A DNA stretch of 50,222 bases from an uncultured Bacteroidales bacterium (GTDB lineage: Bacteria > Bacteroidota > Bacteroidia > Bacteroidales > Paludibacteraceae), in the NCBI GenBank assembly GCA_902798015.1, contig CADBVL010000006.1, forward strand, positions 1 through 50,222, given 5' to 3'. The notes beneath the pieces were generated by a model. That model searched no databases and was not told the DNA's origin. It worked only from the letters and a program-made list of their open reading frames with translations. A program made the translations under genes and the position numbers. Positions 1 to 50,222 of the stretch are shown here, one piece after another. The stretch's first letter is position 1, and the number at the start of each line of letters is the position of its first letter.

Positions 1-134
1 TCAAGACGGTGTATAAACTGGAAGGCGAAGATGAGCGTCTGAAACAACTCATCGACATCGCGCTCCTCGCCAGCGGGCAATTGAAGGGCGAAGCACTCGC
101 GAAGTTCGTCAACAGATCCGTGGAGTTGCTTTAA
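1..134 (+). CDS. htpG: HtpG (Hsp90 family chaperone), C-terminal end only
   Basis: Partial gene cut by the left edge of the window. The open frame starts at base 3 and ends at TAA 132-134, giving 43 residues that finish with KGEALAKFVNRSVELL. The ALLASGQLKGEAL stretch resembles the C-terminal dimerisation domain of bacterial Hsp90 (HtpG), an ATP-driven homodimeric cytoplasmic chaperone. Only the tail is visible, so no ATPase motif can be checked and the name rests on that tail alone. A strong hairpin terminator follows within 20 nt, so this is the end of a transcription unit. Confidence 0.6.
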   Translation, partial: KTVYKLEGEDERLKQLIDIALLASGQLKGEALAKFVNRSVELL

Positions 135-150
135 TTACCGCGAAAAGACG

Positions 151-187
151 AAAAAATGACATGCATGCTTGTGTATGTCATTTTTTT
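151..187 (+). terminator. Rho-independent terminator after htpG
   Basis: Perfect 12-bp stem: AAAAAATGACAT (151-162) pairs with ATGTCATTTTTT (175-186), with a 12-nt loop and a T run on the 3' side. It lies 17 nt after the htpG stop. Its loop and 3' arm contain the -33 box and spacer of the next promoter, so terminator and promoter share bases. Confidence 0.75.
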
Positions 188-199
188 GTTGTACCTTTG
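169..199 (+). promoter_or_regulatory. Bacteroidota-type promoter for the DUF59-lpxH-mazG unit
   Basis: TTG at 169-171, a 20-nt spacer, then TACCTTTG at 192-199. This matches the -33 TTG / -7 TAnnTTTG promoter of the primary sigma factor in Bacteroidota. Transcription should start near 206, about 50 nt before the DUF59 start codon. The -33 box lies in the loop of the htpG terminator. Confidence 0.75.
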
Positions 200-212
200 T
201 CGCCGTTTTTGC

Positions 213-231
213 GGGTCGAGAAACTCGACCC
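213..231 (+). repeat. Short perfect hairpin at the mRNA 5' end
   Basis: GGGTCGAG (213-220), loop AAA, CTCGACCC (224-231): an 8-bp perfect stem with a 3-nt purine loop, a few bases after the predicted transcription start. It may protect the 5' end of the mRNA or be one of the mini-hairpin elements seen elsewhere in the window (4815, 9480, 10818, 22114). Confidence 0.6.
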
Positions 232-254
232 TCGATTAACCATGCGGATTAAAA

Positions 255-569
255 ATGAACGAGTTTTTAGAAAAAGAAGAAGAGATACTTCGGATGCTCA
301 AAACGGTCTTCGACCCGGAGATCCCGGTCAACGTCTATGACCTGGGACTCATCTACGGCATCGAACTCAAGGACGACGGTGTGTGCGACATCACGATGAC
401 GCTCACCGCGCCTTCATGCCCCGCCGGAGACTTCATTGTCGAAGACATCCGTCAGAAAGTAGGGTCGGTCGAAGGCATCAAGGACGTGAACGTCACTATC
501 GTCTTTGAACCCGAATGGAACAAAGACATGATGTCCGAAGAAGCCAAACTCGAACTCGGTTTTCTCTAA
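255..569 (+). CDS. MIP18/DUF59 family metal-sulfur cluster assembly protein
   Basis: 104 aa, a full-length single-domain member of the MIP18 (DUF59) family, related to SufT and PaaD, which act in iron-sulfur cluster assembly or carrier steps in the cytoplasm. Visible hallmarks are FDPEIPVNVYDLGLIY (residues 19-34) and the TLTAPSCPAGDFI block (residues 50-62) with the conserved cysteine in SCPAG. The start at 255 follows a promoter at 169-199. First gene of a probable unit with lpxH (13-nt gap) and mazG. No other suf genes are in the window, so the precise role (SufT-like or general) is open. Confidence 0.88.
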   Translation: MNEFLEKEEEILRMLKTVFDPEIPVNVYDLGLIYGIELKDDGVCDITMTLTAPSCPAGDFIVEDIRQKVGSVEGIKDVNVTIVFEPEWNKDMMSEEAKLELGFL

Positions 570-582
570 ACAACCTACACAC

Positions 583-1371
583 ATGATCTATTTCCTCAGC
601 GACGCACATTTAGGCAGCCTGGCTATCAAGCGCGGTTGGGCGCACCAGAAAAAACTCATCGACATGCTGGAAATGATGAGCAAAGACGCAGCCTCGATCT
701 ACATGCTCGGCGACATGTTCGATTTCTGGTTCGAGTATTTCCGTCACGACAAAGCGAAGCGCCAATATTCGCCTTTCGCGAAAGAGATCCGCAGCCTCAT
801 CAAACGCGGCATTCATGTACATTTCTTTATCGGCAACCATGACTTGTGGACTTTCGGTGGCTTGGCAAAGATGACCGGCATGGAGGTGCATTACGAGCCC
901 TGTACTATCAGTCGCTACGGCAAGACGCTCTACCTCAGTCATGGCGACGGATTACTTCCGTCCAACTGGGAGAAGATATACCCCCAAAAAGTACAGAAGA
1001 AGATCCGTTCTTTCATCCGTCTTCGCAAACTCTTCCGCTCGCAGACCGCACAATTTCTCTTCCGTTGTTTACCGCCCGCATGGGGAAACAAACTCGGTTA
1101 CGGTTGGGCGAAAAGAAGCCGTCTGAAGGACATCGCCAACCCCTGTCCCTACAAAGGTGAAGACAAAGAAGAACTCGTTCTCTTCGCCAAGGACCAGGAG
1201 AAACAGCATAACCATCGCGACTACTATATTTTCGGCCATCGTCATATCGAACTCGACCTGCAAATCGCGTCCGGCAGCCGCGTGATTATCCTCGGCGACT
1301 GTATCGAACAATGGACGTACGCCAAACTCGACAACAAAGGACACTTGACACTTTGCAACTATGAGCAGTAG
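583..1371 (+). CDS. lpxH: UDP-2,3-diacylglucosamine diphosphatase LpxH
   Basis: 262 aa calcineurin-like metallophosphoesterase. LpxH hydrolyses UDP-2,3-diacylglucosamine to lipid X and UMP on the inner face of the inner membrane, an early lipid A step. All metal motifs are visible: SDAHLG (residues 6-11), GDMFDFW (43-49), GNHD (84-87), SHGDG (119-123) and GHRH near residue 220. Length is close to the usual 240-265 aa. The 3' end overlaps the mazG start by 11 bp, which implies coupled translation. A related Bacteroidota metallophosphatase of the same fold cannot be excluded, but FDFWFEYF favours the LpxH group. Confidence 0.85.
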   Translation: MIYFLSDAHLGSLAIKRGWAHQKKLIDMLEMMSKDAASIYMLGDMFDFWFEYFRHDKAKRQYSPFAKEIRSLIKRGIHVHFFIGNHDLWTFGGLAKMTGMEVHYEPCTISRYGKTLYLSHGDGLLPSNWEKIYPQKVQKKIRSFIRLRKLFRSQTAQFLFRCLPPAWGNKLGYGWAKRSRLKDIANPCPYKGEDKEELVLFAKDQEKQHNHRDYYIFGHRHIELDLQIASGSRVIILGDCIEQWTYAKLDNKGHLTLCNYEQ

Positions 1372-2182
1372 AGAAGAACAACTCAAGGCTTTCGAACGCC
1401 TGCTGGATATCATGGACGACCTCCGCGAGAAATGCCCGTGGGACCGCAAACAGACCTTCGACAGTCTGCGTCAAAACACGATAGAAGAGACCTACGAACT
1501 GGCGACGGCCATCTCGAGGCATGACATGAACGAGATATGCAAGGAACTCGGAGACGTTCTCCTCCATGTCGTCTTCTACGCCAAGATGGGTTCGGAAGAG
1601 AAATGGAATTTCTCCGGCCCATCGGAGGATGAACCACGCGAGTCTTTCGACATCGCCGACGTGTGTAACCGGCTCTGCGACAAACTCATCTTCCGCCACC
1701 CTCATGTCTATGGCGACGAGGCCGCGAAGAACGCCGAGGAAGTCAGTCATTTATGGGAGCAGGTCAAACTCAAAGAGAAAGGCGGCAACAAAACCGTCCT
1801 CGGCGGCATTCCCGACTCCCTGCCGTCTCTTGTCAAAGCGTACCGCATCCAGGACAAGGTAGCGAACGTAGGCTTCGACTGGGAGAAACGCGAGGATGTG
1901 TGGGATAAAGTGAAAGAGGAGCTGAACGAACTGCAAGCGGAGTTGATGAAGAGCGACGGAGGAAACAAAGAAGCCGAGTTCGGCGACCTTCTCTTCGCGA
2001 TGATCAATGCTGCACGACTCTATAAGATACGCCCCGACAACGCCCTCGAGCAGACCAACCTCAAGTTCATGCGGCGGTTCAACTACCTCGAGCAGCGGGC
2101 AAAAGAAAAAGGCCATGACCTCAAAGACATGACCTTAGACGAGATGGAAGCCTTGTGGCAGGAAGCCAAGACTAACGAATAA
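1361..2182 (+). CDS. mazG: Nucleoside triphosphate pyrophosphohydrolase MazG
   Basis: 273 aa, the usual length of tandem-domain MazG. It hydrolyses (d)NTPs to NMP and pyrophosphate and acts in nucleotide pool cleaning and stress control. The N-terminal domain shows LREKCPWDRKQTFDSL, then EETYEL and KELGDVLLHVVF, the EExxE...ExxD metal site of the all-alpha NTP-PPase fold. The second half repeats the pattern with KEELNEL and EFGDLLFAMIN. ATG at 1361 lies inside the end of lpxH. The 3' end overlaps the convergent lipoprotein gene by 11 bp, with no terminator visible between them. Confidence 0.92.
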   Translation: MSSREEQLKAFERLLDIMDDLREKCPWDRKQTFDSLRQNTIEETYELATAISRHDMNEICKELGDVLLHVVFYAKMGSEEKWNFSGPSEDEPRESFDIADVCNRLCDKLIFRHPHVYGDEAAKNAEEVSHLWEQVKLKEKGGNKTVLGGIPDSLPSLVKAYRIQDKVANVGFDWEKREDVWDKVKEELNELQAELMKSDGGNKEAEFGDLLFAMINAARLYKIRPDNALEQTNLKFMRRFNYLEQRAKEKGHDLKDMTLDEMEALWQEAKTNE

Positions 2183-2654
2183 GCTGCGTTGCGTCAATAG
2201 AGTTGTGCGAATACGGCTCCTTTGCCATTGACTCCGCCGCGAAGGTCACCTTGTAATCACCCGTACCCTTCGCCACGTAGCGACATGTTACCCGCACAGC
2301 CATCACGTACGGCTGGAAATGCAGATACCCCTCCTCGGGACGAGAGTCATTTTCCAAGGCTTGCTCAACAACTTGCGGGGCGCACTCAAAAGCACAGCTC
2401 AACGCTGTTATTTCGGAGCTCACTTGGGCCGTCTTCAACGGATGAGAGACGCCCGAGATACTCATCTCCACGCGAGCCGTGTCACCCACCAGCAACGTGT
2501 CGCCGAAGATGGTTGTGTCGCGACTACCGTCCGGATGAGACACATATACTACGCTGCTAACGGTAATGAGCGGTGTTGCCTGATACTCGTCATTGCACGA
2601 GCACACTCCTACAGCCACAAGGACCAATAGAAAAAACTTATAAATCGTTTTCAT
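2172..2654 (-). CDS. Small lipoprotein, DUF6452-like
   Basis: 160 aa from the ATG at 2654. A longer frame starts at 2666, but that start would lie inside the tRNA-Leu gene, so 2654 is preferred. The N-terminus is a lipoprotein signal with lipobox VCSC, followed by Asn and Asp. The rest looks like a beta-rich secreted domain (YVSHPDGSRDTTIFGDTLLVGD). It resembles Bacteroidota lipoproteins of the DUF6452 type, whose function is unknown; this assignment is from memory. It lies directly downstream of the tRNA with a 4-nt gap, so it may be transcribed from the tRNA promoter. Confidence 0.65.
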   Translation of the reverse strand: MKTIYKFFLLVLVAVGVCSCNDEYQATPLITVSSVVYVSHPDGSRDTTIFGDTLLVGDTARVEMSISGVSHPLKTAQVSSEITALSCAFECAPQVVEQALENDSRPEEGYLHFQPYVMAVRVTCRYVAKGTGDYKVTFAAESMAKEPYSHNSIDATQLIR

Positions 2655-2658
2655 AACG

Positions 2659-2740
2659 TGCGGCATAAAAGACTCGAACTTTCACTCCTTTCGGAACCAG
2701 ATCCTAAGTCTGGCGCGTCTACCAATTCCGCCAATGCCGC
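2659..2740 (-). tRNA. tRNA-Leu (anticodon TAG)
   Basis: 82 nt on the minus strand. The acceptor stem GCGGCAT pairs perfectly with ATGCCGC. The D arm holds GGAATTGGTAGACGC, the anticodon stem-loop is CCAGA-CTTAGGA-TCTGG with anticodon TAG, the variable arm is long (TTCCGAAAGGAG) as in class II tRNAs, and the T loop contains GTTCGAGTC. The discriminator base is A, and no CCA is encoded. It reads CUN leucine codons. Confidence 0.95.
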
Positions 2741-2866
2741 TCGCGTTCGGCGACAAGCTCGTAATGTTGATACCGCTCCGCTAAATCAACGGGACGACTT
2801 GTGCCTCCGCTCTCCCCAAAAATTAAAATTTTCGGGGGCCCCGGTTGGGGTTTGTAAATTTTTGTG
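2741..2866 (-). other. Structured leader upstream of tRNA-Leu
   Basis: About 125 nt between the predicted minus-strand promoter and the tRNA 5' end. It holds a strong hairpin at 2814-2837 (11-bp arms CCCCAAAAATT and AATTTTCGGGG, one wobble pair on the transcribed strand, 2-nt loop) and a weaker inverted repeat GTTGAT (2766-2771) / ATCAAC (2785-2790). No reading frame or second tRNA is visible. It may be a processed precursor leader, a small RNA, or a copy of the hairpin repeats seen elsewhere. Confidence 0.45.
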
Positions 2867-2897
2867 CAAAGGTACGACAAAAAAATGAATTATGCAA
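2867..2897 (-). promoter_or_regulatory. Bacteroidota-type promoter for tRNA-Leu
   Basis: On the minus strand: TTG (2897-2895), 20-nt spacer, TACCTTTG (2874-2867). Same spacing as the other promoters in the window. Its -33 box lies inside the first codons of the M16 peptidase gene on the other strand. Confidence 0.7.
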
Positions 2898-4139
2898 GAA
2901 AATACGCAAACTTTTTATCATATTTTGCCGAACGGCCTCAAGATTGTCCATCGACGCACACCTTCTCCGATCGCTTATATCGGCGTGATGGTGGGTGCCG
3001 GGACGCGCGACGAGCAACCCGATGAAAACGGCATGGCGCACTACATCGAGCACTGCGTTTTCAAAGGCACCGCCCGCCATTCGGGACGGCAGATCATTCA
3101 GGCTATTGAGGGTATCGGTGGCGAGATCAACGCGTACACCACTAAAGAAGAAACCACCTTCTATGCCGCCATCCTCTGCGAACATGTTCAACTCACCCTC
3201 CACCTCATCGCGGAGATGATCACCCAGCCCGCTTTTAAGAAAGAAGAGACGGATCGCGAACGGATGGTCATCCTCGACGAGATAGAGAGTTACAACGACA
3301 GTCCCAGCGAACTCATCTACGATGACTTCGAGAGCCTCGTCTTCGACGGGAGCAGCCTGGCCTTGCCTATTCTCGGCACCAAGAAGACACTCCGGCATAT
3401 ATCGTCCAAACCCGAGTATCCGCTCGAATGGATGAAACAGCACTACACCCCCGAACGCATGGTAGTTTTCTGTCAAGGAGATATCAAGCCCGAGCGTATT
3501 TTCCGCCTTGCCGAAAAAGAATTCGGAGGACTGAGCGGTACCCTTCAGAAAAAAAGTGCACAGCATAAAACCTGCATAAAACCTGCACTTAATAAGCATA
3601 TAACCTTCAAGAAACACACGCATCAGATACATGCCATGCTCGGCGGACGAGCCTACCCCTTGGGACACCCCAACCAACTGGCGATGTTCCTGCTCAATAA
3701 CATCCTCGGAGGGGGCAGTCTGAACAGCCGTCTCAACCTCTCCCTGCGCGAGGAGAAAGGACTCGTCTATACCGTTGAGTCCACCTACACCCCACTTTCC
3801 GACACCGGTTATTGGTGCACCTACTGGGCATGCGATCCCGAGGACTATGCGCGTACCTTGGAACTCATTCATCACGAGTTGGACAAACTGCGTACCACGC
3901 CTCTCACCGAAAGCGGACTACACCATGCCCTCGAGCAACTGCGAGGACAACTCGCCATCTCGGCGCAAAACCAAGAGAACAGTGCACTCGCTATGGCGAA
4001 AGCCATGCTCTATTTCGGGGCGGCCCCGACCTGGGAAGAAACCTTCCGCAAAGTGGCACGCACCACTACCACCCAACTCCAACAGGTGGCGCAGGATATT
4101 TTCGACCCCGTCAACACCTATCTGCTTACTTACGAATAA
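2892..4139 (+). CDS. M16 family zinc metallopeptidase
   Basis: 415 aa, the length of single-module M16B peptidases (processing-peptidase type). The inverted zinc motif HYIEH is present (His50, Glu53, His54) and the third ligand is probably Glu130 in LDEIESYND. The C-terminal inactive half shows the glycine-rich loop ILGGGSLNSRLNLSLREEKGL. M16 enzymes degrade short peptides in a closed chamber; the substrate here is unknown. No signal peptide is seen, so cytoplasmic. An 11-nt repeat (GCATAAAACCT, twice and a bit, 3563-3588) lies in frame between the two halves and encodes a Lys-rich linker at residues 224-233. A terminator follows. Confidence 0.9.
   Translation: MQENTQTFYHILPNGLKIVHRRTPSPIAYIGVMVGAGTRDEQPDENGMAHYIEHCVFKGTARHSGRQIIQAIEGIGGEINAYTTKEETTFYAAILCEHVQLTLHLIAEMITQPAFKKEETDRERMVILDEIESYNDSPSELIYDDFESLVFDGSSLALPILGTKKTLRHISSKPEYPLEWMKQHYTPERMVVFCQGDIKPERIFRLAEKEFGGLSGTLQKKSAQHKTCIKPALNKHITFKKHTHQIHAMLGGRAYPLGHPNQLAMFLLNNILGGGSLNSRLNLSLREEKGLVYTVESTYTPLSDTGYWCTYWACDPEDYARTLELIHHELDKLRTTPLTESGLHHALEQLRGQLAISAQNQENSALAMAKAMLYFGAAPTWEETFRKVARTTTTQLQQVAQDIFDPVNTYLLTYE
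3563..3588 (+). repeat. In-frame 11-nt tandem repeat in the M16 gene
   Basis: Unit GCATAAAACCT, two full copies and a partial third. It lies in the hydrophilic linker between the catalytic and inactive halves of the peptidase, where extra residues would be tolerated. Confidence 0.7.
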
Positions 4140-4185
4140 GTATCCCCCATTTTACACCACCTTTTTCGTTAAATTGTTAACAACA

Positions 4186-4214
4186 CGGCTAAGTCATTGA
4201 TACTCAGCCGTTTT
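4186..4214 (+). terminator. Terminator after the M16 peptidase gene
   Basis: CGGCT-A-AGT pairs with ACT-C-AGCCG around a short loop and is followed by TTTTGT. It lies about 45 nt after the M16 stop and before the mraZ promoter. Confidence 0.7.
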
Positions 4215-4269
4215 GTCGTATCTATATCCCGTTGAAATGCTGTTAATAAAACAAATGAAATTTTTTTTG

Positions 4270-4310
4270 TGGGGAATTGTGGTGGATTTAAAATATTTTT
4301 TGTACCTTTG
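4270..4310 (+). promoter_or_regulatory. mraZ promoter with possible MraZ boxes
   Basis: TACCTTTG at 4303-4310 is a clear -7 element; the nearest upstream TTG (4277-4279) is 23 nt away, slightly longer than the 20 nt seen at other promoters here. TGGGG (4270-4274) and TGGTG (4280-4284) have a 10-bp period and resemble the TGGGN direct repeats bound by MraZ in other bacteria. Their position over the -33 region would suit autorepression. Promoter: fairly sure. Boxes: inferred. Confidence 0.6.
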
Positions 4311-4362
4311 CGGCCGGAAAACAAAGTTAATCGTGCCCAATGGGCTAAGAAATCAGGAAACT

Positions 4363-4812
4363 ATGCAGACTTTTGTAGGAAATATCGAAGGAAGGTTGGA
4401 CGAGAAGGGGCGTATTTTCATCCCGGCTGCCTACCGGCGTATCTTAGCCGAGGAGGACTCCAAGCGCATCGTCATGCGTCGTGACACCGACAACGAGTGT
4501 CTTATGTTCTACCCCGAACATGTATGGAATGAGAAAGTGGAGACGCTCCGTGCCGCCCTCGACGAGTGGAACCCCGAGGACCAGCTCATCCTCATGCAGT
4601 TCATGGCCGATGCCGAGTACCTCGAGATGGACGGTCAGGGACGTATCCTGCTGCAGAAAAAGAACCTCGAGACGATCGGAGCGCAGAACGACGTGCTTTT
4701 TGTAGGCATGCTCAACCGTTTTGCATTATGGACACCGGAGAACTTCGCTGCAAAACGACTCTCACCGACCGAACTCGCCGCACGTCTCCGTGCCAAGATG
4801 TCAAAAAAATAA
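4363..4812 (+). CDS. mraZ: Transcriptional regulator MraZ
   Basis: 149 aa from ATG 4363. The open frame extends upstream to 4213, but that part would cross the promoter (4303-4310), and the family begins with the block MQTFVGNIEGRLDEKGRIF, so 4363 is the start; CAGGAAA lies just before it. Two AbrB-like halves are visible: LDEKGRIFIPAAYR (residues 12-25) and MDGQGRILLQ (near residue 90). MraZ is a ring-forming DNA-binding protein that represses its own division and cell wall operon. The stop TAA begins a TAAAC mini-hairpin element before rsmH. Confidence 0.93.
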   Translation: MQTFVGNIEGRLDEKGRIFIPAAYRRILAEEDSKRIVMRRDTDNECLMFYPEHVWNEKVETLRAALDEWNPEDQLILMQFMADAEYLEMDGQGRILLQKKNLETIGAQNDVLFVGMLNRFALWTPENFAAKRLSPTELAARLRAKMSKK

Positions 4813-4826
4813 ACTGCCGCAAGGCA
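4810..4826 (+). repeat. TAAAC mini-hairpin at the mraZ stop codon
   Basis: The mraZ stop is the TAA of TAAAC, followed by TGCC-GCAA-GGCA (4815-4826). A near copy (TAAACGCCC-GCAA-GGCAATAAA) lies at 5774-5794 after rsmH. Confidence 0.6.
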
Positions 4827-4840
4827 ATACACCCCACACC

Positions 4841-5767
4841 ATGTCCAACGTCTATCACATCCCCGCAATGCTCCACGAGACGATCGAAGGCCTGGCTATC
4901 AAGCCGGCGGGGATCTATGTGGACGTCACTTTCGGAGGAGGAGGGCACAGCCGCGCTATTATGAAAGAGTTAACACAAGATGGCGGCCGACTCTTCTCGT
5001 TCGATCAGGACATAGAGGCCTATGAGAATGCCCAAGCTCAAATAGACAATGGAGAATGGTCAATAGAAAAGGTCCAATGGACCTTCGTGCATAGCAATTT
5101 CCGCTACCTCCGCAACTGGATGGATTATTACGGCGTGACCGCCATTGACGGACTGCTCGCTGACCTCGGCGTCAGTTTTCATCATTTCGACTGCCCGGAA
5201 CGGGGTTTCAGTTTTCGTTTCCCCGCTCCCCTCGACATGCGCATGAACCAAACAGCCAAGCGCACGGCGGCAGACATCGTCAACACCTACACAGAACAGG
5301 ACCTTGCGCGTATCTTCTATCTCTACGGTGAACTGAACAACGGGCGCGCCATTGCAAAGAATATCTGCCGGGCGCGCGGCCAGAAGGCTATTCTCCGCAC
5401 GGAAGACCTCGTCGCTGCCTCGCGAATCCCTGCGGAGCGCAGTAAAGAGTTGGCACGGCTCTTTCAGGCGCTGCGCATTGAGGTCAATGACGAACTCGGT
5501 GCACTCCGCGAAATGCTCGTTGCTGCGCGCGACTTGCTTGCGCCCGGAGGACGCATCGCCATCCTTACTTACCATTCGTTAGAGGACCGCCTCGTGAAGA
5601 ATTTCCTGCGGAGCGGCAACCTGGAAGGCACCATCGAGAAAGATTTCTACGGTAACATACTTACCCCTTTCACCCTGATTGAGAAAGGACGCGAAGCCAC
5701 ACCCGAAGAGGTCGCTCTCAACCCCCGTGCCCGCAGCGCCAAGCTCCGCATAGCGGAAAAGAAATAA
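4841..5767 (+). CDS. rsmH: 16S rRNA m4C1402 methyltransferase RsmH (MraW)
   Basis: 308 aa from ATG 4841 (begins MSNVYHIPAML). The open frame reaches back to 4721 inside mraZ, but the family starts near YHIPAMLHE. RsmH N4-methylates C1402 of 16S rRNA using S-adenosylmethionine. Motifs: DVTFGGGGHSRAI (SAM-binding loop), FSFDQD, GLLADLGVSFHHFD, ERGFSFRFPAPLDMRM, and the C-terminal ILTYHSLEDRLVKNF. The end NPRARSAKLRIAEK is typical. Second gene of the cluster, 28 nt after mraZ. Confidence 0.95.
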   Translation: MSNVYHIPAMLHETIEGLAIKPAGIYVDVTFGGGGHSRAIMKELTQDGGRLFSFDQDIEAYENAQAQIDNGEWSIEKVQWTFVHSNFRYLRNWMDYYGVTAIDGLLADLGVSFHHFDCPERGFSFRFPAPLDMRMNQTAKRTAADIVNTYTEQDLARIFYLYGELNNGRAIAKNICRARGQKAILRTEDLVAASRIPAERSKELARLFQALRIEVNDELGALREMLVAARDLLAPGGRIAILTYHSLEDRLVKNFLRSGNLEGTIEKDFYGNILTPFTLIEKGREATPEEVALNPRARSAKLRIAEKK

Positions 5768-5773
5768 GCTCTC

Positions 5774-5794
5774 TAAACGCCCGCAAGGCAATAA
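5774..5794 (+). repeat. TAAAC mini-hairpin between rsmH and ftsL
   Basis: TAAAC followed by GCC (5779-5781), loop CGCAA, GGC (5787-5789), then AATAAA. Same layout as the element after mraZ, with a slightly different stem. Confidence 0.55.
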
Positions 5795-5807
5795 ACCCTA
5801 TAAAAAC

Positions 5808-6125
5808 ATGGCTAATCACGACATCCAATCTTGGCTCAACGGCGATGTACTCCGCAGCAAGGCGATCCGCGAGCAATATCCGCTCATCGCCCTGATTGTG
5901 GCGCTGGTCTTCGTGTATATCCTCATGGGCTACCAGGCCGGGCGGCAGCAACACCGTCTTACCGACACCAAGAAAGAAATGCTCGATGCCAAGTTCCGAT
6001 ATATGACCATCAGTGCCCAGCTGACCAACACCACGCGCCAGTCGCAGGTGGCGACGGCACTGAGAGAACAAGGTAGCACACTGCAGGAGAACCGGGTACC
6101 GCCAACAAAGATAACCCATGAGTGA
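5808..6125 (+). CDS. ftsL: FtsL-like cell division protein
   Basis: 105 aa with a short cytoplasmic N-terminus, one transmembrane segment (about residues 25-44, PLIALIVALVFVYILMGY) and a periplasmic region rich in heptad-like polar residues. This is the architecture of FtsL, which with FtsB and FtsQ recruits and activates the septal synthase FtsW-FtsI. The sequence itself is poorly conserved in the family; the position between rsmH and the transpeptidase gene is the main support. It overlaps ftsI by 8 bp. Confidence 0.8.
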   Translation: MANHDIQSWLNGDVLRSKAIREQYPLIALIVALVFVYILMGYQAGRQQHRLTDTKKEMLDAKFRYMTISAQLTNTTRQSQVATALREQGSTLQENRVPPTKITHE

Positions 6126-7917
6126 CGAACAACGAAATACTGTATGGCGTTTTGCGATCATCTTCGCCATTATCCTTTGCGGCTTCCTCGCCGTGATGGG
6201 CAAGATCATCTATGTCCAGACGGTGGAGCGCGACGCATGGCTCAAGGTGGCGGAGAAACAAGTACCTACCCACAAGCCTATCCCTGCCACGCGGGGGAAC
6301 ATCCTCGACTGCAACGGTCAACTCCTGGCATCCAGCATGCCGCAGTATTATATGTACATGGACACGCGCGTGCCTGCACTTCATGAGAAGAACGGAGCAC
6401 TTTTCACCGCGCATATCGACACCCTCGCGCGCGATTTGTCTGTTATAGTAGGCGAACACACGCAAGCGGAGTACAGGGCGCGTATCACGCGGGCTTACCT
6501 GCGCGGGGAGAAACGACTAAGGGTATGCGACCATCGCATCAACTACCTGCAGAGACGCGAACTCGAACTCAATCCGCTCATCAAGAAAGGCAAATATAAA
6601 TCCGGTATTTTCTTTGAGGACCAGTACCGCCGCATCAAGCCCTTCGGTATCCTTGCCAGCCGCACCATCGGCGGTATTTACGGAGACGGCGGAGGGGGTA
6701 ACTCCGGACTCGAGAAGCGCTTCGACAAAGAACTGCGGGGTGTGGACGGCATGAGTTCCATTCAGCGTATCGGCGGACGCAATGAGTCCGTCACCGAAGA
6801 GGAGGCGCAGGACGGACTGGATGTCGTCACCGCCATCGACGCCAACCTGCAGGATATCGTCGAGAACGCGCTCCTCGCCAAGACCGCCGAGCGGCATGCA
6901 CGATGGGGCTGCGCCATCCTCATGGAGACCAAGACCGGGTATATACGCGCCATCGCCAATCTCGACCGCGACAAGGAGTCCGACCAGTATTTCGAGGCGC
7001 AGAACCATGCCGTGCAGCGCGTCGAGCCCGGCTCTACTTTCAAGACTATCGCACTTGTCGCAGCACTCGATGACGGGAAGATAGCTATCAACGACACTGT
7101 CTCTGTCAGCCGCCAGCCATGGCAGTATTTCACGGTCAAACACACCGATGCGCATCCTATGGACACGCTTCTCACCGTCCGCTCCGCGCTCGCCGTGTCA
7201 AGCAACATCGCACTCGCCAAGCTCATCACGCGTAGTTATGAAGGCTCTGCGAAGAAGTTCGTGCGGCGTATCGAGCGTATGGGACTCACCGACAGTGTCT
7301 ATTGTGAGATACCGGGGGCAGACAAAGTGCGCATCGACGTGCCGCGTGACACGGTCACACTCAGTAAGATGTCGTACGGCTACTCCGTCGAACTGAGTCC
7401 GATGCAGATTCTCATGTTCTACAACGCCATCGCCAATGGCGGACGGATGATGCGTCCCATGCTCGTCACGGCTATTCGCCAGAACGGCGAGGACGTCCGG
7501 ACGTTCCGCCCCGAAGTGGTGAAGTCCTCTATCTGCTCGTCGCGCACGTTGCGGGATATACAGGGTGCCCTCCATGATGTTGTTTGGGATGACCATTTAG
7601 GCACGGCGGCCGCCAAGCCCTGGAGCCGCAAGGCGCAGTCTAAACTCGTGTCTATTGCCGGCAAAACCGGCACGGCGCAGCTATTCATACCGGGACACGG
7701 CTATTCCGGCAGACATCACCGCATGACTTTCGTCGGCTATTTCCCCGAGGAAAACCCGCAATACACCTGTATCTGTATGATTGAGGACCCGCAGTTCCCT
7801 TACGACGCGGGCATGGACTGCGGCACGGCTGTGCGCGTCATCGCCGAGAAGACCATGGCATATACAGGGTGTTATGTTTTTCGGGACGGCACTCGCCGCC
7901 TTGAAAAACGGAATTAA
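6118..7917 (+). CDS. ftsI: Septal peptidoglycan transpeptidase FtsI (class B PBP)
   Basis: 599 aa. N-terminal membrane anchor (residues 11-33), a dimerisation domain with ATRGNILDCNGQLLA (57-71), then the transpeptidase domain with STFK (Ser306 nucleophile, Lys309), SSN (361-363) and KTG (516-518). It cross-links septal peptidoglycan together with FtsW. The protein ends about 80 residues after KTG and has no PASTA domain, whereas many Bacteroidota FtsI/PBP2 homologues carry one. ATG 6118 overlaps the ftsL end. The stop codon lies in a 7-nt repeat array. Confidence 0.93.
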   Translation: MSDEQRNTVWRFAIIFAIILCGFLAVMGKIIYVQTVERDAWLKVAEKQVPTHKPIPATRGNILDCNGQLLASSMPQYYMYMDTRVPALHEKNGALFTAHIDTLARDLSVIVGEHTQAEYRARITRAYLRGEKRLRVCDHRINYLQRRELELNPLIKKGKYKSGIFFEDQYRRIKPFGILASRTIGGIYGDGGGGNSGLEKRFDKELRGVDGMSSIQRIGGRNESVTEEEAQDGLDVVTAIDANLQDIVENALLAKTAERHARWGCAILMETKTGYIRAIANLDRDKESDQYFEAQNHAVQRVEPGSTFKTIALVAALDDGKIAINDTVSVSRQPWQYFTVKHTDAHPMDTLLTVRSALAVSSNIALAKLITRSYEGSAKKFVRRIERMGLTDSVYCEIPGADKVRIDVPRDTVTLSKMSYGYSVELSPMQILMFYNAIANGGRMMRPMLVTAIRQNGEDVRTFRPEVVKSSICSSRTLRDIQGALHDVVWDDHLGTAAAKPWSRKAQSKLVSIAGKTGTAQLFIPGHGYSGRHHRMTFVGYFPEENPQYTCICMIEDPQFPYDAGMDCGTAVRVIAEKTMAYTGCYVFRDGTRRLEKRN

Positions 7918-7932
7918 AAATTAAGAATTAAG
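7912..7932 (+). repeat. Heptamer array at the ftsI-murE junction
   Basis: Three units AATTAAA, AATTAAG, AATTAAG. The ftsI stop TAA (7915-7917) lies in the first unit; the murE ATG follows 6 nt after the array. The same units occur at 20377-20397. Confidence 0.7.
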
Positions 7933-7938
7933 GATAAT

Positions 7939-9477
7939 ATGCTTCTAAGCGAATTATTAAAAGCGATTGAGCCGATAGAGGTGATCGGCGACGTGAACAA
8001 GGACATCCACGGTTTGCATTTCGACAGTCGTCAAATTGGCGCAGGCGACCTCTTCGTCGCCCAGGTGGGCACAGCAGTTGATGGACACACGTTCATCGAT
8101 GGTTGTGTCGCCAAGGGCGCCGCAGCAGTCGTTTTATCCGACCGCAACTACCTTCCCTCTCCCTTGATGGGTGAAGAGCTCGACTCGATCGAGCGTCCAG
8201 TGGACGGTCGTAGCACATTACCGGGGTTAGGTTCCCCCACCTATATCCTTGTTGAGAACACGGACAAGGCCTTGGGACTGTTGGCGAGCCGGTGGTTCGA
8301 TGAGCCGAGTAAGCAGTTGACGCTCGTCGGCGTGACGGGCACCAACGGCAAGACGACCATCGCTACCCTGCTCTATAAGATGGTACGGGCATTGGGGCAC
8401 AAGGCGGGACTGCTCTCTACGGTAGTCAATTATGTCGAGGAGGAAGCCGTTCCTGCGACCCATACCACGCCCGATGCTATCGAACTCAACGGATTGCTGA
8501 AAAGGATGGTCGATGCCGGATGTACGTACGCGTTCATGGAGGTGAGTTCGCATGCCATTGCCCAGGAACGCGTCGCCGGACTGGACTTCGACGGAGCGCT
8601 CTTCACCAACCTCACGCGTGATCATATCGACTATCACAAGACTTTCGACAACTACCGTGACACGAAGAAACGTCTTTTCGACGGACTGAAGAAAGAGGCT
8701 TTTGCGGTCACCAACAAAGACGACAAGAACGGACTCGTCATGACGCAGAACTGCAAGGCGGCCGTGCACACCTACTCCACCCGCGCCCTCGCGGACTACC
8801 GCGCACAGATCCTCGAAGAGGGTTTTGACGGTATGATGCTGAGTATCAACGGCAAGGAGGTCTTTGTGCCGCTCGTCGGACGGTTCAATGTCTCCAACCT
8901 TCTCTGTATCTACGGTGCCGCGCTGTGTCTGGATTTTGAGGAACTCGATGTACTGCGCGTGCTCAGCACCCTCAAACCCGTCAATGGACGCTTCGAGACC
9001 ATCCGCAGTCCCAAAGGCTGGACCGCCATCGTCGATTATGCCCACACGCCCGATGCTGTCGATAATGTCATTCAGACCATCCGCGAAATCTTAGGAAGTC
9101 GTCAGTCATCAGATGTCAGCCATCAGCCTAAGCTCATCACCGTCATCGGTTGCGGCGGAAACAGGGACAAAGGTAAACGACCGATGATGGCACAAATTGC
9201 GAAGAAAGGCAGCGAGCAGTTGATCCTGACGAGCGACAACCCGCGTGACGAAGAGCCCAAGGCTATCCTCAAAGACATGACGGACGGACTGACGGAGAGC
9301 GAACTGCGCTCCACCCTCGTCATCGAGGACCGCGCGGCGGCGATACAGACGGCCTGCACCCTCGCACAAGCCGGAGACGTCATCCTTGTGGCAGGAAAAG
9401 GGCATGAGGACTATCAGATCATACAAGGCGTCAAACACCATTTTGACGACCACGAAGAAGTACGGAAACATATCTAA
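7939..9477 (+). CDS. murE: UDP-MurNAc-L-Ala-D-Glu:meso-DAP ligase MurE
   Basis: 512 aa, about 30 longer than usual. MurE adds the third residue of the stem peptide in the cytoplasm. The ATP loop GTNGKTT is at residues 134-140 and the substrate-specificity motif DNPR at 433-436, which points to meso-diaminopimelate. Two stretches look foreign. Residues 71-101 (bases 8149-8242) are Pro/Gly/Arg-rich and encoded by hairpin-forming DNA. Residues 387-398 (bases 9098-9128) come from a GTCAG/ATCAG repeat. Both are in frame and in loops between conserved blocks, so the enzyme is probably active. The stop TAA begins a TAAAC element. Confidence 0.95.
   Translation: MLLSELLKAIEPIEVIGDVNKDIHGLHFDSRQIGAGDLFVAQVGTAVDGHTFIDGCVAKGAAAVVLSDRNYLPSPLMGEELDSIERPVDGRSTLPGLGSPTYILVENTDKALGLLASRWFDEPSKQLTLVGVTGTNGKTTIATLLYKMVRALGHKAGLLSTVVNYVEEEAVPATHTTPDAIELNGLLKRMVDAGCTYAFMEVSSHAIAQERVAGLDFDGALFTNLTRDHIDYHKTFDNYRDTKKRLFDGLKKEAFAVTNKDDKNGLVMTQNCKAAVHTYSTRALADYRAQILEEGFDGMMLSINGKEVFVPLVGRFNVSNLLCIYGAALCLDFEELDVLRVLSTLKPVNGRFETIRSPKGWTAIVDYAHTPDAVDNVIQTIREILGSRQSSDVSHQPKLITVIGCGGNRDKGKRPMMAQIAKKGSEQLILTSDNPRDEEPKAILKDMTDGLTESELRSTLVIEDRAAAIQTACTLAQAGDVILVAGKGHEDYQIIQGVKHHFDDHEEVRKHI
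8149..8242 (+). repeat. In-frame GC-rich hairpin insert in murE
   Basis: Contains GCTCGA-ctcga-TCGAGC and CGTCC-agt-GGACG hairpins, flanked by C-rich CCCTCTCCC and G-rich GGGGTTAGG segments. The arrangement recalls the element in eamA (18324-18412), reversed and diverged. It encodes about 31 residues that replace a short loop of the N-terminal UDP-binding domain. Confidence 0.5.
9098..9128 (+). repeat. In-frame GTCAG/ATCAG short repeat in murE
   Basis: Imperfect 7-8-nt units (GTCAGTC, ATCAGAT, GTCAGCC, ATCAGCC). They encode a Ser/Gln-rich loop (residues 387-398) just before the conserved ITVIGCGGNRDKGKRP block. Similar units occur in ftsW (12869) and murG (19801). Confidence 0.65.
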
Positions 9478-9516
9478 ACGCCCGAAGGGCAATAAACGGA
9501 GCAAAGCTCCACTAAA
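9475..9516 (+). repeat. Two TAAAC mini-hairpins between murE and mraY
   Basis: The murE stop TAA starts TAAAC-GCCC-gaa-GGGC (stem 9480-9490), followed by AATAAAC-GGAGC-aaa-GCTCC (9498-9510). The two adjacent hairpins have unrelated stem sequences but the same layout and 3-nt purine loops. Confidence 0.65.
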
Positions 9517-9527
9517 CTTTTAAACAA

Positions 9528-10811
9528 ATGATATATCATTTATTTGACTACTTGACAACAACGTACGGTCATCTGTCCGGTGCGCGGTTGTTCACCTACA
9601 TTTCCTTCCGCGCCATCACCGCCGGCATCATCGCGCTGTGCGTCAGTATCTGGTTCGGGAACCGTTTCATCGATTTCATGAAGCGCCATCATATCTCCGA
9701 GACACAGCGCGACGAGAAAACCGACCCGTTCAATGTCGCCAAGAAAGGTGTGCCCACCATGGGCGGACTCATCGTCATCGCCGCCATCCTGATTCCGTGT
9801 CTGCTGCTCGGCAAACTGACGAATGTCTATATGATTCTCATGCTCGTCACCACCCTCCTCATGGGCGCGTTGGGTTTTGCCGATGACTATATCAAGACCT
9901 TCCGCAAGAACAAAGACGGGCTCAACGGATGGGTGAAGATCGCCGGACAGGTGACGCTCGGACTCATCGTCGGACTCACCCTGCGTTTCTGTCCCGCCGT
10001 GAGCATGAACGAGGTTGTCTCCAGCCATATCGAGAACAACGTTGTCGTGGTGGAGAAGACACCGGAGATCAAATCGACCCAGACGACGATTCCTTTCGTC
10101 AAACATCATAACTTCAACTACGCTGATCTCTTCTCCTGGACGGGTGAGAACAACAAGTACCGTTTCGGTTGGATCTTCTTTGTGTTCCTCACGGTCTTCG
10201 TGGTGGCGGCGGTCAGTAACGGTGCTAATCTCAACGACGGCATGGACGGTATGTGTGCCGGTAACTCGGCGATCATCGGTATCGCCTTGCTTATTCTCGC
10301 CTACACCTCCGGTAGTGTCGTGTGGGCGGAGTATTTCGATGTGATGTATATTCCGGGCAGTGAAGAGTTGGTGGTTTTCCTGGCTTCGTTCGTCGGTGCA
10401 CTCGTCGGTTACCTGTGGTTCAACGGATTCCCCGCACAGGTCTTCCTCGGTGACACGGGTAGCCTCACCGTAGGCGGTATCATCGGTGTCTGCGCCATGG
10501 TCATACACAAGGAGTTGCTGGTGCCGCTGCTCTGCGGCATCTTCCTCCTGGAGAGCCTGTCCGTCATCATCCAGACGCGGGTGTATAAGTTCTATAAGGC
10601 GCGGGGCAAGCACGTGCGCGTGTGGAAGAGGACGCCGCTACATGACCATTACCGCACCTCGGTGGAGCAGGTGCTGAAGAACGACCCGACCTGTACGATC
10701 CTCTTCAAAGGCTATAAGAACCTCCATCACGAGCAGAAGATCGTCCTGCGTTTCTGCATCGTCACCCTCATCCTCGCCGCCATCACCATCCTGACACTGA
10801 AGATAAGGTAA
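9528..10811 (+). CDS. mraY: Phospho-MurNAc-pentapeptide transferase MraY
   Basis: 427 aa polytopic inner-membrane enzyme that transfers phospho-MurNAc-pentapeptide to undecaprenyl phosphate, giving lipid I. Motifs: KKGVPTMGGL, ALGFADDYIK (catalytic DD), NLNDGMDGM, FLGDTGSLTVGG, and HDHYR near the C-terminus. Length fits the long Bacteroidota form, with an extra extracytoplasmic loop (about residues 160-200). It sits between murE and murD as in the canonical cluster. The stop TAA starts another TAAAC hairpin element. Confidence 0.96.
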   Translation: MIYHLFDYLTTTYGHLSGARLFTYISFRAITAGIIALCVSIWFGNRFIDFMKRHHISETQRDEKTDPFNVAKKGVPTMGGLIVIAAILIPCLLLGKLTNVYMILMLVTTLLMGALGFADDYIKTFRKNKDGLNGWVKIAGQVTLGLIVGLTLRFCPAVSMNEVVSSHIENNVVVVEKTPEIKSTQTTIPFVKHHNFNYADLFSWTGENNKYRFGWIFFVFLTVFVVAAVSNGANLNDGMDGMCAGNSAIIGIALLILAYTSGSVVWAEYFDVMYIPGSEELVVFLASFVGALVGYLWFNGFPAQVFLGDTGSLTVGGIIGVCAMVIHKELLVPLLCGIFLLESLSVIIQTRVYKFYKARGKHVRVWKRTPLHDHYRTSVEQVLKNDPTCTILFKGYKNLHHEQKIVLRFCIVTLILAAITILTLKIR

Positions 10812-10877
10812 ACGACCGCAGGCGAAGCCTGCTAAAAGGATAAAGACCGTTTCACTAAAAGACAAAAGACAAAAATG
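10809..10877 (+). repeat. TAAAC hairpin plus heptamer array at the mraY-murD junction
   Basis: The mraY stop TAA begins TAAAC, followed by GCAGGC-gaa-GCCTGC (10818-10832). Then come AAAAGAC (10857-10863), AAAAGAC (10864-10870) and AAAAATG (10871-10877), in which the last three bases are the murD start codon. Confidence 0.65.
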
Positions 10878-12158
10878 AATAAGCGAATAGTTGTTTTAGG
10901 AGCTGGCGAGAGTGGTAGCGGAGCTGCTATTCTGGCGAAGGAGAAAGGTTTTGACGTGTTCGTGAGTGATTGCGGGACGATCAGTGAACCGTATCGCGCG
11001 CTGTTGAATCAGAACGGTGTGCAATGGGAGGACGGAAAGCATAGCGAGGAGTTGATACTCAATGCGAATGAAGTGGTGAAATCGCCGGGTATCCCGTTGA
11101 CCGCGCCGCTGATTCAAAAACTGCAGGCACAGGGAACGCCGATCATCTCGGAGATTGAGTTCGCTGCGCGTTATACGAACGCGAAGATGATCTGTATCAC
11201 CGGTTCGAACGGTAAGACGACCACCACCTCGCTGATCTATTACATCCTCCGTAATGCCGGACTCAATGTCGGGCTCGCGGGGAATATCGGCAACTCACTC
11301 GCCTTGCAGGTGGCGCGGGAAGATCATGACTACTACGTCATCGAACTCTCGTCCTTCCAACTTGATAACATGTACGACTTCAAGGCGGACATCGCCATCT
11401 TGCTGAACATCACCCCCGATCATCTCGACCGCTATGATTTCAAGTTCCAGAACTACGTCGATGCCAAGTTCCGTATCACGCGCAACCAGACATCGGACGA
11501 TGCCTTCATCTACTGGGCTGAGGACCCGGTCATCGACCGGGAGATGAAAAAACTGCAACTCGGTGCCACCCTCTATCCCTACGGTTTCTCGTGTCCTAAC
11601 CCGCTGCCGGTGGGCGAAGACGAGTTGGCGCTCAAGGGCCGGCATAATGTCCTCAACTCCATGGCGGCGACGATAGCGGCGAACGTGGTGGGTATCAAGA
11701 AAGAGGTCATACGCGAAGCACTGAAGACTTTCCAAGGCGTGGAACACCGTCTGCAGTATGTAGCAACGGTCAGAGGCGTACGATTCATCAACGACTCCAA
11801 GGCGACCAATGTCAACTCCTGCTGGTACGCCCTCGAGTCCATGACCACGCCTACCGTCCTCATCCTCGGCGGCAAGGACAAAGGCAATGACTACTCCGAG
11901 ATAGACGATCTCGTCCTCAAGAAATGTCACACGCTGGTCTTCATGGGCCTCCATAACGAAAAACTCCACGAGCACTTCGACCGGTTCGGTCTCAATATCA
12001 TCGATACGAATAATTTGCACGACGCCATTAACGGAGCCTATAACGCCGCCAAAGAAGGAGATACAGTTTTATTAAGTCCATGTTGTGCAAGCTTTGATTT
12101 ATTCAAATCGTACGAAGACAGAGGAGAACAATTCATGGCAGCGGTTAGAGCATTATGA
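10875..12158 (+). CDS. murD: UDP-MurNAc-L-Ala:D-Glu ligase MurD
   Basis: 427 aa, a little short of the usual 440-450. MurD adds D-Glu to UDP-MurNAc-L-Ala in the cytoplasm. The N-terminal dinucleotide-like loop VVLGAGESGSGAA, ATP loop ITGSNGKTTTTSLIYY, NITPDHLDRYD, and EHRLQYVATVRGVRFINDSKATN followed by LILGGKDKGNDY are all typical. The end LLSPCCASFDLFKSYEDRGEQF is diagnostic of MurD. It overlaps ftsW by 4 bp (ATGA). Confidence 0.96.
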   Translation: MNKRIVVLGAGESGSGAAILAKEKGFDVFVSDCGTISEPYRALLNQNGVQWEDGKHSEELILNANEVVKSPGIPLTAPLIQKLQAQGTPIISEIEFAARYTNAKMICITGSNGKTTTTSLIYYILRNAGLNVGLAGNIGNSLALQVAREDHDYYVIELSSFQLDNMYDFKADIAILLNITPDHLDRYDFKFQNYVDAKFRITRNQTSDDAFIYWAEDPVIDREMKKLQLGATLYPYGFSCPNPLPVGEDELALKGRHNVLNSMAATIAANVVGIKKEVIREALKTFQGVEHRLQYVATVRGVRFINDSKATNVNSCWYALESMTTPTVLILGGKDKGNDYSEIDDLVLKKCHTLVFMGLHNEKLHEHFDRFGLNIIDTNNLHDAINGAYNAAKEGDTVLLSPCCASFDLFKSYEDRGEQFMAAVRAL

Positions 12159-13408
12159 AAAAGCCTGATTTGCAAAATATCGACCGCACGTACTGGTGGC
12201 TGTTTGCGCTGCTGATAGCGGTGGCGATCATCGCCCTCTTCTCCGCGTCGAGCACGCTCGTCTATTCGCACCATTCCGCCCTTGGGCCTATTGGTCAGCA
12301 GATGTTCTTCATCGTGTTAGGTGTGTTGGCGGCGTTCGGTATCCAGTATATACCGTCGTACTGGGTGCGTTTCGGCGGGTATGTGCTCTTGGGCATCAGC
12401 ACGCTGCTCGTCTATTCGACGATGATCCCGGGTAATCCGCTGGTGGTGACGATCAACGGTGCGGCGCGATGGGTGCGTATCGCCGGCATCACGTTCCAAC
12501 CCTCCGAGCTCGCCAAGTTGAGTCTGATCATCGTCGTGGCGGACCAGCTCGCGCGCATCAGGACGGAGGACGACAAACGCAAGTATTTCTACCGCACCTT
12601 GATTCTCTCGGTGGTGGTCATGTTACCGGTCATGGCATCTAACCTCTCCACGGCGGTGCTGATAGGGCTCATCATCTTCTGTCTTTGGGTCCTCGCGCGT
12701 ATCCCGTGGAGATATACGCTGTCGGTCGTGGGGATTGCCGTGGTGGTGTTGTGCCTGGGTTATGCCATCGTCGAGTTCGGTTTTGTCCGGCCCAACCGGC
12801 CGATGCACGGTCCGTTCAAACGCGCTACCACCTGGGTCAGTCGTATCGACCGGCATCTGAATATAGGAGATCAGACGTCAGAAGTCAGAGATGAGAAATA
12901 CGTTCTTACGGACGAGAACATCCAGGAGGTGTATGCGTCGGTGGCTATCGCGCGCGGTGGTGCTTCGCCGCTGGGTGTCTTGCCGGGCAACAGCAAGGAA
13001 CGGGACTACCTGCCGCTTGCTTTCGCCGATTATATCTTCGCCATCATCGTGGAGGAGTCAGGTGTCTTGGGGGCGGGTTTTGTCATCTTCTTGTACTTAG
13101 CTATTCTCTTCCGGGCTTGTAATATATCCAGCCGGTACAGTGACATGCCGGCGATGCTGATGACGATGGGCTTGGCGCTGATGATCACGTGCCAGGCGTT
13201 GATATCTATGCTGGTGGCGGTAGGCCTGGGACCCGTCACGGGTCAGCCCTTGCCGCTCATCTCGAGAGGCGGCACGTCTGTGCTCATCACGTCTGTCTAT
13301 TTCGGCATCCTGATGGGCGTGAGCCGGGAGCAGAAAGAACTGCGTGCACGCGTCAACGTCACCCGCGAAGAGTCCGCCGAGGACGCCCCCATCGTCACCT
13401 TGGAATAG
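12155..13408 (+). CDS. ftsW: Septal peptidoglycan glycosyltransferase FtsW
   Basis: 417 aa SEDS-family polytopic membrane protein that polymerises lipid II at the septum with FtsI. Ten or so membrane segments are visible, plus the SEDS signatures FQPSELAKL, ALISMLVAVGLGPVTGQPLPLISRGG and YIFAIIVEESG. Residues 239-248 (bases 12869-12895) form a charged insert from a GTCAGA-type repeat, in the large extracytoplasmic loop. The stop TAG is the first triplet of a 7-nt repeat. This is the last gene of the contiguous cluster: murG, normally next, lies 5.8 kb further on. Confidence 0.95.
   Translation: MKKPDLQNIDRTYWWLFALLIAVAIIALFSASSTLVYSHHSALGPIGQQMFFIVLGVLAAFGIQYIPSYWVRFGGYVLLGISTLLVYSTMIPGNPLVVTINGAARWVRIAGITFQPSELAKLSLIIVVADQLARIRTEDDKRKYFYRTLILSVVVMLPVMASNLSTAVLIGLIIFCLWVLARIPWRYTLSVVGIAVVVLCLGYAIVEFGFVRPNRPMHGPFKRATTWVSRIDRHLNIGDQTSEVRDEKYVLTDENIQEVYASVAIARGGASPLGVLPGNSKERDYLPLAFADYIFAIIVEESGVLGAGFVIFLYLAILFRACNISSRYSDMPAMLMTMGLALMITCQALISMLVAVGLGPVTGQPLPLISRGGTSVLITSVYFGILMGVSREQKELRARVNVTREESAEDAPIVTLE
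12869..12895 (+). repeat. In-frame GTCAGA short repeat in ftsW
   Basis: Imperfect 7-9-nt units around GTCAGA. It lies in an extracytoplasmic loop of FtsW, near the conserved segment before QVYASVAIARGG. Confidence 0.55.
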
Positions 13409-13424
13409 AGGTTAGAGGTTAGAC
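13406..13424 (+). repeat. Heptamer array at the ftsW stop codon
   Basis: TAGAGGT, TAGAGGT, TAGAC. The first TAG is the ftsW stop codon. The array fills nearly the whole gap before the DUF2851 gene. Confidence 0.7.
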
Positions 13425-13431
13425 TGAACGA

Positions 13432-14655
13432 ATGCCCGAGATTTTACTGCATTATATATGGGAACATTGCCTATGGGCTGGTTTTGACCAACAGACCACC
13501 GATGGCAGACGGGTAGAGATTCTATCCGTAGGCGAACATAACCGCGATGCAGGACCGGACTACAGCCATGCGCGTATCCGCATCGATGGACAGGAATGGG
13601 TGGGTAATATCGAGATACATGTCTGCTCTTCCGACTGGCAGCGCCACAAGCACCATTTGGATAAGACTTACGACACCGTCATTCTGCATGTAGTGCGGAC
13701 AGCGGACAAACCCGTCTATAACTCCCGCGGCGAACTGATTCCGCAATGCGAGTTGCAGTACCCGAGTAACAAAGACTACCTGACAGAACTCTTCCAAGCC
13801 GCCCAAAAGATGGACAGCGCACAGGCACGTATCGGGTGCGCGGAGCAGTTATTACGCGAGCCGGCCTTACTGACGGAAGGATGGAAGAAAACCCTTCTAC
13901 GTAAGCGTTTCGAGTGCAAACGTGCGTCGATAGAGCGCCTGCTGACCATTACTAAAGGCAGTTGGGAACATGCGCTATATATCTCGCTCGCGCGCAATTT
14001 CGGTTTTCACACGAACAGTGTACCTTTCGAAGAACTGGCTATCAACACGCCGCTGGCGTATCTGCAGAAACACCGCAACAACCTCTTCCAACTGACGGCG
14101 TTGCTGATGGGTCAGGCTGGACTGATCGGAGAGGACGAGGTGATGGCGAAGGAGTATACTTTTCTACGAACAAAGTTCGGTCTTACGCCCCTTGATGCCA
14201 GTGTATGGAAGAATGCCCGTCTGCGGCCGCAGAACAGTCCAGAACTGCGTATTCGTCAGTTTGCACAACTGCTATATCAGTCGGAGACATTGCTCAGTAA
14301 GATTCTTGACACGGATGACTTGAAGTCTCTCGTTGCGCTTTTCGAAGTAGAGCATATGGGTAAAAGCAGCATCGATATCTTACTAATTAATACGGTGTTA
14401 CCCTATAAGTACGCCTATGCCCTCCATCGCAATGACACCGCTCAAGCGGAACATTCCATAGCGCTTATGGAGCGCATCGCGCCGGAGAACAACACCATCA
14501 TTCGTCAATGGCGCATCTTAGGACAAGAGGTCACGTCTGCCGCCGACACCCAAGCCCTTTTACATTTATACCAGAACTACTGCCAGCATCACGAATGCAT
14601 CAACTGCGAAGTGGGCTACAAAATCTTCGAACACAATCCTACACTCTTTGATTAA
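13432..14655 (+). CDS. DUF2851 family protein
   Basis: 407 aa cytoplasmic protein of a family found mainly in Bacteroidota and of unknown function. The N-terminus PEILLHYIWEHCLW and the block NRDAGPDYSHARIRIDGQEWVGNIEIHVCSSDW are characteristic; the pattern of Asp, Glu and His here is reminiscent of a nuclease-like core, but that is inference. The C-terminus ends in a cysteine pair region (YCQHHECINCEVGYKIF). No membrane segment. It lies 23 nt after ftsW and ahead of the sigma factor promoter, so it is probably read from the cell wall operon. Confidence 0.85.
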   Translation: MPEILLHYIWEHCLWAGFDQQTTDGRRVEILSVGEHNRDAGPDYSHARIRIDGQEWVGNIEIHVCSSDWQRHKHHLDKTYDTVILHVVRTADKPVYNSRGELIPQCELQYPSNKDYLTELFQAAQKMDSAQARIGCAEQLLREPALLTEGWKKTLLRKRFECKRASIERLLTITKGSWEHALYISLARNFGFHTNSVPFEELAINTPLAYLQKHRNNLFQLTALLMGQAGLIGEDEVMAKEYTFLRTKFGLTPLDASVWKNARLRPQNSPELRIRQFAQLLYQSETLLSKILDTDDLKSLVALFEVEHMGKSSIDILLINTVLPYKYAYALHRNDTAQAEHSIALMERIAPENNTIIRQWRILGQEVTSAADTQALLHLYQNYCQHHECINCEVGYKIFEHNPTLFD

Positions 14656-14682
14656 TTGAAGAAAAAAAAAAATACCCACAGG

Positions 14683-14709
14683 GTGTAACCTTTGTGTACA
14701 TTGGGTATC
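14683..14709 (+). promoter_or_regulatory. ECF sigma promoter upstream of the sigma factor gene
   Basis: GTGTAACCTTT starting at 14683 and GTATC at 14705-14709. AACC (14687-14690) and GTATC are exactly 14 nt apart. The same pair with the same spacing occurs at 15564-15590, and neither site has the TAnnTTTG element. This suggests an autoregulated ECF promoter. The start codon at 14723 would be only a few bases after the transcription start. Confidence 0.6.
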
Positions 14710-14722
14710 TTGTAGGTAGAAC

Positions 14723-15271
14723 ATGTTGTTTCAACCAACGGACATAGAACTGATACGCGAGGTGTTGCAGGATAGCAACGCACGTGCGTTCGAGATGCTT
14801 ATGAAGCGATACACTTCGCAGGTCTATGGTGCCGCCCTGCGGCTTATGAAGGATGAAGAGAATGCCCAAGAGGTCACCCAGATGGCGTTCATCCAAGCCT
14901 ACCGCCACCTCGATAGCTGGCGCGGAGAGAATTTCGGAGCCTGGGTCACCATCATCGCCAATCATATCGCACTGAGGCTCTTGGAGAAAGAAAAACGAAA
15001 GCAGACAGAGCCTCTGGACGAGAACACCGATCCTCCGAATGAAGAATATGACGAGCAGAGGGAGCTGCAGTTACAAGCCTTGGAGCAAGCAATTACCCAA
15101 CTGCCCGAAGCCGAACGACAAATCATCCAATGGCATTATTACGAGGGAGTGACGCTGCAAACTATCGCACAACGCCTCGGACAAACGGAAAACAATATCA
15201 AAGTACGGATCTTCCGCATTCGGGAGAAACTAAAAATGAAGATAGAAAATGAATACACAAATGACAGATAA
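14723..15271 (+). CDS. RNA polymerase ECF-type sigma factor
   Basis: 182 aa, full length for an ECF (sigma-70 family, RpoE-like) factor. The sigma2 region spans about residues 22-90 with FEMLMKRYTSQVYGAALRLMKDEENAQEVTQMAFIQAYRHLDSW. The sigma4 region is about residues 115-175, with LPEAERQIIQWHYYEGVTLQTIAQRLGQTENNIKVRIFRIREKL. It directs RNA polymerase to alternative promoters, here probably including its own and that of the gene at 15661. The signal is unknown. It overlaps the next small membrane protein gene by 23 bp, an arrangement typical of a sigma with its regulator. Confidence 0.92.
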   Translation: MLFQPTDIELIREVLQDSNARAFEMLMKRYTSQVYGAALRLMKDEENAQEVTQMAFIQAYRHLDSWRGENFGAWVTIIANHIALRLLEKEKRKQTEPLDENTDPPNEEYDEQRELQLQALEQAITQLPEAERQIIQWHYYEGVTLQTIAQRLGQTENNIKVRIFRIREKLKMKIENEYTNDR

Positions 15272-15569
15272 GGATTTGGACATGCTCTTTGCAGAGAGCG
15301 CCAAGCGCCAACAGCCGATAGCGGATATCAACGCCGCCGTCATGCGAACCGTGCGTCGTGACTTGCGCCTCAAGACCTTGCGCAAATGGGCGAAGCTTTT
15401 AGGCATTTGTTTCGGTCTGCCAGTAGCGATAGTGGTGTATATCTACGCATTGTTCGTCTTTATGCCAGAGATGCCGGAACAATTACGGGTTCTGAGTATC
15501 GCCCTGCCGATTGCCACCATCCTTATTCTGGCTGCGCAACGTTTACATTATTTCTCGCCGGAAGTGTAA
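15249..15569 (+). CDS. Small membrane protein, possible anti-sigma factor
   Basis: 106 aa. An N-terminal soluble part of about 45 residues (DKDLDMLFAESAKRQQPIADINAAVMRTVRR) is followed by two membrane segments (about 52-72 and 80-95). I do not recognise a named family. Size, topology and the 23-bp overlap with the ECF sigma gene suggest a membrane-bound partner that holds the sigma factor, but no ZAS-type His/Cys zinc motif is seen. An internal ATG at 15261 is an alternative start. The stop codon GTG-TAA lies within the -35 element of the next promoter. Confidence 0.6.
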   Translation: MNTQMTDKDLDMLFAESAKRQQPIADINAAVMRTVRRDLRLKTLRKWAKLLGICFGLPVAIVVYIYALFVFMPEMPEQLRVLSIALPIATILILAAQRLHYFSPEV

Positions 15570-15590
15570 CCTTTTCGCACTCCGTGTATC
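15564..15590 (+). promoter_or_regulatory. Second copy of the ECF promoter motif
   Basis: GTGTAACCTTTT from 15564 and GTATC at 15586-15590, with 14 nt between AACC and GTATC as at 14683-14709. The predicted start near 15597 leaves a 60-nt leader before the gene at 15661. Confidence 0.6.
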
Positions 15591-15660
15591 ATATAAATAG
15601 AGGAGCATACTAGTCAACTCCCTAAAATAACTTTGTTAAACAATTAAAATTCATAACATT

Positions 15661-16092
15661 ATGCAAGTATTAACTGATAATTTCGTTGGTTTAGTAGCTA
15701 TTATTCTTATTTTTGGCTTGCCTGTGATAGCCGTTGTAATGGCTTTCATCAAAAAGATGAAAAAGAATCAGCAGGAGAAAGAGATTCGTCAACTTATTAT
15801 TGAGAACAAGACGGATCCGGAAACGGCCAAACTGCTCATTGAGGAACCGAAGAAAGCAGAACCCCGCAAGCCCGGCACGATTGATCTCGGCACATTGCGT
15901 ACGGCATGTATCCTGCTCGGCGTAGGTCTCGGAACTTTGATTAACTGGCTGGCGAATATAGCCACAAAGAACATCTATTTCTGGCTGATTATCGCCTTCG
16001 GCGTCGGTATCGGCATGTTATGTTCCTTCCTTGTTGAACTGCGGCTGGCCAAAAAACAAAAACCGACCGAGGATAGCTGGAAAGAAGACTAA
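15661..16092 (+). CDS. DUF6249-like membrane protein, putative ECF target
   Basis: 143 aa with three membrane segments: about residues 10-29, 80-100 and 106-128. Between the first and second lies a charged cytoplasmic region (KKMKKNQQEKEIRQLIIENKTDPETAKLLIEEPKK). This build matches small Bacteroidota membrane proteins often annotated DUF6249 and found beside ECF sigma genes; the family name is from memory. It has its own copy of the sigma promoter motif and ends in a strong terminator, so it is probably the main output of the sigma switch. Function unknown. Confidence 0.65.
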   Translation: MQVLTDNFVGLVAIILIFGLPVIAVVMAFIKKMKKNQQEKEIRQLIIENKTDPETAKLLIEEPKKAEPRKPGTIDLGTLRTACILLGVGLGTLINWLANIATKNIYFWLIIAFGVGIGMLCSFLVELRLAKKQKPTEDSWKED

Positions 16093-16121
16093 CGCCCAAA
16101 GCTTCATACTTTGGTTGTTAT

Positions 16122-16155
16122 ACGACAAAAGCGGGCCGAAACCCGCTTTTGTCGT
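16122..16155 (+). terminator. Terminator after the ECF sigma operon
   Basis: Perfect 14-bp stem: ACGACAAAAGCGGG (16122-16135) pairs with CCCGCTTTTGTCGT (16142-16155), with a 6-nt loop. The TTTT is inside the 3' arm and there is no long T run after it, so efficiency is uncertain, but the position fits. Confidence 0.7.
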
Positions 16156-16240
16156 AGTTACAGAATAGCATGTCGCTAATTATTTTTACAACAGCACTGT
16201 AAATCAGCACGTTACAAAATCATTTGTCGCATAAAAAAAT

Positions 16241-16271
16241 TTGGATGGCTTTGAAAATTGTAGTACCTTTG
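16241..16271 (+). promoter_or_regulatory. Bacteroidota-type promoter for the TPR-HTH regulator operon
   Basis: TTG at 16241-16243, 20-nt spacer, TACCTTTG at 16264-16271. The leader to ATG 16328 is about 50 nt. Confidence 0.75.
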
Positions 16272-16327
16272 CAGTGGATTTTGGAACAAAATTTGTGGTC
16301 CGAAAAGTGACTAAAACAACATGTATT

Positions 16328-17227
16328 ATGCGAAAAATTGTCTCATACATTATTATCCTCTGTGCGCTGTCTGCGTGTGCGACGCACGATAGGAAGAGCG
16401 AACAGGTAGCCGATGCCACTCTTCGGACTGCTGACTCCTTGGAAAACGCGCTACAGACGTACGCGGATATACCTGCATTGCAAGATGCGGCTGAAACATT
16501 CCGCACCAAAGGACAGACAGCCAAAGAGGCAAAAGTGATTTATCATCTCGGCAAGGCGTATCTGGCCGGGCAACAGGATTCGCTGGCTTTCGATTGTTTC
16601 AGTCAGGCGGCAAACGAGTTCCTCTATCTGAGCGATTCCGTTTACTACCCGCTTTCCGTGATTGAACTGAGCCTGATAGCCGAGCGCCGATATCGCGAGG
16701 AAGGCGACGCCACCATGTTACAGGCCACCCGCACCATCCATCGTGAAGTGATACAAACGAAGACCGCGAACACACGCAAACATAATGTCCTGATTCTATT
16801 ACTGACCATAGTGTTGGTCGGGGCAGGAATAGCAGTATATGCCGTTTATCGCAACAGGAAAAGTTCCTCCCAGTCCGTCAAACGCGAGGATTTGGAGCGT
16901 AATATCGCCTTGGTGTTGTCACAGGGAAAAATCCAGGTGGCGCTCCATTGGGACGATTACAAACAATTCTGCACGACGGCTAACGCGTATCTGTATGATG
17001 CAGTGGACAAACTGCAGGCTGCACAGCCGGAACTCTCGGAACAAGACATTCGCTTTTGCGTACTGGTTCTATTGGATTTGTCGGCTAAGGAAATAGCAGA
17101 TATTATGATGTTATCGCAAAACAGTATAAGCAATAAAAAAACACGCACAGCGCAGAAACTTGGTACCATTGCTGCGGACTTGCGCGAAAAATTAATACGT
17201 ATAACCCTCAAAACAAAAGAAAAATGA
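16328..17227 (+). CDS. Membrane-spanning TPR lipoprotein with C-terminal HTH regulator domain
   Basis: 299 aa from ATG 16328. The frame is open back to 16241, but that would cover the promoter, and 16328 starts a clear signal sequence with lipobox LSAC (Cys17). Residues 25-145 are helical with TPR-like repeats (AKVIYHLGKAYLAGQQDSLAFDCFSQAAN). A membrane segment lies at 152-174, then a cytoplasmic part ends in a LuxR/sigma4-like helix-turn-helix, LSAKEIADIMMLSQNSISNKKTRTAQKL. Such proteins are known in Bacteroidota as one-piece sensors: periplasmic TPRs outside, DNA binding inside. The ligand and target genes are unknown. It overlaps the TonB-domain gene by 4 bp. Confidence 0.75.
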   Translation: MRKIVSYIIILCALSACATHDRKSEQVADATLRTADSLENALQTYADIPALQDAAETFRTKGQTAKEAKVIYHLGKAYLAGQQDSLAFDCFSQAANEFLYLSDSVYYPLSVIELSLIAERRYREEGDATMLQATRTIHREVIQTKTANTRKHNVLILLLTIVLVGAGIAVYAVYRNRKSSSQSVKREDLERNIALVLSQGKIQVALHWDDYKQFCTTANAYLYDAVDKLQAAQPELSEQDIRFCVLVLLDLSAKEIADIMMLSQNSISNKKTRTAQKLGTIAADLREKLIRITLKTKEK

Positions 17228-17829
17228 AAACGAAAGTATTATTCAGCGCACTTTGCCTGCTCGTTTCAATAAGCGTGTGCGCAGGAAGCAAAAACACTGC
17301 AAAAAACGGCAGTACAACCAAACAAACCAAAGTCGTCCAAGTCGAAGATGGCAATGTAGTTGTTGTTAACACCTCCGAATCTGGCAAAAAATGCTCCACT
17401 TCTGTGACTGTTACCAGAAACGACAATGAAAACGGGAAGAAGGTGTACGTGGTAAAGAGTGACGGCGAAGCGACTATCGCTTCTTCACTTGAAGCCGATG
17501 TAAAACCCGAACTGCCGGTTCTGGCGCCGGACAGCATGCCGGAATTCCCAGGCGGTATGTCTGCAATGATGACGTATTTGATGGATAATGTAAAGTATCC
17601 GGCAGACGCAAAAAAGGATAAAAAAGAAGGACGGGTTGCTTGCTCGTTTGTGATCACGAAAGAAGGGAAGGTGACGGATGCGCATGTGGTCAAGTCCAGC
17701 GGCACGGAAAGCCTAGATAACGAAGCCTTGCGCGTTGTGAATAACATGCCGGACTGGAAACCGGGTAAAGAAAACGGCGAACCGGTAAATGTTCACTATA
17801 CTATTCCTGTGGTCTTCAAACTGAAATAA
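17224..17829 (+). CDS. Secreted TonB C-terminal domain protein
   Basis: 201 aa. Cleavable-type signal peptide (residues 1-20), a Lys/Thr-rich region, then a TonB C-terminal domain from about residue 105: PEFPGGMSAMMTYLMDNVKYPADA, GRVACSFVITKEGKVTDAHVVKSSG, LDNEALRVVNNMPDWKPGKENG. TonB normally keeps an uncleaved N-terminal anchor to contact ExbB-ExbD. Here the N-terminus looks like a signal peptide, and there is no proline-rich spacer, so it may be a periplasmic partner of the TPR-HTH sensor rather than an energy transducer. The gene is coupled to the sensor by ATGA and followed by a terminator. Confidence 0.78.
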   Translation: MKTKVLFSALCLLVSISVCAGSKNTAKNGSTTKQTKVVQVEDGNVVVVNTSESGKKCSTSVTVTRNDNENGKKVYVVKSDGEATIASSLEADVKPELPVLAPDSMPEFPGGMSAMMTYLMDNVKYPADAKKDKKEGRVACSFVITKEGKVTDAHVVKSSGTESLDNEALRVVNNMPDWKPGKENGEPVNVHYTIPVVFKLK

Positions 17830-17915
17830 TCGTCTCGAACACCATTTCGCGTCAAGAAAGTAAGGTAACTCTCCATCCTGTTTGTTAATACAACCACAAA
17901 TGTGAAATGGTTTAT

Positions 17916-17945
17916 GCAGGCCCGCAAAAACGGGCTTGCTTTTGT
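17916..17945 (+). terminator. Terminator after the TonB-domain gene
   Basis: GCAGGCCCG (17916-17924) pairs with CGGGCTTGC (17931-17939) with one G-T pair and a CAAAAA loop, followed by TTTTGTTT. A perfect outer inverted repeat, CAACCACAAA (17891-17900) and TTTGTGGTTG (17961-17970), flanks it. Confidence 0.75.
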
Positions 17946-17985
17946 TTCTAAGGATCTTAGTTTGTGGTTGGAATGATCTCGGGAT

Positions 17986-18029
17986 GAGCTGCCTTTGAGC
18001 ACCCTTTCAGCACCCATTGAGCACCCTTT
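17986..18029 (+). repeat. Four 11-nt repeats in the tonB-eamA convergent gap
   Basis: Units GAGCTGCCTTT, GAGCACCCTTT, CAGCACCCATT and GAGCACCCTTT run head to tail. The remaining bases to the eamA stop (18058) carry a looser AACCAGGTGG/AACCACGTGG pair. No gene is seen in the gap 17830-18057. Confidence 0.7.
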
Positions 18030-18057
18030 GGAACCAGGTGGAAACCACGTGGAGACC

Positions 18058-19044
18058 CTACATCGACCCTATTGCCAGACATATGAGTCCTGCAAGAATG
18101 CCAACCATGCAGACCACTTTCTTCCACGGGTCTTCCTCTTTGAGGAAAAGCAGGCCGTACGCAAAACCAATCACCGCCCCACCTCTTCGAATCGTACTCA
18201 CCACCGCTATCAGACTGTCCGGATCCCGCAGCGCCAACATATACACATTATCGCTGATGATCAAAAACACCGAGATGAGAAGAATCGGAGTGAACGGATG
18301 AACGAGTGAACGGGTGAACGGGGTCCCCCAGCCCCCTGAAGGGGGAGAGACTCGCGCAATGATGCGCGAGAAGGGAAAGACGAAATCCCCCCGGCCCCCT
18401 GAAGGAGGAGAGGCGAGCAGAGATCCGACAAGCAGTATGAGGGCTTGGTAGAACGTATAATACACCTGCACGGCGTTATGGTCATAACTGCGCATCAGGA
18501 ACTTGTCGTACAAGCCCGAACACGCCCCGATCAATATCGCCAACGCCAGTGCCACATAATAGCGGCCCGCCGGAGTATGCCTAGTATTCCGAATAGTCTG
18601 TTTATTACGAAACGAGAACACAAACACCGTTCCTATCGCCAGACTCACACCCAGCCATTGCCATCCGTTCAGGCGCTCCCCGAACAGCAACAACGCACCC
18701 ACCAAAGTCCACATCGGACGTGTAGCCTGCATCGGGCTGACGACGGACAAGGGCAGATGTTTGAGGGATATATAGGCAAAGACCCAGCTGCTGAGTACAA
18801 TCACGGACTTGAGCACGACCAGTCCGTGCGCTTTCAGATCCAGCGACGGCACGTAGAAGGGCGTAGTGGTCATCATCTCCGGGCAGATGCGCGAGAGTAG
18901 CCAGGGCACCGAGAGGAAGAGCGCCGAGAACCACACGCTCAGAGTCAGCACATCGATGACACGGTTGGACTGCAGGGCCACCTTCTTACTGATATCATAA
19001 CACCCCAGACAGAGGGCGGAAATGAACGATAAAACAAGCCACAT
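18058..19044 (-). CDS. EamA/DMT superfamily transporter with an in-frame repeat insert
   Basis: 328 aa from ATG 19044 (the frame is open to 19101, but that part overlaps the promoter). About ten membrane helices in two EamA halves (LVLSFISALCLGCYDISKK, LPLSVVSPMQATRPMWTLVGALLLFGERLNGWQWLGVSLAIG, and the C-terminal AVVSTIRRGGAVIGFAYGLLFLKEE). Members export small metabolites or amino acids; the substrate cannot be told. Residues about 211-251 are a foreign-looking Pro/Gly/Ser-rich segment with SPPSGGRGD and SPPSGGWGT, encoded by GC-rich repeats (18324-18412) and an octamer array (18292-18323). It falls between two helices and keeps the frame. Confidence 0.88.
   Translation of the reverse strand: MWLVLSFISALCLGCYDISKKVALQSNRVIDVLTLSVWFSALFLSVPWLLSRICPEMMTTTPFYVPSLDLKAHGLVVLKSVIVLSSWVFAYISLKHLPLSVVSPMQATRPMWTLVGALLLFGERLNGWQWLGVSLAIGTVFVFSFRNKQTIRNTRHTPAGRYYVALALAILIGACSGLYDKFLMRSYDHNAVQVYYTFYQALILLVGSLLASPPSGGRGDFVFPFSRIIARVSPPSGGWGTPFTRSLVHPFTPILLISVFLIISDNVYMLALRDPDSLIAVVSTIRRGGAVIGFAYGLLFLKEEDPWKKVVCMVGILAGLICLAIGSM
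18292..18323 (+). repeat. Octamer array inside eamA
   Basis: Four units: GAACGGAT, GAACGAGT, GAACGGGT and GAACGGGG. The first 31 nt are identical, in the same order, to the array in the murG leader (19130-19160), about 840 bp away. Confidence 0.8.
18324..18412 (+). repeat. Paired GC-rich REP-like element inside eamA
   Basis: Two copies of a C-rich/G-rich inverted unit with core CCCCCTGAAGG (18324-18349 and 18386-18412) flank a perfect hairpin CTCGCGCA-atga-TGCGCGAG (18351-18370). Each copy is itself a small inverted repeat. Read on the minus strand they encode SPPSGG twice. It has the look of a REP-type or miniature mobile element. Confidence 0.65.
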
Positions 19045-19070
19045 CTTGCACTCTTTCGGAAAAAATCGTG

Positions 19071-19101
19071 CAAAAATACTGCTTTTCTTGCATATATGCA
19101 A
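19071..19101 (-). promoter_or_regulatory. Promoter for eamA, sharing a palindrome with the murG promoter
   Basis: On the minus strand: TTG (19101-19099), 20-nt spacer, TATTTTTG (19078-19071). Its -33 box is one half of the palindrome TTGCATATATGCAA (19088-19101). Confidence 0.65.
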
Positions 19102-19118
19102 AATTTTTTGTAATTTTG
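19088..19118 (+). promoter_or_regulatory. Promoter for murG, sharing a palindrome with the eamA promoter
   Basis: TTG at 19088-19090, 20-nt spacer, TAATTTTG at 19111-19118. The -33 box is the left half of TTGCATATATGCAA. The two divergent promoters are therefore overlaid and symmetrical, so RNA polymerase probably cannot occupy both at once. Confidence 0.65.
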
Positions 19119-19129
19119 CCGCGTTTTTT

Positions 19130-19177
19130 GAACGGATGAACGAGTGAACGGGTGAACGGGTGAACGGATGAAAGGTA
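19130..19177 (+). repeat. Octamer array in the murG leader
   Basis: Six 8-nt units, mostly GAACGGGT or GAACGGAT, the last GAAAGGTA. It begins just after the predicted transcription start and ends 16 nt before the murG ATG. Confidence 0.8.
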
Positions 19178-19193
19178 AAAAACTGAATCTACT

Positions 19194-20282
19194 ATGCGTT
19201 ATTTGATATCCGGAGGGGGGACCGGAGGACATATCTTCCCCGCAGTGAGTATAGCCAATGCGCTGAAGGAGTTGGATCCGGAGGCGGAGATTTTGTTTGT
19301 GGGTGCCCTGGGTCGTATGGAGATGGAGCGTGTGCCGCAAGCGGGTTATAAGATCGTGGGTTTGCCTGTGCGCGGTTTCAACCGTTCGCAGCCGTGGAAG
19401 AACGTGTCGGTGCTGATCGACCTGGCTAAGTCGATTCGTCAGGTGAAGCGTATCATCCGTGATTTCCGTCCGGACGTAGGTGTGGGTGTAGGAGGTTACG
19501 CTTCGGGTGCGGCGATGTGGGCCGCAGCGCAGATGGGTATACCTATCCTGCTGCAGGAGCAGAACGGTTTTGCGGGTGTGACGAACAAGATACTGAAGGA
19601 CAAGGCGTCGAAGATATGCGTGGCGTACGAAGGCATGGAGCGTTTCTTCCCTGCCGACAAGATCATCCTCACCGGCAATCCCGTGCGGCAGAACCTGGAG
19701 AAAGGAAAGAGGGGAAAAGTGAAAGGTGAAAGGAATCTGCTTATTCTTGGAGGCAGTCTCGGTGCGCGGACGATCAACGAGGCGGTGATGGCGGCGATTG
19801 GAGGTCAGAAGTCAGATATCAGAAGTCAGCTATCAGAGATCAGAGTGGTATGGCAGACGGGAAAGGTGTATTACGAGCGATGCAAGGCGGCATGGGAGGC
19901 GGCAGGTTGTCCCGCTAACATCGAGTGTCTGGATTTTCTCACGGACATGCCGGACCGTTATGCGCAAGCGGACCTTGTGATCTCTCGTGCGGGTGCTTCG
20001 TCCATCAGCGAGATATGTCTGTTAGGCAAACCCGCCATCCTCGTGCCATCGCCAAACGTAGCGGAGGATCATCAGACGCATAACGCCATGGCGTTGGTGA
20101 ACAAAGATGCGGCGGTGCTGGTGAAAGACTGCGAGGCGGTGGAGAAGCTCATTCCCACGGCGCTGGAGTTGATACAAGACGATGCGCGGTTGGAGAGACT
20201 GCATACGAACGTGCTGACGCTCGCGCAACGCGATTCCGCGAAGCGCATCGCGGAGGAAGTGATGAAACTCGCCGCTCGGTAA
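19194..20282 (+). CDS. murG: Lipid II synthase MurG (GlcNAc transferase)
   Basis: 362 aa. MurG adds GlcNAc to lipid I on the cytoplasmic face of the inner membrane. Motifs: SGGGTGGHIFPAVSIA (residues 6-21), GVGVGGYASG, LQEQNGFAGVTNK, LILGGSLGARTINEA, and SRAGASSISEICLLGKPAILVPSP near the UDP-GlcNAc site. Two short repeat-encoded stretches lie in frame: residues 169-181 (GAAAGG-type units, 19698-19733) and 203-217 (GTCAGA-type units, 19801-19845), both in surface positions of the C-terminal domain. It has its own promoter and is detached from the rest of the dcw cluster, with no murC or ftsQ after it. Confidence 0.95.
   Translation: MRYLISGGGTGGHIFPAVSIANALKELDPEAEILFVGALGRMEMERVPQAGYKIVGLPVRGFNRSQPWKNVSVLIDLAKSIRQVKRIIRDFRPDVGVGVGGYASGAAMWAAAQMGIPILLQEQNGFAGVTNKILKDKASKICVAYEGMERFFPADKIILTGNPVRQNLEKGKRGKVKGERNLLILGGSLGARTINEAVMAAIGGQKSDIRSQLSEIRVVWQTGKVYYERCKAAWEAAGCPANIECLDFLTDMPDRYAQADLVISRAGASSISEICLLGKPAILVPSPNVAEDHQTHNAMALVNKDAAVLVKDCEAVEKLIPTALELIQDDARLERLHTNVLTLAQRDSAKRIAEEVMKLAAR
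19698..19733 (+). repeat. In-frame GAAAGG short repeat in murG
   Basis: Imperfect 7-8-nt purine units (GAAAGGT, GAAAAGT) encoding a Lys/Gly/Arg-rich loop between NPVRQNLE and NLLILGGSLG. Confidence 0.65.
19801..19845 (+). repeat. In-frame GTCAGA/ATCAGA short repeat in murG
   Basis: About six imperfect units of 7-8 nt (GTCAGAA, GTCAGAT, ATCAGAA, ATCAGAG). They encode a Ser/Gln/Arg-rich loop before VVWQTGKVYYE. Confidence 0.7.
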
Positions 20283-20360
20283 GTACTCTTCGGAGTAACT
20301 CGCCCCATGCTCGACGACTCTCGCGGACCCCAACCGCTCGAGACGCCTCCGAGAGAGTAC
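20283..20360 (+). repeat. Inverted repeat between murG and the AsmA-like gene
   Basis: GTACTC-tt-CGGAG (20283-20295), directly after the murG stop, pairs with CTCCG-aga-GAGTAC (20347-20360) across a 51-nt centre that also contains CTCGACGACTC/CTCGAGACG segments. No T run follows, so it is not a standard terminator. Confidence 0.6.
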
Positions 20361-20376
20361 ATACCTCGCTAAGAAA

Positions 20377-20397
20377 AATTAAAAATTAAGAATTATG
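20377..20397 (+). repeat. Heptamer array at the start of the AsmA-like gene
   Basis: AATTAAA, AATTAAG, AATTATG. The final ATG is the start codon of the AsmA-like gene. Units match those at 7912-7932. Confidence 0.7.
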
Positions 20398-22005
20398 AAA
20401 AAAGGAACGAAAATAACCCTGATTGTGTTGGGTTGCCTGCTTGCCATCGGCATTGCTTTCTTTGTGACTGCCGACGTTCTTCTCTCGCGTTTTCTGACGC
20501 GTGAAGTGAATAATGCGTTGTCCCGTCTGCCGGGATGCGAAGCGTCGGTGGGTGACATCGACCTGCGTTTTTTCAGCGGTACAGCGGACGTGACGGATCT
20601 GCATTTCTCGTTCCGGGGTGAACCTCTGAGTGAGAAAGACACGGTGTGTCCGGGAGTCATCGCCCACGTGGACCGTATCGCCGTAGGACGCATCCTGTAC
20701 TCGTTGCTGCTTGACAAGCAGGTATATATCACCGATGTGCGTATCATCCGTCCGTCCGTAGAGTTATGGTTGGACGAGCAGCACCCCGAGTTATCGTTTC
20801 CTCAGCTCCAGGACACGGCCCTCGCCAAGAGCGGCGAATGGCTCAAGCGTGCCGAGTTGGACAAGTTGCGTATCAAGAACGCGGCTTTCTCGTTGCACAG
20901 TCTGAGTTCGAAGCTCGACCTGGCCGCGGACTCCGTCGGGTTGACGGTGCATGACCTGGTTTATGACTCGGTCTTCCATTACAACGACTCCGTCTATCGT
21001 TTGTCGCTCGGCACGGCGCGTGTGATGATGCCCGATGGCATGATGCGTCTGGAGACGAGTGATATCGAGCACGAGAGTCAGGGTGCGTTGAAGGTAGGTC
21101 GTACCCGTATCTGTCACACCATGCCCCGTAAGAAACTCGGAGACATCGTCCGCGAGCCCGTGACATGGATGGACATGACCATCGAGAGCGTCACGACGGC
21201 ACCGCTCAATCCTATCCACAAGGCGATGGACAAAGACTATCACCTCGACCATCTGACCGCCGTTGTGGAGAAGATGGACATCTTCCGCGACGAGCGTTAT
21301 GCGCCGAAACGTCCGTTCGACATGCCTCAGAAAATCCTGACATCCCTGCCCGTTGTCTTCGACATCAAGCACGTGGACGCCGGCATCCGTCATATCGACA
21401 TCGAGTTCGCGAGCACCAACGTCAACTGCGGTCGCTTGAAGCTGCGTGACATCCGCACGACGGTGGACAACGTCACCAACCGTCGCGGTGCGACGCTCTA
21501 CGTCAACGGCGGTTGTCCTATCTCGAAGCAGGGACACGCGACGGCGAAGATGAGTATGAGCATGGACAAAGCCTGCCACTGGATGCTCGACCTGCATGCC
21601 ACCTCCGTCGATATCGATTACCTCAACACCTTCGTTCGGCCGTTAGTGGGCATCACCGCCGAATGCCGTATCGACACGCTCGACACGCGTTATACCGGTG
21701 ACAGTCAGATCGCGAAAGGCACGTTCCGCATGCTTTACCACGGACTCAAAGTGAAGGTACACGAGGAGGATGACATACCCTACAAGATCGTGACGAAGAA
21801 CGCGAAGACGTTCACCACGCTCGCCAACTCCCTCATCCCTCACAGCAACCCGACGGCCGTGGACATCCGTCCGAGAGCCTATGCGGTGGAGTGGAAGAAC
21901 GACGTGTGGAAACCCTTCCCGCTGTATATGTTCGGTCCGTGTATCGACGGCATCAAGGACACCTTCCTGCCCGGACTGTACGTACATAAACAAGTTCGCA
22001 AATAA
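20395..22005 (+). CDS. AsmA-like/DUF748-type envelope protein
   Basis: 536 aa. One N-terminal membrane anchor (residues 7-27), then a long periplasmic region with repeated beta strands. The segment RLPGCEASVGDIDLRFFSGTADVTDLHFSF resembles the start of AsmA/DUF748 domains, which in related proteins bridge inner and outer membranes and help lipid transport or outer membrane assembly. No catalytic motif is seen. Length and the lone anchor fit the smaller AsmA-like proteins. Gap to the next gene is 3 nt, so it is co-transcribed with the phosphoesterase and foldase genes. The family call is moderate, since the sequence is weakly conserved. Confidence 0.6.
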   Translation: MKKGTKITLIVLGCLLAIGIAFFVTADVLLSRFLTREVNNALSRLPGCEASVGDIDLRFFSGTADVTDLHFSFRGEPLSEKDTVCPGVIAHVDRIAVGRILYSLLLDKQVYITDVRIIRPSVELWLDEQHPELSFPQLQDTALAKSGEWLKRAELDKLRIKNAAFSLHSLSSKLDLAADSVGLTVHDLVYDSVFHYNDSVYRLSLGTARVMMPDGMMRLETSDIEHESQGALKVGRTRICHTMPRKKLGDIVREPVTWMDMTIESVTTAPLNPIHKAMDKDYHLDHLTAVVEKMDIFRDERYAPKRPFDMPQKILTSLPVVFDIKHVDAGIRHIDIEFASTNVNCGRLKLRDIRTTVDNVTNRRGATLYVNGGCPISKQGHATAKMSMSMDKACHWMLDLHATSVDIDYLNTFVRPLVGITAECRIDTLDTRYTGDSQIAKGTFRMLYHGLKVKVHEEDDIPYKIVTKNAKTFTTLANSLIPHSNPTAVDIRPRAYAVEWKNDVWKPFPLYMFGPCIDGIKDTFLPGLYVHKQVRK

Positions 22006-22008
22006 GAC

Positions 22009-23079
22009 ATGAAAGAGCTGCTGCAACACGCACAACATATCGTCATCCTCACGCACATGGCGCCCGACGGCGATGCCATGGGTTCAGCGCTTGCGCTGTA
22101 CAACCGGTTAAACGTGCCGGAGGCACAGTTAAACGCGGCAGAGCCGCAGTGTAAACGCGCTGAGAGCGCGAGTGTATCTGTGATTGTGCCGAATGCTTTC
22201 CCTGCTTTCTTCAACTGGATGCCGGGTGCGGAGCGTGTGCATGTGTATGAGAAAGAGAGCGCTGTGTGCGACGACATCCTCGCCGCCGCGGATCTCTTCC
22301 TCTGCACCGACTTCAACGATCCCAAACGTATCGGGCCGGTGGGCGAGAAGATGCTTGCCAACCCCTGTCCGAAAATCCTCATAGACCATCATCTGATGGA
22401 TGAGGGGGCGAAAGGATTAGTGGATGAGGGGTTCTGGACGGAGGTGCATTCTCATCCGGAGGCATCTTCGGCATGCGAGATAGTGTATAAGGTGTTAACG
22501 AGTGAACGTTTAACGAGTGAACGGTTAACGGAAGAGGTGGCGACATGTATCTATACGGGTCTGATGACGGACACGGGTAATTTCAGTTATAACTCCACGC
22601 GTGCGGAGTTATACGACATCATCGCCGCTTTGCTACGCGCGGGCGTGCAGAAGGATGCGATATACAACGCCGTCTTTAACCAATACTCCGAGCATCGCGT
22701 CCGTCTTACCGGCTACGCTCTTTATCGCAAGATGCGTATCTACCCGGAGCACCACCTGGCACTCATCACCCTCTCCGCGGACGAACTGGAGCAGTACCAT
22801 TATCAGGTGGGCGACACCGAAGGACTAGTGAACATGCCGTTGCAGATCAGCGACGTCTATTACTCCGTCTTCATGCGTGAAGAGCGCGCCAAACCCGGTA
22901 CGCCCAAGTCCCGCATCCGTATCTCTTTCCGCTCGCAAGGCGACCGACCCGTCAATATATGGGCTCATGAGGTCTTCCACGGCGGAGGACATGCCAACGC
23001 CTCAGGAGGCGAACTGTTCGGCACTATCGGACAAGCAGTTAGACTTTTTGAACAAACATACAAAAAATACCTGAAATGA
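22009..23079 (+). CDS. DHH/DHHA1 phosphoesterase, NrnA-like
   Basis: 356 aa. DHH motifs: ILTHMAPDGDAMGSALAL (metal ligands, residues 14-31), CTDFND, LIDHH (DHH motif near 125), YTGLMTDTGNFSY, and C-terminal DHHA1 GGGHANASGG. NrnA-type enzymes degrade oligoribonucleotides (nanoRNA) and pAp or cyclic dinucleotide products. Two repeat-derived segments lie in frame. Residues 34-54 come from three TAAAC mini-hairpins (22109-22170). Residues 163-175 are LTSER repeated (22495-22531). Both lie between conserved blocks. The stop overlaps the foldase gene by 4 bp. Confidence 0.9.
   Translation: MKELLQHAQHIVILTHMAPDGDAMGSALALYNRLNVPEAQLNAAEPQCKRAESASVSVIVPNAFPAFFNWMPGAERVHVYEKESAVCDDILAAADLFLCTDFNDPKRIGPVGEKMLANPCPKILIDHHLMDEGAKGLVDEGFWTEVHSHPEASSACEIVYKVLTSERLTSERLTEEVATCIYTGLMTDTGNFSYNSTRAELYDIIAALLRAGVQKDAIYNAVFNQYSEHRVRLTGYALYRKMRIYPEHHLALITLSADELEQYHYQVGDTEGLVNMPLQISDVYYSVFMREERAKPGTPKSRIRISFRSQGDRPVNIWAHEVFHGGGHANASGGELFGTIGQAVRLFEQTYKKYLK
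22109..22174 (+). repeat. Three covarying TAAAC mini-hairpins inside the nrnA-like gene
   Basis: GTTAAAC-GTGCC-gga-GGCAC, GTTAAAC-GCGGC-aga-GCCGC and TGTAAA-CGCGCT-gag-AGCGCG follow one another with a period of about 21 nt. The flanks are nearly constant while the stems differ completely, yet every stem pairs perfectly. The reading frame is kept through all three. Confidence 0.75.
22495..22531 (+). repeat. In-frame 15-nt repeat in the nrnA-like gene
   Basis: Two and a half copies of a 15-nt unit built from TTAACGAG and TGAACGT. Because 15 is a multiple of 3, it encodes LTSER twice, then LTEE. The units are close relatives of the octamers at 18292, 19130 and 25526. Confidence 0.75.
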
Positions 23080-24863
23080 AAAAAGCATTTTTATTTATCG
23101 TTGCAGTATTGAGCCTGAACATGATGGCTCAAGACAAGCCGCTGATGACGATCAACGGCCAACCGGTGAGTGCGGAGGAGTTCCTCTACATCTACGAGAA
23201 AAACAACCAGGCAGGAGCCATTGACCCCAAGACCATGGACGAGTACCTGGACATGTTCATTAACTTCAAGCTCAAAGTGGTGGAAGCCGAGGCACAGGGT
23301 ATCGACACGACCGAGGCGTTCAAGAAAGAGTTGAAAGGTTACCGTGCGCAGGCTACTCCGAAATACCTGCAGGACGACGCAGCGCTGGACAGTCTGATCG
23401 AGATGAGTTGGCGTCACATGGCCAAAGACCGCCGTGCGGCTCATATCGCCATCCAGTGTCCGATGAACGCGGACAGTGCGGCGCAGGCAGAGGCGCTCGC
23501 GAAGATCAACGACGCTTACGAGCGCGTGACCATTGGTAAGATGAAAAGTGAAAGAAAGAAAGTGAAAGGCAAATGGCGCAATGTAGAGAAACGCATGCCG
23601 GCAGAACCTTTCGCTGACGTAGCACGCGAACTCAGTACCGACCCTTCCGTACAAGAGACCGGTGGTGAGTTGGGATGGATCACTCCGTTCCGTTATGTCT
23701 ATCCGCTCGAGGAGGCTGTGTATAACACCGAGGTGGGTAAGATCAGCACCCCCTTCCGCACGCAATACGGGTGGCATATCGTTCTCGTCGAGGAAGAGCG
23801 TGACCACAAAGAAGTGAAAGCCAGTCATATCATGAAGATGACGCCGCGCGGCGAGAACGAAGACTCGATCATCGCCGCCAAGAAGATCGTCATCGATTCC
23901 ATCGCAGCCATCGTGACATCGGAGAACTTCGGTGAGATAGCGCAGATAGAGTCCGAAGACCGCGGCAGCAGTGCTCGCGGCGGTGACCTCGGATGGTTCG
24001 GCAAAGGCATGATGGTCAAACCCTTCGAAGACTCTGCTTTCTCCTTGGAGACAGGTCAGATCAGTGCGCCCTTCCGTACGATGTACGGATGGCATATCCT
24101 GTATAAAGAAGGCGAACGCGGCATCCAACCTCTTGATTCGATCCGTACGCAGGTAGAACGTCAGGTGATGCGCGACGAGCGCGCCAAGGAAGCCGACAAG
24201 AGTTTTGTTCGCAAGACCCGTAAGGAATATAACCTGCCGGCCAGCATGACGGACGAGGAAGTGAAAGCCTACGCCGACGAGCACCTCGAGGAGAAATATC
24301 CGGAACTGAAAAACCTCGTGCAGGAGTACCACGACGGTATCCTGCTCTTCGAAGTATCGCTCCGCGAGGTATGGGACAAAGCCGCTAAAGACACCGCCGG
24401 CCTCGAGCAGTTCTTCGCTGCCAACAAGAAGAAATATACCTGGGACAAGCCGCACTTCAAGGGTTGGTTGCTGCAGTGCAAAGACAAGAACAGTGCCCGC
24501 GCTGCGCAGGCTATCATCCGTAGTGCCGAGCCCGACTCCGTGAAGAGTTATATCGCCCGTCGTATCAACCAGGACAGCACCGTCTATGTGAAAGCACAAC
24601 GCGGTCTCTGGGAGCAGGGCAAGAACGCCGCTGTGGACAAGTACGGACTCAAGGTGAAGAAAGCCGAGTTTACCCCGAACGAGCAACTGCCTTACGTCGT
24701 TTGTGTAGGTAAGAAACTCAAAGCCCCCGCAACGTGGGATGACGAGAAAGGCAAAGTGACCACCGACTACCAGGATTTCCTCGAGAAAGCATGGATCGAG
24801 CGCCTGCGCGCCAAGTATCCGGTGGTGATCAACGAGGACGTTTGGAAGAAGATTAGGAAATAA
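23076..24863 (+). CDS. Periplasmic peptidyl-prolyl isomerase with two parvulin domains
   Basis: 595 aa. Signal peptide (residues 1-18, ends MMAQ), a SurA/PpiD-like N-terminal helical region with NGQPVSAEEFLYIYEKNN, then two PpiC (parvulin) domains. The first ends with ETGGELGWITPFRYVYPLEEAVYNTEVGKISTPFRTQYGWHIV, the second with SSARGGDLGWFGKGMMVKPFEDSAFSLETGQISAPFRTMYGWHIL. Such proteins fold outer membrane and secreted proteins. It is longer than E. coli SurA (428 aa), with an extra C-terminal domain of about 200 residues. A repeat-encoded Lys/Arg-rich stretch lies at residues 156-165 (23541-23570). The stop abuts a heptamer array. Confidence 0.9.
   Translation: MKKAFLFIVAVLSLNMMAQDKPLMTINGQPVSAEEFLYIYEKNNQAGAIDPKTMDEYLDMFINFKLKVVEAEAQGIDTTEAFKKELKGYRAQATPKYLQDDAALDSLIEMSWRHMAKDRRAAHIAIQCPMNADSAAQAEALAKINDAYERVTIGKMKSERKKVKGKWRNVEKRMPAEPFADVARELSTDPSVQETGGELGWITPFRYVYPLEEAVYNTEVGKISTPFRTQYGWHIVLVEEERDHKEVKASHIMKMTPRGENEDSIIAAKKIVIDSIAAIVTSENFGEIAQIESEDRGSSARGGDLGWFGKGMMVKPFEDSAFSLETGQISAPFRTMYGWHILYKEGERGIQPLDSIRTQVERQVMRDERAKEADKSFVRKTRKEYNLPASMTDEEVKAYADEHLEEKYPELKNLVQEYHDGILLFEVSLREVWDKAAKDTAGLEQFFAANKKKYTWDKPHFKGWLLQCKDKNSARAAQAIIRSAEPDSVKSYIARRINQDSTVYVKAQRGLWEQGKNAAVDKYGLKVKKAEFTPNEQLPYVVCVGKKLKAPATWDDEKGKVTTDYQDFLEKAWIERLRAKYPVVINEDVWKKIRK
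23541..23570 (+). repeat. In-frame GAAAG short repeat in the parvulin gene
   Basis: Imperfect units GTGAAAG, AAAGAAA and GTGAAAG in the middle of the first parvulin domain, encoding about ten mostly basic residues (SERKKVKGK). Confidence 0.55.
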
Positions 24864-24898
24864 GTTTAGGGTTTAGGGTTTAGTGTTTAGAGTTTAGT
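24864..24898 (+). repeat. GTTTAGN heptamer array between the parvulin and gldG genes
   Basis: Five head-to-tail units: GTTTAGG, GTTTAGG, GTTTAGT, GTTTAGA, GTTTAGT. It begins at the base after the parvulin stop codon, and its end provides the GTG start codon of the gldG-like gene (24897). A second array of the same unit lies after gldG (26547-26574). Confidence 0.85.
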
Positions 24899-26552
24899 GT
24901 TGAAAAAGTACGCGCCGTACATATTTATCGTTGGACTATTCCTGTGTTTATACGGGGTGCTGCAAGTGTGTCCTGTTCGTTGGGACATGACGGACGACAA
25001 GCATTACAGCCTGAGCGAGGCCTCCAAGGCCCTGTTGCGTTCGACCGATGCCCCTATCGAAGTGACCCTTCTTCTGGACGGTGACCTCAATGCGGGTTTC
25101 CGGCGACTCAGAAAAGCCACTGAAGAAACCATCGAAGAACTCGATGTCTATGCTGACATCGTAAAAGTGAAAGATGAAAGGTTAAAGGTGAAAGGAGACT
25201 CTTTAGGTCTCTCGCCGATCATCATCCATGAGCGTGAACAGAACGGCAAGACGGCGCAGACGACGGTCTTTCCGTACGCCCTGATGAGGTACAAAGGCAA
25301 GCGTGCGGTGGTGACGCTCCTCAAGAACACCCGCGGCCTCAGCGGCGAAGAGAACCTCAACGCCAGCATCGAGCAGTTGGAGTTCGCTTTCATGGAAGCC
25401 CTTCATCTGCTCACGCAACAGGAGACGCCGCGCGTAGCTATCCTCGAGGGGCACGGCGAACCCGATGAGGCACACACGTACGACCTGATGACGGCGCTCA
25501 GCAAGTACTTCCAAGTGGACAGAGGGAGTGTAACGAGTGAAGGTTTAACGGATGAACGAGTGAACGTACACATGTTGGACGGCTATCAAGCTATACTGAT
25601 CCTTGCGCCGCAGACGGCGTTCAGTGATGCCGAGCGGTTCATCATCGACCAGTACATCATGCGTGGCGGCGCGGTCTTATGGGCGCTCAACGGTGTGCAA
25701 CTGAGTGAAGAAGTGCTGCAGAAAGACGGTTTTACGCCCATCATCCCCTTGGATCTCGGTCTTACCGACCTGCTCTTCCGTTATGGCGTGCGCGTCAATC
25801 CCGCCCTGGTACAGGACATACAGTGTCTGCCGATACCCGTCAATGTGTCCTCCGACGCCGAGCACCCGAATTTCCAACCCATGCCGTGGACGTATGCCCC
25901 GCTGTTACTGACCAGTCAGGGTTCTCCTATCACGAAGAACATGGGACAGGTGATGAGTACGTTCGTCAGTCCTATCGATGCCGTAGGCGGAGAAGACGGC
26001 ATTGAGAAACGTATCCTCCTTGCTACCAGCACCGCTAGTCGCATCACGGCTACGCCCGGAGAAGTGAACCTGAGTGACATGAACCCTGACATGTCGGAGT
26101 TTAAGTACCAATATGTACCGGTTGCCGTCTCCCTCGAAGGCGCCTTCAGCAGCGCTTATGCGCACCGCATGATACCTGAAGGAGTGATGACCGATGAACC
26201 CGTCCGTAAGACCGGCGTACCGACCCGTCAAGTGGTCATCGCTTCGGGAAGCATCGTCATCAATGAGTTGCAGAAAAACCAGGCGCTACCGATGGGTTAC
26301 GACCGATACAGCGGCATGCAGTTCTCCAACCGTGACCTGATCGTCAATGCCGTGCTATGGCTCACCGACGCCGAGGGACTCATCGCCCTGCGGGAGAAAG
26401 ACGTGGCGCTACGTCTGATTAACGACCGACGCGCACACGAAGAACGAATGAATATCCAACTGATCAGCACTATCTGCCCCGTTGCGATCCTTGCGCTCAT
26501 CGGCGGCACGGTGTTTGTGGTCAGAAAAAGAAAATACGCTAAGAGGGTTTAG
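24897..26552 (+). CDS. gldG: GldG-like ABC-associated membrane protein
   Basis: 551 aa. N-terminal membrane helix (about 7-25), a large extracytoplasmic region, C-terminal helix (about 523-542). The N-terminal block RWDMTDDKHYSLSEASKALL and EGHGEPDE, followed by an Rossmann-like ILAPQTAFSDAERFIIDQYIMRGGAVLWALNG, match GldG, the auxiliary subunit of the GldF-GldG transporter of Bacteroidota (gliding-linked in flavobacteria, present also in non-gliding Bacteroidales). No gldF permease or gldA ATPase is nearby. The start is GTG 24897 or TTG 24900, both at the edge of the repeat array. Residues 90-100 and 210-224 are repeat-encoded. The stop TAG lies in the next array. Confidence 0.75.
   Translation: MLKKYAPYIFIVGLFLCLYGVLQVCPVRWDMTDDKHYSLSEASKALLRSTDAPIEVTLLLDGDLNAGFRRLRKATEETIEELDVYADIVKVKDERLKVKGDSLGLSPIIIHEREQNGKTAQTTVFPYALMRYKGKRAVVTLLKNTRGLSGEENLNASIEQLEFAFMEALHLLTQQETPRVAILEGHGEPDEAHTYDLMTALSKYFQVDRGSVTSEGLTDERVNVHMLDGYQAILILAPQTAFSDAERFIIDQYIMRGGAVLWALNGVQLSEEVLQKDGFTPIIPLDLGLTDLLFRYGVRVNPALVQDIQCLPIPVNVSSDAEHPNFQPMPWTYAPLLLTSQGSPITKNMGQVMSTFVSPIDAVGGEDGIEKRILLATSTASRITATPGEVNLSDMNPDMSEFKYQYVPVAVSLEGAFSSAYAHRMIPEGVMTDEPVRKTGVPTRQVVIASGSIVINELQKNQALPMGYDRYSGMQFSNRDLIVNAVLWLTDAEGLIALREKDVALRLINDRRAHEERMNIQLISTICPVAILALIGGTVFVVRKRKYAKRV
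25164..25196 (+). repeat. In-frame GAAAGGT short repeat in gldG
   Basis: Units AAAGTGA, AAGATGA, AAGGTTA, AAGGTGA. It encodes a Lys/Asp/Glu-rich loop (VKVKDERLKVKGD). Confidence 0.65.
25526..25568 (+). repeat. In-frame TAACGAGT/GAACGAGT octamers in gldG
   Basis: Units TAACGAGT, GAAGGTTTAACGGAT, GAACGAGT and GAACGTAC, the same family as at 18292, 19130 and 22495. The encoded segment is VTSEGLTDERVNV. Confidence 0.65.
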
Positions 26553-26574
26553 TGTTTAGAGTTTAGTGTTTAGT
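26547..26574 (+). repeat. GTTTAGN heptamer array at the gldG stop codon
   Basis: Four units GTTTAGT, GTTTAGA, GTTTAGT, GTTTAGT. The gldG stop TAG (26550-26552) is part of the first unit; ATG 26579 of the next gene follows 4 nt after the array. Confidence 0.85.
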
Positions 26575-26578
26575 GAAG

Positions 26579-27964
26579 ATGATTGGAAAAAGTTGTAAAT
26601 TTTATATCCTTGCCTTTTGTTCCTTGTTCTTTATTCAGGCAAAGGCGCAAGAGTTATTGAACTACCCGCTTGACACGGTCAACGGGGAAGAGGTGTACCG
26701 CTACCAGGTGGAGCGGAGTATTGGTTTATACCGTATCGGTGTAAACTTCAATGTGCCGCAGTCTGACATCATCCGTCTGAACCCGCAGTTACGCGAACGC
26801 GGGCTGCATTACGGCGAGATCATTCTCCTTCCGACCAAACGGCCTGTGATCAAACAGACGCAAGCCAAGGTGGTAGAGACCGTGGTCACCGAGACCGTTG
26901 TTGCGCCCGAAATCCTTCCGGCGGACACAGCCGTTGTTGTCTCTGCGCCCGCTGACAGTCTTCCGGGAGACACGCTCTCAACGGACAGTATCGTTCCTAC
27001 TCCGCGCCGTATTGTAGAACTGGCTATTCTCCTGCCTTTCGAGAGCCGTCAGGTCAAGCGGAGTGTCAACGCGGAGCGCATGATGGAGTTCTACCAGGGA
27101 GCACTGTTAGCCCTTCATGACCTGCAGAACGACAGTACGTACTATCGTCTGCGCGCTTATGACAGCGAACGCAGCGAACGTCGTGTTACGGCTCTGTGTG
27201 ACAGCACCGAGTTGGACAGTGTACAGGGTATCTTAGGCCTTGTGTATCCTATTCAGATAGAGCGGATGGCGGCTTGGTGCGAGGCGCATCAGGTTCCTCT
27301 TCTCTTGCCGTTCAGTGATGACTTGGACCTGGAAAAGCATCCGTATATATTGCAATTCAACTCGACCGACCAACAGGAGGCGGACAGTCTCTGCGCATGG
27401 ATGAAGACACGCGATGCGCATTTTGTGGCTGTCGAAGTAAGGGACGACGACCTCGCCGCATCGGTGCGTACTCTCCGCAAGCAGATGAGAGCGCATGGCA
27501 TCCCTTATACAGCTCTTGGGCTCCACGACTTGATGGTGGATTCCGCTACGTACGCCCTCGATCCCGCAAAAGAGAATATCATCCTGCTCCATAGCGACCG
27601 CTATCAGTTGGTGCGCATGGCCTTGCCTCATATTGCCAAACTGCAGCAGGACGGTTACCGTGTACGTATCGTCAGTCAGTTCAGCTGGACAAAAGAGGAC
27701 CTGCGTATCCCGGCTGTTTATACCTCGCTCTTCTCGAGCCACACGAACCTCCATCAATACAACCGCCTGTGGGAGACCTATTTCTCTGACGAACATGTAT
27801 CCGAGACCCCGCGCTACGACCTCTTGGGGTATGACCTAATGCAAGCCCTCGTAGCCTGGCTCCACGGCACACAAGAACATACCGGCTTACAATCTCCTAT
27901 TCGTTGGCAACAAGTGGAACACGGAGGATATCAAAACGCATGCGTAGAAGTCGTCACATATTAA
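26579..27964 (+). CDS. Secreted LysM-like protein with periplasmic-binding (ABC substrate-binding) fold
   Basis: 461 aa from ATG 26579; an in-frame GTG at 26573 lies in the repeat array and is less likely. Signal peptide ends QAKAQ. A LysM-like domain follows: YRYQVERSIGLYRIGVNFNVPQSDIIRLNPQLRERGLHYGEIILLP. After a Val/Thr/Pro-rich linker comes a type I periplasmic-binding fold from about residue 145: VELAILLPFESRQVK, MEFYQGALLALHDL, VQGILGLVYPIQIERMAAWCEAHQVPLLLPFSD. Bacteroidota proteins of this build are often named amino acid ABC transporter substrate-binding protein, but here no transporter subunits adjoin. A peptidoglycan-bound envelope role is more likely. It overlaps the next gene by 25 bp. 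Confidence 0.75.
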   Translation: MIGKSCKFYILAFCSLFFIQAKAQELLNYPLDTVNGEEVYRYQVERSIGLYRIGVNFNVPQSDIIRLNPQLRERGLHYGEIILLPTKRPVIKQTQAKVVETVVTETVVAPEILPADTAVVVSAPADSLPGDTLSTDSIVPTPRRIVELAILLPFESRQVKRSVNAERMMEFYQGALLALHDLQNDSTYYRLRAYDSERSERRVTALCDSTELDSVQGILGLVYPIQIERMAAWCEAHQVPLLLPFSDDLDLEKHPYILQFNSTDQQEADSLCAWMKTRDAHFVAVEVRDDDLAASVRTLRKQMRAHGIPYTALGLHDLMVDSATYALDPAKENIILLHSDRYQLVRMALPHIAKLQQDGYRVRIVSQFSWTKEDLRIPAVYTSLFSSHTNLHQYNRLWETYFSDEHVSETPRYDLLGYDLMQALVAWLHGTQEHTGLQSPIRWQQVEHGGYQNACVEVVTY

Positions 27965-28629
27965 TCCTCTTCTGCACGTTGTGTGCCGTAATGTGCACAC
28001 TAAGCCTGCAGGCTCAACCCCGCTTGCGCGAACGGGAGTTCTATCTCGGCGTGCATGGCGGTGTGACAGCCAGTTCGATAATCTTCCGCCCTTTCGTGGC
28101 GAACATGACACCCATTACGAATGCTTGCGTGCTTGCCGGAAATGGAGGAATTGTCTTCCGCTACGCCGGACATAAATACTGCGCCTTTCAGATGGAACTC
28201 AACTACGTCCATCGCGGATGGGCGGAGAAGAACGCGGCAGGAGAACGCTATGAGCGTAACCTCCATTATATTGACCTGCCGATTCTCATGCACCTGAACT
28301 TCGGCAGCCGTACCTGCCGGTGGATCTTTAACCTCGGTCCGCAGATTGGTTATTGTATCAAAGACGAAGGAAATAAAGGCGTATTGGTGAACGGCCTCGG
28401 ACAAACGGAGTATCAACCTATCGACCATCCATTCTACTGGGGACTGTTAGCCGGCACCGGCGTCTCTTTTCCTACTGCCCGCGCAGGAGTGTATCAGATA
28501 GAGGCACGCTTCGAGTTCTCCTTTGGAGGGGTTTACGGAACGTCCCTCACGGACTATTTCTCCATGGCCAGTCCGATAGACCTGAGTGTCAACTTCGCAT
28601 GGCTGTGGCCCGTACGCAAACGTAAATGA
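27940..28629 (+). CDS. PorT-like outer membrane beta-barrel protein
   Basis: 229 aa from ATG 27940 (MRRSRHIL), inside the end of the previous gene; an earlier in-frame start would extend into it further. Signal peptide ends LSLQAQ. The mature part has the alternating pattern of a small 8-stranded beta barrel: FYLGVHGGVTASSII, AFQMELNYVHRGWAEK, YIDLPILMHLNFGS, FNLGPQIGYCI, PFYWGLLAGTGVSF. This is the layout of the PorT/outer membrane beta-barrel family, some members of which serve type IX secretion. The specific function is not known. The stop TGA is the first triplet of a repeat array. Confidence 0.75.
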   Translation: MRRSRHILILFCTLCAVMCTLSLQAQPRLREREFYLGVHGGVTASSIIFRPFVANMTPITNACVLAGNGGIVFRYAGHKYCAFQMELNYVHRGWAEKNAAGERYERNLHYIDLPILMHLNFGSRTCRWIFNLGPQIGYCIKDEGNKGVLVNGLGQTEYQPIDHPFYWGLLAGTGVSFPTARAGVYQIEARFEFSFGGVYGTSLTDYFSMASPIDLSVNFAWLWPVRKRK

Positions 28630-28654
28630 AAGTTGAAAGTTTAAAGTTGAACGA
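28627..28654 (+). repeat. TGAAAGT heptamer array before kduI
   Basis: TGAAAGT, TGAAAGT, TTAAAGT, TGAACGA. The first TGA is the stop codon of the barrel protein gene; kduI starts 3 nt after the array. Confidence 0.8.
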
Positions 28655-28657
28655 TAT

Positions 28658-29500
28658 ATGAAAACAAATTATGAAGTGCGCTATGCGTCGAACCCGACGG
28701 ACGCAAAGAGTTATGACACTACTCGTCTGAGAAAAGATTTCCTCATCGAGAACGTGTTTGTGAAGAACGAAGTGAACATGGTCTATTCGATGTACGACCG
28801 CATGATTGTAGGCGGTGCGATGCCGGTTGGCGAGACCTTGTTGCTGGAGGCGATTGATCCGCTGAAAGCGCCGTATTTCCTGACCCGCCGTGAGATGGGT
28901 ATCTTCAATGTGGGCGGCAAAGGAAGAGTGATTGCGGGCGATGAGGTGTTTGAGTTGGATTACAAAGAGGCTTTGTACCTCGGCCGCGGCGACCGCGAAG
29001 TGAAGTTCGAGAGCTTGGATGCGAAGAAGCCGGCGCTGTTCTACTTCAACTCTACGACTGCTCATTGCGCATACCCGAACAAGAAAGTTACGAAGAAAGA
29101 TGCGGTAGTGGCACACATGGGAAGCTTGGAGATGTCCAACGAGCGCGATATTAACAAGATGCTGGTTAACCAAGTTCTGCCGACTTGCCAGTTACAGATG
29201 GGCATGACAGAACTGGCTCCGGGTAGTGTATGGAACACGATGCCGGCGCACGTACACAGCCGCCGCATGGAGGCGTATTTCTATTTCGAAGTGCCGGAAG
29301 AGCAAGCGGTGTGCCATTTCATGGGCGAAGTAGAAGAGACACGTCATGTCTGGATGAAAGGCAACCAAGCCGTTCTGAGTCCGGAGTGGTCCATTCACAG
29401 CGCCGCAGCTACCCATAATTACACCTTTATCTGGGGTATGGGAGGCGAAAATCTCGACTACGGAGATCAAGATTTCAGCAAGATTACGGATTTAAAATAA
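28658..29500 (+). CDS. kduI: 5-dehydro-4-deoxy-D-glucuronate isomerase KduI
   Basis: 280 aa, the family length. KduI isomerises 4-deoxy-L-threo-5-hexosulose uronate, the unsaturated-uronate product of pectin or glycosaminoglycan lyases, to 3-deoxy-D-glycero-2,5-hexodiulosonate. The zinc site is complete: His198, His200, Glu205 in PAHVHSRRMEAYFYF and His247 in SPEWSIHS, an offset of two from E. coli. N-terminus YEVRYASNPTDAKSYDTTRLRKDF is characteristic. First of a kduI-kduD-DUF4861 group. No lyase, SusC/D pair or regulator is next to it. Confidence 0.97.
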   Translation: MKTNYEVRYASNPTDAKSYDTTRLRKDFLIENVFVKNEVNMVYSMYDRMIVGGAMPVGETLLLEAIDPLKAPYFLTRREMGIFNVGGKGRVIAGDEVFELDYKEALYLGRGDREVKFESLDAKKPALFYFNSTTAHCAYPNKKVTKKDAVVAHMGSLEMSNERDINKMLVNQVLPTCQLQMGMTELAPGSVWNTMPAHVHSRRMEAYFYFEVPEEQAVCHFMGEVEETRHVWMKGNQAVLSPEWSIHSAAATHNYTFIWGMGGENLDYGDQDFSKITDLK

Positions 29501-29528
29501 TTTATGATTTCAAGTTTATGATTTCAAA
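29501..29528 (+). repeat. 14-nt duplication covering the kduD start
   Basis: TTTATGATTTCAAG followed by TTTATGATTTCAAA. The first ATG (29504) opens a 5-codon frame MISSL whose TGA overlaps the true kduD ATG at 29518 (ATGA). Confidence 0.75.
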
Positions 29529-30324
29529 TTTGTTTAGCCTGGAAGGCAAGAACGCCTGGGTGACAGGTGCTTGCTATGGTATAGGCTTCGCTATTGCGAA
29601 AGCATTTGCTCAGGCAGGGGCAAAGACCATCATTTTCAATGCACGCCATGAAGAAGGTGTTGCCAAAGCCATCGAGGATTACAAGGCGGCAGGTATCGAG
29701 AACGTCAAGGGCTATGTATGCGACGTGACGGACGAGAAGGCCGTGAAAGAGTTGGTAGAACGGATTCACAAAGAGGTGGGTCAAATCGATATTTTAGTGA
29801 ACAACGCCGGCATCATCAAACGTATCCCGATGCATGAGATGAAGCGTGAGGAGTTCCAACAAGTGATTGATATTGACCTCGTGGCTCCGTATATCGTGAG
29901 CGCTGCCGTACTGCCGGAGATGATGGAAAGACGCGAAGGAAAAATCATCAATATCTGCTCAATGATGAGTGAGTTGGGCCGCGAGACGGTGAGTGCCTAT
30001 GCCGCAGCGAAAGGCGGATTGAAGATGCTGACGCGTAACATCTGCTCCGAGTACGGCGAGTACAACATCCAGTGCAACGGTCTTGGCCCGGGTTATATTG
30101 CTACGCCGCAGACGGCACCGTTGCGTGAGCCGCAGCCGGACGGAAGCAAACATCCGTTCGACAGTTTCATCTGCGCAAAGACTCCGGCAGGCCGATGGCT
30201 CGATGCGGATGAGTTAGGCGGCACGGCGGTGTTCCTCGCCAGCCACGCGAGCGATGCGGTCAACGGACAGATTATTTATGTTGATGGCGGCATTTTGGCC
30301 TATATCGGAAGGCAGCCGAAGTAA
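29518..30324 (+). CDS. kduD: 2-dehydro-3-deoxy-D-gluconate 5-dehydrogenase KduD (SDR family)
   Basis: 268 aa short-chain dehydrogenase. KduD reduces the KduI product to 2-keto-3-deoxygluconate with NADH. The N-terminal cofactor loop VTGACYGIGFA (TGxxxGxG), NNAG (in ILVNNAGIIKR), active-site Ser in ICSMMSELG, YxxxK in SAYAAAKGGLK, and the C-terminal GQIIYVDGGILAYIG are all present. N-terminus MISNLFSLEGKNAWVTG matches KduD rather than other SDRs, as does the pairing with kduI. The stop TAA lies at the start of a heptamer array. Confidence 0.93.
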   Translation: MISNLFSLEGKNAWVTGACYGIGFAIAKAFAQAGAKTIIFNARHEEGVAKAIEDYKAAGIENVKGYVCDVTDEKAVKELVERIHKEVGQIDILVNNAGIIKRIPMHEMKREEFQQVIDIDLVAPYIVSAAVLPEMMERREGKIINICSMMSELGRETVSAYAAAKGGLKMLTRNICSEYGEYNIQCNGLGPGYIATPQTAPLREPQPDGSKHPFDSFICAKTPAGRWLDADELGGTAVFLASHASDAVNGQIIYVDGGILAYIGRQPK

Positions 30325-30355
30325 AGTTGAAAGTTGAAAGATGAAAGTTGAAAGA
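30321..30355 (+). repeat. TGAAAGT heptamer array at the kduD-DUF4861 junction
   Basis: GTAAAGT, TGAAAGT, TGAAAGA, TGAAAGT, TGAAAGA. The kduD stop TAA is in the first unit, and the DUF4861 ATG (30341) lies across units 3-4, so the first codons of that gene are made of the repeat. Confidence 0.85.
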
Positions 30356-31186
30356 TATTTTCTAATCATCGCGTTGCTCCTTTGTCTGGCTTCGTGTCAG
30401 AAAGAGGCGGTGCAGCCGAAAGTGTATGGGCGCTATGTGCCCGAGCGCAAGGATGACTTCGCGTGGGAGAACGAGTACGCAGCTTTTCGTATGTACGGTC
30501 CTGCGTTGCGTCCTGAGAACCCGTCCAACGGTGTCGATCTATGGCTGAAGGCTTCGCCGGAACTCGTCGTGGATAGTTTCTATTACCGCGAGCATTGTCT
30601 CGGCCTGCCATATCATATCAACTACGGCAAAGGCCTCGACTGTTACAAAGTAGGGCATACATGCGGCGCTGGAGGACTGATCGTATTGGCCAATGACACC
30701 ACCTATATCGGCGGACCATACGACCGTTGGACCATCCTCGAACAGACACCGGACAAGTTCGTCTTTCGCCTGGAGTACGACAGTCTGTTGGTTGCCGGAC
30801 ATATCCTGCAAGAGACGATCACTATCACCGCCGAAGCCGGACAGTTGCAGAATAAGGCGGAAGTGGTACTTACCGGAGACTATTCTGGTGAACTGCTCGT
30901 CGGCGGCGGAATATACCTGCATGACACGGTGGACTACCACCTGACAATACCGGAAGTTGGATACGTGTTCTACGAGGAAGATGCCTTGAGCGACAAGACG
31001 GCGGCGCAAATGAACTACGATTACAACGGTAGTACCACTCAGGGACGCGTCCAGATCTCTGTCAAAACGCCGGGTGCTACGCTGACGGAGATTCGGGACG
31101 GTAACCTTATCGCTGTACGTCCGTACGAATTAGGTGACACGCTGACGTACTTTTTCGGGGCCACATGGAGCGAATGGAAAGAGTAA
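30341..31186 (+). CDS. DUF4861 family lipoprotein
   Basis: 281 aa. Lipoprotein signal with lipobox LASC (Cys19). The body is beta-rich, with RPENPSNGVDLWLKASPELVVDSFYY, GLPYHINYGKGLDCYKVGHTCGAGGL and the terminal YELGDTLTYFFGATWSEW, in line with DUF4861, a family met in Bacteroidota polysaccharide-degradation loci. Its chemistry is not established to my knowledge. Linkage to kduI and kduD suggests a role on uronic acid oligosaccharides at the cell surface or in the periplasm. The first codons, MKVER, are encoded by the repeat array. Confidence 0.8.
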   Translation: MKVERYFLIIALLLCLASCQKEAVQPKVYGRYVPERKDDFAWENEYAAFRMYGPALRPENPSNGVDLWLKASPELVVDSFYYREHCLGLPYHINYGKGLDCYKVGHTCGAGGLIVLANDTTYIGGPYDRWTILEQTPDKFVFRLEYDSLLVAGHILQETITITAEAGQLQNKAEVVLTGDYSGELLVGGGIYLHDTVDYHLTIPEVGYVFYEEDALSDKTAAQMNYDYNGSTTQGRVQISVKTPGATLTEIRDGNLIAVRPYELGDTLTYFFGATWSEWKE

Positions 31187-31190
31187 AAAA

Positions 31191-31218
31191 TGTAAGGTGT
31201 AAAGTGTAAGATGTATGA
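31191..31218 (+). repeat. TGTAARG heptamer array before the heptosyltransferase gene
   Basis: TGTAAGG, TGTAAAG, TGTAAGA, TGTATGA. The start codon ATG (31215-31217) of the next gene is in the last unit. Confidence 0.8.
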
Positions 31219-32210
31219 CGTATCTGATTATCCGGTTGGCGACTTTAGGTAATGTGGCGATGACGGTGCCCGTGATCGCTTCACTCAGCCGTCGCTATCC
31301 GAATGATCGGTTCATCGTAGCAAGCAAGAAGAAACTCGGGGCGATGTTCGCTTCCATGCCCAACGTGGTGTTTTGGGAAGTGGATAATCATCTCAATTGG
31401 CGCGGTGTATGGCGCTTATGGAAACATCTTCGGCACGAAGCCGATGCGGTAATCGACCTGCAGGATGTACTCCGTACACGAGTCTTCGACCTCTTTATGC
31501 TTTTCAGCGGAAAGAAGGTCACCCGCATACATTACGGCCGTCTTCGCAAACACCTCATCACCCTGTGGGGTATAGGAAGCAGAGACTTGCCGTCGGAGTT
31601 CGATCGCTACGAAGATACTTTCCGGCGGGCAGGCTTGAAGACAGACAGGGACTTTGAAGCCATCAAGATCAACCGCACCGCTGCACAGACAATCGAAGAA
31701 CGATTCGGAACGAAAGAAGGACGATGGATAGGGTTGGCACCATTCGCCAAGTCGCGTTCGAACATGCTGCCCTACCGCGTGACGAAAGAGATCATTGAGC
31801 GTTTGACACAAGCCCCCGACACGCGGGTGTTCCTCTTCGGAGCAGGCGCCGTCGAATGCGAAATGTTACGACAGTGGGCATCCGTCTTCCCGCACACCGA
31901 GAGTGTCGCCGGACAATTGAAACTGGAAGAAGAACTGGAACTGATGCGGCAACTCGATGCGATGATTTGTATGGACAGTGCCAACCAACACCTATCGAGT
32001 CTCGTGGGCCTGCGGGCCATCAGTGTATGGTGTGCTACTCACCCCCTGATAGGCTTCGCCGGGTGGAAACAACGCAGCGAAGATATCATCCAACGCAACG
32101 ACCTCCGATGCCGTCCCTGTACGTGCCACGGAACCAATCATTGCCGATACGGCAACTACGCCTGTCGGCAGATCGAAGCAGAAACAATAATACAACAACT
32201 ATATGAGTAA
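31215..32210 (+). CDS. Glycosyltransferase family 9 (heptosyltransferase-like)
   Basis: 331 aa. N-terminus MTYLIIRLATLGNVAMTVPVIASLSRRYP is the GT9 signature, followed by DAVIDLQDVLRTRVF and the C-terminal donor-site region (CMDSANQHLSSLVGLRAISVWCATHP). GT9 enzymes use ADP-heptose or similar donors to extend the LPS core in the cytoplasm. A cysteine-rich tail (RCRPCTCHGTNHCRYGNYACRQI) is common in the Bacteroidota members. The end overlaps parA by 8 bp, so it is read together with the chromosome segregation genes. Confidence 0.9.
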   Translation: MTYLIIRLATLGNVAMTVPVIASLSRRYPNDRFIVASKKKLGAMFASMPNVVFWEVDNHLNWRGVWRLWKHLRHEADAVIDLQDVLRTRVFDLFMLFSGKKVTRIHYGRLRKHLITLWGIGSRDLPSEFDRYEDTFRRAGLKTDRDFEAIKINRTAAQTIEERFGTKEGRWIGLAPFAKSRSNMLPYRVTKEIIERLTQAPDTRVFLFGAGAVECEMLRQWASVFPHTESVAGQLKLEEELELMRQLDAMICMDSANQHLSSLVGLRAISVWCATHPLIGFAGWKQRSEDIIQRNDLRCRPCTCHGTNHCRYGNYACRQIEAETIIQQLYE

Positions 32211-32970
32211 AATCATTTCATTAGCTAACCAAAAAGGAGGCGTCGGTAAAACGACCACCTCTATTAACTTGGCAGCCGCCTTGGCGCATCAAGGCAAACG
32301 CGTGCTGCTTATCGATGCCGATCCGCAGGCAAACACCTCGTCGGGACTGGGTATCGAGATACGCGAACTGGATAACACCATCTACGAATGCCTGGTGAAC
32401 GGCATTGATCCGCACACCGCAATAGTAGAGACCAACACCAAGAACCTATGGCTCATTCCCAGTCACATAGACCTGGTTGGAGCAGAAATTGAGATGCTGA
32501 ATATCGAGCATCGCGAGACACTTCTCAAACGCGTCATTGATCAGATCAAGGATAACTATGACTACATCCTCATTGACTGCAGTCCGTCCCTCGGCTTGAT
32601 CACCGTCAACGCGCTAACTGCCAGTGACAGCGTCATCATCCCTGTACAATGTGAGTTCTTTGCGCTCGAAGGTATCGCAAAATTACTGAACACCATCAAG
32701 ATCATCAAGTCGAAACTCAACCCGGCTTTGAAGATCGAAGGATTCCTGCTGACGATGTTCGATAATCGTCTGCGTCTCAGCAATCAGGTGTACGAAGAAG
32801 TGAAGCGCCACTTCGGCGACCTCGTGTTCAACACCGTCATTGCGCGAAACGTGCGACTCAGCGAGGCGCCCTCGCACGGCGTGTCCGTTCTCGACTATGA
32901 CCCGACATCCAAAGGGGCGCAGAACTACAACTCCTTGGCAAAAGAACTAATTAACCGACAAGCTTTATGA
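32203..32970 (+). CDS. parA: Chromosome partitioning ATPase ParA (Soj)
   Basis: 255 aa, the length of chromosomal Soj-type ParA. Deviant Walker A QKGGVGKTTTSINLA (residues 10-24), Walker A' LLIDADPQANTSSGLG, Walker B YILIDCSPSLGL. ParA drives origin segregation with ParB. It overlaps the heptosyltransferase gene by 8 bp and parB by 4 bp (ATGA). The order parA-parB-DUF5683-mltD-like is a familiar chromosomal arrangement in Bacteroidales, which argues that this is the chromosomal and not a plasmid system. Confidence 0.96.
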   Translation: MSKIISLANQKGGVGKTTTSINLAAALAHQGKRVLLIDADPQANTSSGLGIEIRELDNTIYECLVNGIDPHTAIVETNTKNLWLIPSHIDLVGAEIEMLNIEHRETLLKRVIDQIKDNYDYILIDCSPSLGLITVNALTASDSVIIPVQCEFFALEGIAKLLNTIKIIKSKLNPALKIEGFLLTMFDNRLRLSNQVYEEVKRHFGDLVFNTVIARNVRLSEAPSHGVSVLDYDPTSKGAQNYNSLAKELINRQAL

Positions 32971-33780
32971 AAAAAATGACAGGACTCGGACGAGGACTCG
33001 ATGCGCTCATCGACACCTCGCATGTAGATACCAACGGCGGCAGTTCTATCTCGGAAATCGAACTGACAAAGATTATAGCGAACCCTGATCAGCCGCGCCG
33101 CACATTTGATGAAGAGGCACTGCAAGAATTAGCGGACTCTATCCGTGAGCACGGTGTCATCTCGCCTATCACGTTGCGTGACAATGGGGATGACACCTAT
33201 ATGATCATCGCCGGTGAACGTCGTTTCCGCGCCAGTAAGATGGCGGGATGCGTATATCCGTACCGCCAAAGACGAGCAGGTCATGGAGTGGGCTCTCATC
33301 GAGAATATCCAACGCGAAGACTTGGATGCCATTGAGATTGCCTTGGCATACCAGCGCCTCATGGATGACTATAACCTCACCCAAGAGCGTATGTCCGAGC
33401 GCGTGGGGAAGAAACGCGCTACGGTCGCCAACTATCTCCGCCTACTGAAACTGCCGGCAGAGATACAAGTCGGTATCAAAGAGCGGAAAATCGACATGGG
33501 CCATGCCCGTGCTATCCTCGGTACACCTTCAGCAGAACGCCAGTTAGCCCTCTACCAGCGTATCTTGCGTGAAGGACTCTCGGTACGTCAGGTGGAAGCC
33601 CTTGCGCAAGAAAGCAAGAACGAGAAGAAACCGGAGAAGAAAGTCATCAATCCCTATGAGCAGATACAAAACGAACTGGCCGAGAGACTCGGCCGGAAAG
33701 TGAAAGTGCAGGCAGGAAAGATCACTATCTCTTTCTCTACTCCGGAAGAATTAGAGCAAATCCTTGCGAGAATCCATTGA
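32967..33780 (+). pseudogene. parB: ParB (Spo0J), reading frame broken by a 14-nt gap
   Basis: ParB binds parS, slides as a CTP-gated clamp and works with ParA. The first frame (from 32967) gives TGLGRGLDALI, then PDQPRRTFDEEALQELADSI and IIAGERRFRASKMAG (to residue 94, base 33248). The rest continues in the +1 frame from AYIRTAKDEQ (33250) through EWALIENIQREDL, the ParB HTH and the dimerisation tail to 33780. Family members have about five residues (like LTSIP) between MAG and AYIRT; here one base remains, so 14 nt seem to be missing. Both halves are otherwise intact and highly conserved. A recent deletion or an assembly error is likely, since parB is rarely lost when parA is kept. Confidence 0.88.
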
Positions 33781-34370
33781 AACGCTGGCTCTACATAGTA
33801 CTAATGATACTTCCGCTGTGGGCGCAAGCTCAACAACAGGCGGACAGCACCTTTTACAAGAAACCCGATGCCATCAAGGCTGTCTGGTTAGGCGTCATCT
33901 GCCCTGGTGCCGGACAGATTTACAACAAGTCCTACTGGAAACTACCTATCGTGTACGGCGCTTTCATGGGCTGCGGATATGCTATCAGCTGGACTCAAAA
34001 CCGCTATTCCAATTACAGGACGGCATACCTCGACCTCTATAACGACATTCAGGCAGGCACGGTAACCGAAGACCCTGCAAAGAGTTACATCGCCGTCCTA
34101 CCCAACGGCTACGACCTGCAGCGCGTAGGAGGAGCAAGTACTTGGGTGAAAACGCTCGAAAACCAGCACCAGACATTCCGGCGATACCGCGATTATTCCA
34201 TCCTCGCTGTCGTGGTTGTATATGCGCTGTCACTCATCGATGCTTATGTGGACGCACAACTCTTTGACTATGATATCTCGCCGGATTTGTCCCTCAATAT
34301 AGAACCCCAAATTTATTATGACTATCAGCACCAACAGAGCGCTGAATTAAAATTAGCTATACAGTTTTGA
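33777..34370 (+). CDS. DUF5683 family membrane protein
   Basis: 197 aa, start TTG 33777 overlapping the parB stop (TTGA). Signal sequence (ends WAQAQQ), then the block KPDAIKAVWLGVICPGAGQIYNKSYWKLPIVYGAFMGCGYAISW, typical of DUF5683, and a second membrane segment YSILAVVVVYALSLIDAYVDAQL. Function unknown; the family is found beside parB in Bacteroidota and may act in the envelope. No ATG is available near the N-terminus, so the TTG start is well supported. It ends in another TTGA overlap with the next gene. Confidence 0.87.
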   Translation: MKRWLYIVLMILPLWAQAQQQADSTFYKKPDAIKAVWLGVICPGAGQIYNKSYWKLPIVYGAFMGCGYAISWTQNRYSNYRTAYLDLYNDIQAGTVTEDPAKSYIAVLPNGYDLQRVGGASTWVKTLENQHQTFRRYRDYSILAVVVVYALSLIDAYVDAQLFDYDISPDLSLNIEPQIYYDYQHQQSAELKLAIQF

Positions 34371-35740
34371 AAAAGATTCTTCTTATATTTATCCTCTTGA
34401 CCTGCATGCCCTCTTTGCGTGCGGAAGAGACACCTACTCCTATTGTACCTCAAGACACTCTTGTCAACGACTCCACGGATGTCGAGTCGCTGGAGTTGGT
34501 TCCTCTGCAAGTAGCAGACAGTGTACCTGCCGATAGTATCATGCCCGAGGAAGTTATCGTGGATCCTATCCCTCCTTTTTACCTCTCATGGAGCGATAGT
34601 GCGCTGTCGGATATCGAGATGCGTTCATTAGAGTGGAATCTTCGCTGGCTTGACACCACCGATTGTATTTCCATACATGATACCGTCACGCTGCCGGACT
34701 CCGTCTATAAGGCACGTCTGCAAGCTTTGCCTTGCGTCATCGAGTTGCCGTACAATGAACGGGTACGGGCATTCATCTTGCGCTACGTTCGGAACAACCC
34801 CAAGCAGGTTGCGCGCCTCATGCGCATGAGTGAGTATTACTTCCCAATCTTCGAGGAAGCCCTCGCGCGCTATAATCTGCCTTATGAACTGCGCTGCGTT
34901 CCTATCATCGAGTCCGCCCTCAACCCCATGGCTCGCTCGCATGCCGGCGCAGCCGGTCTATGGCAGTTCATGCCGGCGACGGGTAAGTTATTCGGGTTGG
35001 AGATCAACTCTCTCGTGGACGAACGTATGGATGTACTCAAAGCAACCGACGCCGCCTGCCGTTTTCTCAAAAGCATGTACAGTGTGTATAAAGACTGGAA
35101 CCTCGTCATCGCGGCTTACAACTGCGGTAGCGGAAATGTCAATAAAGCCATCCGCCGTGCCGGAGGAAAACGCGACTTCTGGTCTATCTATCCGTTCCTT
35201 CCGCTGGAGACGCGCAACTATGTACCTATCTTCATCGCTGCCAACTACGCCATGAACTATGGTCAGGAACACGGTATCTGCAAAGCACCGATAGAGAACA
35301 AATCGATGATTACCGACACTATCTGTACTACGCAACGTCTTCATCTGCAGCAAGTGAGCGAAAACCTCTACATCAGCATGGACGAACTGCGCCGGCTTAA
35401 CCCGCAGTACTCGCGCGACATCCTTCCGGGAGGCAAAGCCTACTCGCTCTGCCTGCCGTCCGATAAAATGGGACTCTTCATTGACCAGCAGGACTCTATC
35501 ATTGCCTACAAAGCTGATAGCCTCATCAATAATCGCCGCGCAGAGATAGACATGGCCAAAGTAACCTCTATCAACGGAGCGTACCGCGTGAACGGAGTCA
35601 CCTATTATAAGATCAAACGAGGCGATACGTTAGGTGCCATCGCTAAACGGTTCCACTGTACGGTCAGACAACTCAAGCAATGGAATAACCTGAAGAGTGA
35701 CAATATTCGGGAAGGCAATAAATTGAAAATCTACAGGTAA
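34367..35740 (+). CDS. Membrane-bound lytic murein transglycosylase D-like, with LysM
   Basis: 457 aa, start TTG 34367 overlapping the DUF5683 stop. Signal peptide (ends SLRAE), an acidic low-complexity region (residues 20-75), then a lytic transglycosylase domain with catalytic Glu182 in VPIIESALNPMARSHAGAAGLWQFMPATGK and VIAAYNCGSGNVNKAI. One LysM domain is at the C-terminus (about 412-457, YKIKRGDTLGAIAKRFHCT). It cleaves the glycan strands of peptidoglycan in the periplasm. E. coli MltD carries two LysM; a second, degenerate one may lie near residues 330-360 (VSENLYISMDELRRLNP). Confidence 0.92.
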   Translation: MKKILLIFILLTCMPSLRAEETPTPIVPQDTLVNDSTDVESLELVPLQVADSVPADSIMPEEVIVDPIPPFYLSWSDSALSDIEMRSLEWNLRWLDTTDCISIHDTVTLPDSVYKARLQALPCVIELPYNERVRAFILRYVRNNPKQVARLMRMSEYYFPIFEEALARYNLPYELRCVPIIESALNPMARSHAGAAGLWQFMPATGKLFGLEINSLVDERMDVLKATDAACRFLKSMYSVYKDWNLVIAAYNCGSGNVNKAIRRAGGKRDFWSIYPFLPLETRNYVPIFIAANYAMNYGQEHGICKAPIENKSMITDTICTTQRLHLQQVSENLYISMDELRRLNPQYSRDILPGGKAYSLCLPSDKMGLFIDQQDSIIAYKADSLINNRRAEIDMAKVTSINGAYRVNGVTYYKIKRGDTLGAIAKRFHCTVRQLKQWNNLKSDNIREGNKLKIYR

Positions 35741-36069
35741 TGGCTGAGACAGAGAAAATATATTATTCGCTGCGTGAGACAGAGACAGAGACCGGTGTAC
35801 CTGCCTCCACGTTGCGTTATTGGGAGAAGCAATTTGATGAACTCCATCCGCGTAAAGACGGACATGGAAACCGGTATTACACACGGGCAGATCAAGAACT
35901 CATCAAGCGCATCAAATACATCCGCGATGAACTGAAAATCACGCGCATTGAAGCCATCCGCAAAGAACTCAAAGGCAACAACAAGAAATCCGATGAACGC
36001 CAGGCGGCATTGGAGATCTTACTGCGTGTCAAAGAGGAATTATGTGAAATACGTAAAATGATCAAATGA
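35740..36069 (+). CDS. MerR family transcriptional regulator
   Basis: 109 aa, start ATG sharing one base with the mltD-like stop (TAATG). A MerR winged-helix domain covers residues 8-75: YSLRETETETGVPASTLRYWEKQFDELHPRKDGHGNRYYTRADQELIKRIKYI. A short coiled tail follows, with no ligand domain. The YWEKQF segment is typical of the small Bacteroidota MerR proteins. The acidic run RETETETG comes from a GAGACA hexamer repeat (35776-35793). Target genes unknown. Confidence 0.88.
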   Translation: MAETEKIYYSLRETETETGVPASTLRYWEKQFDELHPRKDGHGNRYYTRADQELIKRIKYIRDELKITRIEAIRKELKGNNKKSDERQAALEILLRVKEELCEIRKMIK

Positions 36070-36070
36070 T

Positions 36071-36931
36071 ATGTCCAAAGAACGCTATGTATTATTAGAC
36101 ATACTCCGGGCACTGGCGATCCTTATGGTCGTCACTGTACATACTTGGTCATTGGCGCATATTGATACGGATACATATCCTGTTCTGAGTGTTGTTTACG
36201 CACTCTTCTATCGCTGTGGAGTTCCATTGTTTGTTATGATCTCCGGCGCGCTGCAACTATCCGCGCCTGTCCGTCCTTTATGCGATTTCTACAAGCAGCG
36301 CTACATGCGTATCCTTATTCCTTTTTTAATTTGGAGCGCAGTCGTTTATACGCTGTCCTGCCTGGCGGGCAAATATCCGGACATTCATTCGCTACGTGAC
36401 GGCGCACTATATTACATTCCGTTCATGCTCACCAATCGTATCAATGAAGCCTATTGGTTTATCGGGCTGATTGTCGCACTCTATGCCATAACACCTTTCA
36501 TACAACGGACATTACAAGCATGCAGTCGCAAAGAACTGATTGGCATCTGTTTTGTTTGGCTTTGCTATGTCCTCATAAGACGTTTGTATCCCTCGTTCTA
36601 TTTACTGGAATACACCTCTCGACTCACATATTTCACGGGCTTTTATATACTCGGCTACCTGCTCTACAGAGAATGGGGAGGACGATGGACTGCTAAACCG
36701 AACACGGTCCTTCGCGCGGTAAGCGATTGCAGTTACATGACTTATTTGATGCACATGGTGTTTATTACGCCATTCTATTTATTGGTTGGTTTTTCGGGAA
36801 CTACAGCTCCCTTATGGCTGCTTATCCTCATGCCGATTTGCACCAGTGTGCTCGTTGTGACAATATGTACTTGTGGTGGTTTAATCCTCAAGAGGATGTT
36901 GCCGTTTTACCGTTTTTTAGGAATTAATTGA
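36071..36931 (+). CDS. Acyltransferase family 3 membrane protein
   Basis: 286 aa polytopic membrane protein of the Acyltransferase_3 (OafA/WecH-like) family: YVLLDILRALAILMVVTVHTWSL with the conserved Arg and His, VPLFVMISGALQL, RYMRILIPFLIWS. Such enzymes O-acetylate or O-acylate surface sugars, using a donor from the cytoplasm. It is short for the family (usually 330-380 aa) but reaches the final helices. Starts 1 nt after the MerR stop. Confidence 0.88.
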   Translation: MSKERYVLLDILRALAILMVVTVHTWSLAHIDTDTYPVLSVVYALFYRCGVPLFVMISGALQLSAPVRPLCDFYKQRYMRILIPFLIWSAVVYTLSCLAGKYPDIHSLRDGALYYIPFMLTNRINEAYWFIGLIVALYAITPFIQRTLQACSRKELIGICFVWLCYVLIRRLYPSFYLLEYTSRLTYFTGFYILGYLLYREWGGRWTAKPNTVLRAVSDCSYMTYLMHMVFITPFYLLVGFSGTTAPLWLLILMPICTSVLVVTICTCGGLILKRMLPFYRFLGIN

Positions 36932-36943
36932 TATACAATACAT

Positions 36944-39394
36944 ATGAAGATTGATTGGAAAAAAATTGCGCCGTATGTGGTGGCGCTGGTAGTCTTTCTC
37001 GGATTTGCTGTACTTTATTGCAGTCCCATGCTGGAAGGTAAAGTGCTTTATGCCGGTGATACTATGAATTGGTTGGGGGTTGCGCATCAAACGCAAGAAT
37101 ACAAAGCACAAACAGGTGAGTCTTGCTGGTGGACGGGGTCTATGTTCAGCGGTATGCCAACTTACCAGATCGATCCTCACATTCCATCGCACAAGGTATC
37201 GCAGGCTTGGATACGCAACACATTGCACTTCGGGTTGGGAGACACGATGGGTATTATCTTTGGATATTTCTTGGGATTCTATATACTGCTCCTTTGTTTT
37301 GGTATCAATCCATGGTTGAGCATTGCCGGTGCATTAGGCATGGGTATGAGCACCTATTTCTTCTTAATTATCCCAGCCGGGCATGCCACCAAAGCCGTTG
37401 CCTTAGGTTACTTACCGGCATTGATTGGTGGCATTCACCTTGTTTTCCAGCAAAAATATTGGTACGGCATTCCTATTTTACTCATTTTTGGAATGACAAG
37501 TATTGTTATGCATCCGCAGATGACATACTACATAGCCATGTTGGCGGGCGTTATGACGATTGCTGAAGTAGTAATACTTGGTATTAAGAAAGAATGGAAA
37601 ACCATCGGCACAGGCATTGCCGTCTGCGTTGCATGCCTTGCTTTATTAATTGGAACCAAGATCTGCTATTTGTCCATTAATAGTGAATATATCAAAGAAA
37701 CCATGCGCGGCGGGCACAGTGAACTCACCAAACAGGCAAAGGACAAACCGGCAGAAGGACTCGATATCAAATATGCCACCGATTGGAGTTACGGCAAAGG
37801 CGAGACTTTGACGCTCTTAATACCCAACTGGGAAGGCGGTGCCAGCGGATACAATGTCGGTAAAGACTCGCAATTATGCAAAGCTATGCGCAGCAAGGGT
37901 GTACCTAAACGCGATGCGGAGCAGTTCTGTCAACATGCGCCCACCTATCATGGGGAGAAGGCGTTTACCAGCGGAGCTGTATATGTCGGAGCCATTGTAT
38001 GTTTCTTGTTCTTGCTCGGCTTACTCATCGTACCGGGACCATACAAGTGGGCACTACTTTTCGCTACACTCATGTCCATCTTCCTCGCGTGGGGGAAAAA
38101 TATGATGTGGTTGACGGAACTGTTCTTCAACTATTTCCCGATGTACAACAAGTTCCGCGCTGTGGAATCCATTCTTGTTGTAGCGGAAATAACGATGCCT
38201 CTTCTCGGATTCCTCGGGTTACAGCGCATTCTCAACGGAGAAATAGAATGGCCGAAATTACGAACCAGTCTGATCATCGCAGGTGGCGTTACGGCAGGTA
38301 TTTGTCTGTTCGCAGCCCTCTTTGCCGGAGGATTCGATATGACCAGTACGTATGACGCACAATGGAAAGCACAAGTACCGCAGTGGCTGTATGATGCAAT
38401 TCTTGACCAACGCGTCGATATGGCGAAAGCCGATGCATGGCGCAGCCTGCTTTTCGTGGTTTTAGGTTGTGCGCTGGTCTTCTGGTATGCATATCGACAA
38501 ACGACAAACGACAAACGACAAACGACAAATTCAATATTATACGCCGGCCTCGCCGCGTTGATATTGATCGACATGGTACCTGTCAACAAGCGTTTCTTCA
38601 ACAACGATAATTTTGTCAAGTCCAAGGATGCAGATGCTCATTTCAAAATGCAACCATGGGAGGAGCAGATTTTACAAGACAAAACGCTGGATTATCGTGT
38701 GCTGAACTTGAATACCAACACCTTCAATGACTCGCGTACCAGTTATCGTCTCAAATCGATTGGCGGTTACCACGCTGCGAAATTGCGTCGTTACCAAGAT
38801 CTGATTGACGAGCATATCAGTAAGATGAATTGGAGTGTGCTCAATATGCTGAACACCAAGTATATCATTACCAAGCAAGGTGTTTATCCGAATCCGGATG
38901 CGATGGGAAATGCATGGTTCGTTAACTCGGTGCTCTTTGTTCCAACTCCGGACGATGAGAGTGAGGCACTCAACACGCTTGATCTGCATACAACAGCGGT
39001 TGCAGACGAGAAGTTCCGTGATGTTCTTACCTGCGAACCACAACCGAGTGCAGAAGATAATATCGTTTTAACGGAATATACGCCGAATCGACTCTCTTAT
39101 TCTGCTTCCGTTGCACATGATCGTGTAGCCGTCTTCTCTGAAATCTATTATCCGCACGGATGGCATTTATACGTTGACGGTCAGGAAGTTAAACTTGGAC
39201 GCACAAATTATGTACTCCGCGCAGCAGTAATTCCTGCCGGCGAGCACACGTTAAAAATGGAGTTTGTACCAGATCAATTAAAATGGGATAAACTCGGCTA
39301 TGCGCTGGTGATTTTTTCGATTATAATAAGTCTATGCCTCTTGGGTTGGCCTTTATGGAGACCTAAAAAGTCAACGACAAAGCCCGCTCAATAA
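36944..39394 (+). CDS. YfhO-like polytopic membrane protein
   Basis: 816 aa with about a dozen membrane segments in residues 8-540, one more at the C-terminus (about 788-806), and a large extracytoplasmic domain between (540-785). It is similar in layout to YfhO/GT-C-like proteins of Bacteroidota: N-terminal GDTMNWLGVAHQTQEY with an acidic motif in the first outside loop, and near the end HGWHLYVDGQEVKLGRTNYVLRAAVIPAGEHTLKMEF. A role in glycosyl or lipid-linked sugar transfer to the envelope is inferred. Residues 518-529 are encoded by five perfect heptamers (38495-38529). The 3' end overlaps the convergent glf gene by 32 bp. Confidence 0.82.
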   Translation: MKIDWKKIAPYVVALVVFLGFAVLYCSPMLEGKVLYAGDTMNWLGVAHQTQEYKAQTGESCWWTGSMFSGMPTYQIDPHIPSHKVSQAWIRNTLHFGLGDTMGIIFGYFLGFYILLLCFGINPWLSIAGALGMGMSTYFFLIIPAGHATKAVALGYLPALIGGIHLVFQQKYWYGIPILLIFGMTSIVMHPQMTYYIAMLAGVMTIAEVVILGIKKEWKTIGTGIAVCVACLALLIGTKICYLSINSEYIKETMRGGHSELTKQAKDKPAEGLDIKYATDWSYGKGETLTLLIPNWEGGASGYNVGKDSQLCKAMRSKGVPKRDAEQFCQHAPTYHGEKAFTSGAVYVGAIVCFLFLLGLLIVPGPYKWALLFATLMSIFLAWGKNMMWLTELFFNYFPMYNKFRAVESILVVAEITMPLLGFLGLQRILNGEIEWPKLRTSLIIAGGVTAGICLFAALFAGGFDMTSTYDAQWKAQVPQWLYDAILDQRVDMAKADAWRSLLFVVLGCALVFWYAYRQTTNDKRQTTNSILYAGLAALILIDMVPVNKRFFNNDNFVKSKDADAHFKMQPWEEQILQDKTLDYRVLNLNTNTFNDSRTSYRLKSIGGYHAAKLRRYQDLIDEHISKMNWSVLNMLNTKYIITKQGVYPNPDAMGNAWFVNSVLFVPTPDDESEALNTLDLHTTAVADEKFRDVLTCEPQPSAEDNIVLTEYTPNRLSYSASVAHDRVAVFSEIYYPHGWHLYVDGQEVKLGRTNYVLRAAVIPAGEHTLKMEFVPDQLKWDKLGYALVIFSIIISLCLLGWPLWRPKKSTTKPAQ
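38495..38529 (+). repeat. Five perfect CGACAAA heptamers inside the yfhO-like gene
   Basis: Five identical 7-nt units in a row, with no mismatch, encoding RQTTNDKRQTTN just after a membrane helix (WYAY). Five units are 35 nt, so the frame depends on the flanking bases. The lack of mismatches suggests a recent expansion. Confidence 0.85.
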
Positions 39395-40487
39395 TAGGAG
39401 CCATATCATAGTACTTATACTCTGCCAATCGGCCGCCGAAGAGAACATCTTTTTCTTTGGCGGCTAATTGTTTATATTGCTCTGCTAATGCATTGTTTCG
39501 CGCATCATTAACCGGATAATACGGTTCCATTCCGGACTTATATTCCGTACTGTATTCCTCGCTCACTACTGTTTTGGGCACATCATACACCGCCTGTCCG
39601 AATTGCTCAAAATGCTTATGTTCTATCACGCGGGTATATGGCTTTTCGTGGGAAGTAAAATTCATTACGGCATTCCCTTGGTAATTTGGCTTGTTCTCTA
39701 CGCGCGTCTTGAACGTAACCGTGCGCCAATCCAAACGACCTAAACAAAAATCGAAATATTCATCCAGCTGGCCGGTATAGATCAGTTTGTCTGCTACCTC
39801 TTGCCAATGATCTTTGTACTCCGCAAAAAAGTCACAATTCGTTTTGGTTTCTATCCCTTCCAACAGTTTCTCAATCAACACGTTATACCCGCCGATGGGT
39901 ATACCTTGATACGTATCATTAAAATAGTTATTGTCAAATACGAAACGTACAGGCAAACGTTTGATTATAAATGCGGGAAGTTCCTTGCAATCACGTCCCC
40001 ACTGTTTTTCAGTATATTCTTTAATCAGTTTTTGGAAAATATCTTTGCCGACCAAACATAGTGCCTGTTCTTCCAAATTTTGCGGTTCTCGACCGCCTAA
40101 TGCCGCTAATGCTTCCGCTTTTTGCTCGTTGATGCGTGTCTCCGCCTCTTGCGGCGTTTTCACATCAGGCCACATCTGGCAGAACGTATTCATGTTAAAC
40201 GGTAAATTATATAACTCCCCCTTGTAGTTAGCGATAGGACTATTCGTATAACGGTTGAACGGAACAAAACTATTCACAAAATCCCACACTTGCTTGTTGC
40301 TTGTGTGAAAAATATGGGCTCCGTAAGTATGTACGTGGATTCCCTCTATATTCTCACAATACACATTGCCGCCCAAATGCGGACGACGGTCAATCACCAG
40401 ACATTTCTTGCCTAGTTGATGAAGTCGATAGGCACATGTAGCGCCAAAGAGTCCTGCTCCGACAATAAGATAATCGTACTGTTTCAT
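39363..40487 (-). CDS. glf: UDP-galactopyranose mutase
   Basis: 374 aa flavoprotein that converts UDP-galactopyranose to UDP-galactofuranose. FAD motif YLIVGAGLFGATCAYRLHQLGKKCLVIDRRPHLGGNVY (residues 6-43), HTYGAHIFHTSNKQVWDFVNSF, the flavin-site YTGQLDEYFDF, and the C-terminal RLAEYKYYDM are typical. Its presence shows that the polysaccharide made here contains galactofuranose. Last gene of the minus-strand operon, 1 nt after the glycosyltransferase gene; its end overlaps the convergent yfhO-like gene by 32 bp, with no terminator visible. Confidence 0.97.
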   Translation of the reverse strand: MKQYDYLIVGAGLFGATCAYRLHQLGKKCLVIDRRPHLGGNVYCENIEGIHVHTYGAHIFHTSNKQVWDFVNSFVPFNRYTNSPIANYKGELYNLPFNMNTFCQMWPDVKTPQEAETRINEQKAEALAALGGREPQNLEEQALCLVGKDIFQKLIKEYTEKQWGRDCKELPAFIIKRLPVRFVFDNNYFNDTYQGIPIGGYNVLIEKLLEGIETKTNCDFFAEYKDHWQEVADKLIYTGQLDEYFDFCLGRLDWRTVTFKTRVENKPNYQGNAVMNFTSHEKPYTRVIEHKHFEQFGQAVYDVPKTVVSEEYSTEYKSGMEPYYPVNDARNNALAEQYKQLAAKEKDVLFGGRLAEYKYYDMAPIIERALSLTF

Positions 40488-40488
40488 A

Positions 40489-41502
40489 TTATCCGACTAT
40501 ACTGTTTTTTCTCGCATAATAACGTAATAATTGTGTTGCCACTTGGGGACATAAATGGCAAATGACTACCAACAGACGCAATACCTTTTTTCTCTTCAGA
40601 TATACGTTCTGCTTATATGCTGGCACTTCTTGCAGAAGTTTTTGATAGACTTCTTCGAATACTTCTTTCTTCGGTTCCAATGCGTTGACCACATAGTTCA
40701 CCAACGTCGAAAGATAGCCTTTCTTGATGTAAAGAAAATCTATTTCTTGTTGATACTCAGGATACACACCCTGCTGCTTCGCATAATCCATGAGTTTGGT
40801 GAACACGATGAGTCGCTTCTTGTACTTCACACTGTCCTTGGTCGTACATACAGATCCGGGACGAATGAGATAATGGTAAAACGGAACATCTACTCGCGCA
40901 ATCGAATTGGCTGTCATTAGCGCGCAAGCAAGGAAGAAACTATCATCAGCGCTTCGGTCCTCCGGGTAGCGGATAACTCGCTTCTCAATTAACTCGCGAC
41001 GATAGATGAATGTCCAGAAATAACTTACATAATGCGTCAAAAAGAATGCACGCTTATCGGGGGAGAACGCTCCCTCTGTCACTTCAGGATTGGATAATAT
41101 CTCCGACGGAGTGCCATCCAAATAGTCCTTACTCGCTTGGCACATACAAAGATCTGTATTCCCTTGTTCCTTCGCGCGATTATATAGGCGTTCGAACATA
41201 TCCGGCTCAATCCAGTCGTCCGAATCAACGAACGCAATATATTCTCCTTTCGCCTCTGGGATGGCGAAATTACGCGCCATGCCGGCACCTAAATTGTGAT
41301 TTGGAGTTAAGACCCTGAATTGTTTCTCGCGAGGATGCCCGGCTATCGTTTGTTGCAGTAATTCAATACTATTATCGGGTCCGTGATCATCCACAAAAAG
41401 GAACTCCATCTCTTGCAAAGTTTGGTTCAGCAAACTCTGCGTACATTTAACGATGTACTCTGCTACACCGTAAACCGGTAAAATAACTGATACTTTAATC
41501 AT
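40489..41502 (-). CDS. Family 2 glycosyltransferase
   Basis: 337 aa from ATG 41502, which overlaps the previous gene by 4 bp; the frame extends 8 codons further upstream but MIKVSVILPVYGVAEYI is the normal GT2 start. GT-A fold with DDHGPDNS and the DxD-type VDSDDW. The C-terminal KRKKVLRLLVVICHLCPQVATQLLRYY may bind the membrane. With glf next to it, it may be a galactofuranosyl or related transferase, but the donor cannot be read from sequence. Confidence 0.9.
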   Translation of the reverse strand: MIKVSVILPVYGVAEYIVKCTQSLLNQTLQEMEFLFVDDHGPDNSIELLQQTIAGHPREKQFRVLTPNHNLGAGMARNFAIPEAKGEYIAFVDSDDWIEPDMFERLYNRAKEQGNTDLCMCQASKDYLDGTPSEILSNPEVTEGAFSPDKRAFFLTHYVSYFWTFIYRRELIEKRVIRYPEDRSADDSFFLACALMTANSIARVDVPFYHYLIRPGSVCTTKDSVKYKKRLIVFTKLMDYAKQQGVYPEYQQEIDFLYIKKGYLSTLVNYVVNALEPKKEVFEEVYQKLLQEVPAYKQNVYLKRKKVLRLLVVICHLCPQVATQLLRYYARKNSIVG

Positions 41503-42680
41503 AGTGATTCCAAAAGTGTTTTCCATTGAGCGGCAACATTTTCACGCGAGAAACGCTGCACATCTATTATAGCATTCTGCGCGAGCGTGTTGCGCAGCTG
41601 GTCATTATTCATCAACTCCTTTAATTGTGCGGCATATGCATCTATATCGCCTTCCGGAATGATGTAACCATTTCTGCCGGACTGGATAATATCATGCACC
41701 GCGCTGTAGCTATCAAAGGCGATAGGTACACATCCGCAAGGCATCGCTTCCATTAACGTCATAGGCCATCCTTCAAAAGCAGATGTCATAATAAAGATAG
41801 AAGCCTCTTGATAGTATTGCAAAGGATCTTGGTGCCCCATAAAAGACAAATCTTTCAGTTCCCATTTCTCCTCCAATTGTCTGTAATAGCTCCTATCTTC
41901 TCCATCCCCAATTATTTTCAATTGCCAGTTCTCATGCTGAATCTTTTTCCAAACTCGTAGTGCTAATTTGACCCGTTTTTGCCTTTCGTCCATTCTTGCC
42001 ACTAATAAAATTGTCTTTTTCTTCTTTTCTTTCCATTCTTCATCAATATCGTAGGACAAAACATTAGGAATAGCATCATAATGGTCTAAACTACCTTGTA
42101 CAAATTGATCGTATTGAGCAATAAAGCCCTTTGATAGCATTATCATTTTATCAGCCGTTTCATATGCCAACTTATATTTAGGGGCGATAGACCTTTTAAC
42201 AAAAGACGGTACAACTTTATTTGCCATTTGCAAAATCAGTTGCCGCAAGGAACTTGTTTTGTTTTTGCCGTAAATGAACCTTTGAAATAGTGTTGCAACA
42301 TCCATTCTCACTAATTCAAAACCGGGCATATTATGAAATACGAATAATAAAGCAGGGCAATGCTTGGAATTATTGCATGCATCCCTCAACATCGGCATAA
42401 TAGCATTCACTCTTCCATCTGCTCCTTGCGCTATAACGATCTGTATTTCATGTGCGTCTATTATTTGGGAAATACTTTCTACAGGGGTTTCTGTAGGCAG
42501 CAGATATTTGTTGAGAAAAACATCATTTGTTGTTTTGTTCAAATGATTCTCTTGCGTGAATAGAGAATAGCATTTCCAATGATACAATTGGGTAAAAGCG
42601 CCTGCTAATACATAAGTGATACGCTCTATACCGCCAATAAGGGGATAGACGTTTTTATTTGTTACAAAGAGAATATTCAT
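41499..42680 (-). CDS. Family 4 glycosyltransferase
   Basis: 393 aa GT-B enzyme. The N-terminal FVTNKNVYPLIGGIERITYVLAGAF and the C-terminal GT4 block (ILLVARMDERQKRVKLALRVWKKI, DLSFMGHQDPLQYYQEASIFIMTSAFEGWPMTLMEAMPCGCVPIAFDS) are clear, with the EX7E motif in FEGWPMTLMEA. Cytoplasmic or membrane-associated, retaining. It overlaps both neighbours by 4 bp (ATGA). This and the next gene are among the most AT-rich in the window. Confidence 0.93.
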   Translation of the reverse strand: MNILFVTNKNVYPLIGGIERITYVLAGAFTQLYHWKCYSLFTQENHLNKTTNDVFLNKYLLPTETPVESISQIIDAHEIQIVIAQGADGRVNAIMPMLRDACNNSKHCPALLFVFHNMPGFELVRMDVATLFQRFIYGKNKTSSLRQLILQMANKVVPSFVKRSIAPKYKLAYETADKMIMLSKGFIAQYDQFVQGSLDHYDAIPNVLSYDIDEEWKEKKKKTILLVARMDERQKRVKLALRVWKKIQHENWQLKIIGDGEDRSYYRQLEEKWELKDLSFMGHQDPLQYYQEASIFIMTSAFEGWPMTLMEAMPCGCVPIAFDSYSAVHDIIQSGRNGYIIPEGDIDAYAAQLKELMNNDQLRNTLAQNAIIDVQRFSRENVAAQWKTLLESL

Positions 42681-43468
42681 TGTTCGTCCAAAAAAGCTAT
42701 TTCTGCTAAATGCGTTATCCTTTTATCCTCCGGTGGTATTTGCATATAGTCGCCAAAGAGCGCTGTCAGATATGCATCTGGATTATGGGGGGCAAAGACT
42801 TTGTGTCCCTCAAAATCAATTTCGGTTAAGGGGAATATATCTTTCTCACTTATATGGTTATAGGAGATCCATCCATATATGTGCCCCCACATATGCGAAT
42901 GGAAAATTCTCGTCCATAAGCGACATAGCCCGACACATAAAATCGAGGGAAGATAACATATATACCCCAATAGTTTCTCAATAAAACGGTCGCTGTAATT
43001 ATGGATGCCGCGTACACATCGGATATATACAAAATCAATTATACTTTTCAATGGTAAAGGTACCACTTCTTCCATTGGAATGAGGTCTATATAAATTCCA
43101 CGTTCTTTCATTCGTTTGGAATAATGGTCTTCAAAAACGGAGTTCTTATCCCGAACTTTGCAGATGAGCATATAGTAATTCCAATCTGTGGTCACATCCT
43201 GATAGCAAAGATTCTGCGGAAGTTCTGTCTGTAAGATTTGACGAATGCGGGGAATATCGGTCACTCTGATGTTAATGTCCAAGTCATCATCCCATGGAAT
43301 AAAACCACCATGACGAACAGCACCAAGCAATGTGCCCCCATCCAACCAATAGTCTATATGATGCTTGCGTAATATTCTATCCACCACGAGCAATATATCC
43401 AACATCCGCAATTGTGCCTTGCGGAGAGTCGAGCCCTCCGGGTTATACCTCCGTAAATTTTCCATCAT
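42677..43468 (-). CDS. LicD family phosphotransferase
   Basis: 263 aa with the LicD core IDYWLDGGTLLGAVRHGGFIPWDDDLDINI (residues 35-64), the metal- and nucleotide-binding fold of the LicD/fukutin group. LicD proteins transfer a phospho-alcohol (phosphocholine, or phosphoglycerol and others in homologues) from a CDP-activated donor to a sugar. The preceding gene encodes a cytidylyltransferase-like domain that could make such a donor. It overlaps both neighbours by 4 bp. Start ATG 43468 or the adjacent ATG 43465. Confidence 0.92.
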   Translation of the reverse strand: MMENLRRYNPEGSTLRKAQLRMLDILLVVDRILRKHHIDYWLDGGTLLGAVRHGGFIPWDDDLDINIRVTDIPRIRQILQTELPQNLCYQDVTTDWNYYMLICKVRDKNSVFEDHYSKRMKERGIYIDLIPMEEVVPLPLKSIIDFVYIRCVRGIHNYSDRFIEKLLGYICYLPSILCVGLCRLWTRIFHSHMWGHIYGWISYNHISEKDIFPLTEIDFEGHKVFAPHNPDAYLTALFGDYMQIPPEDKRITHLAEIAFLDEQ

Positions 43469-44934
43469 TTGTTTTCTTCTCTAAGACGAATAAGTGTCTC
43501 ATTTATCAGTGTGCTACTGGTGCCTTTGGTATAAGGAAAATAGACTACTTTTGCACCTACTTCGGCCAACTCCGCTTCTATCTTGTTCCATTTGTCGGTT
43601 CCTTTCCAGTCGTCGCCGACAAACATCACATCAAAATGGTATTTCTTCCAAGCACCGAGTTTATCCATATTCTCCTGTGTTACCACTTCATCCACATATT
43701 TGATTGCTGCAACTATTTCTTTGCGTTCCTCAAAGGGAATCACGGCATGTTTGCCCTTATAACCTACCAAATCATCTGTTGAGACACCCACTATCAGACA
43801 TTGTGCTTTGGCTTTGCGCAGTAAATTCAAATGGCCTATATGAAACAAGTCATACACGCCCGTTGTATAGCCTATCTTTATGGGATCAACCATATTCAGA
43901 AACTCTTGCAAACAATACAACTGCCACTTCTGATTTCCCGTCAGCGAGGTCATGTCAATATCTCTTCTGAATTCCGGACGTGTCGGACCCGCCCAATCCT
44001 TGAAATAAATATCTACCGGACGAGGCATCGGGGTCTTTTCCGGAATGGGAATCTCCGGATAACACATTTGGAACAATTCACGAATCAAGTATTTCGACTC
44101 TCCTCTTCGGATGCGTGCAAGATCCAACGGCTCTGCCATCTTTACCATGCCTGATGGATCAAAGAGTGGAACATATTTCATTCCTGCAGTTATAACCGCA
44201 TTGCAATACGAACCACTCGACTCATGCGCAAAAATCTCATCTTGGAAACGCAAGAAATCTATCTTGTTGTTCGGCAAGCGATAGCGCTCATAGATATGAG
44301 CCATAGACACTGGTTCTTTGAGTACTTTCTTCGGATCCAAGAATGTGTAGAAATCTACCCACTCATCAAAATCCCAATCTTTAGAAAGCATCTTATCCAT
44401 ACCGCCAAATACCAAGTCACTACCGTCAGCAGCTACAATTTGCTCCACTCCGTCTTTCTTTGCCTGTAGCGCTGCCTCCATAATTTGCGGCTCAATCGAA
44501 TGTACAGGAGCACCCTTCATCTTCATCAATGCCGGAAGATGCTTCTTCACGATATCAAAATTGATGTCCACGTAATGCAGATTCAACTTATATTTCTCCG
44601 CATAGAGTTTCGCACGTTCCATATCGCCGGTCGAGAATGTTCCATCCATAAAGCGGAACGTATAAGCGTCCGTACCCGGTTTCAAGAAAGCAGCCAAACA
44701 AGCAGAATCCATTCCTCCCGATAGTAAAATACCCAACTTTGTATTCTTCTGCTTCTCGGCAAACATCTCCTTATAGGCCTTTGCGATATCTTCGGCTGTA
44801 TGTACCAATACTTTCTTCTCTTCAGGATAGGGAATATCTAAGGTATGATGCAAGCCTTCCTTAAACTGCTTGTTCGGGTCTTCTACATAACGAAATGTTA
44901 AGTACGAACTCATGCAATAATTTTTATCTTCCAT
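43465..44934 (-). CDS. Fusion of AsnB-type amidotransferase synthetase domain and TagD-like cytidylyltransferase
   Basis: 489 aa in two parts. Residues 1-340: asparagine synthetase-type ATP pyrophosphatase domain with PP-loop LLSGGMDSACLAAF (69-82), AADGSDLVFGGMD, and a C-terminal block with RRDIDMTSLTGNQKW. The N-terminal glutaminase domain of AsnB is missing. Residues 355-489: a nucleotidyltransferase with IGYTTGVYDLFHIGHLNLLRKAK (HxGH) and YTKGTSSTLI (like RTxGISTT), as in glycerol-3-phosphate or ethanolamine-phosphate cytidylyltransferases. The fusion suggests that one polypeptide activates a phospho-alcohol with CTP and performs an adenylation/amidation step. LicD downstream would use the CDP product. 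The real substrates are unknown. Confidence 0.85.
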   Translation of the reverse strand: MEDKNYCMSSYLTFRYVEDPNKQFKEGLHHTLDIPYPEEKKVLVHTAEDIAKAYKEMFAEKQKNTKLGILLSGGMDSACLAAFLKPGTDAYTFRFMDGTFSTGDMERAKLYAEKYKLNLHYVDINFDIVKKHLPALMKMKGAPVHSIEPQIMEAALQAKKDGVEQIVAADGSDLVFGGMDKMLSKDWDFDEWVDFYTFLDPKKVLKEPVSMAHIYERYRLPNNKIDFLRFQDEIFAHESSGSYCNAVITAGMKYVPLFDPSGMVKMAEPLDLARIRRGESKYLIRELFQMCYPEIPIPEKTPMPRPVDIYFKDWAGPTRPEFRRDIDMTSLTGNQKWQLYCLQEFLNMVDPIKIGYTTGVYDLFHIGHLNLLRKAKAQCLIVGVSTDDLVGYKGKHAVIPFEERKEIVAAIKYVDEVVTQENMDKLGAWKKYHFDVMFVGDDWKGTDKWNKIEAELAEVGAKVVYFPYTKGTSSTLINETLIRLREENK

Positions 44935-44952
44935 AGTGAGTGTATTTTGACT

Positions 44953-46521
44953 TTAATATTTCTGACTACTAGTAATACCCTGCCAAACAACCGATGCCAG
45001 GGATTGGTTCTGGGGTTTGTATTCTTCGCCCGAGAGAATCAACTTCTCCACTTTCAATTGGCGTAAATTCTGCGGTTCTACTTTATAGGGATTATCAGAC
45101 AGAATAACCATATCGGCTATCTTCCCTTTCTCCAAAGTTCCACGCGCCTTCTCATCAAACGTAGCATAGCACCCATTATACGTCAACATACGCAAAGCCG
45201 TATAAACATCCACCGATTGACTCGGATTCGTATGATTGCAAGCCCTGTACAACCAGTCTATCGGGTCCGGATTCGTACATGGAGCATCACTACCCTGACC
45301 GACTATACATCCGTTTTCCACAAAGGTCTTCACGGGATTCAGTTGCGCATTTCGCTCCTTACCCAAGATACTCTCCGTGTACTCTGGCGGTTCCTGGCGC
45401 CAGTTATCGAATGCGGATTGCATCAACAAGTTAATATGGTATTGAGCACATATATCTATACCATCTTTCGTAGGCAGGCAAGCATGAATAATGCCATGTC
45501 GGTGGTCTTCCCTCGGACAATCATCCAAGGCGGCTTTCAAAGCCTTCGTTGCTTGCTCAAATGCCCTATCACCTATCGCGTGCATCTCTATCTGCAAGCC
45601 CATACGATTCGCTTTCTTGCAGAACTCAATCACCTTTTCATCCGTATAGTATAGCACACCGCTGTTGTTCTTGTCGTTCACATACGGCTCAATCATTGCC
45701 GCATCCTGTGAACCATAACAACCGTCCAACGCACACTCAAAACAACCTCCTATTCGCGGCAGTTTACGATTTGTAGCCACGCTTGTGTCCATCGATTGCG
45801 GAAACACACGTATCTGAAAACCGTTCTGCACACTCTTCGCGAACAACTTCTCTATCGTAATATCCGCATTCAATGGAAAACCTACTCCGCTCACGGTATG
45901 TACCATGCCTATACCTTTGGAGGCCTCATAATCCACAGCCTTCTGCATGTTGCGAATCATATTCGGAATAGATACCGAATTGGAAATATAGTCCGAAACG
46001 GCAAAGAATGCCTCCTGATTCATCTCGCCGCTTTCCGGGTGATATCCACGCAGTTTACTCAGTTTCTTTTCCAACTTCTTTAGTAACGGAGTATTCACTA
46101 CACAAGCATGTCCGTCATACTTAACCATCATCATCGGTTTGTCCGGGCATACACTGTCCAACTCCTCACGGTTAATCAGTCTCCGCTCTTTGACCGAATA
46201 AGGCGATGCACCAAATGCCAACAGACTTTTCTCTTCTGCCTTATCCGCATATTTCTTAATGGCTTTCAACATCTCTTTGTTAGACGTGAAATCCATCACA
46301 TTCAATCCGGCATGGAAGATGGCAAACGATGCAAAATGCTGGTGTGTATCTACAAAAGAAGGGATAAGAGCCCGTTCCCCTAACTCCGTCACCTCTTCCT
46401 TTGCATACTTTTTCGGACACTCATTGCCGACATATACAATCCGTCCTACATCTTCTACAAGATATTGACAGATGGTATTATTCGCATCTACCGTAATAAT
46501 ATTTCCATGATAAACTTTCAT
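44953..46521 (-). CDS. Amidohydrolase family 3 (YtcJ-like)
   Basis: 522 aa metal-dependent hydrolase of the amidohydrolase superfamily. PSFVDTHQHFASF is the first metal motif; later blocks are QIEMHAIGDRAFEQA, GIIHACLPTKDG, and GSDAPCTNPDPIDWLYRA (the late Asp ligand). No signal peptide, so cytoplasmic. Members hydrolyse amide bonds of small molecules; YtcJ itself is poorly characterised. It lies 18 nt before the AsnB-TagD fusion gene in a polysaccharide operon, which is unusual, and suggests it supplies or trims the small molecule used there. Confidence 0.9.
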   Translation of the reverse strand: MKVYHGNIITVDANNTICQYLVEDVGRIVYVGNECPKKYAKEEVTELGERALIPSFVDTHQHFASFAIFHAGLNVMDFTSNKEMLKAIKKYADKAEEKSLLAFGASPYSVKERRLINREELDSVCPDKPMMMVKYDGHACVVNTPLLKKLEKKLSKLRGYHPESGEMNQEAFFAVSDYISNSVSIPNMIRNMQKAVDYEASKGIGMVHTVSGVGFPLNADITIEKLFAKSVQNGFQIRVFPQSMDTSVATNRKLPRIGGCFECALDGCYGSQDAAMIEPYVNDKNNSGVLYYTDEKVIEFCKKANRMGLQIEMHAIGDRAFEQATKALKAALDDCPREDHRHGIIHACLPTKDGIDICAQYHINLLMQSAFDNWRQEPPEYTESILGKERNAQLNPVKTFVENGCIVGQGSDAPCTNPDPIDWLYRACNHTNPSQSVDVYTALRMLTYNGCYATFDEKARGTLEKGKIADMVILSDNPYKVEPQNLRQLKVEKLILSGEEYKPQNQSLASVVWQGITSSQKY

Positions 46522-46543
46522 ATCTTTCTTTTATTTTTTTCTT

Positions 46544-47593
46544 CTATTTTAAATTTTTTATTCGTTCAATTACTATATTGCACCATTCGTTTAATTTGTT
46601 CTCTACGGGATTGGTTATTACAATACGGAGATGATCGAAACAAAGAACTCCGAAAAAATACACGACAAAGATTGCAGACACGATAATCCATGCTATTGCA
46701 GGGTGGTTTTCAGCATATATGTGTGCCAAATTGCTGTACCAAGTTGAACATATCCAAATGCTGTCGTGAACCAAATAAACAGCAAAGGCTCCTTTGGCTA
46801 ACCAATTAATGAACTTGCTCTCAAATCGAATGGTCGTAAAAAATAAGAATATTACTATCGAATTAAATAAAGACCAGACATTGTTTCGCAATAAAAATGT
46901 AGACGGTTTTACAATATGCAGATAATTATCATTGAATAGCCAAACGAGCGCATAGAGAGCAACGCTGCATATACTGATTATAGCTGTCCATTTGCGTAAT
47001 TTCTGCCTCTCTACATTTAGATGTAAAGCCAAATAGCGGCCGATAAAATAAACATACATCAACTGCATAAAGTTGTGACCATCCTTATTTATTTCTTGTT
47101 TGAAGAAGAATCCAAAAAAGGAATTAATCAAAACCAATGCCAGCAATACATATAAAAACTCATGTCTGGACATATTACCTATCGCCTTATTAAATAGTGG
47201 CGCCAATAGCATTAAAAACAAATATGCCTTGACAAACCACCACCCTTTCATTGCAGAAAATGGCATAAACGAAATAGCAAAATCCGCTAACGAGAAGGAA
47301 TTACCAATCCCAATGGATAATAGATATGTAAGTACTCCATAAAAGGCGCAAAGGAGATAGAAACTGATGATTTTTTTAGACGTAGTATGTATCCCAAACC
47401 AACCGGATATTAGAATGAAGATGTTTACCTGAAGGGATGTTAAAGAAGATACTACTATCGGAAAATTCTTCCAAAAACCGATCTGCGAAACATATACTTC
47501 AGAGGGAAGCAATGAATGAGTATAAAAATGCAAAAACAACAAAGCAAACATGCTCAGTAGTCGCAATAACTCTATGTTTGACTGACGTATCAT
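46544..47593 (-). CDS. OafA-like acyltransferase (family 3)
   Basis: 349 aa, about ten membrane helices, Acyltransferase_3 family. N-terminus RQSNIELLRLLSMFALLFLHFYTHSLL has the conserved Arg and His region; FPIVVSSLTSLQVNIFILISGWFG follows. It probably adds an O-acetyl group to the surface polysaccharide. Gap to the amidohydrolase gene is 22 nt. Strongly AT-rich. A gap of 132 nt upstream separates it from the small gene of unknown function. Confidence 0.9.
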   Translation of the reverse strand: MIRQSNIELLRLLSMFALLFLHFYTHSLLPSEVYVSQIGFWKNFPIVVSSLTSLQVNIFILISGWFGIHTTSKKIISFYLLCAFYGVLTYLLSIGIGNSFSLADFAISFMPFSAMKGWWFVKAYLFLMLLAPLFNKAIGNMSRHEFLYVLLALVLINSFFGFFFKQEINKDGHNFMQLMYVYFIGRYLALHLNVERQKLRKWTAIISICSVALYALVWLFNDNYLHIVKPSTFLLRNNVWSLFNSIVIFLFFTTIRFESKFINWLAKGAFAVYLVHDSIWICSTWYSNLAHIYAENHPAIAWIIVSAIFVVYFFGVLCFDHLRIVITNPVENKLNEWCNIVIERIKNLK

Positions 47594-47725
47594 AACAAAT
47601 ATTGATAATACCGGTTCAAGATACTCATATCTCCTATATTTTCTTCTAATAAGATTTTGTATTAGCCATATAATGTTATTCTCGTGGTGAGATTGGCTTT
47701 ATGTTATGCTTATGTTATGCTTATG
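47594..47725 (-). other. AT-rich intergenic region upstream of the acyltransferase gene
   Basis: 132 nt holding no gene. No clear TAnnTTTG element is found on the minus strand, so a promoter for the downstream genes is not established. Its upstream end overlaps the 11-nt tandem repeat at 47700-47732. Confidence 0.5.
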
Positions 47726-47732
47726 TTATGCT
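47700..47732 (+). repeat. Three perfect 11-nt repeats at a stop codon
   Basis: TATGTTATGCT three times with no mismatch. On the minus strand the stop codon TAA (47728-47726) of the small gene of unknown function falls inside the first copy transcribed. It is the only clear tandem array in the polysaccharide region. Confidence 0.85.
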
Positions 47733-48103
47733 TTTTGAAGGACGGAGTTACATAAATTCATCAGTTCTGTCACTTTGGCGGCACGGTCGGATTTCGCTTC
47801 CCTCAAAAAGCGCGTCAGCAGATACTGGTAGAGGCTTGTCTGCCCTCCTTTCGCTTTCTGTTGTTCAAAATCGGCCATGTACGGTGCTGACAGTTTTGTG
47901 TCTTTGGCTATTTGGGATGTCAACTTTACGATCTGTCCAAATCCGGAGTGCAAACCCTTCTCTTTGCTGCTGAACTTCGTACGAGGATTGACCATCTGTA
48001 CCGCAAACTGTTTCCCGTTCCGCTTGCGGAAATAGATATCATCCCTGCTCGCCAACTTTCCGCGAATCCCGTCTATTCCGTTACTCAAATCAATATCTGC
48101 CAT
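47726..48103 (-). CDS. Small protein of unknown function
   Basis: 125 aa, soluble, basic, no signal peptide or membrane segment. I do not recognise the family. The N-terminal half (DDIYFRKRNGKQFAVQMVNPRTKFSSKEKGLHSGFGQIVKL) has a strand-turn-strand look; the C-terminal half is helical (TSLYQYLLTRFLREAKSDRAAKVTELMNLC). Start ATG 48103 lies 7 nt after the kdsC stop, so it belongs to the Kdo operon by position. Length, charge and the repeat at its stop codon suggest a real but lineage-restricted gene. Confidence 0.65.
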   Translation of the reverse strand: MADIDLSNGIDGIRGKLASRDDIYFRKRNGKQFAVQMVNPRTKFSSKEKGLHSGFGQIVKLTSQIAKDTKLSAPYMADFEQQKAKGGQTSLYQYLLTRFLREAKSDRAAKVTELMNLCNSVLQKA

Positions 48104-48110
48104 TCCTCTT

Positions 48111-48605
48111 TTATTTTTCTTTCAGTATCCTGTCTGTGATTTCGCGGATGGCGCCTTTCCCTCCGGGTGTTTTCAGAACCCGTATTTCCGGTATCGCGAG
48201 CACTTCCGGACGCGCATTTGGTGGACAGCACGGATGACCCACTGCGCGCAACAGCTCTACATCATTGATATCGTCACCTACAAAACATACCTCTTTGAGC
48301 GTAATGCCCAGCTGGGCACATATCTCTTGCGCCGCCTGTAGCTTCGTCAGACAATCCGGATTCACCTTACTACCTACGCCCAGATACAGATACTGCAATT
48401 TCAATTTCTCTGCTCGTGCCTTCACGATCGGACTATTCTCTGACGTTAAGATCCCGCAGGGTATTCCTGCTTGCTGAAGACAGACCATGCCCATGCCGTC
48501 ATACACGCAGAAGCGTTTCATCACCTCGCCTTCCGCCGTATAGTACATGCCGCCTTCCGTCAGGCACCCGTCCACATCTGTCAAAAATAACTTGATATCC
48601 TTCAT
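48111..48605 (-). CDS. kdsC: Kdo-8-phosphate phosphatase KdsC
   Basis: 164 aa from ATG 48605 (MKDIKLFLTDVDGCLTEG). The frame is open to 48674 inside kdsD, but the HAD domain begins at KLFLTDVDG. HAD phosphatase motifs: DVDG (residues 10-13, nucleophile and acid Asp), ILTSENS, and VGDDINDVELL. It releases Kdo from Kdo-8-phosphate for the LPS inner core; the short form without a cap matches KdsC tetramers. It follows kdsD by 14 nt, the typical pair. Confidence 0.94.
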   Translation of the reverse strand: MKDIKLFLTDVDGCLTEGGMYYTAEGEVMKRFCVYDGMGMVCLQQAGIPCGILTSENSPIVKARAEKLKLQYLYLGVGSKVNPDCLTKLQAAQEICAQLGITLKEVCFVGDDINDVELLRAVGHPCCPPNARPEVLAIPEIRVLKTPGGKGAIREITDRILKEK

Positions 48606-48619
48606 TCGTTCATTCTTTA

Positions 48620-49594
48620 TCAATGATAAAACCTCGTTCCGGGCAGGCACGAGAAGGAATCGATGATACCGCATACCTTCGTGTCATCCAGTACCACAAG
48701 CGTGTGGATCGAGTAGTGGTTCATCGTCTCACCGGCCTCAACAATCTTCGCATTGCGGCTAATCGTCTTCGGATTCTTACTCATGATTTCTTCTACCGGC
48801 GTTGCAAAGAATTTCTGTCCTAACTTCTGCATCGCCCGACGGATGTCACCATCGGTGATGATACCTACCAGCACCTTGTCTTTTACCACAATGCCTATAC
48901 CTAACTTGCCGTTTGTCACCACCTCTATCGCCTCGCTCATCGGCATTTCCGGACGTATAAACGGCAGGTTCTCCGTGAACATCACATCCTCTACTTTCGC
49001 CAACAACTTACGTCCCAAATCACCACCCGGATGCAGTTGCGCAAAGTTTGTCGGCTGGAAATGTTTGGCTTCCACAAGCGCACATGCCAGCGCATCGCCT
49101 AATGCCAACGTGGCCGTCGTACTGGCTGTCGGAATGAGATTCAGCGGATCAGCCTCACGCGCTACGGCGATATTCAGATGGATATCCGAATATTTAGCCA
49201 GCAGGCTCTCCGTATTACCCGTCATGCCGATGATCCGGATCTTCTTTGACTGTATCAACGGCAGGAAACGCAGCAACTCTTCCGTCGCGCCGGAATAGGA
49301 GATAGCCAACACCAGGTCATTCTCCGTCAACATGCCTAAATCGCCATGATAGGCATCCAGCGGATTCAGGAAAAAGGCCGGTGTACCCGTACTCGCCAAG
49401 GTCGCGGCAATCTTCGATCCGATATGTCCGGACTTGCCAACACCCGTTACCACAATCTTTCCTTTGCATGCTTGTATAGCCTGCACAGCGCGCACGAAAT
49501 CCTCTCCCAAACGCGGAACAAGCGCCTCTATTGCCTTCGCCTCGCATTGCAAGCAGTCCGCAGCACGCAATAATATTTGATCTTCTGTCTCCAT
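48620..49594 (-). CDS. kdsD: Arabinose-5-phosphate isomerase (KdsD/KpsF type)
   Basis: 324 aa from ATG 49594 (METEDQILLRAADCL), which shares one base with the stop of the glycosyltransferase gene; the frame runs 16 codons further upstream. SIS domain with VTGVGKSGHIGSKIAATLAS and ISYSGATEELLRFLP, then the PTASTTATLALGDALACAL block typical of the family, then two CBS domains (about 200-320). It makes D-arabinose 5-phosphate, the first precursor of Kdo. Paired with kdsC. Confidence 0.95.
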   Translation of the reverse strand: METEDQILLRAADCLQCEAKAIEALVPRLGEDFVRAVQAIQACKGKIVVTGVGKSGHIGSKIAATLASTGTPAFFLNPLDAYHGDLGMLTENDLVLAISYSGATEELLRFLPLIQSKKIRIIGMTGNTESLLAKYSDIHLNIAVAREADPLNLIPTASTTATLALGDALACALVEAKHFQPTNFAQLHPGGDLGRKLLAKVEDVMFTENLPFIRPEMPMSEAIEVVTNGKLGIGIVVKDKVLVGIITDGDIRRAMQKLGQKFFATPVEEIMSKNPKTISRNAKIVEAGETMNHYSIHTLVVLDDTKVCGIIDSFSCLPGTRFYH

Positions 49595-50222
49595 TACCTT
49601 TTTCCTTTCACCTTCCAAAACGCTTTTGTCATATTCGACCATGCGTATTTCGTTTTCTCTTTTTGCAGATAAGCCGTAAAAGCTTCTTGTCTTTTATTCT
49701 CAAAATAATCCTTCAAATCAGCCGCAATCGCCTTTGCCTCCGGCGCACAGGCATAGCCCATCTTTCCGTCATGCACAATCTCGCCCAAGCCGCCTACATT
49801 CGTCACCAACATCGGCTTCTCGAAATGAAACGCCACTTGTGTCACACCGCTCTGCGTGGCTGTCTTGTACGGCTGTACAACCAAATCCGACGCACCGAAA
49901 TACTTCCTCAAATCGCCGTCGGGCACAAACTCATTCCTTACTATCACCCGTTCCTCTAACCCCAACTGCGCTATCTGTGCACGGTATTTCGCTTCATCCT
50001 CATAAAACTCGCCCGCTATAATCAACTGCAAGTTCGGCAACGCTTCCTTCATTTCTCCGAATGCCTCTAACAACAAATCCAACCCTTTATACGCCCGAAC
50101 CAATCCGAAGAACAGCATATAATCCTTGTCCGCATCCAGACCCAGTGCCTCGCATGCCTCCTCTTTGGTCATCCGCTCGCCGTAATGGTCGTATATCGGA
50201 TGCGGTGAGAAGGTCTTCGGCC
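49594..50222 (-). CDS. Family 4 glycosyltransferase, C-terminal part
   Basis: Cut by the right edge of the window; the frame is open through base 50222, so the N-terminus is missing. About 208 residues are visible. GT4 signatures: YMLFFGLVRAYKGLDLLLEAF, NLQLIIAGEFYEDE, ERVIVRNEFVPDGDLRKYFGASDLVVQPYKTATQSGVTQVAFHFEKPMLVTNVGG (EX7E region in a divergent form). It overlaps kdsD by one base. A role in LPS or capsule assembly fits its neighbours. The tail KVKGKR is encoded by a GAAAGG-type stretch. Confidence 0.9.
   Translation of the reverse strand, partial: PKTFSPHPIYDHYGERMTKEEACEALGLDADKDYMLFFGLVRAYKGLDLLLEAFGEMKEALPNLQLIIAGEFYEDEAKYRAQIAQLGLEERVIVRNEFVPDGDLRKYFGASDLVVQPYKTATQSGVTQVAFHFEKPMLVTNVGGLGEIVHDGKMGYACAPEAKAIAADLKDYFENKRQEAFTAYLQKEKTKYAWSNMTKAFWKVKGKR

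Follow-up and report, generated by a model that had tools for sequence, protein, structure and literature searches.

Heptamer arrays between and within the genes of the window

Heptamer repeats have been seen in scattered bacteria for decades, and we know of no agreement as to their cause. The window analysed here, the whole 50,222-nucleotide stretch from an uncultured Bacteroidales bacterium, raises the question anew, as one gene junction after another is occupied by a short tandem array with a period of seven, and we ask what generates these arrays and what determines where they lie. The host group consists of uncultured gut bacteria. We examined a sample of the source genome (G000; 41 stretches, 810,309 of 1,953,570 bases) and relatives that are 'Paludibacteraceae'/Bacteroidales MAGs, with 36 congeneric genomes searched besides the source genome.

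The nine arrays named in a preliminary description of this DNA are all found by Tandem Repeats Finder (TRF), at coordinates that agree within a few bases; these, and all others given below, are on the forward strand. As had been claimed, the upstream stop codon lies in or overlaps the array in five cases: (AATTAAA/G)3 at 7911..7932 contains the ftsI stop in the gap to murE, with the same array in nine relatives; (TAGAGGT)2.6 at 13406..13423 opens with the ftsW stop TAG; (GTTTAGT)4 at 26547..26575 contains the gldG stop; (TGAAAGT)3.6 at 28627..28651 opens with the TGA of a beta-barrel gene; and (TGAAAGT)4.6 at 30323..30354 overlaps the stop of an SDR gene (called kduD). The stop abuts the array at (GTTTAGG/T)5 (24863..24901), which extends from the rotamase (PPI) stop to the gldG GTG, and at (TGTAAGG)3.7 (31187..31215), which follows DUF4861. 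It is 45 nt away from (AAAAGAC)2.6 at 10857..10874, which lies between mraY and murD and is conserved in L079, L080, L103 and L105, and 91 nt away from (AAAAATT/AATTAAG)3 at 20374..20395. Start codons had also been placed inside arrays, and this holds for DUF4861 (30341, within 30323..30354); the AsmA-like (20395) and GT9 (31215) starts are only at the edges of theirs, murD begins just past its array, and the gldG GTG is uncertain.

Called genes of the window, among them murG, gldG and the DHH gene, carry arrays as well. MurG loop 1 (KRGKVKGERN) is encoded by an in-frame TGAAAGG-type array (19710..19733), orthologs having other heptamers in the same loop, and loop 2 (QKSDIRSQLSEIR) by an in-frame TCAGAAG/TCAGATA array (19801..19845) that is exactly 21 nt longer in L079. 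An in-frame TGAAAGG-type array lies in GldG loop 1 (VKVKDERLKVKG; 25163..25195), and GldG loop 2 has an in-frame TAACGAGTGAACG-type 8-mer array (25526..25566) that falls short of the strict lag criterion. The DHH-domain gene carries the in-frame 7+8 array TTAACGAGTGAACG (22494..22531), encoding LTSERLTSERLT, and a gene for a YfhO-like membrane protein contains a perfect (CGACAAA)5 at 38495..38529. Two TGAACGGA-type 8-mer arrays, one within a called reverse-strand gene (18286..18322) and one in the divergent gap upstream of murG (19129..19172), have 32 nt in common, and the latter differs from its L079 counterpart by 8 and 17 nt in length.

Abundance and period across the genome and its relatives

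The arrays are real and far beyond chance. Exact lag runs with a length of 12 or more occur 37 times at period 7 in the genome sample and 22 times at period 8, whereas three third-order Markov shuffles gave none at period 7 and at most one at period 8; no such run occurs in the sample at periods 2–6, 10 or 13. Merging yields 175 arrays, of which 94 are between co-directional genes and 64 inside called genes, although, with home-made gene calls, not all of the 64 are necessarily placed correctly. Gene junctions alone are too narrow a description, the in-gene class having been missed earlier.

Per Mb, period-7 arrays number 68 in the source genome, 118–165 in near relatives, 30 in the genus's far half and 8 in other families. 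An assembly artefact is rejected because the arrays are found again in MAGs that, by their record names (RUG, RGIG, UBA and metaWRAP bins), come from separate projects. The earlier proposal of a process that generates 7-nt repeats is thereby supported, the process being lineage-specific and extending to 8-nt repeats.

Stop codons, orientation and translation

The upstream stop is overlapped by 56 of the 94 co-directional gap arrays. Models of placement in which an array may occupy the final 3, 10 or 21 coding bases predict 34.6 (sd 3.7), 50.8 (3.6) and 59.8 (3.4) captured stops, so the observed number beats only the strictest, and we reject stop capture as a targeted feature; with 64 arrays in genes as well, the capture of stops and starts loses the special standing first given to it. 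The captured stops (24 TAA, 22 TGA, 10 TAG) nonetheless differ in usage from the remaining stops (chi-square p 0.005), and a captured stop therefore tends to come from the array itself. With a period of 7 or 8, three copies of a stop-bearing unit reach every frame, but some units (AAAAGAC, CGACAAA) bear none.

Orientation is likewise skewed in gaps. The coding strand is purine-rich in 73 arrays and not in 19 in co-directional gaps, compared with 31 and 31 in genes; 51 gap arrays have more forward than reverse stops and 16 have fewer, the corresponding numbers in genes being 16 and 35. The coding-strand purine fraction is 0.609 in 67 gaps with arrays versus 0.523 in 128 without, and forward-stop density is doubled. 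Both properties, and the location of over half of the arrays in co-directional gaps, would be expected if arrays served translation, terminating the gene before them in every frame and offering an A/G-rich landing site for the next one. Such a function is nevertheless very improbable, given the arrays inside genes, units that are not conserved, and relatives whose corresponding junction lacks an array: the array criterion is reached at mraY-murD in 9 of 53 cases, and the murE-mraY gap is only 1–3 nt in L079, L111 and L143.

Turnover at orthologous junctions

Comparison of orthologous junctions shows that relatives hold period-7 arrays with different units at the same positions. At murE-mraY, lag 7 is found in 24 of 52 junctions, lag 8 in four and the other lags tested (4–12) in none, and at least 25 unit changes are required on the ftsW tree; when the letters of the sites are shuffled, this lag test yields no more than 0.15 per set, both here and at MurG loop 1. 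The ftsI-murE gap is 21, 28 or 35 nt in the source genome and eight relatives and 7 nt in L123, the arrays of relatives differing by 7-nt steps. Comparison of 23 locus pairs gave 28 clean indels, of which 12 are tandem-type and 16 are not; the tandem-type differences within period-7/8 arrays are 7, 8, 14 and 21 nt, including one of 21 nt inside MurG, and copy number changes by unit steps between close relatives. L087 and L106, which are 96.6% identical, differ at ftsI-murE with the flanking codons included, and some of the turnover may be due to recombination between diverged alleles.

These unit steps are what ordinary replication slippage predicts. Arrays would begin from local sequence and, in this clade, rapidly gain or lose 7- to 8-nt units, growing in gaps, with selection leaving only multiples of 21 nt in genes. 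The length differences between close relatives and the ftsI-murE series fit well, and extracts of PMC4679880 and PMC4692102 cite a survey by Mrazek 2007 in which, for most genomes, no long simple repeats were more abundant than heptamers. The coding arrays fit poorly: selection for frame should favour periods of 6, 9 and 12 in genes, but exact arrays inside called genes of the source genome number 1, 20, 5, 5, 2 and 3 at periods 6, 7, 8, 9, 11 and 12, and 5, 7 and 3 at periods 14, 15 and 16, so that units are not mostly multiples of three and period 7 is the commonest. (An in-gene period of 15 can be 7+8.) Nor is protein selection the source of the period, because the residues specified by 28 nt of array, about nine, do not repeat. 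The loop lengths and unit sharing described below also count against ordinary slippage, which we consider rather unlikely.

Loops of MurG and GldG

MurG loop 1 carries a lag-7 array in 20 of 45 orthologs, with 13 different units, and lags 4–6 and 8–12 are found in none of the 45. Loop length is mostly constant, the segment being 20 aa in 14 of the 20 array-bearing and 11 of the 25 array-free orthologs, although it reaches up to 35 aa in some; across the 45 sequences the ftsW tree requires a minimum of 16 changes in loop class and 23 in unit. In GldG, lag 7 is present at loop 1 in 5 of 12 near-half orthologs and 0 of 16 far-half frames, with no other lag found in either set. Loop 2, which is longer in array-bearing species, has lag 7 in only two of the 12 near orthologs; one shows lag 6. 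The length changes seen in some loops (MurG loops 1 and 2, GldG loop 2) fit net insertion.

In some relatives there is also a GC hairpin at MurG loop 1. Rickettsia palindromic elements are small repeats that lie in frame in protein genes, as this hairpin does; they are palindromes of about 100 bp and not tandem heptamers.

Sharing of units within genomes

The initial impression that each array has a different unit holds only in part, as some units recur: counting both strands, of the 141 arrays whose consensus is 7 or 8 nt long, TTGAAAG accounts for 13, TTTAGAG for 10 and TGAAAGG for 9. Equal units are found in 206 of 9870 pairs within the source genome versus 430 of 51747 pairs with relatives, and, among relatives, in 71 of 1230 within-locus pairs versus 760 of 57137 between loci, or about four times as often. 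The MurG-loop unit recurs elsewhere in its own locus in 10 of 19 cases, falling in about four lineages (null mean 2.4, maximum 7). In L113 a single 59-nt stretch, with one mismatch, is present at two junctions. Given this duplicate and the within-locus sharing, the suggestion that the arrays are not a copied element is unsupported as a general rule.

Could the arrays then be small mobile sequences, or the ends of such sequences, that are dispersed between junctions and loops? The L113 duplicate and the genome-specific pools of units are in keeping with this, as is PE1, an element of about 81 bp in relatives in which inward-pointing heptamer arrays flank a core, most complete copies having them at either end. 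Closer pairs also share units more often in relatives (62 of 899 pairs less than 8 kb apart versus 9 of 331 further apart, p 0.005), but in the source genome the distance effect is non-significant (11 of 317 same-stretch pairs versus 195 of 9552, p 0.10), and a DNA search for PE1 matches only 2 of 61 genomes, with none in the source genome. Most arrays, moreover, share units without sharing unit order. In the source genome order is inside the shuffle range at K=20–24, with 15 at K=26 (shuffle mean 7.0, maximum 12), and in relatives it stays within that range at each of the four K. With order hardly above shuffles, we reject the copying of entire arrays as blocks. Neighbouring array pairs show no excess (17 versus 11.9 expected, maximum 25), and stretches common to different arrays mostly stop where the array stops, L127 being an exception. 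We regard dispersal of this kind as quite unlikely.

Candidate enzymes

Loss of mismatch repair is rejected, MutS_V being present in 60 of 61 genomes. A reverse transcriptase domain (RVT_1) occurs in 21 of the 61 genomes and in 5 of 16 near relatives, with none in the source genome. The polymerase I region that aligns to the 3′-5′ exonuclease is reduced to 72–85 residues in all 16 near relatives examined, compared with 216–224 in five of six other-family genomes. The Pfam exonuclease domain is absent in all four near relatives scanned, in G009 and G014, and in G037 of another family, and present in G011, G019 and G038. Loss of proofreading does not, however, track array density and is rejected as the cause: in the far half of the genus there are 22 period-7 arrays per Mb without the region (3 in 134 kb) and 19 per Mb with it (9 in 483 kb), and of 34 genomes in the genus only 2 show a DxE motif, versus 5 of 6 others, so the loss is a background condition at most.

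A proposed model of templated rewriting

The reading that we tentatively prefer, at a little short of even confidence, is that weakly constrained DNA in this Bacteroidales clade (short operon gaps, protein loops and some N-termini) is repeatedly rewritten into period-7/8 arrays, with placement mostly by selection. We propose that the rewriting is templated and length-neutral, at a register of 7 or 8 nt and with exchange between arrays. The nascent strand would slip back 7–8 nt, copy a few bases and re-enter register, so that the neighbouring unit overwrites the next stretch with length unchanged; in gaps the same misalignment could also gain or lose whole units, and arrays at other loci might occasionally serve as template, giving a genome its own pool of units. 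A point against rewriting is that this slip, copy and return step is deduced, no event having been caught in progress.

Selection would then mostly set placement and orientation, arrays persisting where they are harmless. In operon gaps the unit is usually purine-rich on the coding strand, often with a stop, and stop-bearing orientations are avoided in genes; an array that extends to the end of a gene holds its stop because gap units often carry one.

A stronger version, which we consider rather unlikely, invokes a cellular activity beyond classic slippage. It would convert unconstrained DNA to a 7/8-nt register with no change of length and pass a genome's current units from one locus to another, a form of concerted evolution of dispersed heptamer arrays in a bacterium. 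A putative polymerase or template-switching system would be the driver, and the MurG and GldG loops and operon gaps would be re-written repeatedly with new heptamers.

Relation to known repeats, and significance

STRR heptamers of cyanobacteria, which are another phylum, comprise several tandem heptanucleotides per genome, as here. Extracts of PMC4692102 mention them in Calothrix, and describe heptamers at stop codons on the coding strand in Xanthomonas and Nostoc (Rehm 2015). The latter, GGGAATC and GGGGA(T/C)T, are presented there as G-rich, quadruplex-forming, of a single unit type per genome and under-represented in coding sequence; the unit has a GGG or CCC in only 10 of 152 period-7/8 TRF rows here.

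The preliminary description knew of no such repeats in this lineage, but extracts of MacGregor 2015 (PMC4679880) already report TAACTGA heptamers in a few other Bacteroidetes, along with Beggiatoaceae and cyanobacteria. As described there, these lie mostly at gene junctions (in 2–6 copies in BOGUAY) with few in genes; the forward orientation puts stops in three frames, some sets overlap the upstream stop, and there are 7-nt strain differences in Cyanothece. That family has one unit, related heptamers being rarely repeated, whereas here there are dozens of units at periods 7 and 8; its sets mostly face a start codon, and those in genes are mostly at the protein periphery, compared with the MurG and GldG loops here. 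In our 810-kb sample TAACTGA appears neither as a TRF consensus nor as an exact double copy on either strand, and in the far relative G019 (L181) one (CTGATAA)n array has this unit. The in-ORF units of Borg repeats are perfect and all divisible by three, according to extracts of Schoelmerich 2023 (PMC9879509); the present arrays are imperfect and short, with a period of seven and a mostly constant MurG loop length.

Heptamers at gene ends are thus familiar from Beggiatoaceae, Xanthomonas and cyanobacteria, and what is new is the variety of units and the in-frame rewriting of loops. A single clade offers dozens of species with the same junctions and loops and different heptamers, making it testable whether a polymerase sets the seven-base period and whether coding DNA is rewritten out of frame register at the same length. 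The arrays call for caution in gene calling and alignment in genomes of this clade, and would be a natural case of repeats giving essential proteins new loop and tail sequence.

Period-7 arrays in the window and the genome

Gene names in the window are presumptive and follow gene position. The window holds a Bacteroidales cell-wall cluster (mraW, ftsI, murE, mraY, murD, ftsW and later murG) followed by AsmA-like, DHH, rotamase, gldG, beta-barrel, kduI, SDR, DUF4861 and GT9 genes, with domains assigned by Pfam, and belongs to a MAG (G000) of 1.95 Mb in 122 contigs that is 85% complete. All nine heptamer arrays named at gene junctions in the preliminary description were found, and its placing of the upstream stop codon inside the array describes five of them, where the codon lies in or overlaps the array; at two the codon abuts the array, and at two it is 45 and 91 nt away.

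A genome sample of 41 stretches (810,309 bases) was scanned for exact lag runs with a length of 12 or more. Period 7 has 37 of them, period 8 has 22, period 11 has 11, period 9 has 7 and period 12 has 2; the compound periods 14, 15 and 16 have 13, 7 and 10, and there are none at periods 2-6, 10 or 13. Three third-order Markov shuffles gave no such runs at period 7 and at most one at any period. TRF at score 36 likewise reports 102 rows of period 7 and 50 of period 8 in the genome sample, and 0/1 and 1/1 in two shuffles. Period 11 ranks next behind 7, 8 and the compound 14, and period-11 arrays lie at 3563-3587, 17992-18030 and 47699-47733 of the window.

Placement and orientation

With genes called by a simple home-made caller (688 genes, approximate starts), the 175 merged arrays of G000 fall in co-directional gaps (94, among 540 co-directional junctions in the sample), genes (64), divergent (9) and convergent (5) gaps, and stretch ends (3). 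The stop codon is overlapped by 56 of the 94 co-directional gap arrays, and the start by 35 of 94 when the most upstream start is taken or 20 of 94 with called starts. Stop capture, proposed earlier as a feature of the arrays, is common, but it is mostly a consequence of short gaps, because our own placement models, which differ in the array reach tolerated into the coding end, expect 51 or 60 overlapped stops at a tolerated reach of 10 or 21 bases; a model tolerating the stop codon only expects 35 against the 56 observed. In gaps the arrays show a coding-strand bias (73 purine-rich vs 19), in genes they show none (31 purine-rich vs 31); within genes the stop-bearing orientation is avoided (16 vs 35). 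A few arrays just past called starts (18072 and 19566 of stretch L011, 11612 of L036) look pyrimidine-rich by eye and would encode hydrophobic, signal-peptide-like stretches.

Distribution among relatives

A scan with FtsW gave 70 loci, of which 69 are close (78-97% FtsW identity) and one is a distant Phycisphaeraceae match. Most of the MAGs behind the close loci bear the label 'uncultured Bacteroidales', Bacteroidales or Paludibacteraceae, and many have names that point to ruminant gut; two labelled Lachnospiraceae and Clostridiales are probably misbinned. Counted as exact runs of at least 11, period-7 density is 68/Mb in G000; the 69 ftsW loci, where junctions are dense, have 165/Mb. Within the GTDB genus of G000, the density in C1 stretches is 118/Mb for 16 near, array-rich members and 30/Mb for 20 far ones; 20 genomes from other families of the same order have 8/Mb. 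With more stretches and masking, the near and far values are 123/Mb and 19-22/Mb.

Orthologous junctions and protein loops

AATTAAA/G arrays lie between ftsI and murE in G000 and nine relatives (L079, L080, L086, L089, L103-L106, L123), the gap being 21, 28 or 35 nt in G000 and eight of the nine, and 7 nt in L123; L082 and L083, also close kin, are without an AATTAAA/G array at this junction. The lag criterion identifies an array in 12 of 49 orthologs at ftsI-murE. At murE-mraY it does so in 28 of 52, with 19 canonical units among them; the corresponding counts are 9 of 53 for mraY-murD and 7 of 39 for the mraW junction. The murE-mraY gap is just 1-3 nt in L079, L111 and L143. Close pairs can carry wholly different arrays at one junction, as in L084 and L085, which are 93.5% identical and have TTGAAAG and TTTGACA respectively at murE-mraY.

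Arrays also occur inside MurG and GldG. MurG loop 1, between RQNL and LLIIGGSLGARTINEA, scores at lag 7 in 20 of 45 orthologs and at lags 4-6 or 8-12 in none of the 45. The thirteen canonical units are TGAAAGG-type in G000 and elsewhere AAAGTCG, AATTAAA, AAAATCG, AAAAATC, GTCAGGA, TGGAAAG, AATGGAC and others. The segment is 20 aa long in 14 of 20 array-bearing vs 11 of 25 array-free orthologs, and the 25 array-free loops include four with a GC hairpin and four with in-frame TAAAC/CTAACAG-type mini-hairpins. MurG loop 2 scores at lag 7 in 5 of 45 orthologs and differs in length by exactly 21 nt between G000 and L079. GldG loop 1 scores at lag 7 in G000 and 5 of 12 near orthologs, with five units, and in 0 of 16 far frames (one of which, L226, is not a GldG frame); a weaker run is seen by eye in L230. 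GldG loop 2 scores at lag 7 in two of 12 near orthologs and at lag 6 in one (L225), and the 8-mer array of G000 there falls short of the strict criterion.

Turnover and shared units

On a quick ftsW DNA tree, in which 18 of 67 inner branches are open and array states depend on the criterion, the MurG loop requires at least 16 class changes and at least 23 unit changes over 45 sequences, and murE-mraY at least 25 unit changes over 52. Units are shared within a genome. Among relatives, the canonical unit is the same in 71 of 1230 pairs from one locus vs 760 of 57137 pairs from different loci, taken at non-orthologous offsets (label shuffles: mean 20, maximum 45). Within G000 it is the same in 206 of 9870 pairs, and between G000 and relatives in 430 of 51747; the expectation within G000 is 11.4 (maximum 26) if random k-mers are drawn from array-free gaps and 15.7 (maximum 32) if unit letters are shuffled. 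For 10 of 19 relatives the MurG-loop unit recurs elsewhere in its own locus, where the null has a mean of 2.4 and a maximum of 7; these ten are not independent cases, belonging to about four lineages (L086/L089; L100, L116, L120, L124, L144; L107/L122; L139). In relatives, arrays close together share units more often (62 of 899 pairs less than 8 kb apart vs 9 of 331 beyond); in G000 the effect is not significant (11 of 317 vs 195 of 9552, p 0.10). Because unit order is hardly common to different arrays, whole-array copying is supported in single cases only, such as L113, where a 59-nt stretch stands at two junctions with one mismatch.

Other fillers of junctions and loops

A ~31-nt GC-rich hairpin of the CCCCACCCTTACCCTCCCCACAAGGGAGGGG type is found in gaps (ftsI-murE of L087, L099, L130) and in frame within protein loops (MurG loop 1 of L079, L084, L093, L145; GldG loops of L214, L216, L218, L222, being loop 1 in L218 and L222), occupying the same places as heptamers of other species. 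Another filler family consists of tiny-hairpin runs with TAAAC or CTAACAG spacers (window 5768-5807 and 9478-9527; L083 mraY-murD; L104 and L096 MurG loop 1). The ~81-bp element PE1, AAAGGGCT...GGACGCTTTG, is accompanied by heptamer arrays as inverted repeats pointing towards it, and most complete copies have such arrays on both flanks; in genome G034 they are AATGTAC-type on the left and TGAATTG-type on the right. Copies lie at L099 20838-20918, L101 9885-9965, L129 872-953 and 7240-7321, L114 7331-7410, L135 3613-3692, L089 2700-2780 and L132 6213-6292, and in L205 and L207-L212 of G034. PE1 has no match in G000, no Rfam match in the loci scanned for it (L114, L129 and L099) and no strong DNA fold.

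In the mraY-murD gap, L088, L101, L113 and L147 carry a ~460-bp insert bordered by CCCTCCCCACAAGGGAGGG-type repeats, whose one small ORF by eye resembles a DUF559/Vsr-type nuclease; L095 and L096 have a ~150-bp deleted version. The palindromic element TACTCTTCGGAGTAACTCGCCCC...CGCCTCCGAGAGAGTA sits at junctions that differ from genome to genome (window 20284-20360; the gap from mraW to the next gene in L085, L095, L132, L145). L082 has two related ~240-270-nt inserts at the neighbouring mraW to next-gene and murE-mraY junctions, sharing by eye TATGTTTATCGCTGACGC-like and GGCAGAGTTTAT...GTTTATTTACATAAATAATTATTTTTGGTATTTTT stretches.

Novelty and a possible mechanism

Heptamer repeats at the ends of genes have been described before: PMC4679880 places TAACTGA heptamers there in, among others, a few Bacteroidetes. 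The far genus member G019 has a (CTGATAA)n array of the same unit as the Beggiatoaceae TAACTGA (L181, C1:1-20000). PMC4692102 describes G-rich heptamers that lie close to stop codons or span them, and cites Mrazek 2007 for heptanucleotides topping the long simple repeats in most surveyed genomes; satellites derived from heptamers are mentioned in PMC6749651. The literature covered, which includes few subscription papers, gave nothing closer for this lineage or for heptamer rewriting of protein loops; the novel part is the in-frame, mostly constant-length, multi-unit arrays in protein loops.

In coding loops, a period of 7 (6 hardly ever, 9 seldom) combined with a mostly constant length departs from the expected outcome of net slippage filtered by frame selection. 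Borg repeats, whose in-ORF units are all divisible by three (PMC9879509), match that outcome, whereas the coding loops here have period 7. Net unit gains and losses also occur among arrays. Pol I of the near clade is without most of the 3'-5' exonuclease region, ~145 aa being absent at the position of that domain in other families (genes L251-L284), and array density does not track this loss; the Pol I open frame of G000 stops at 552 aa (G000:C25:18129-18632 region, L032), with a second fragment on C119. In the reading we favour, the nascent strand would slip back by 7-8 nt, copy and return, rewriting a stretch at unchanged length, and exchange among arrays would account for the genome-specific units.
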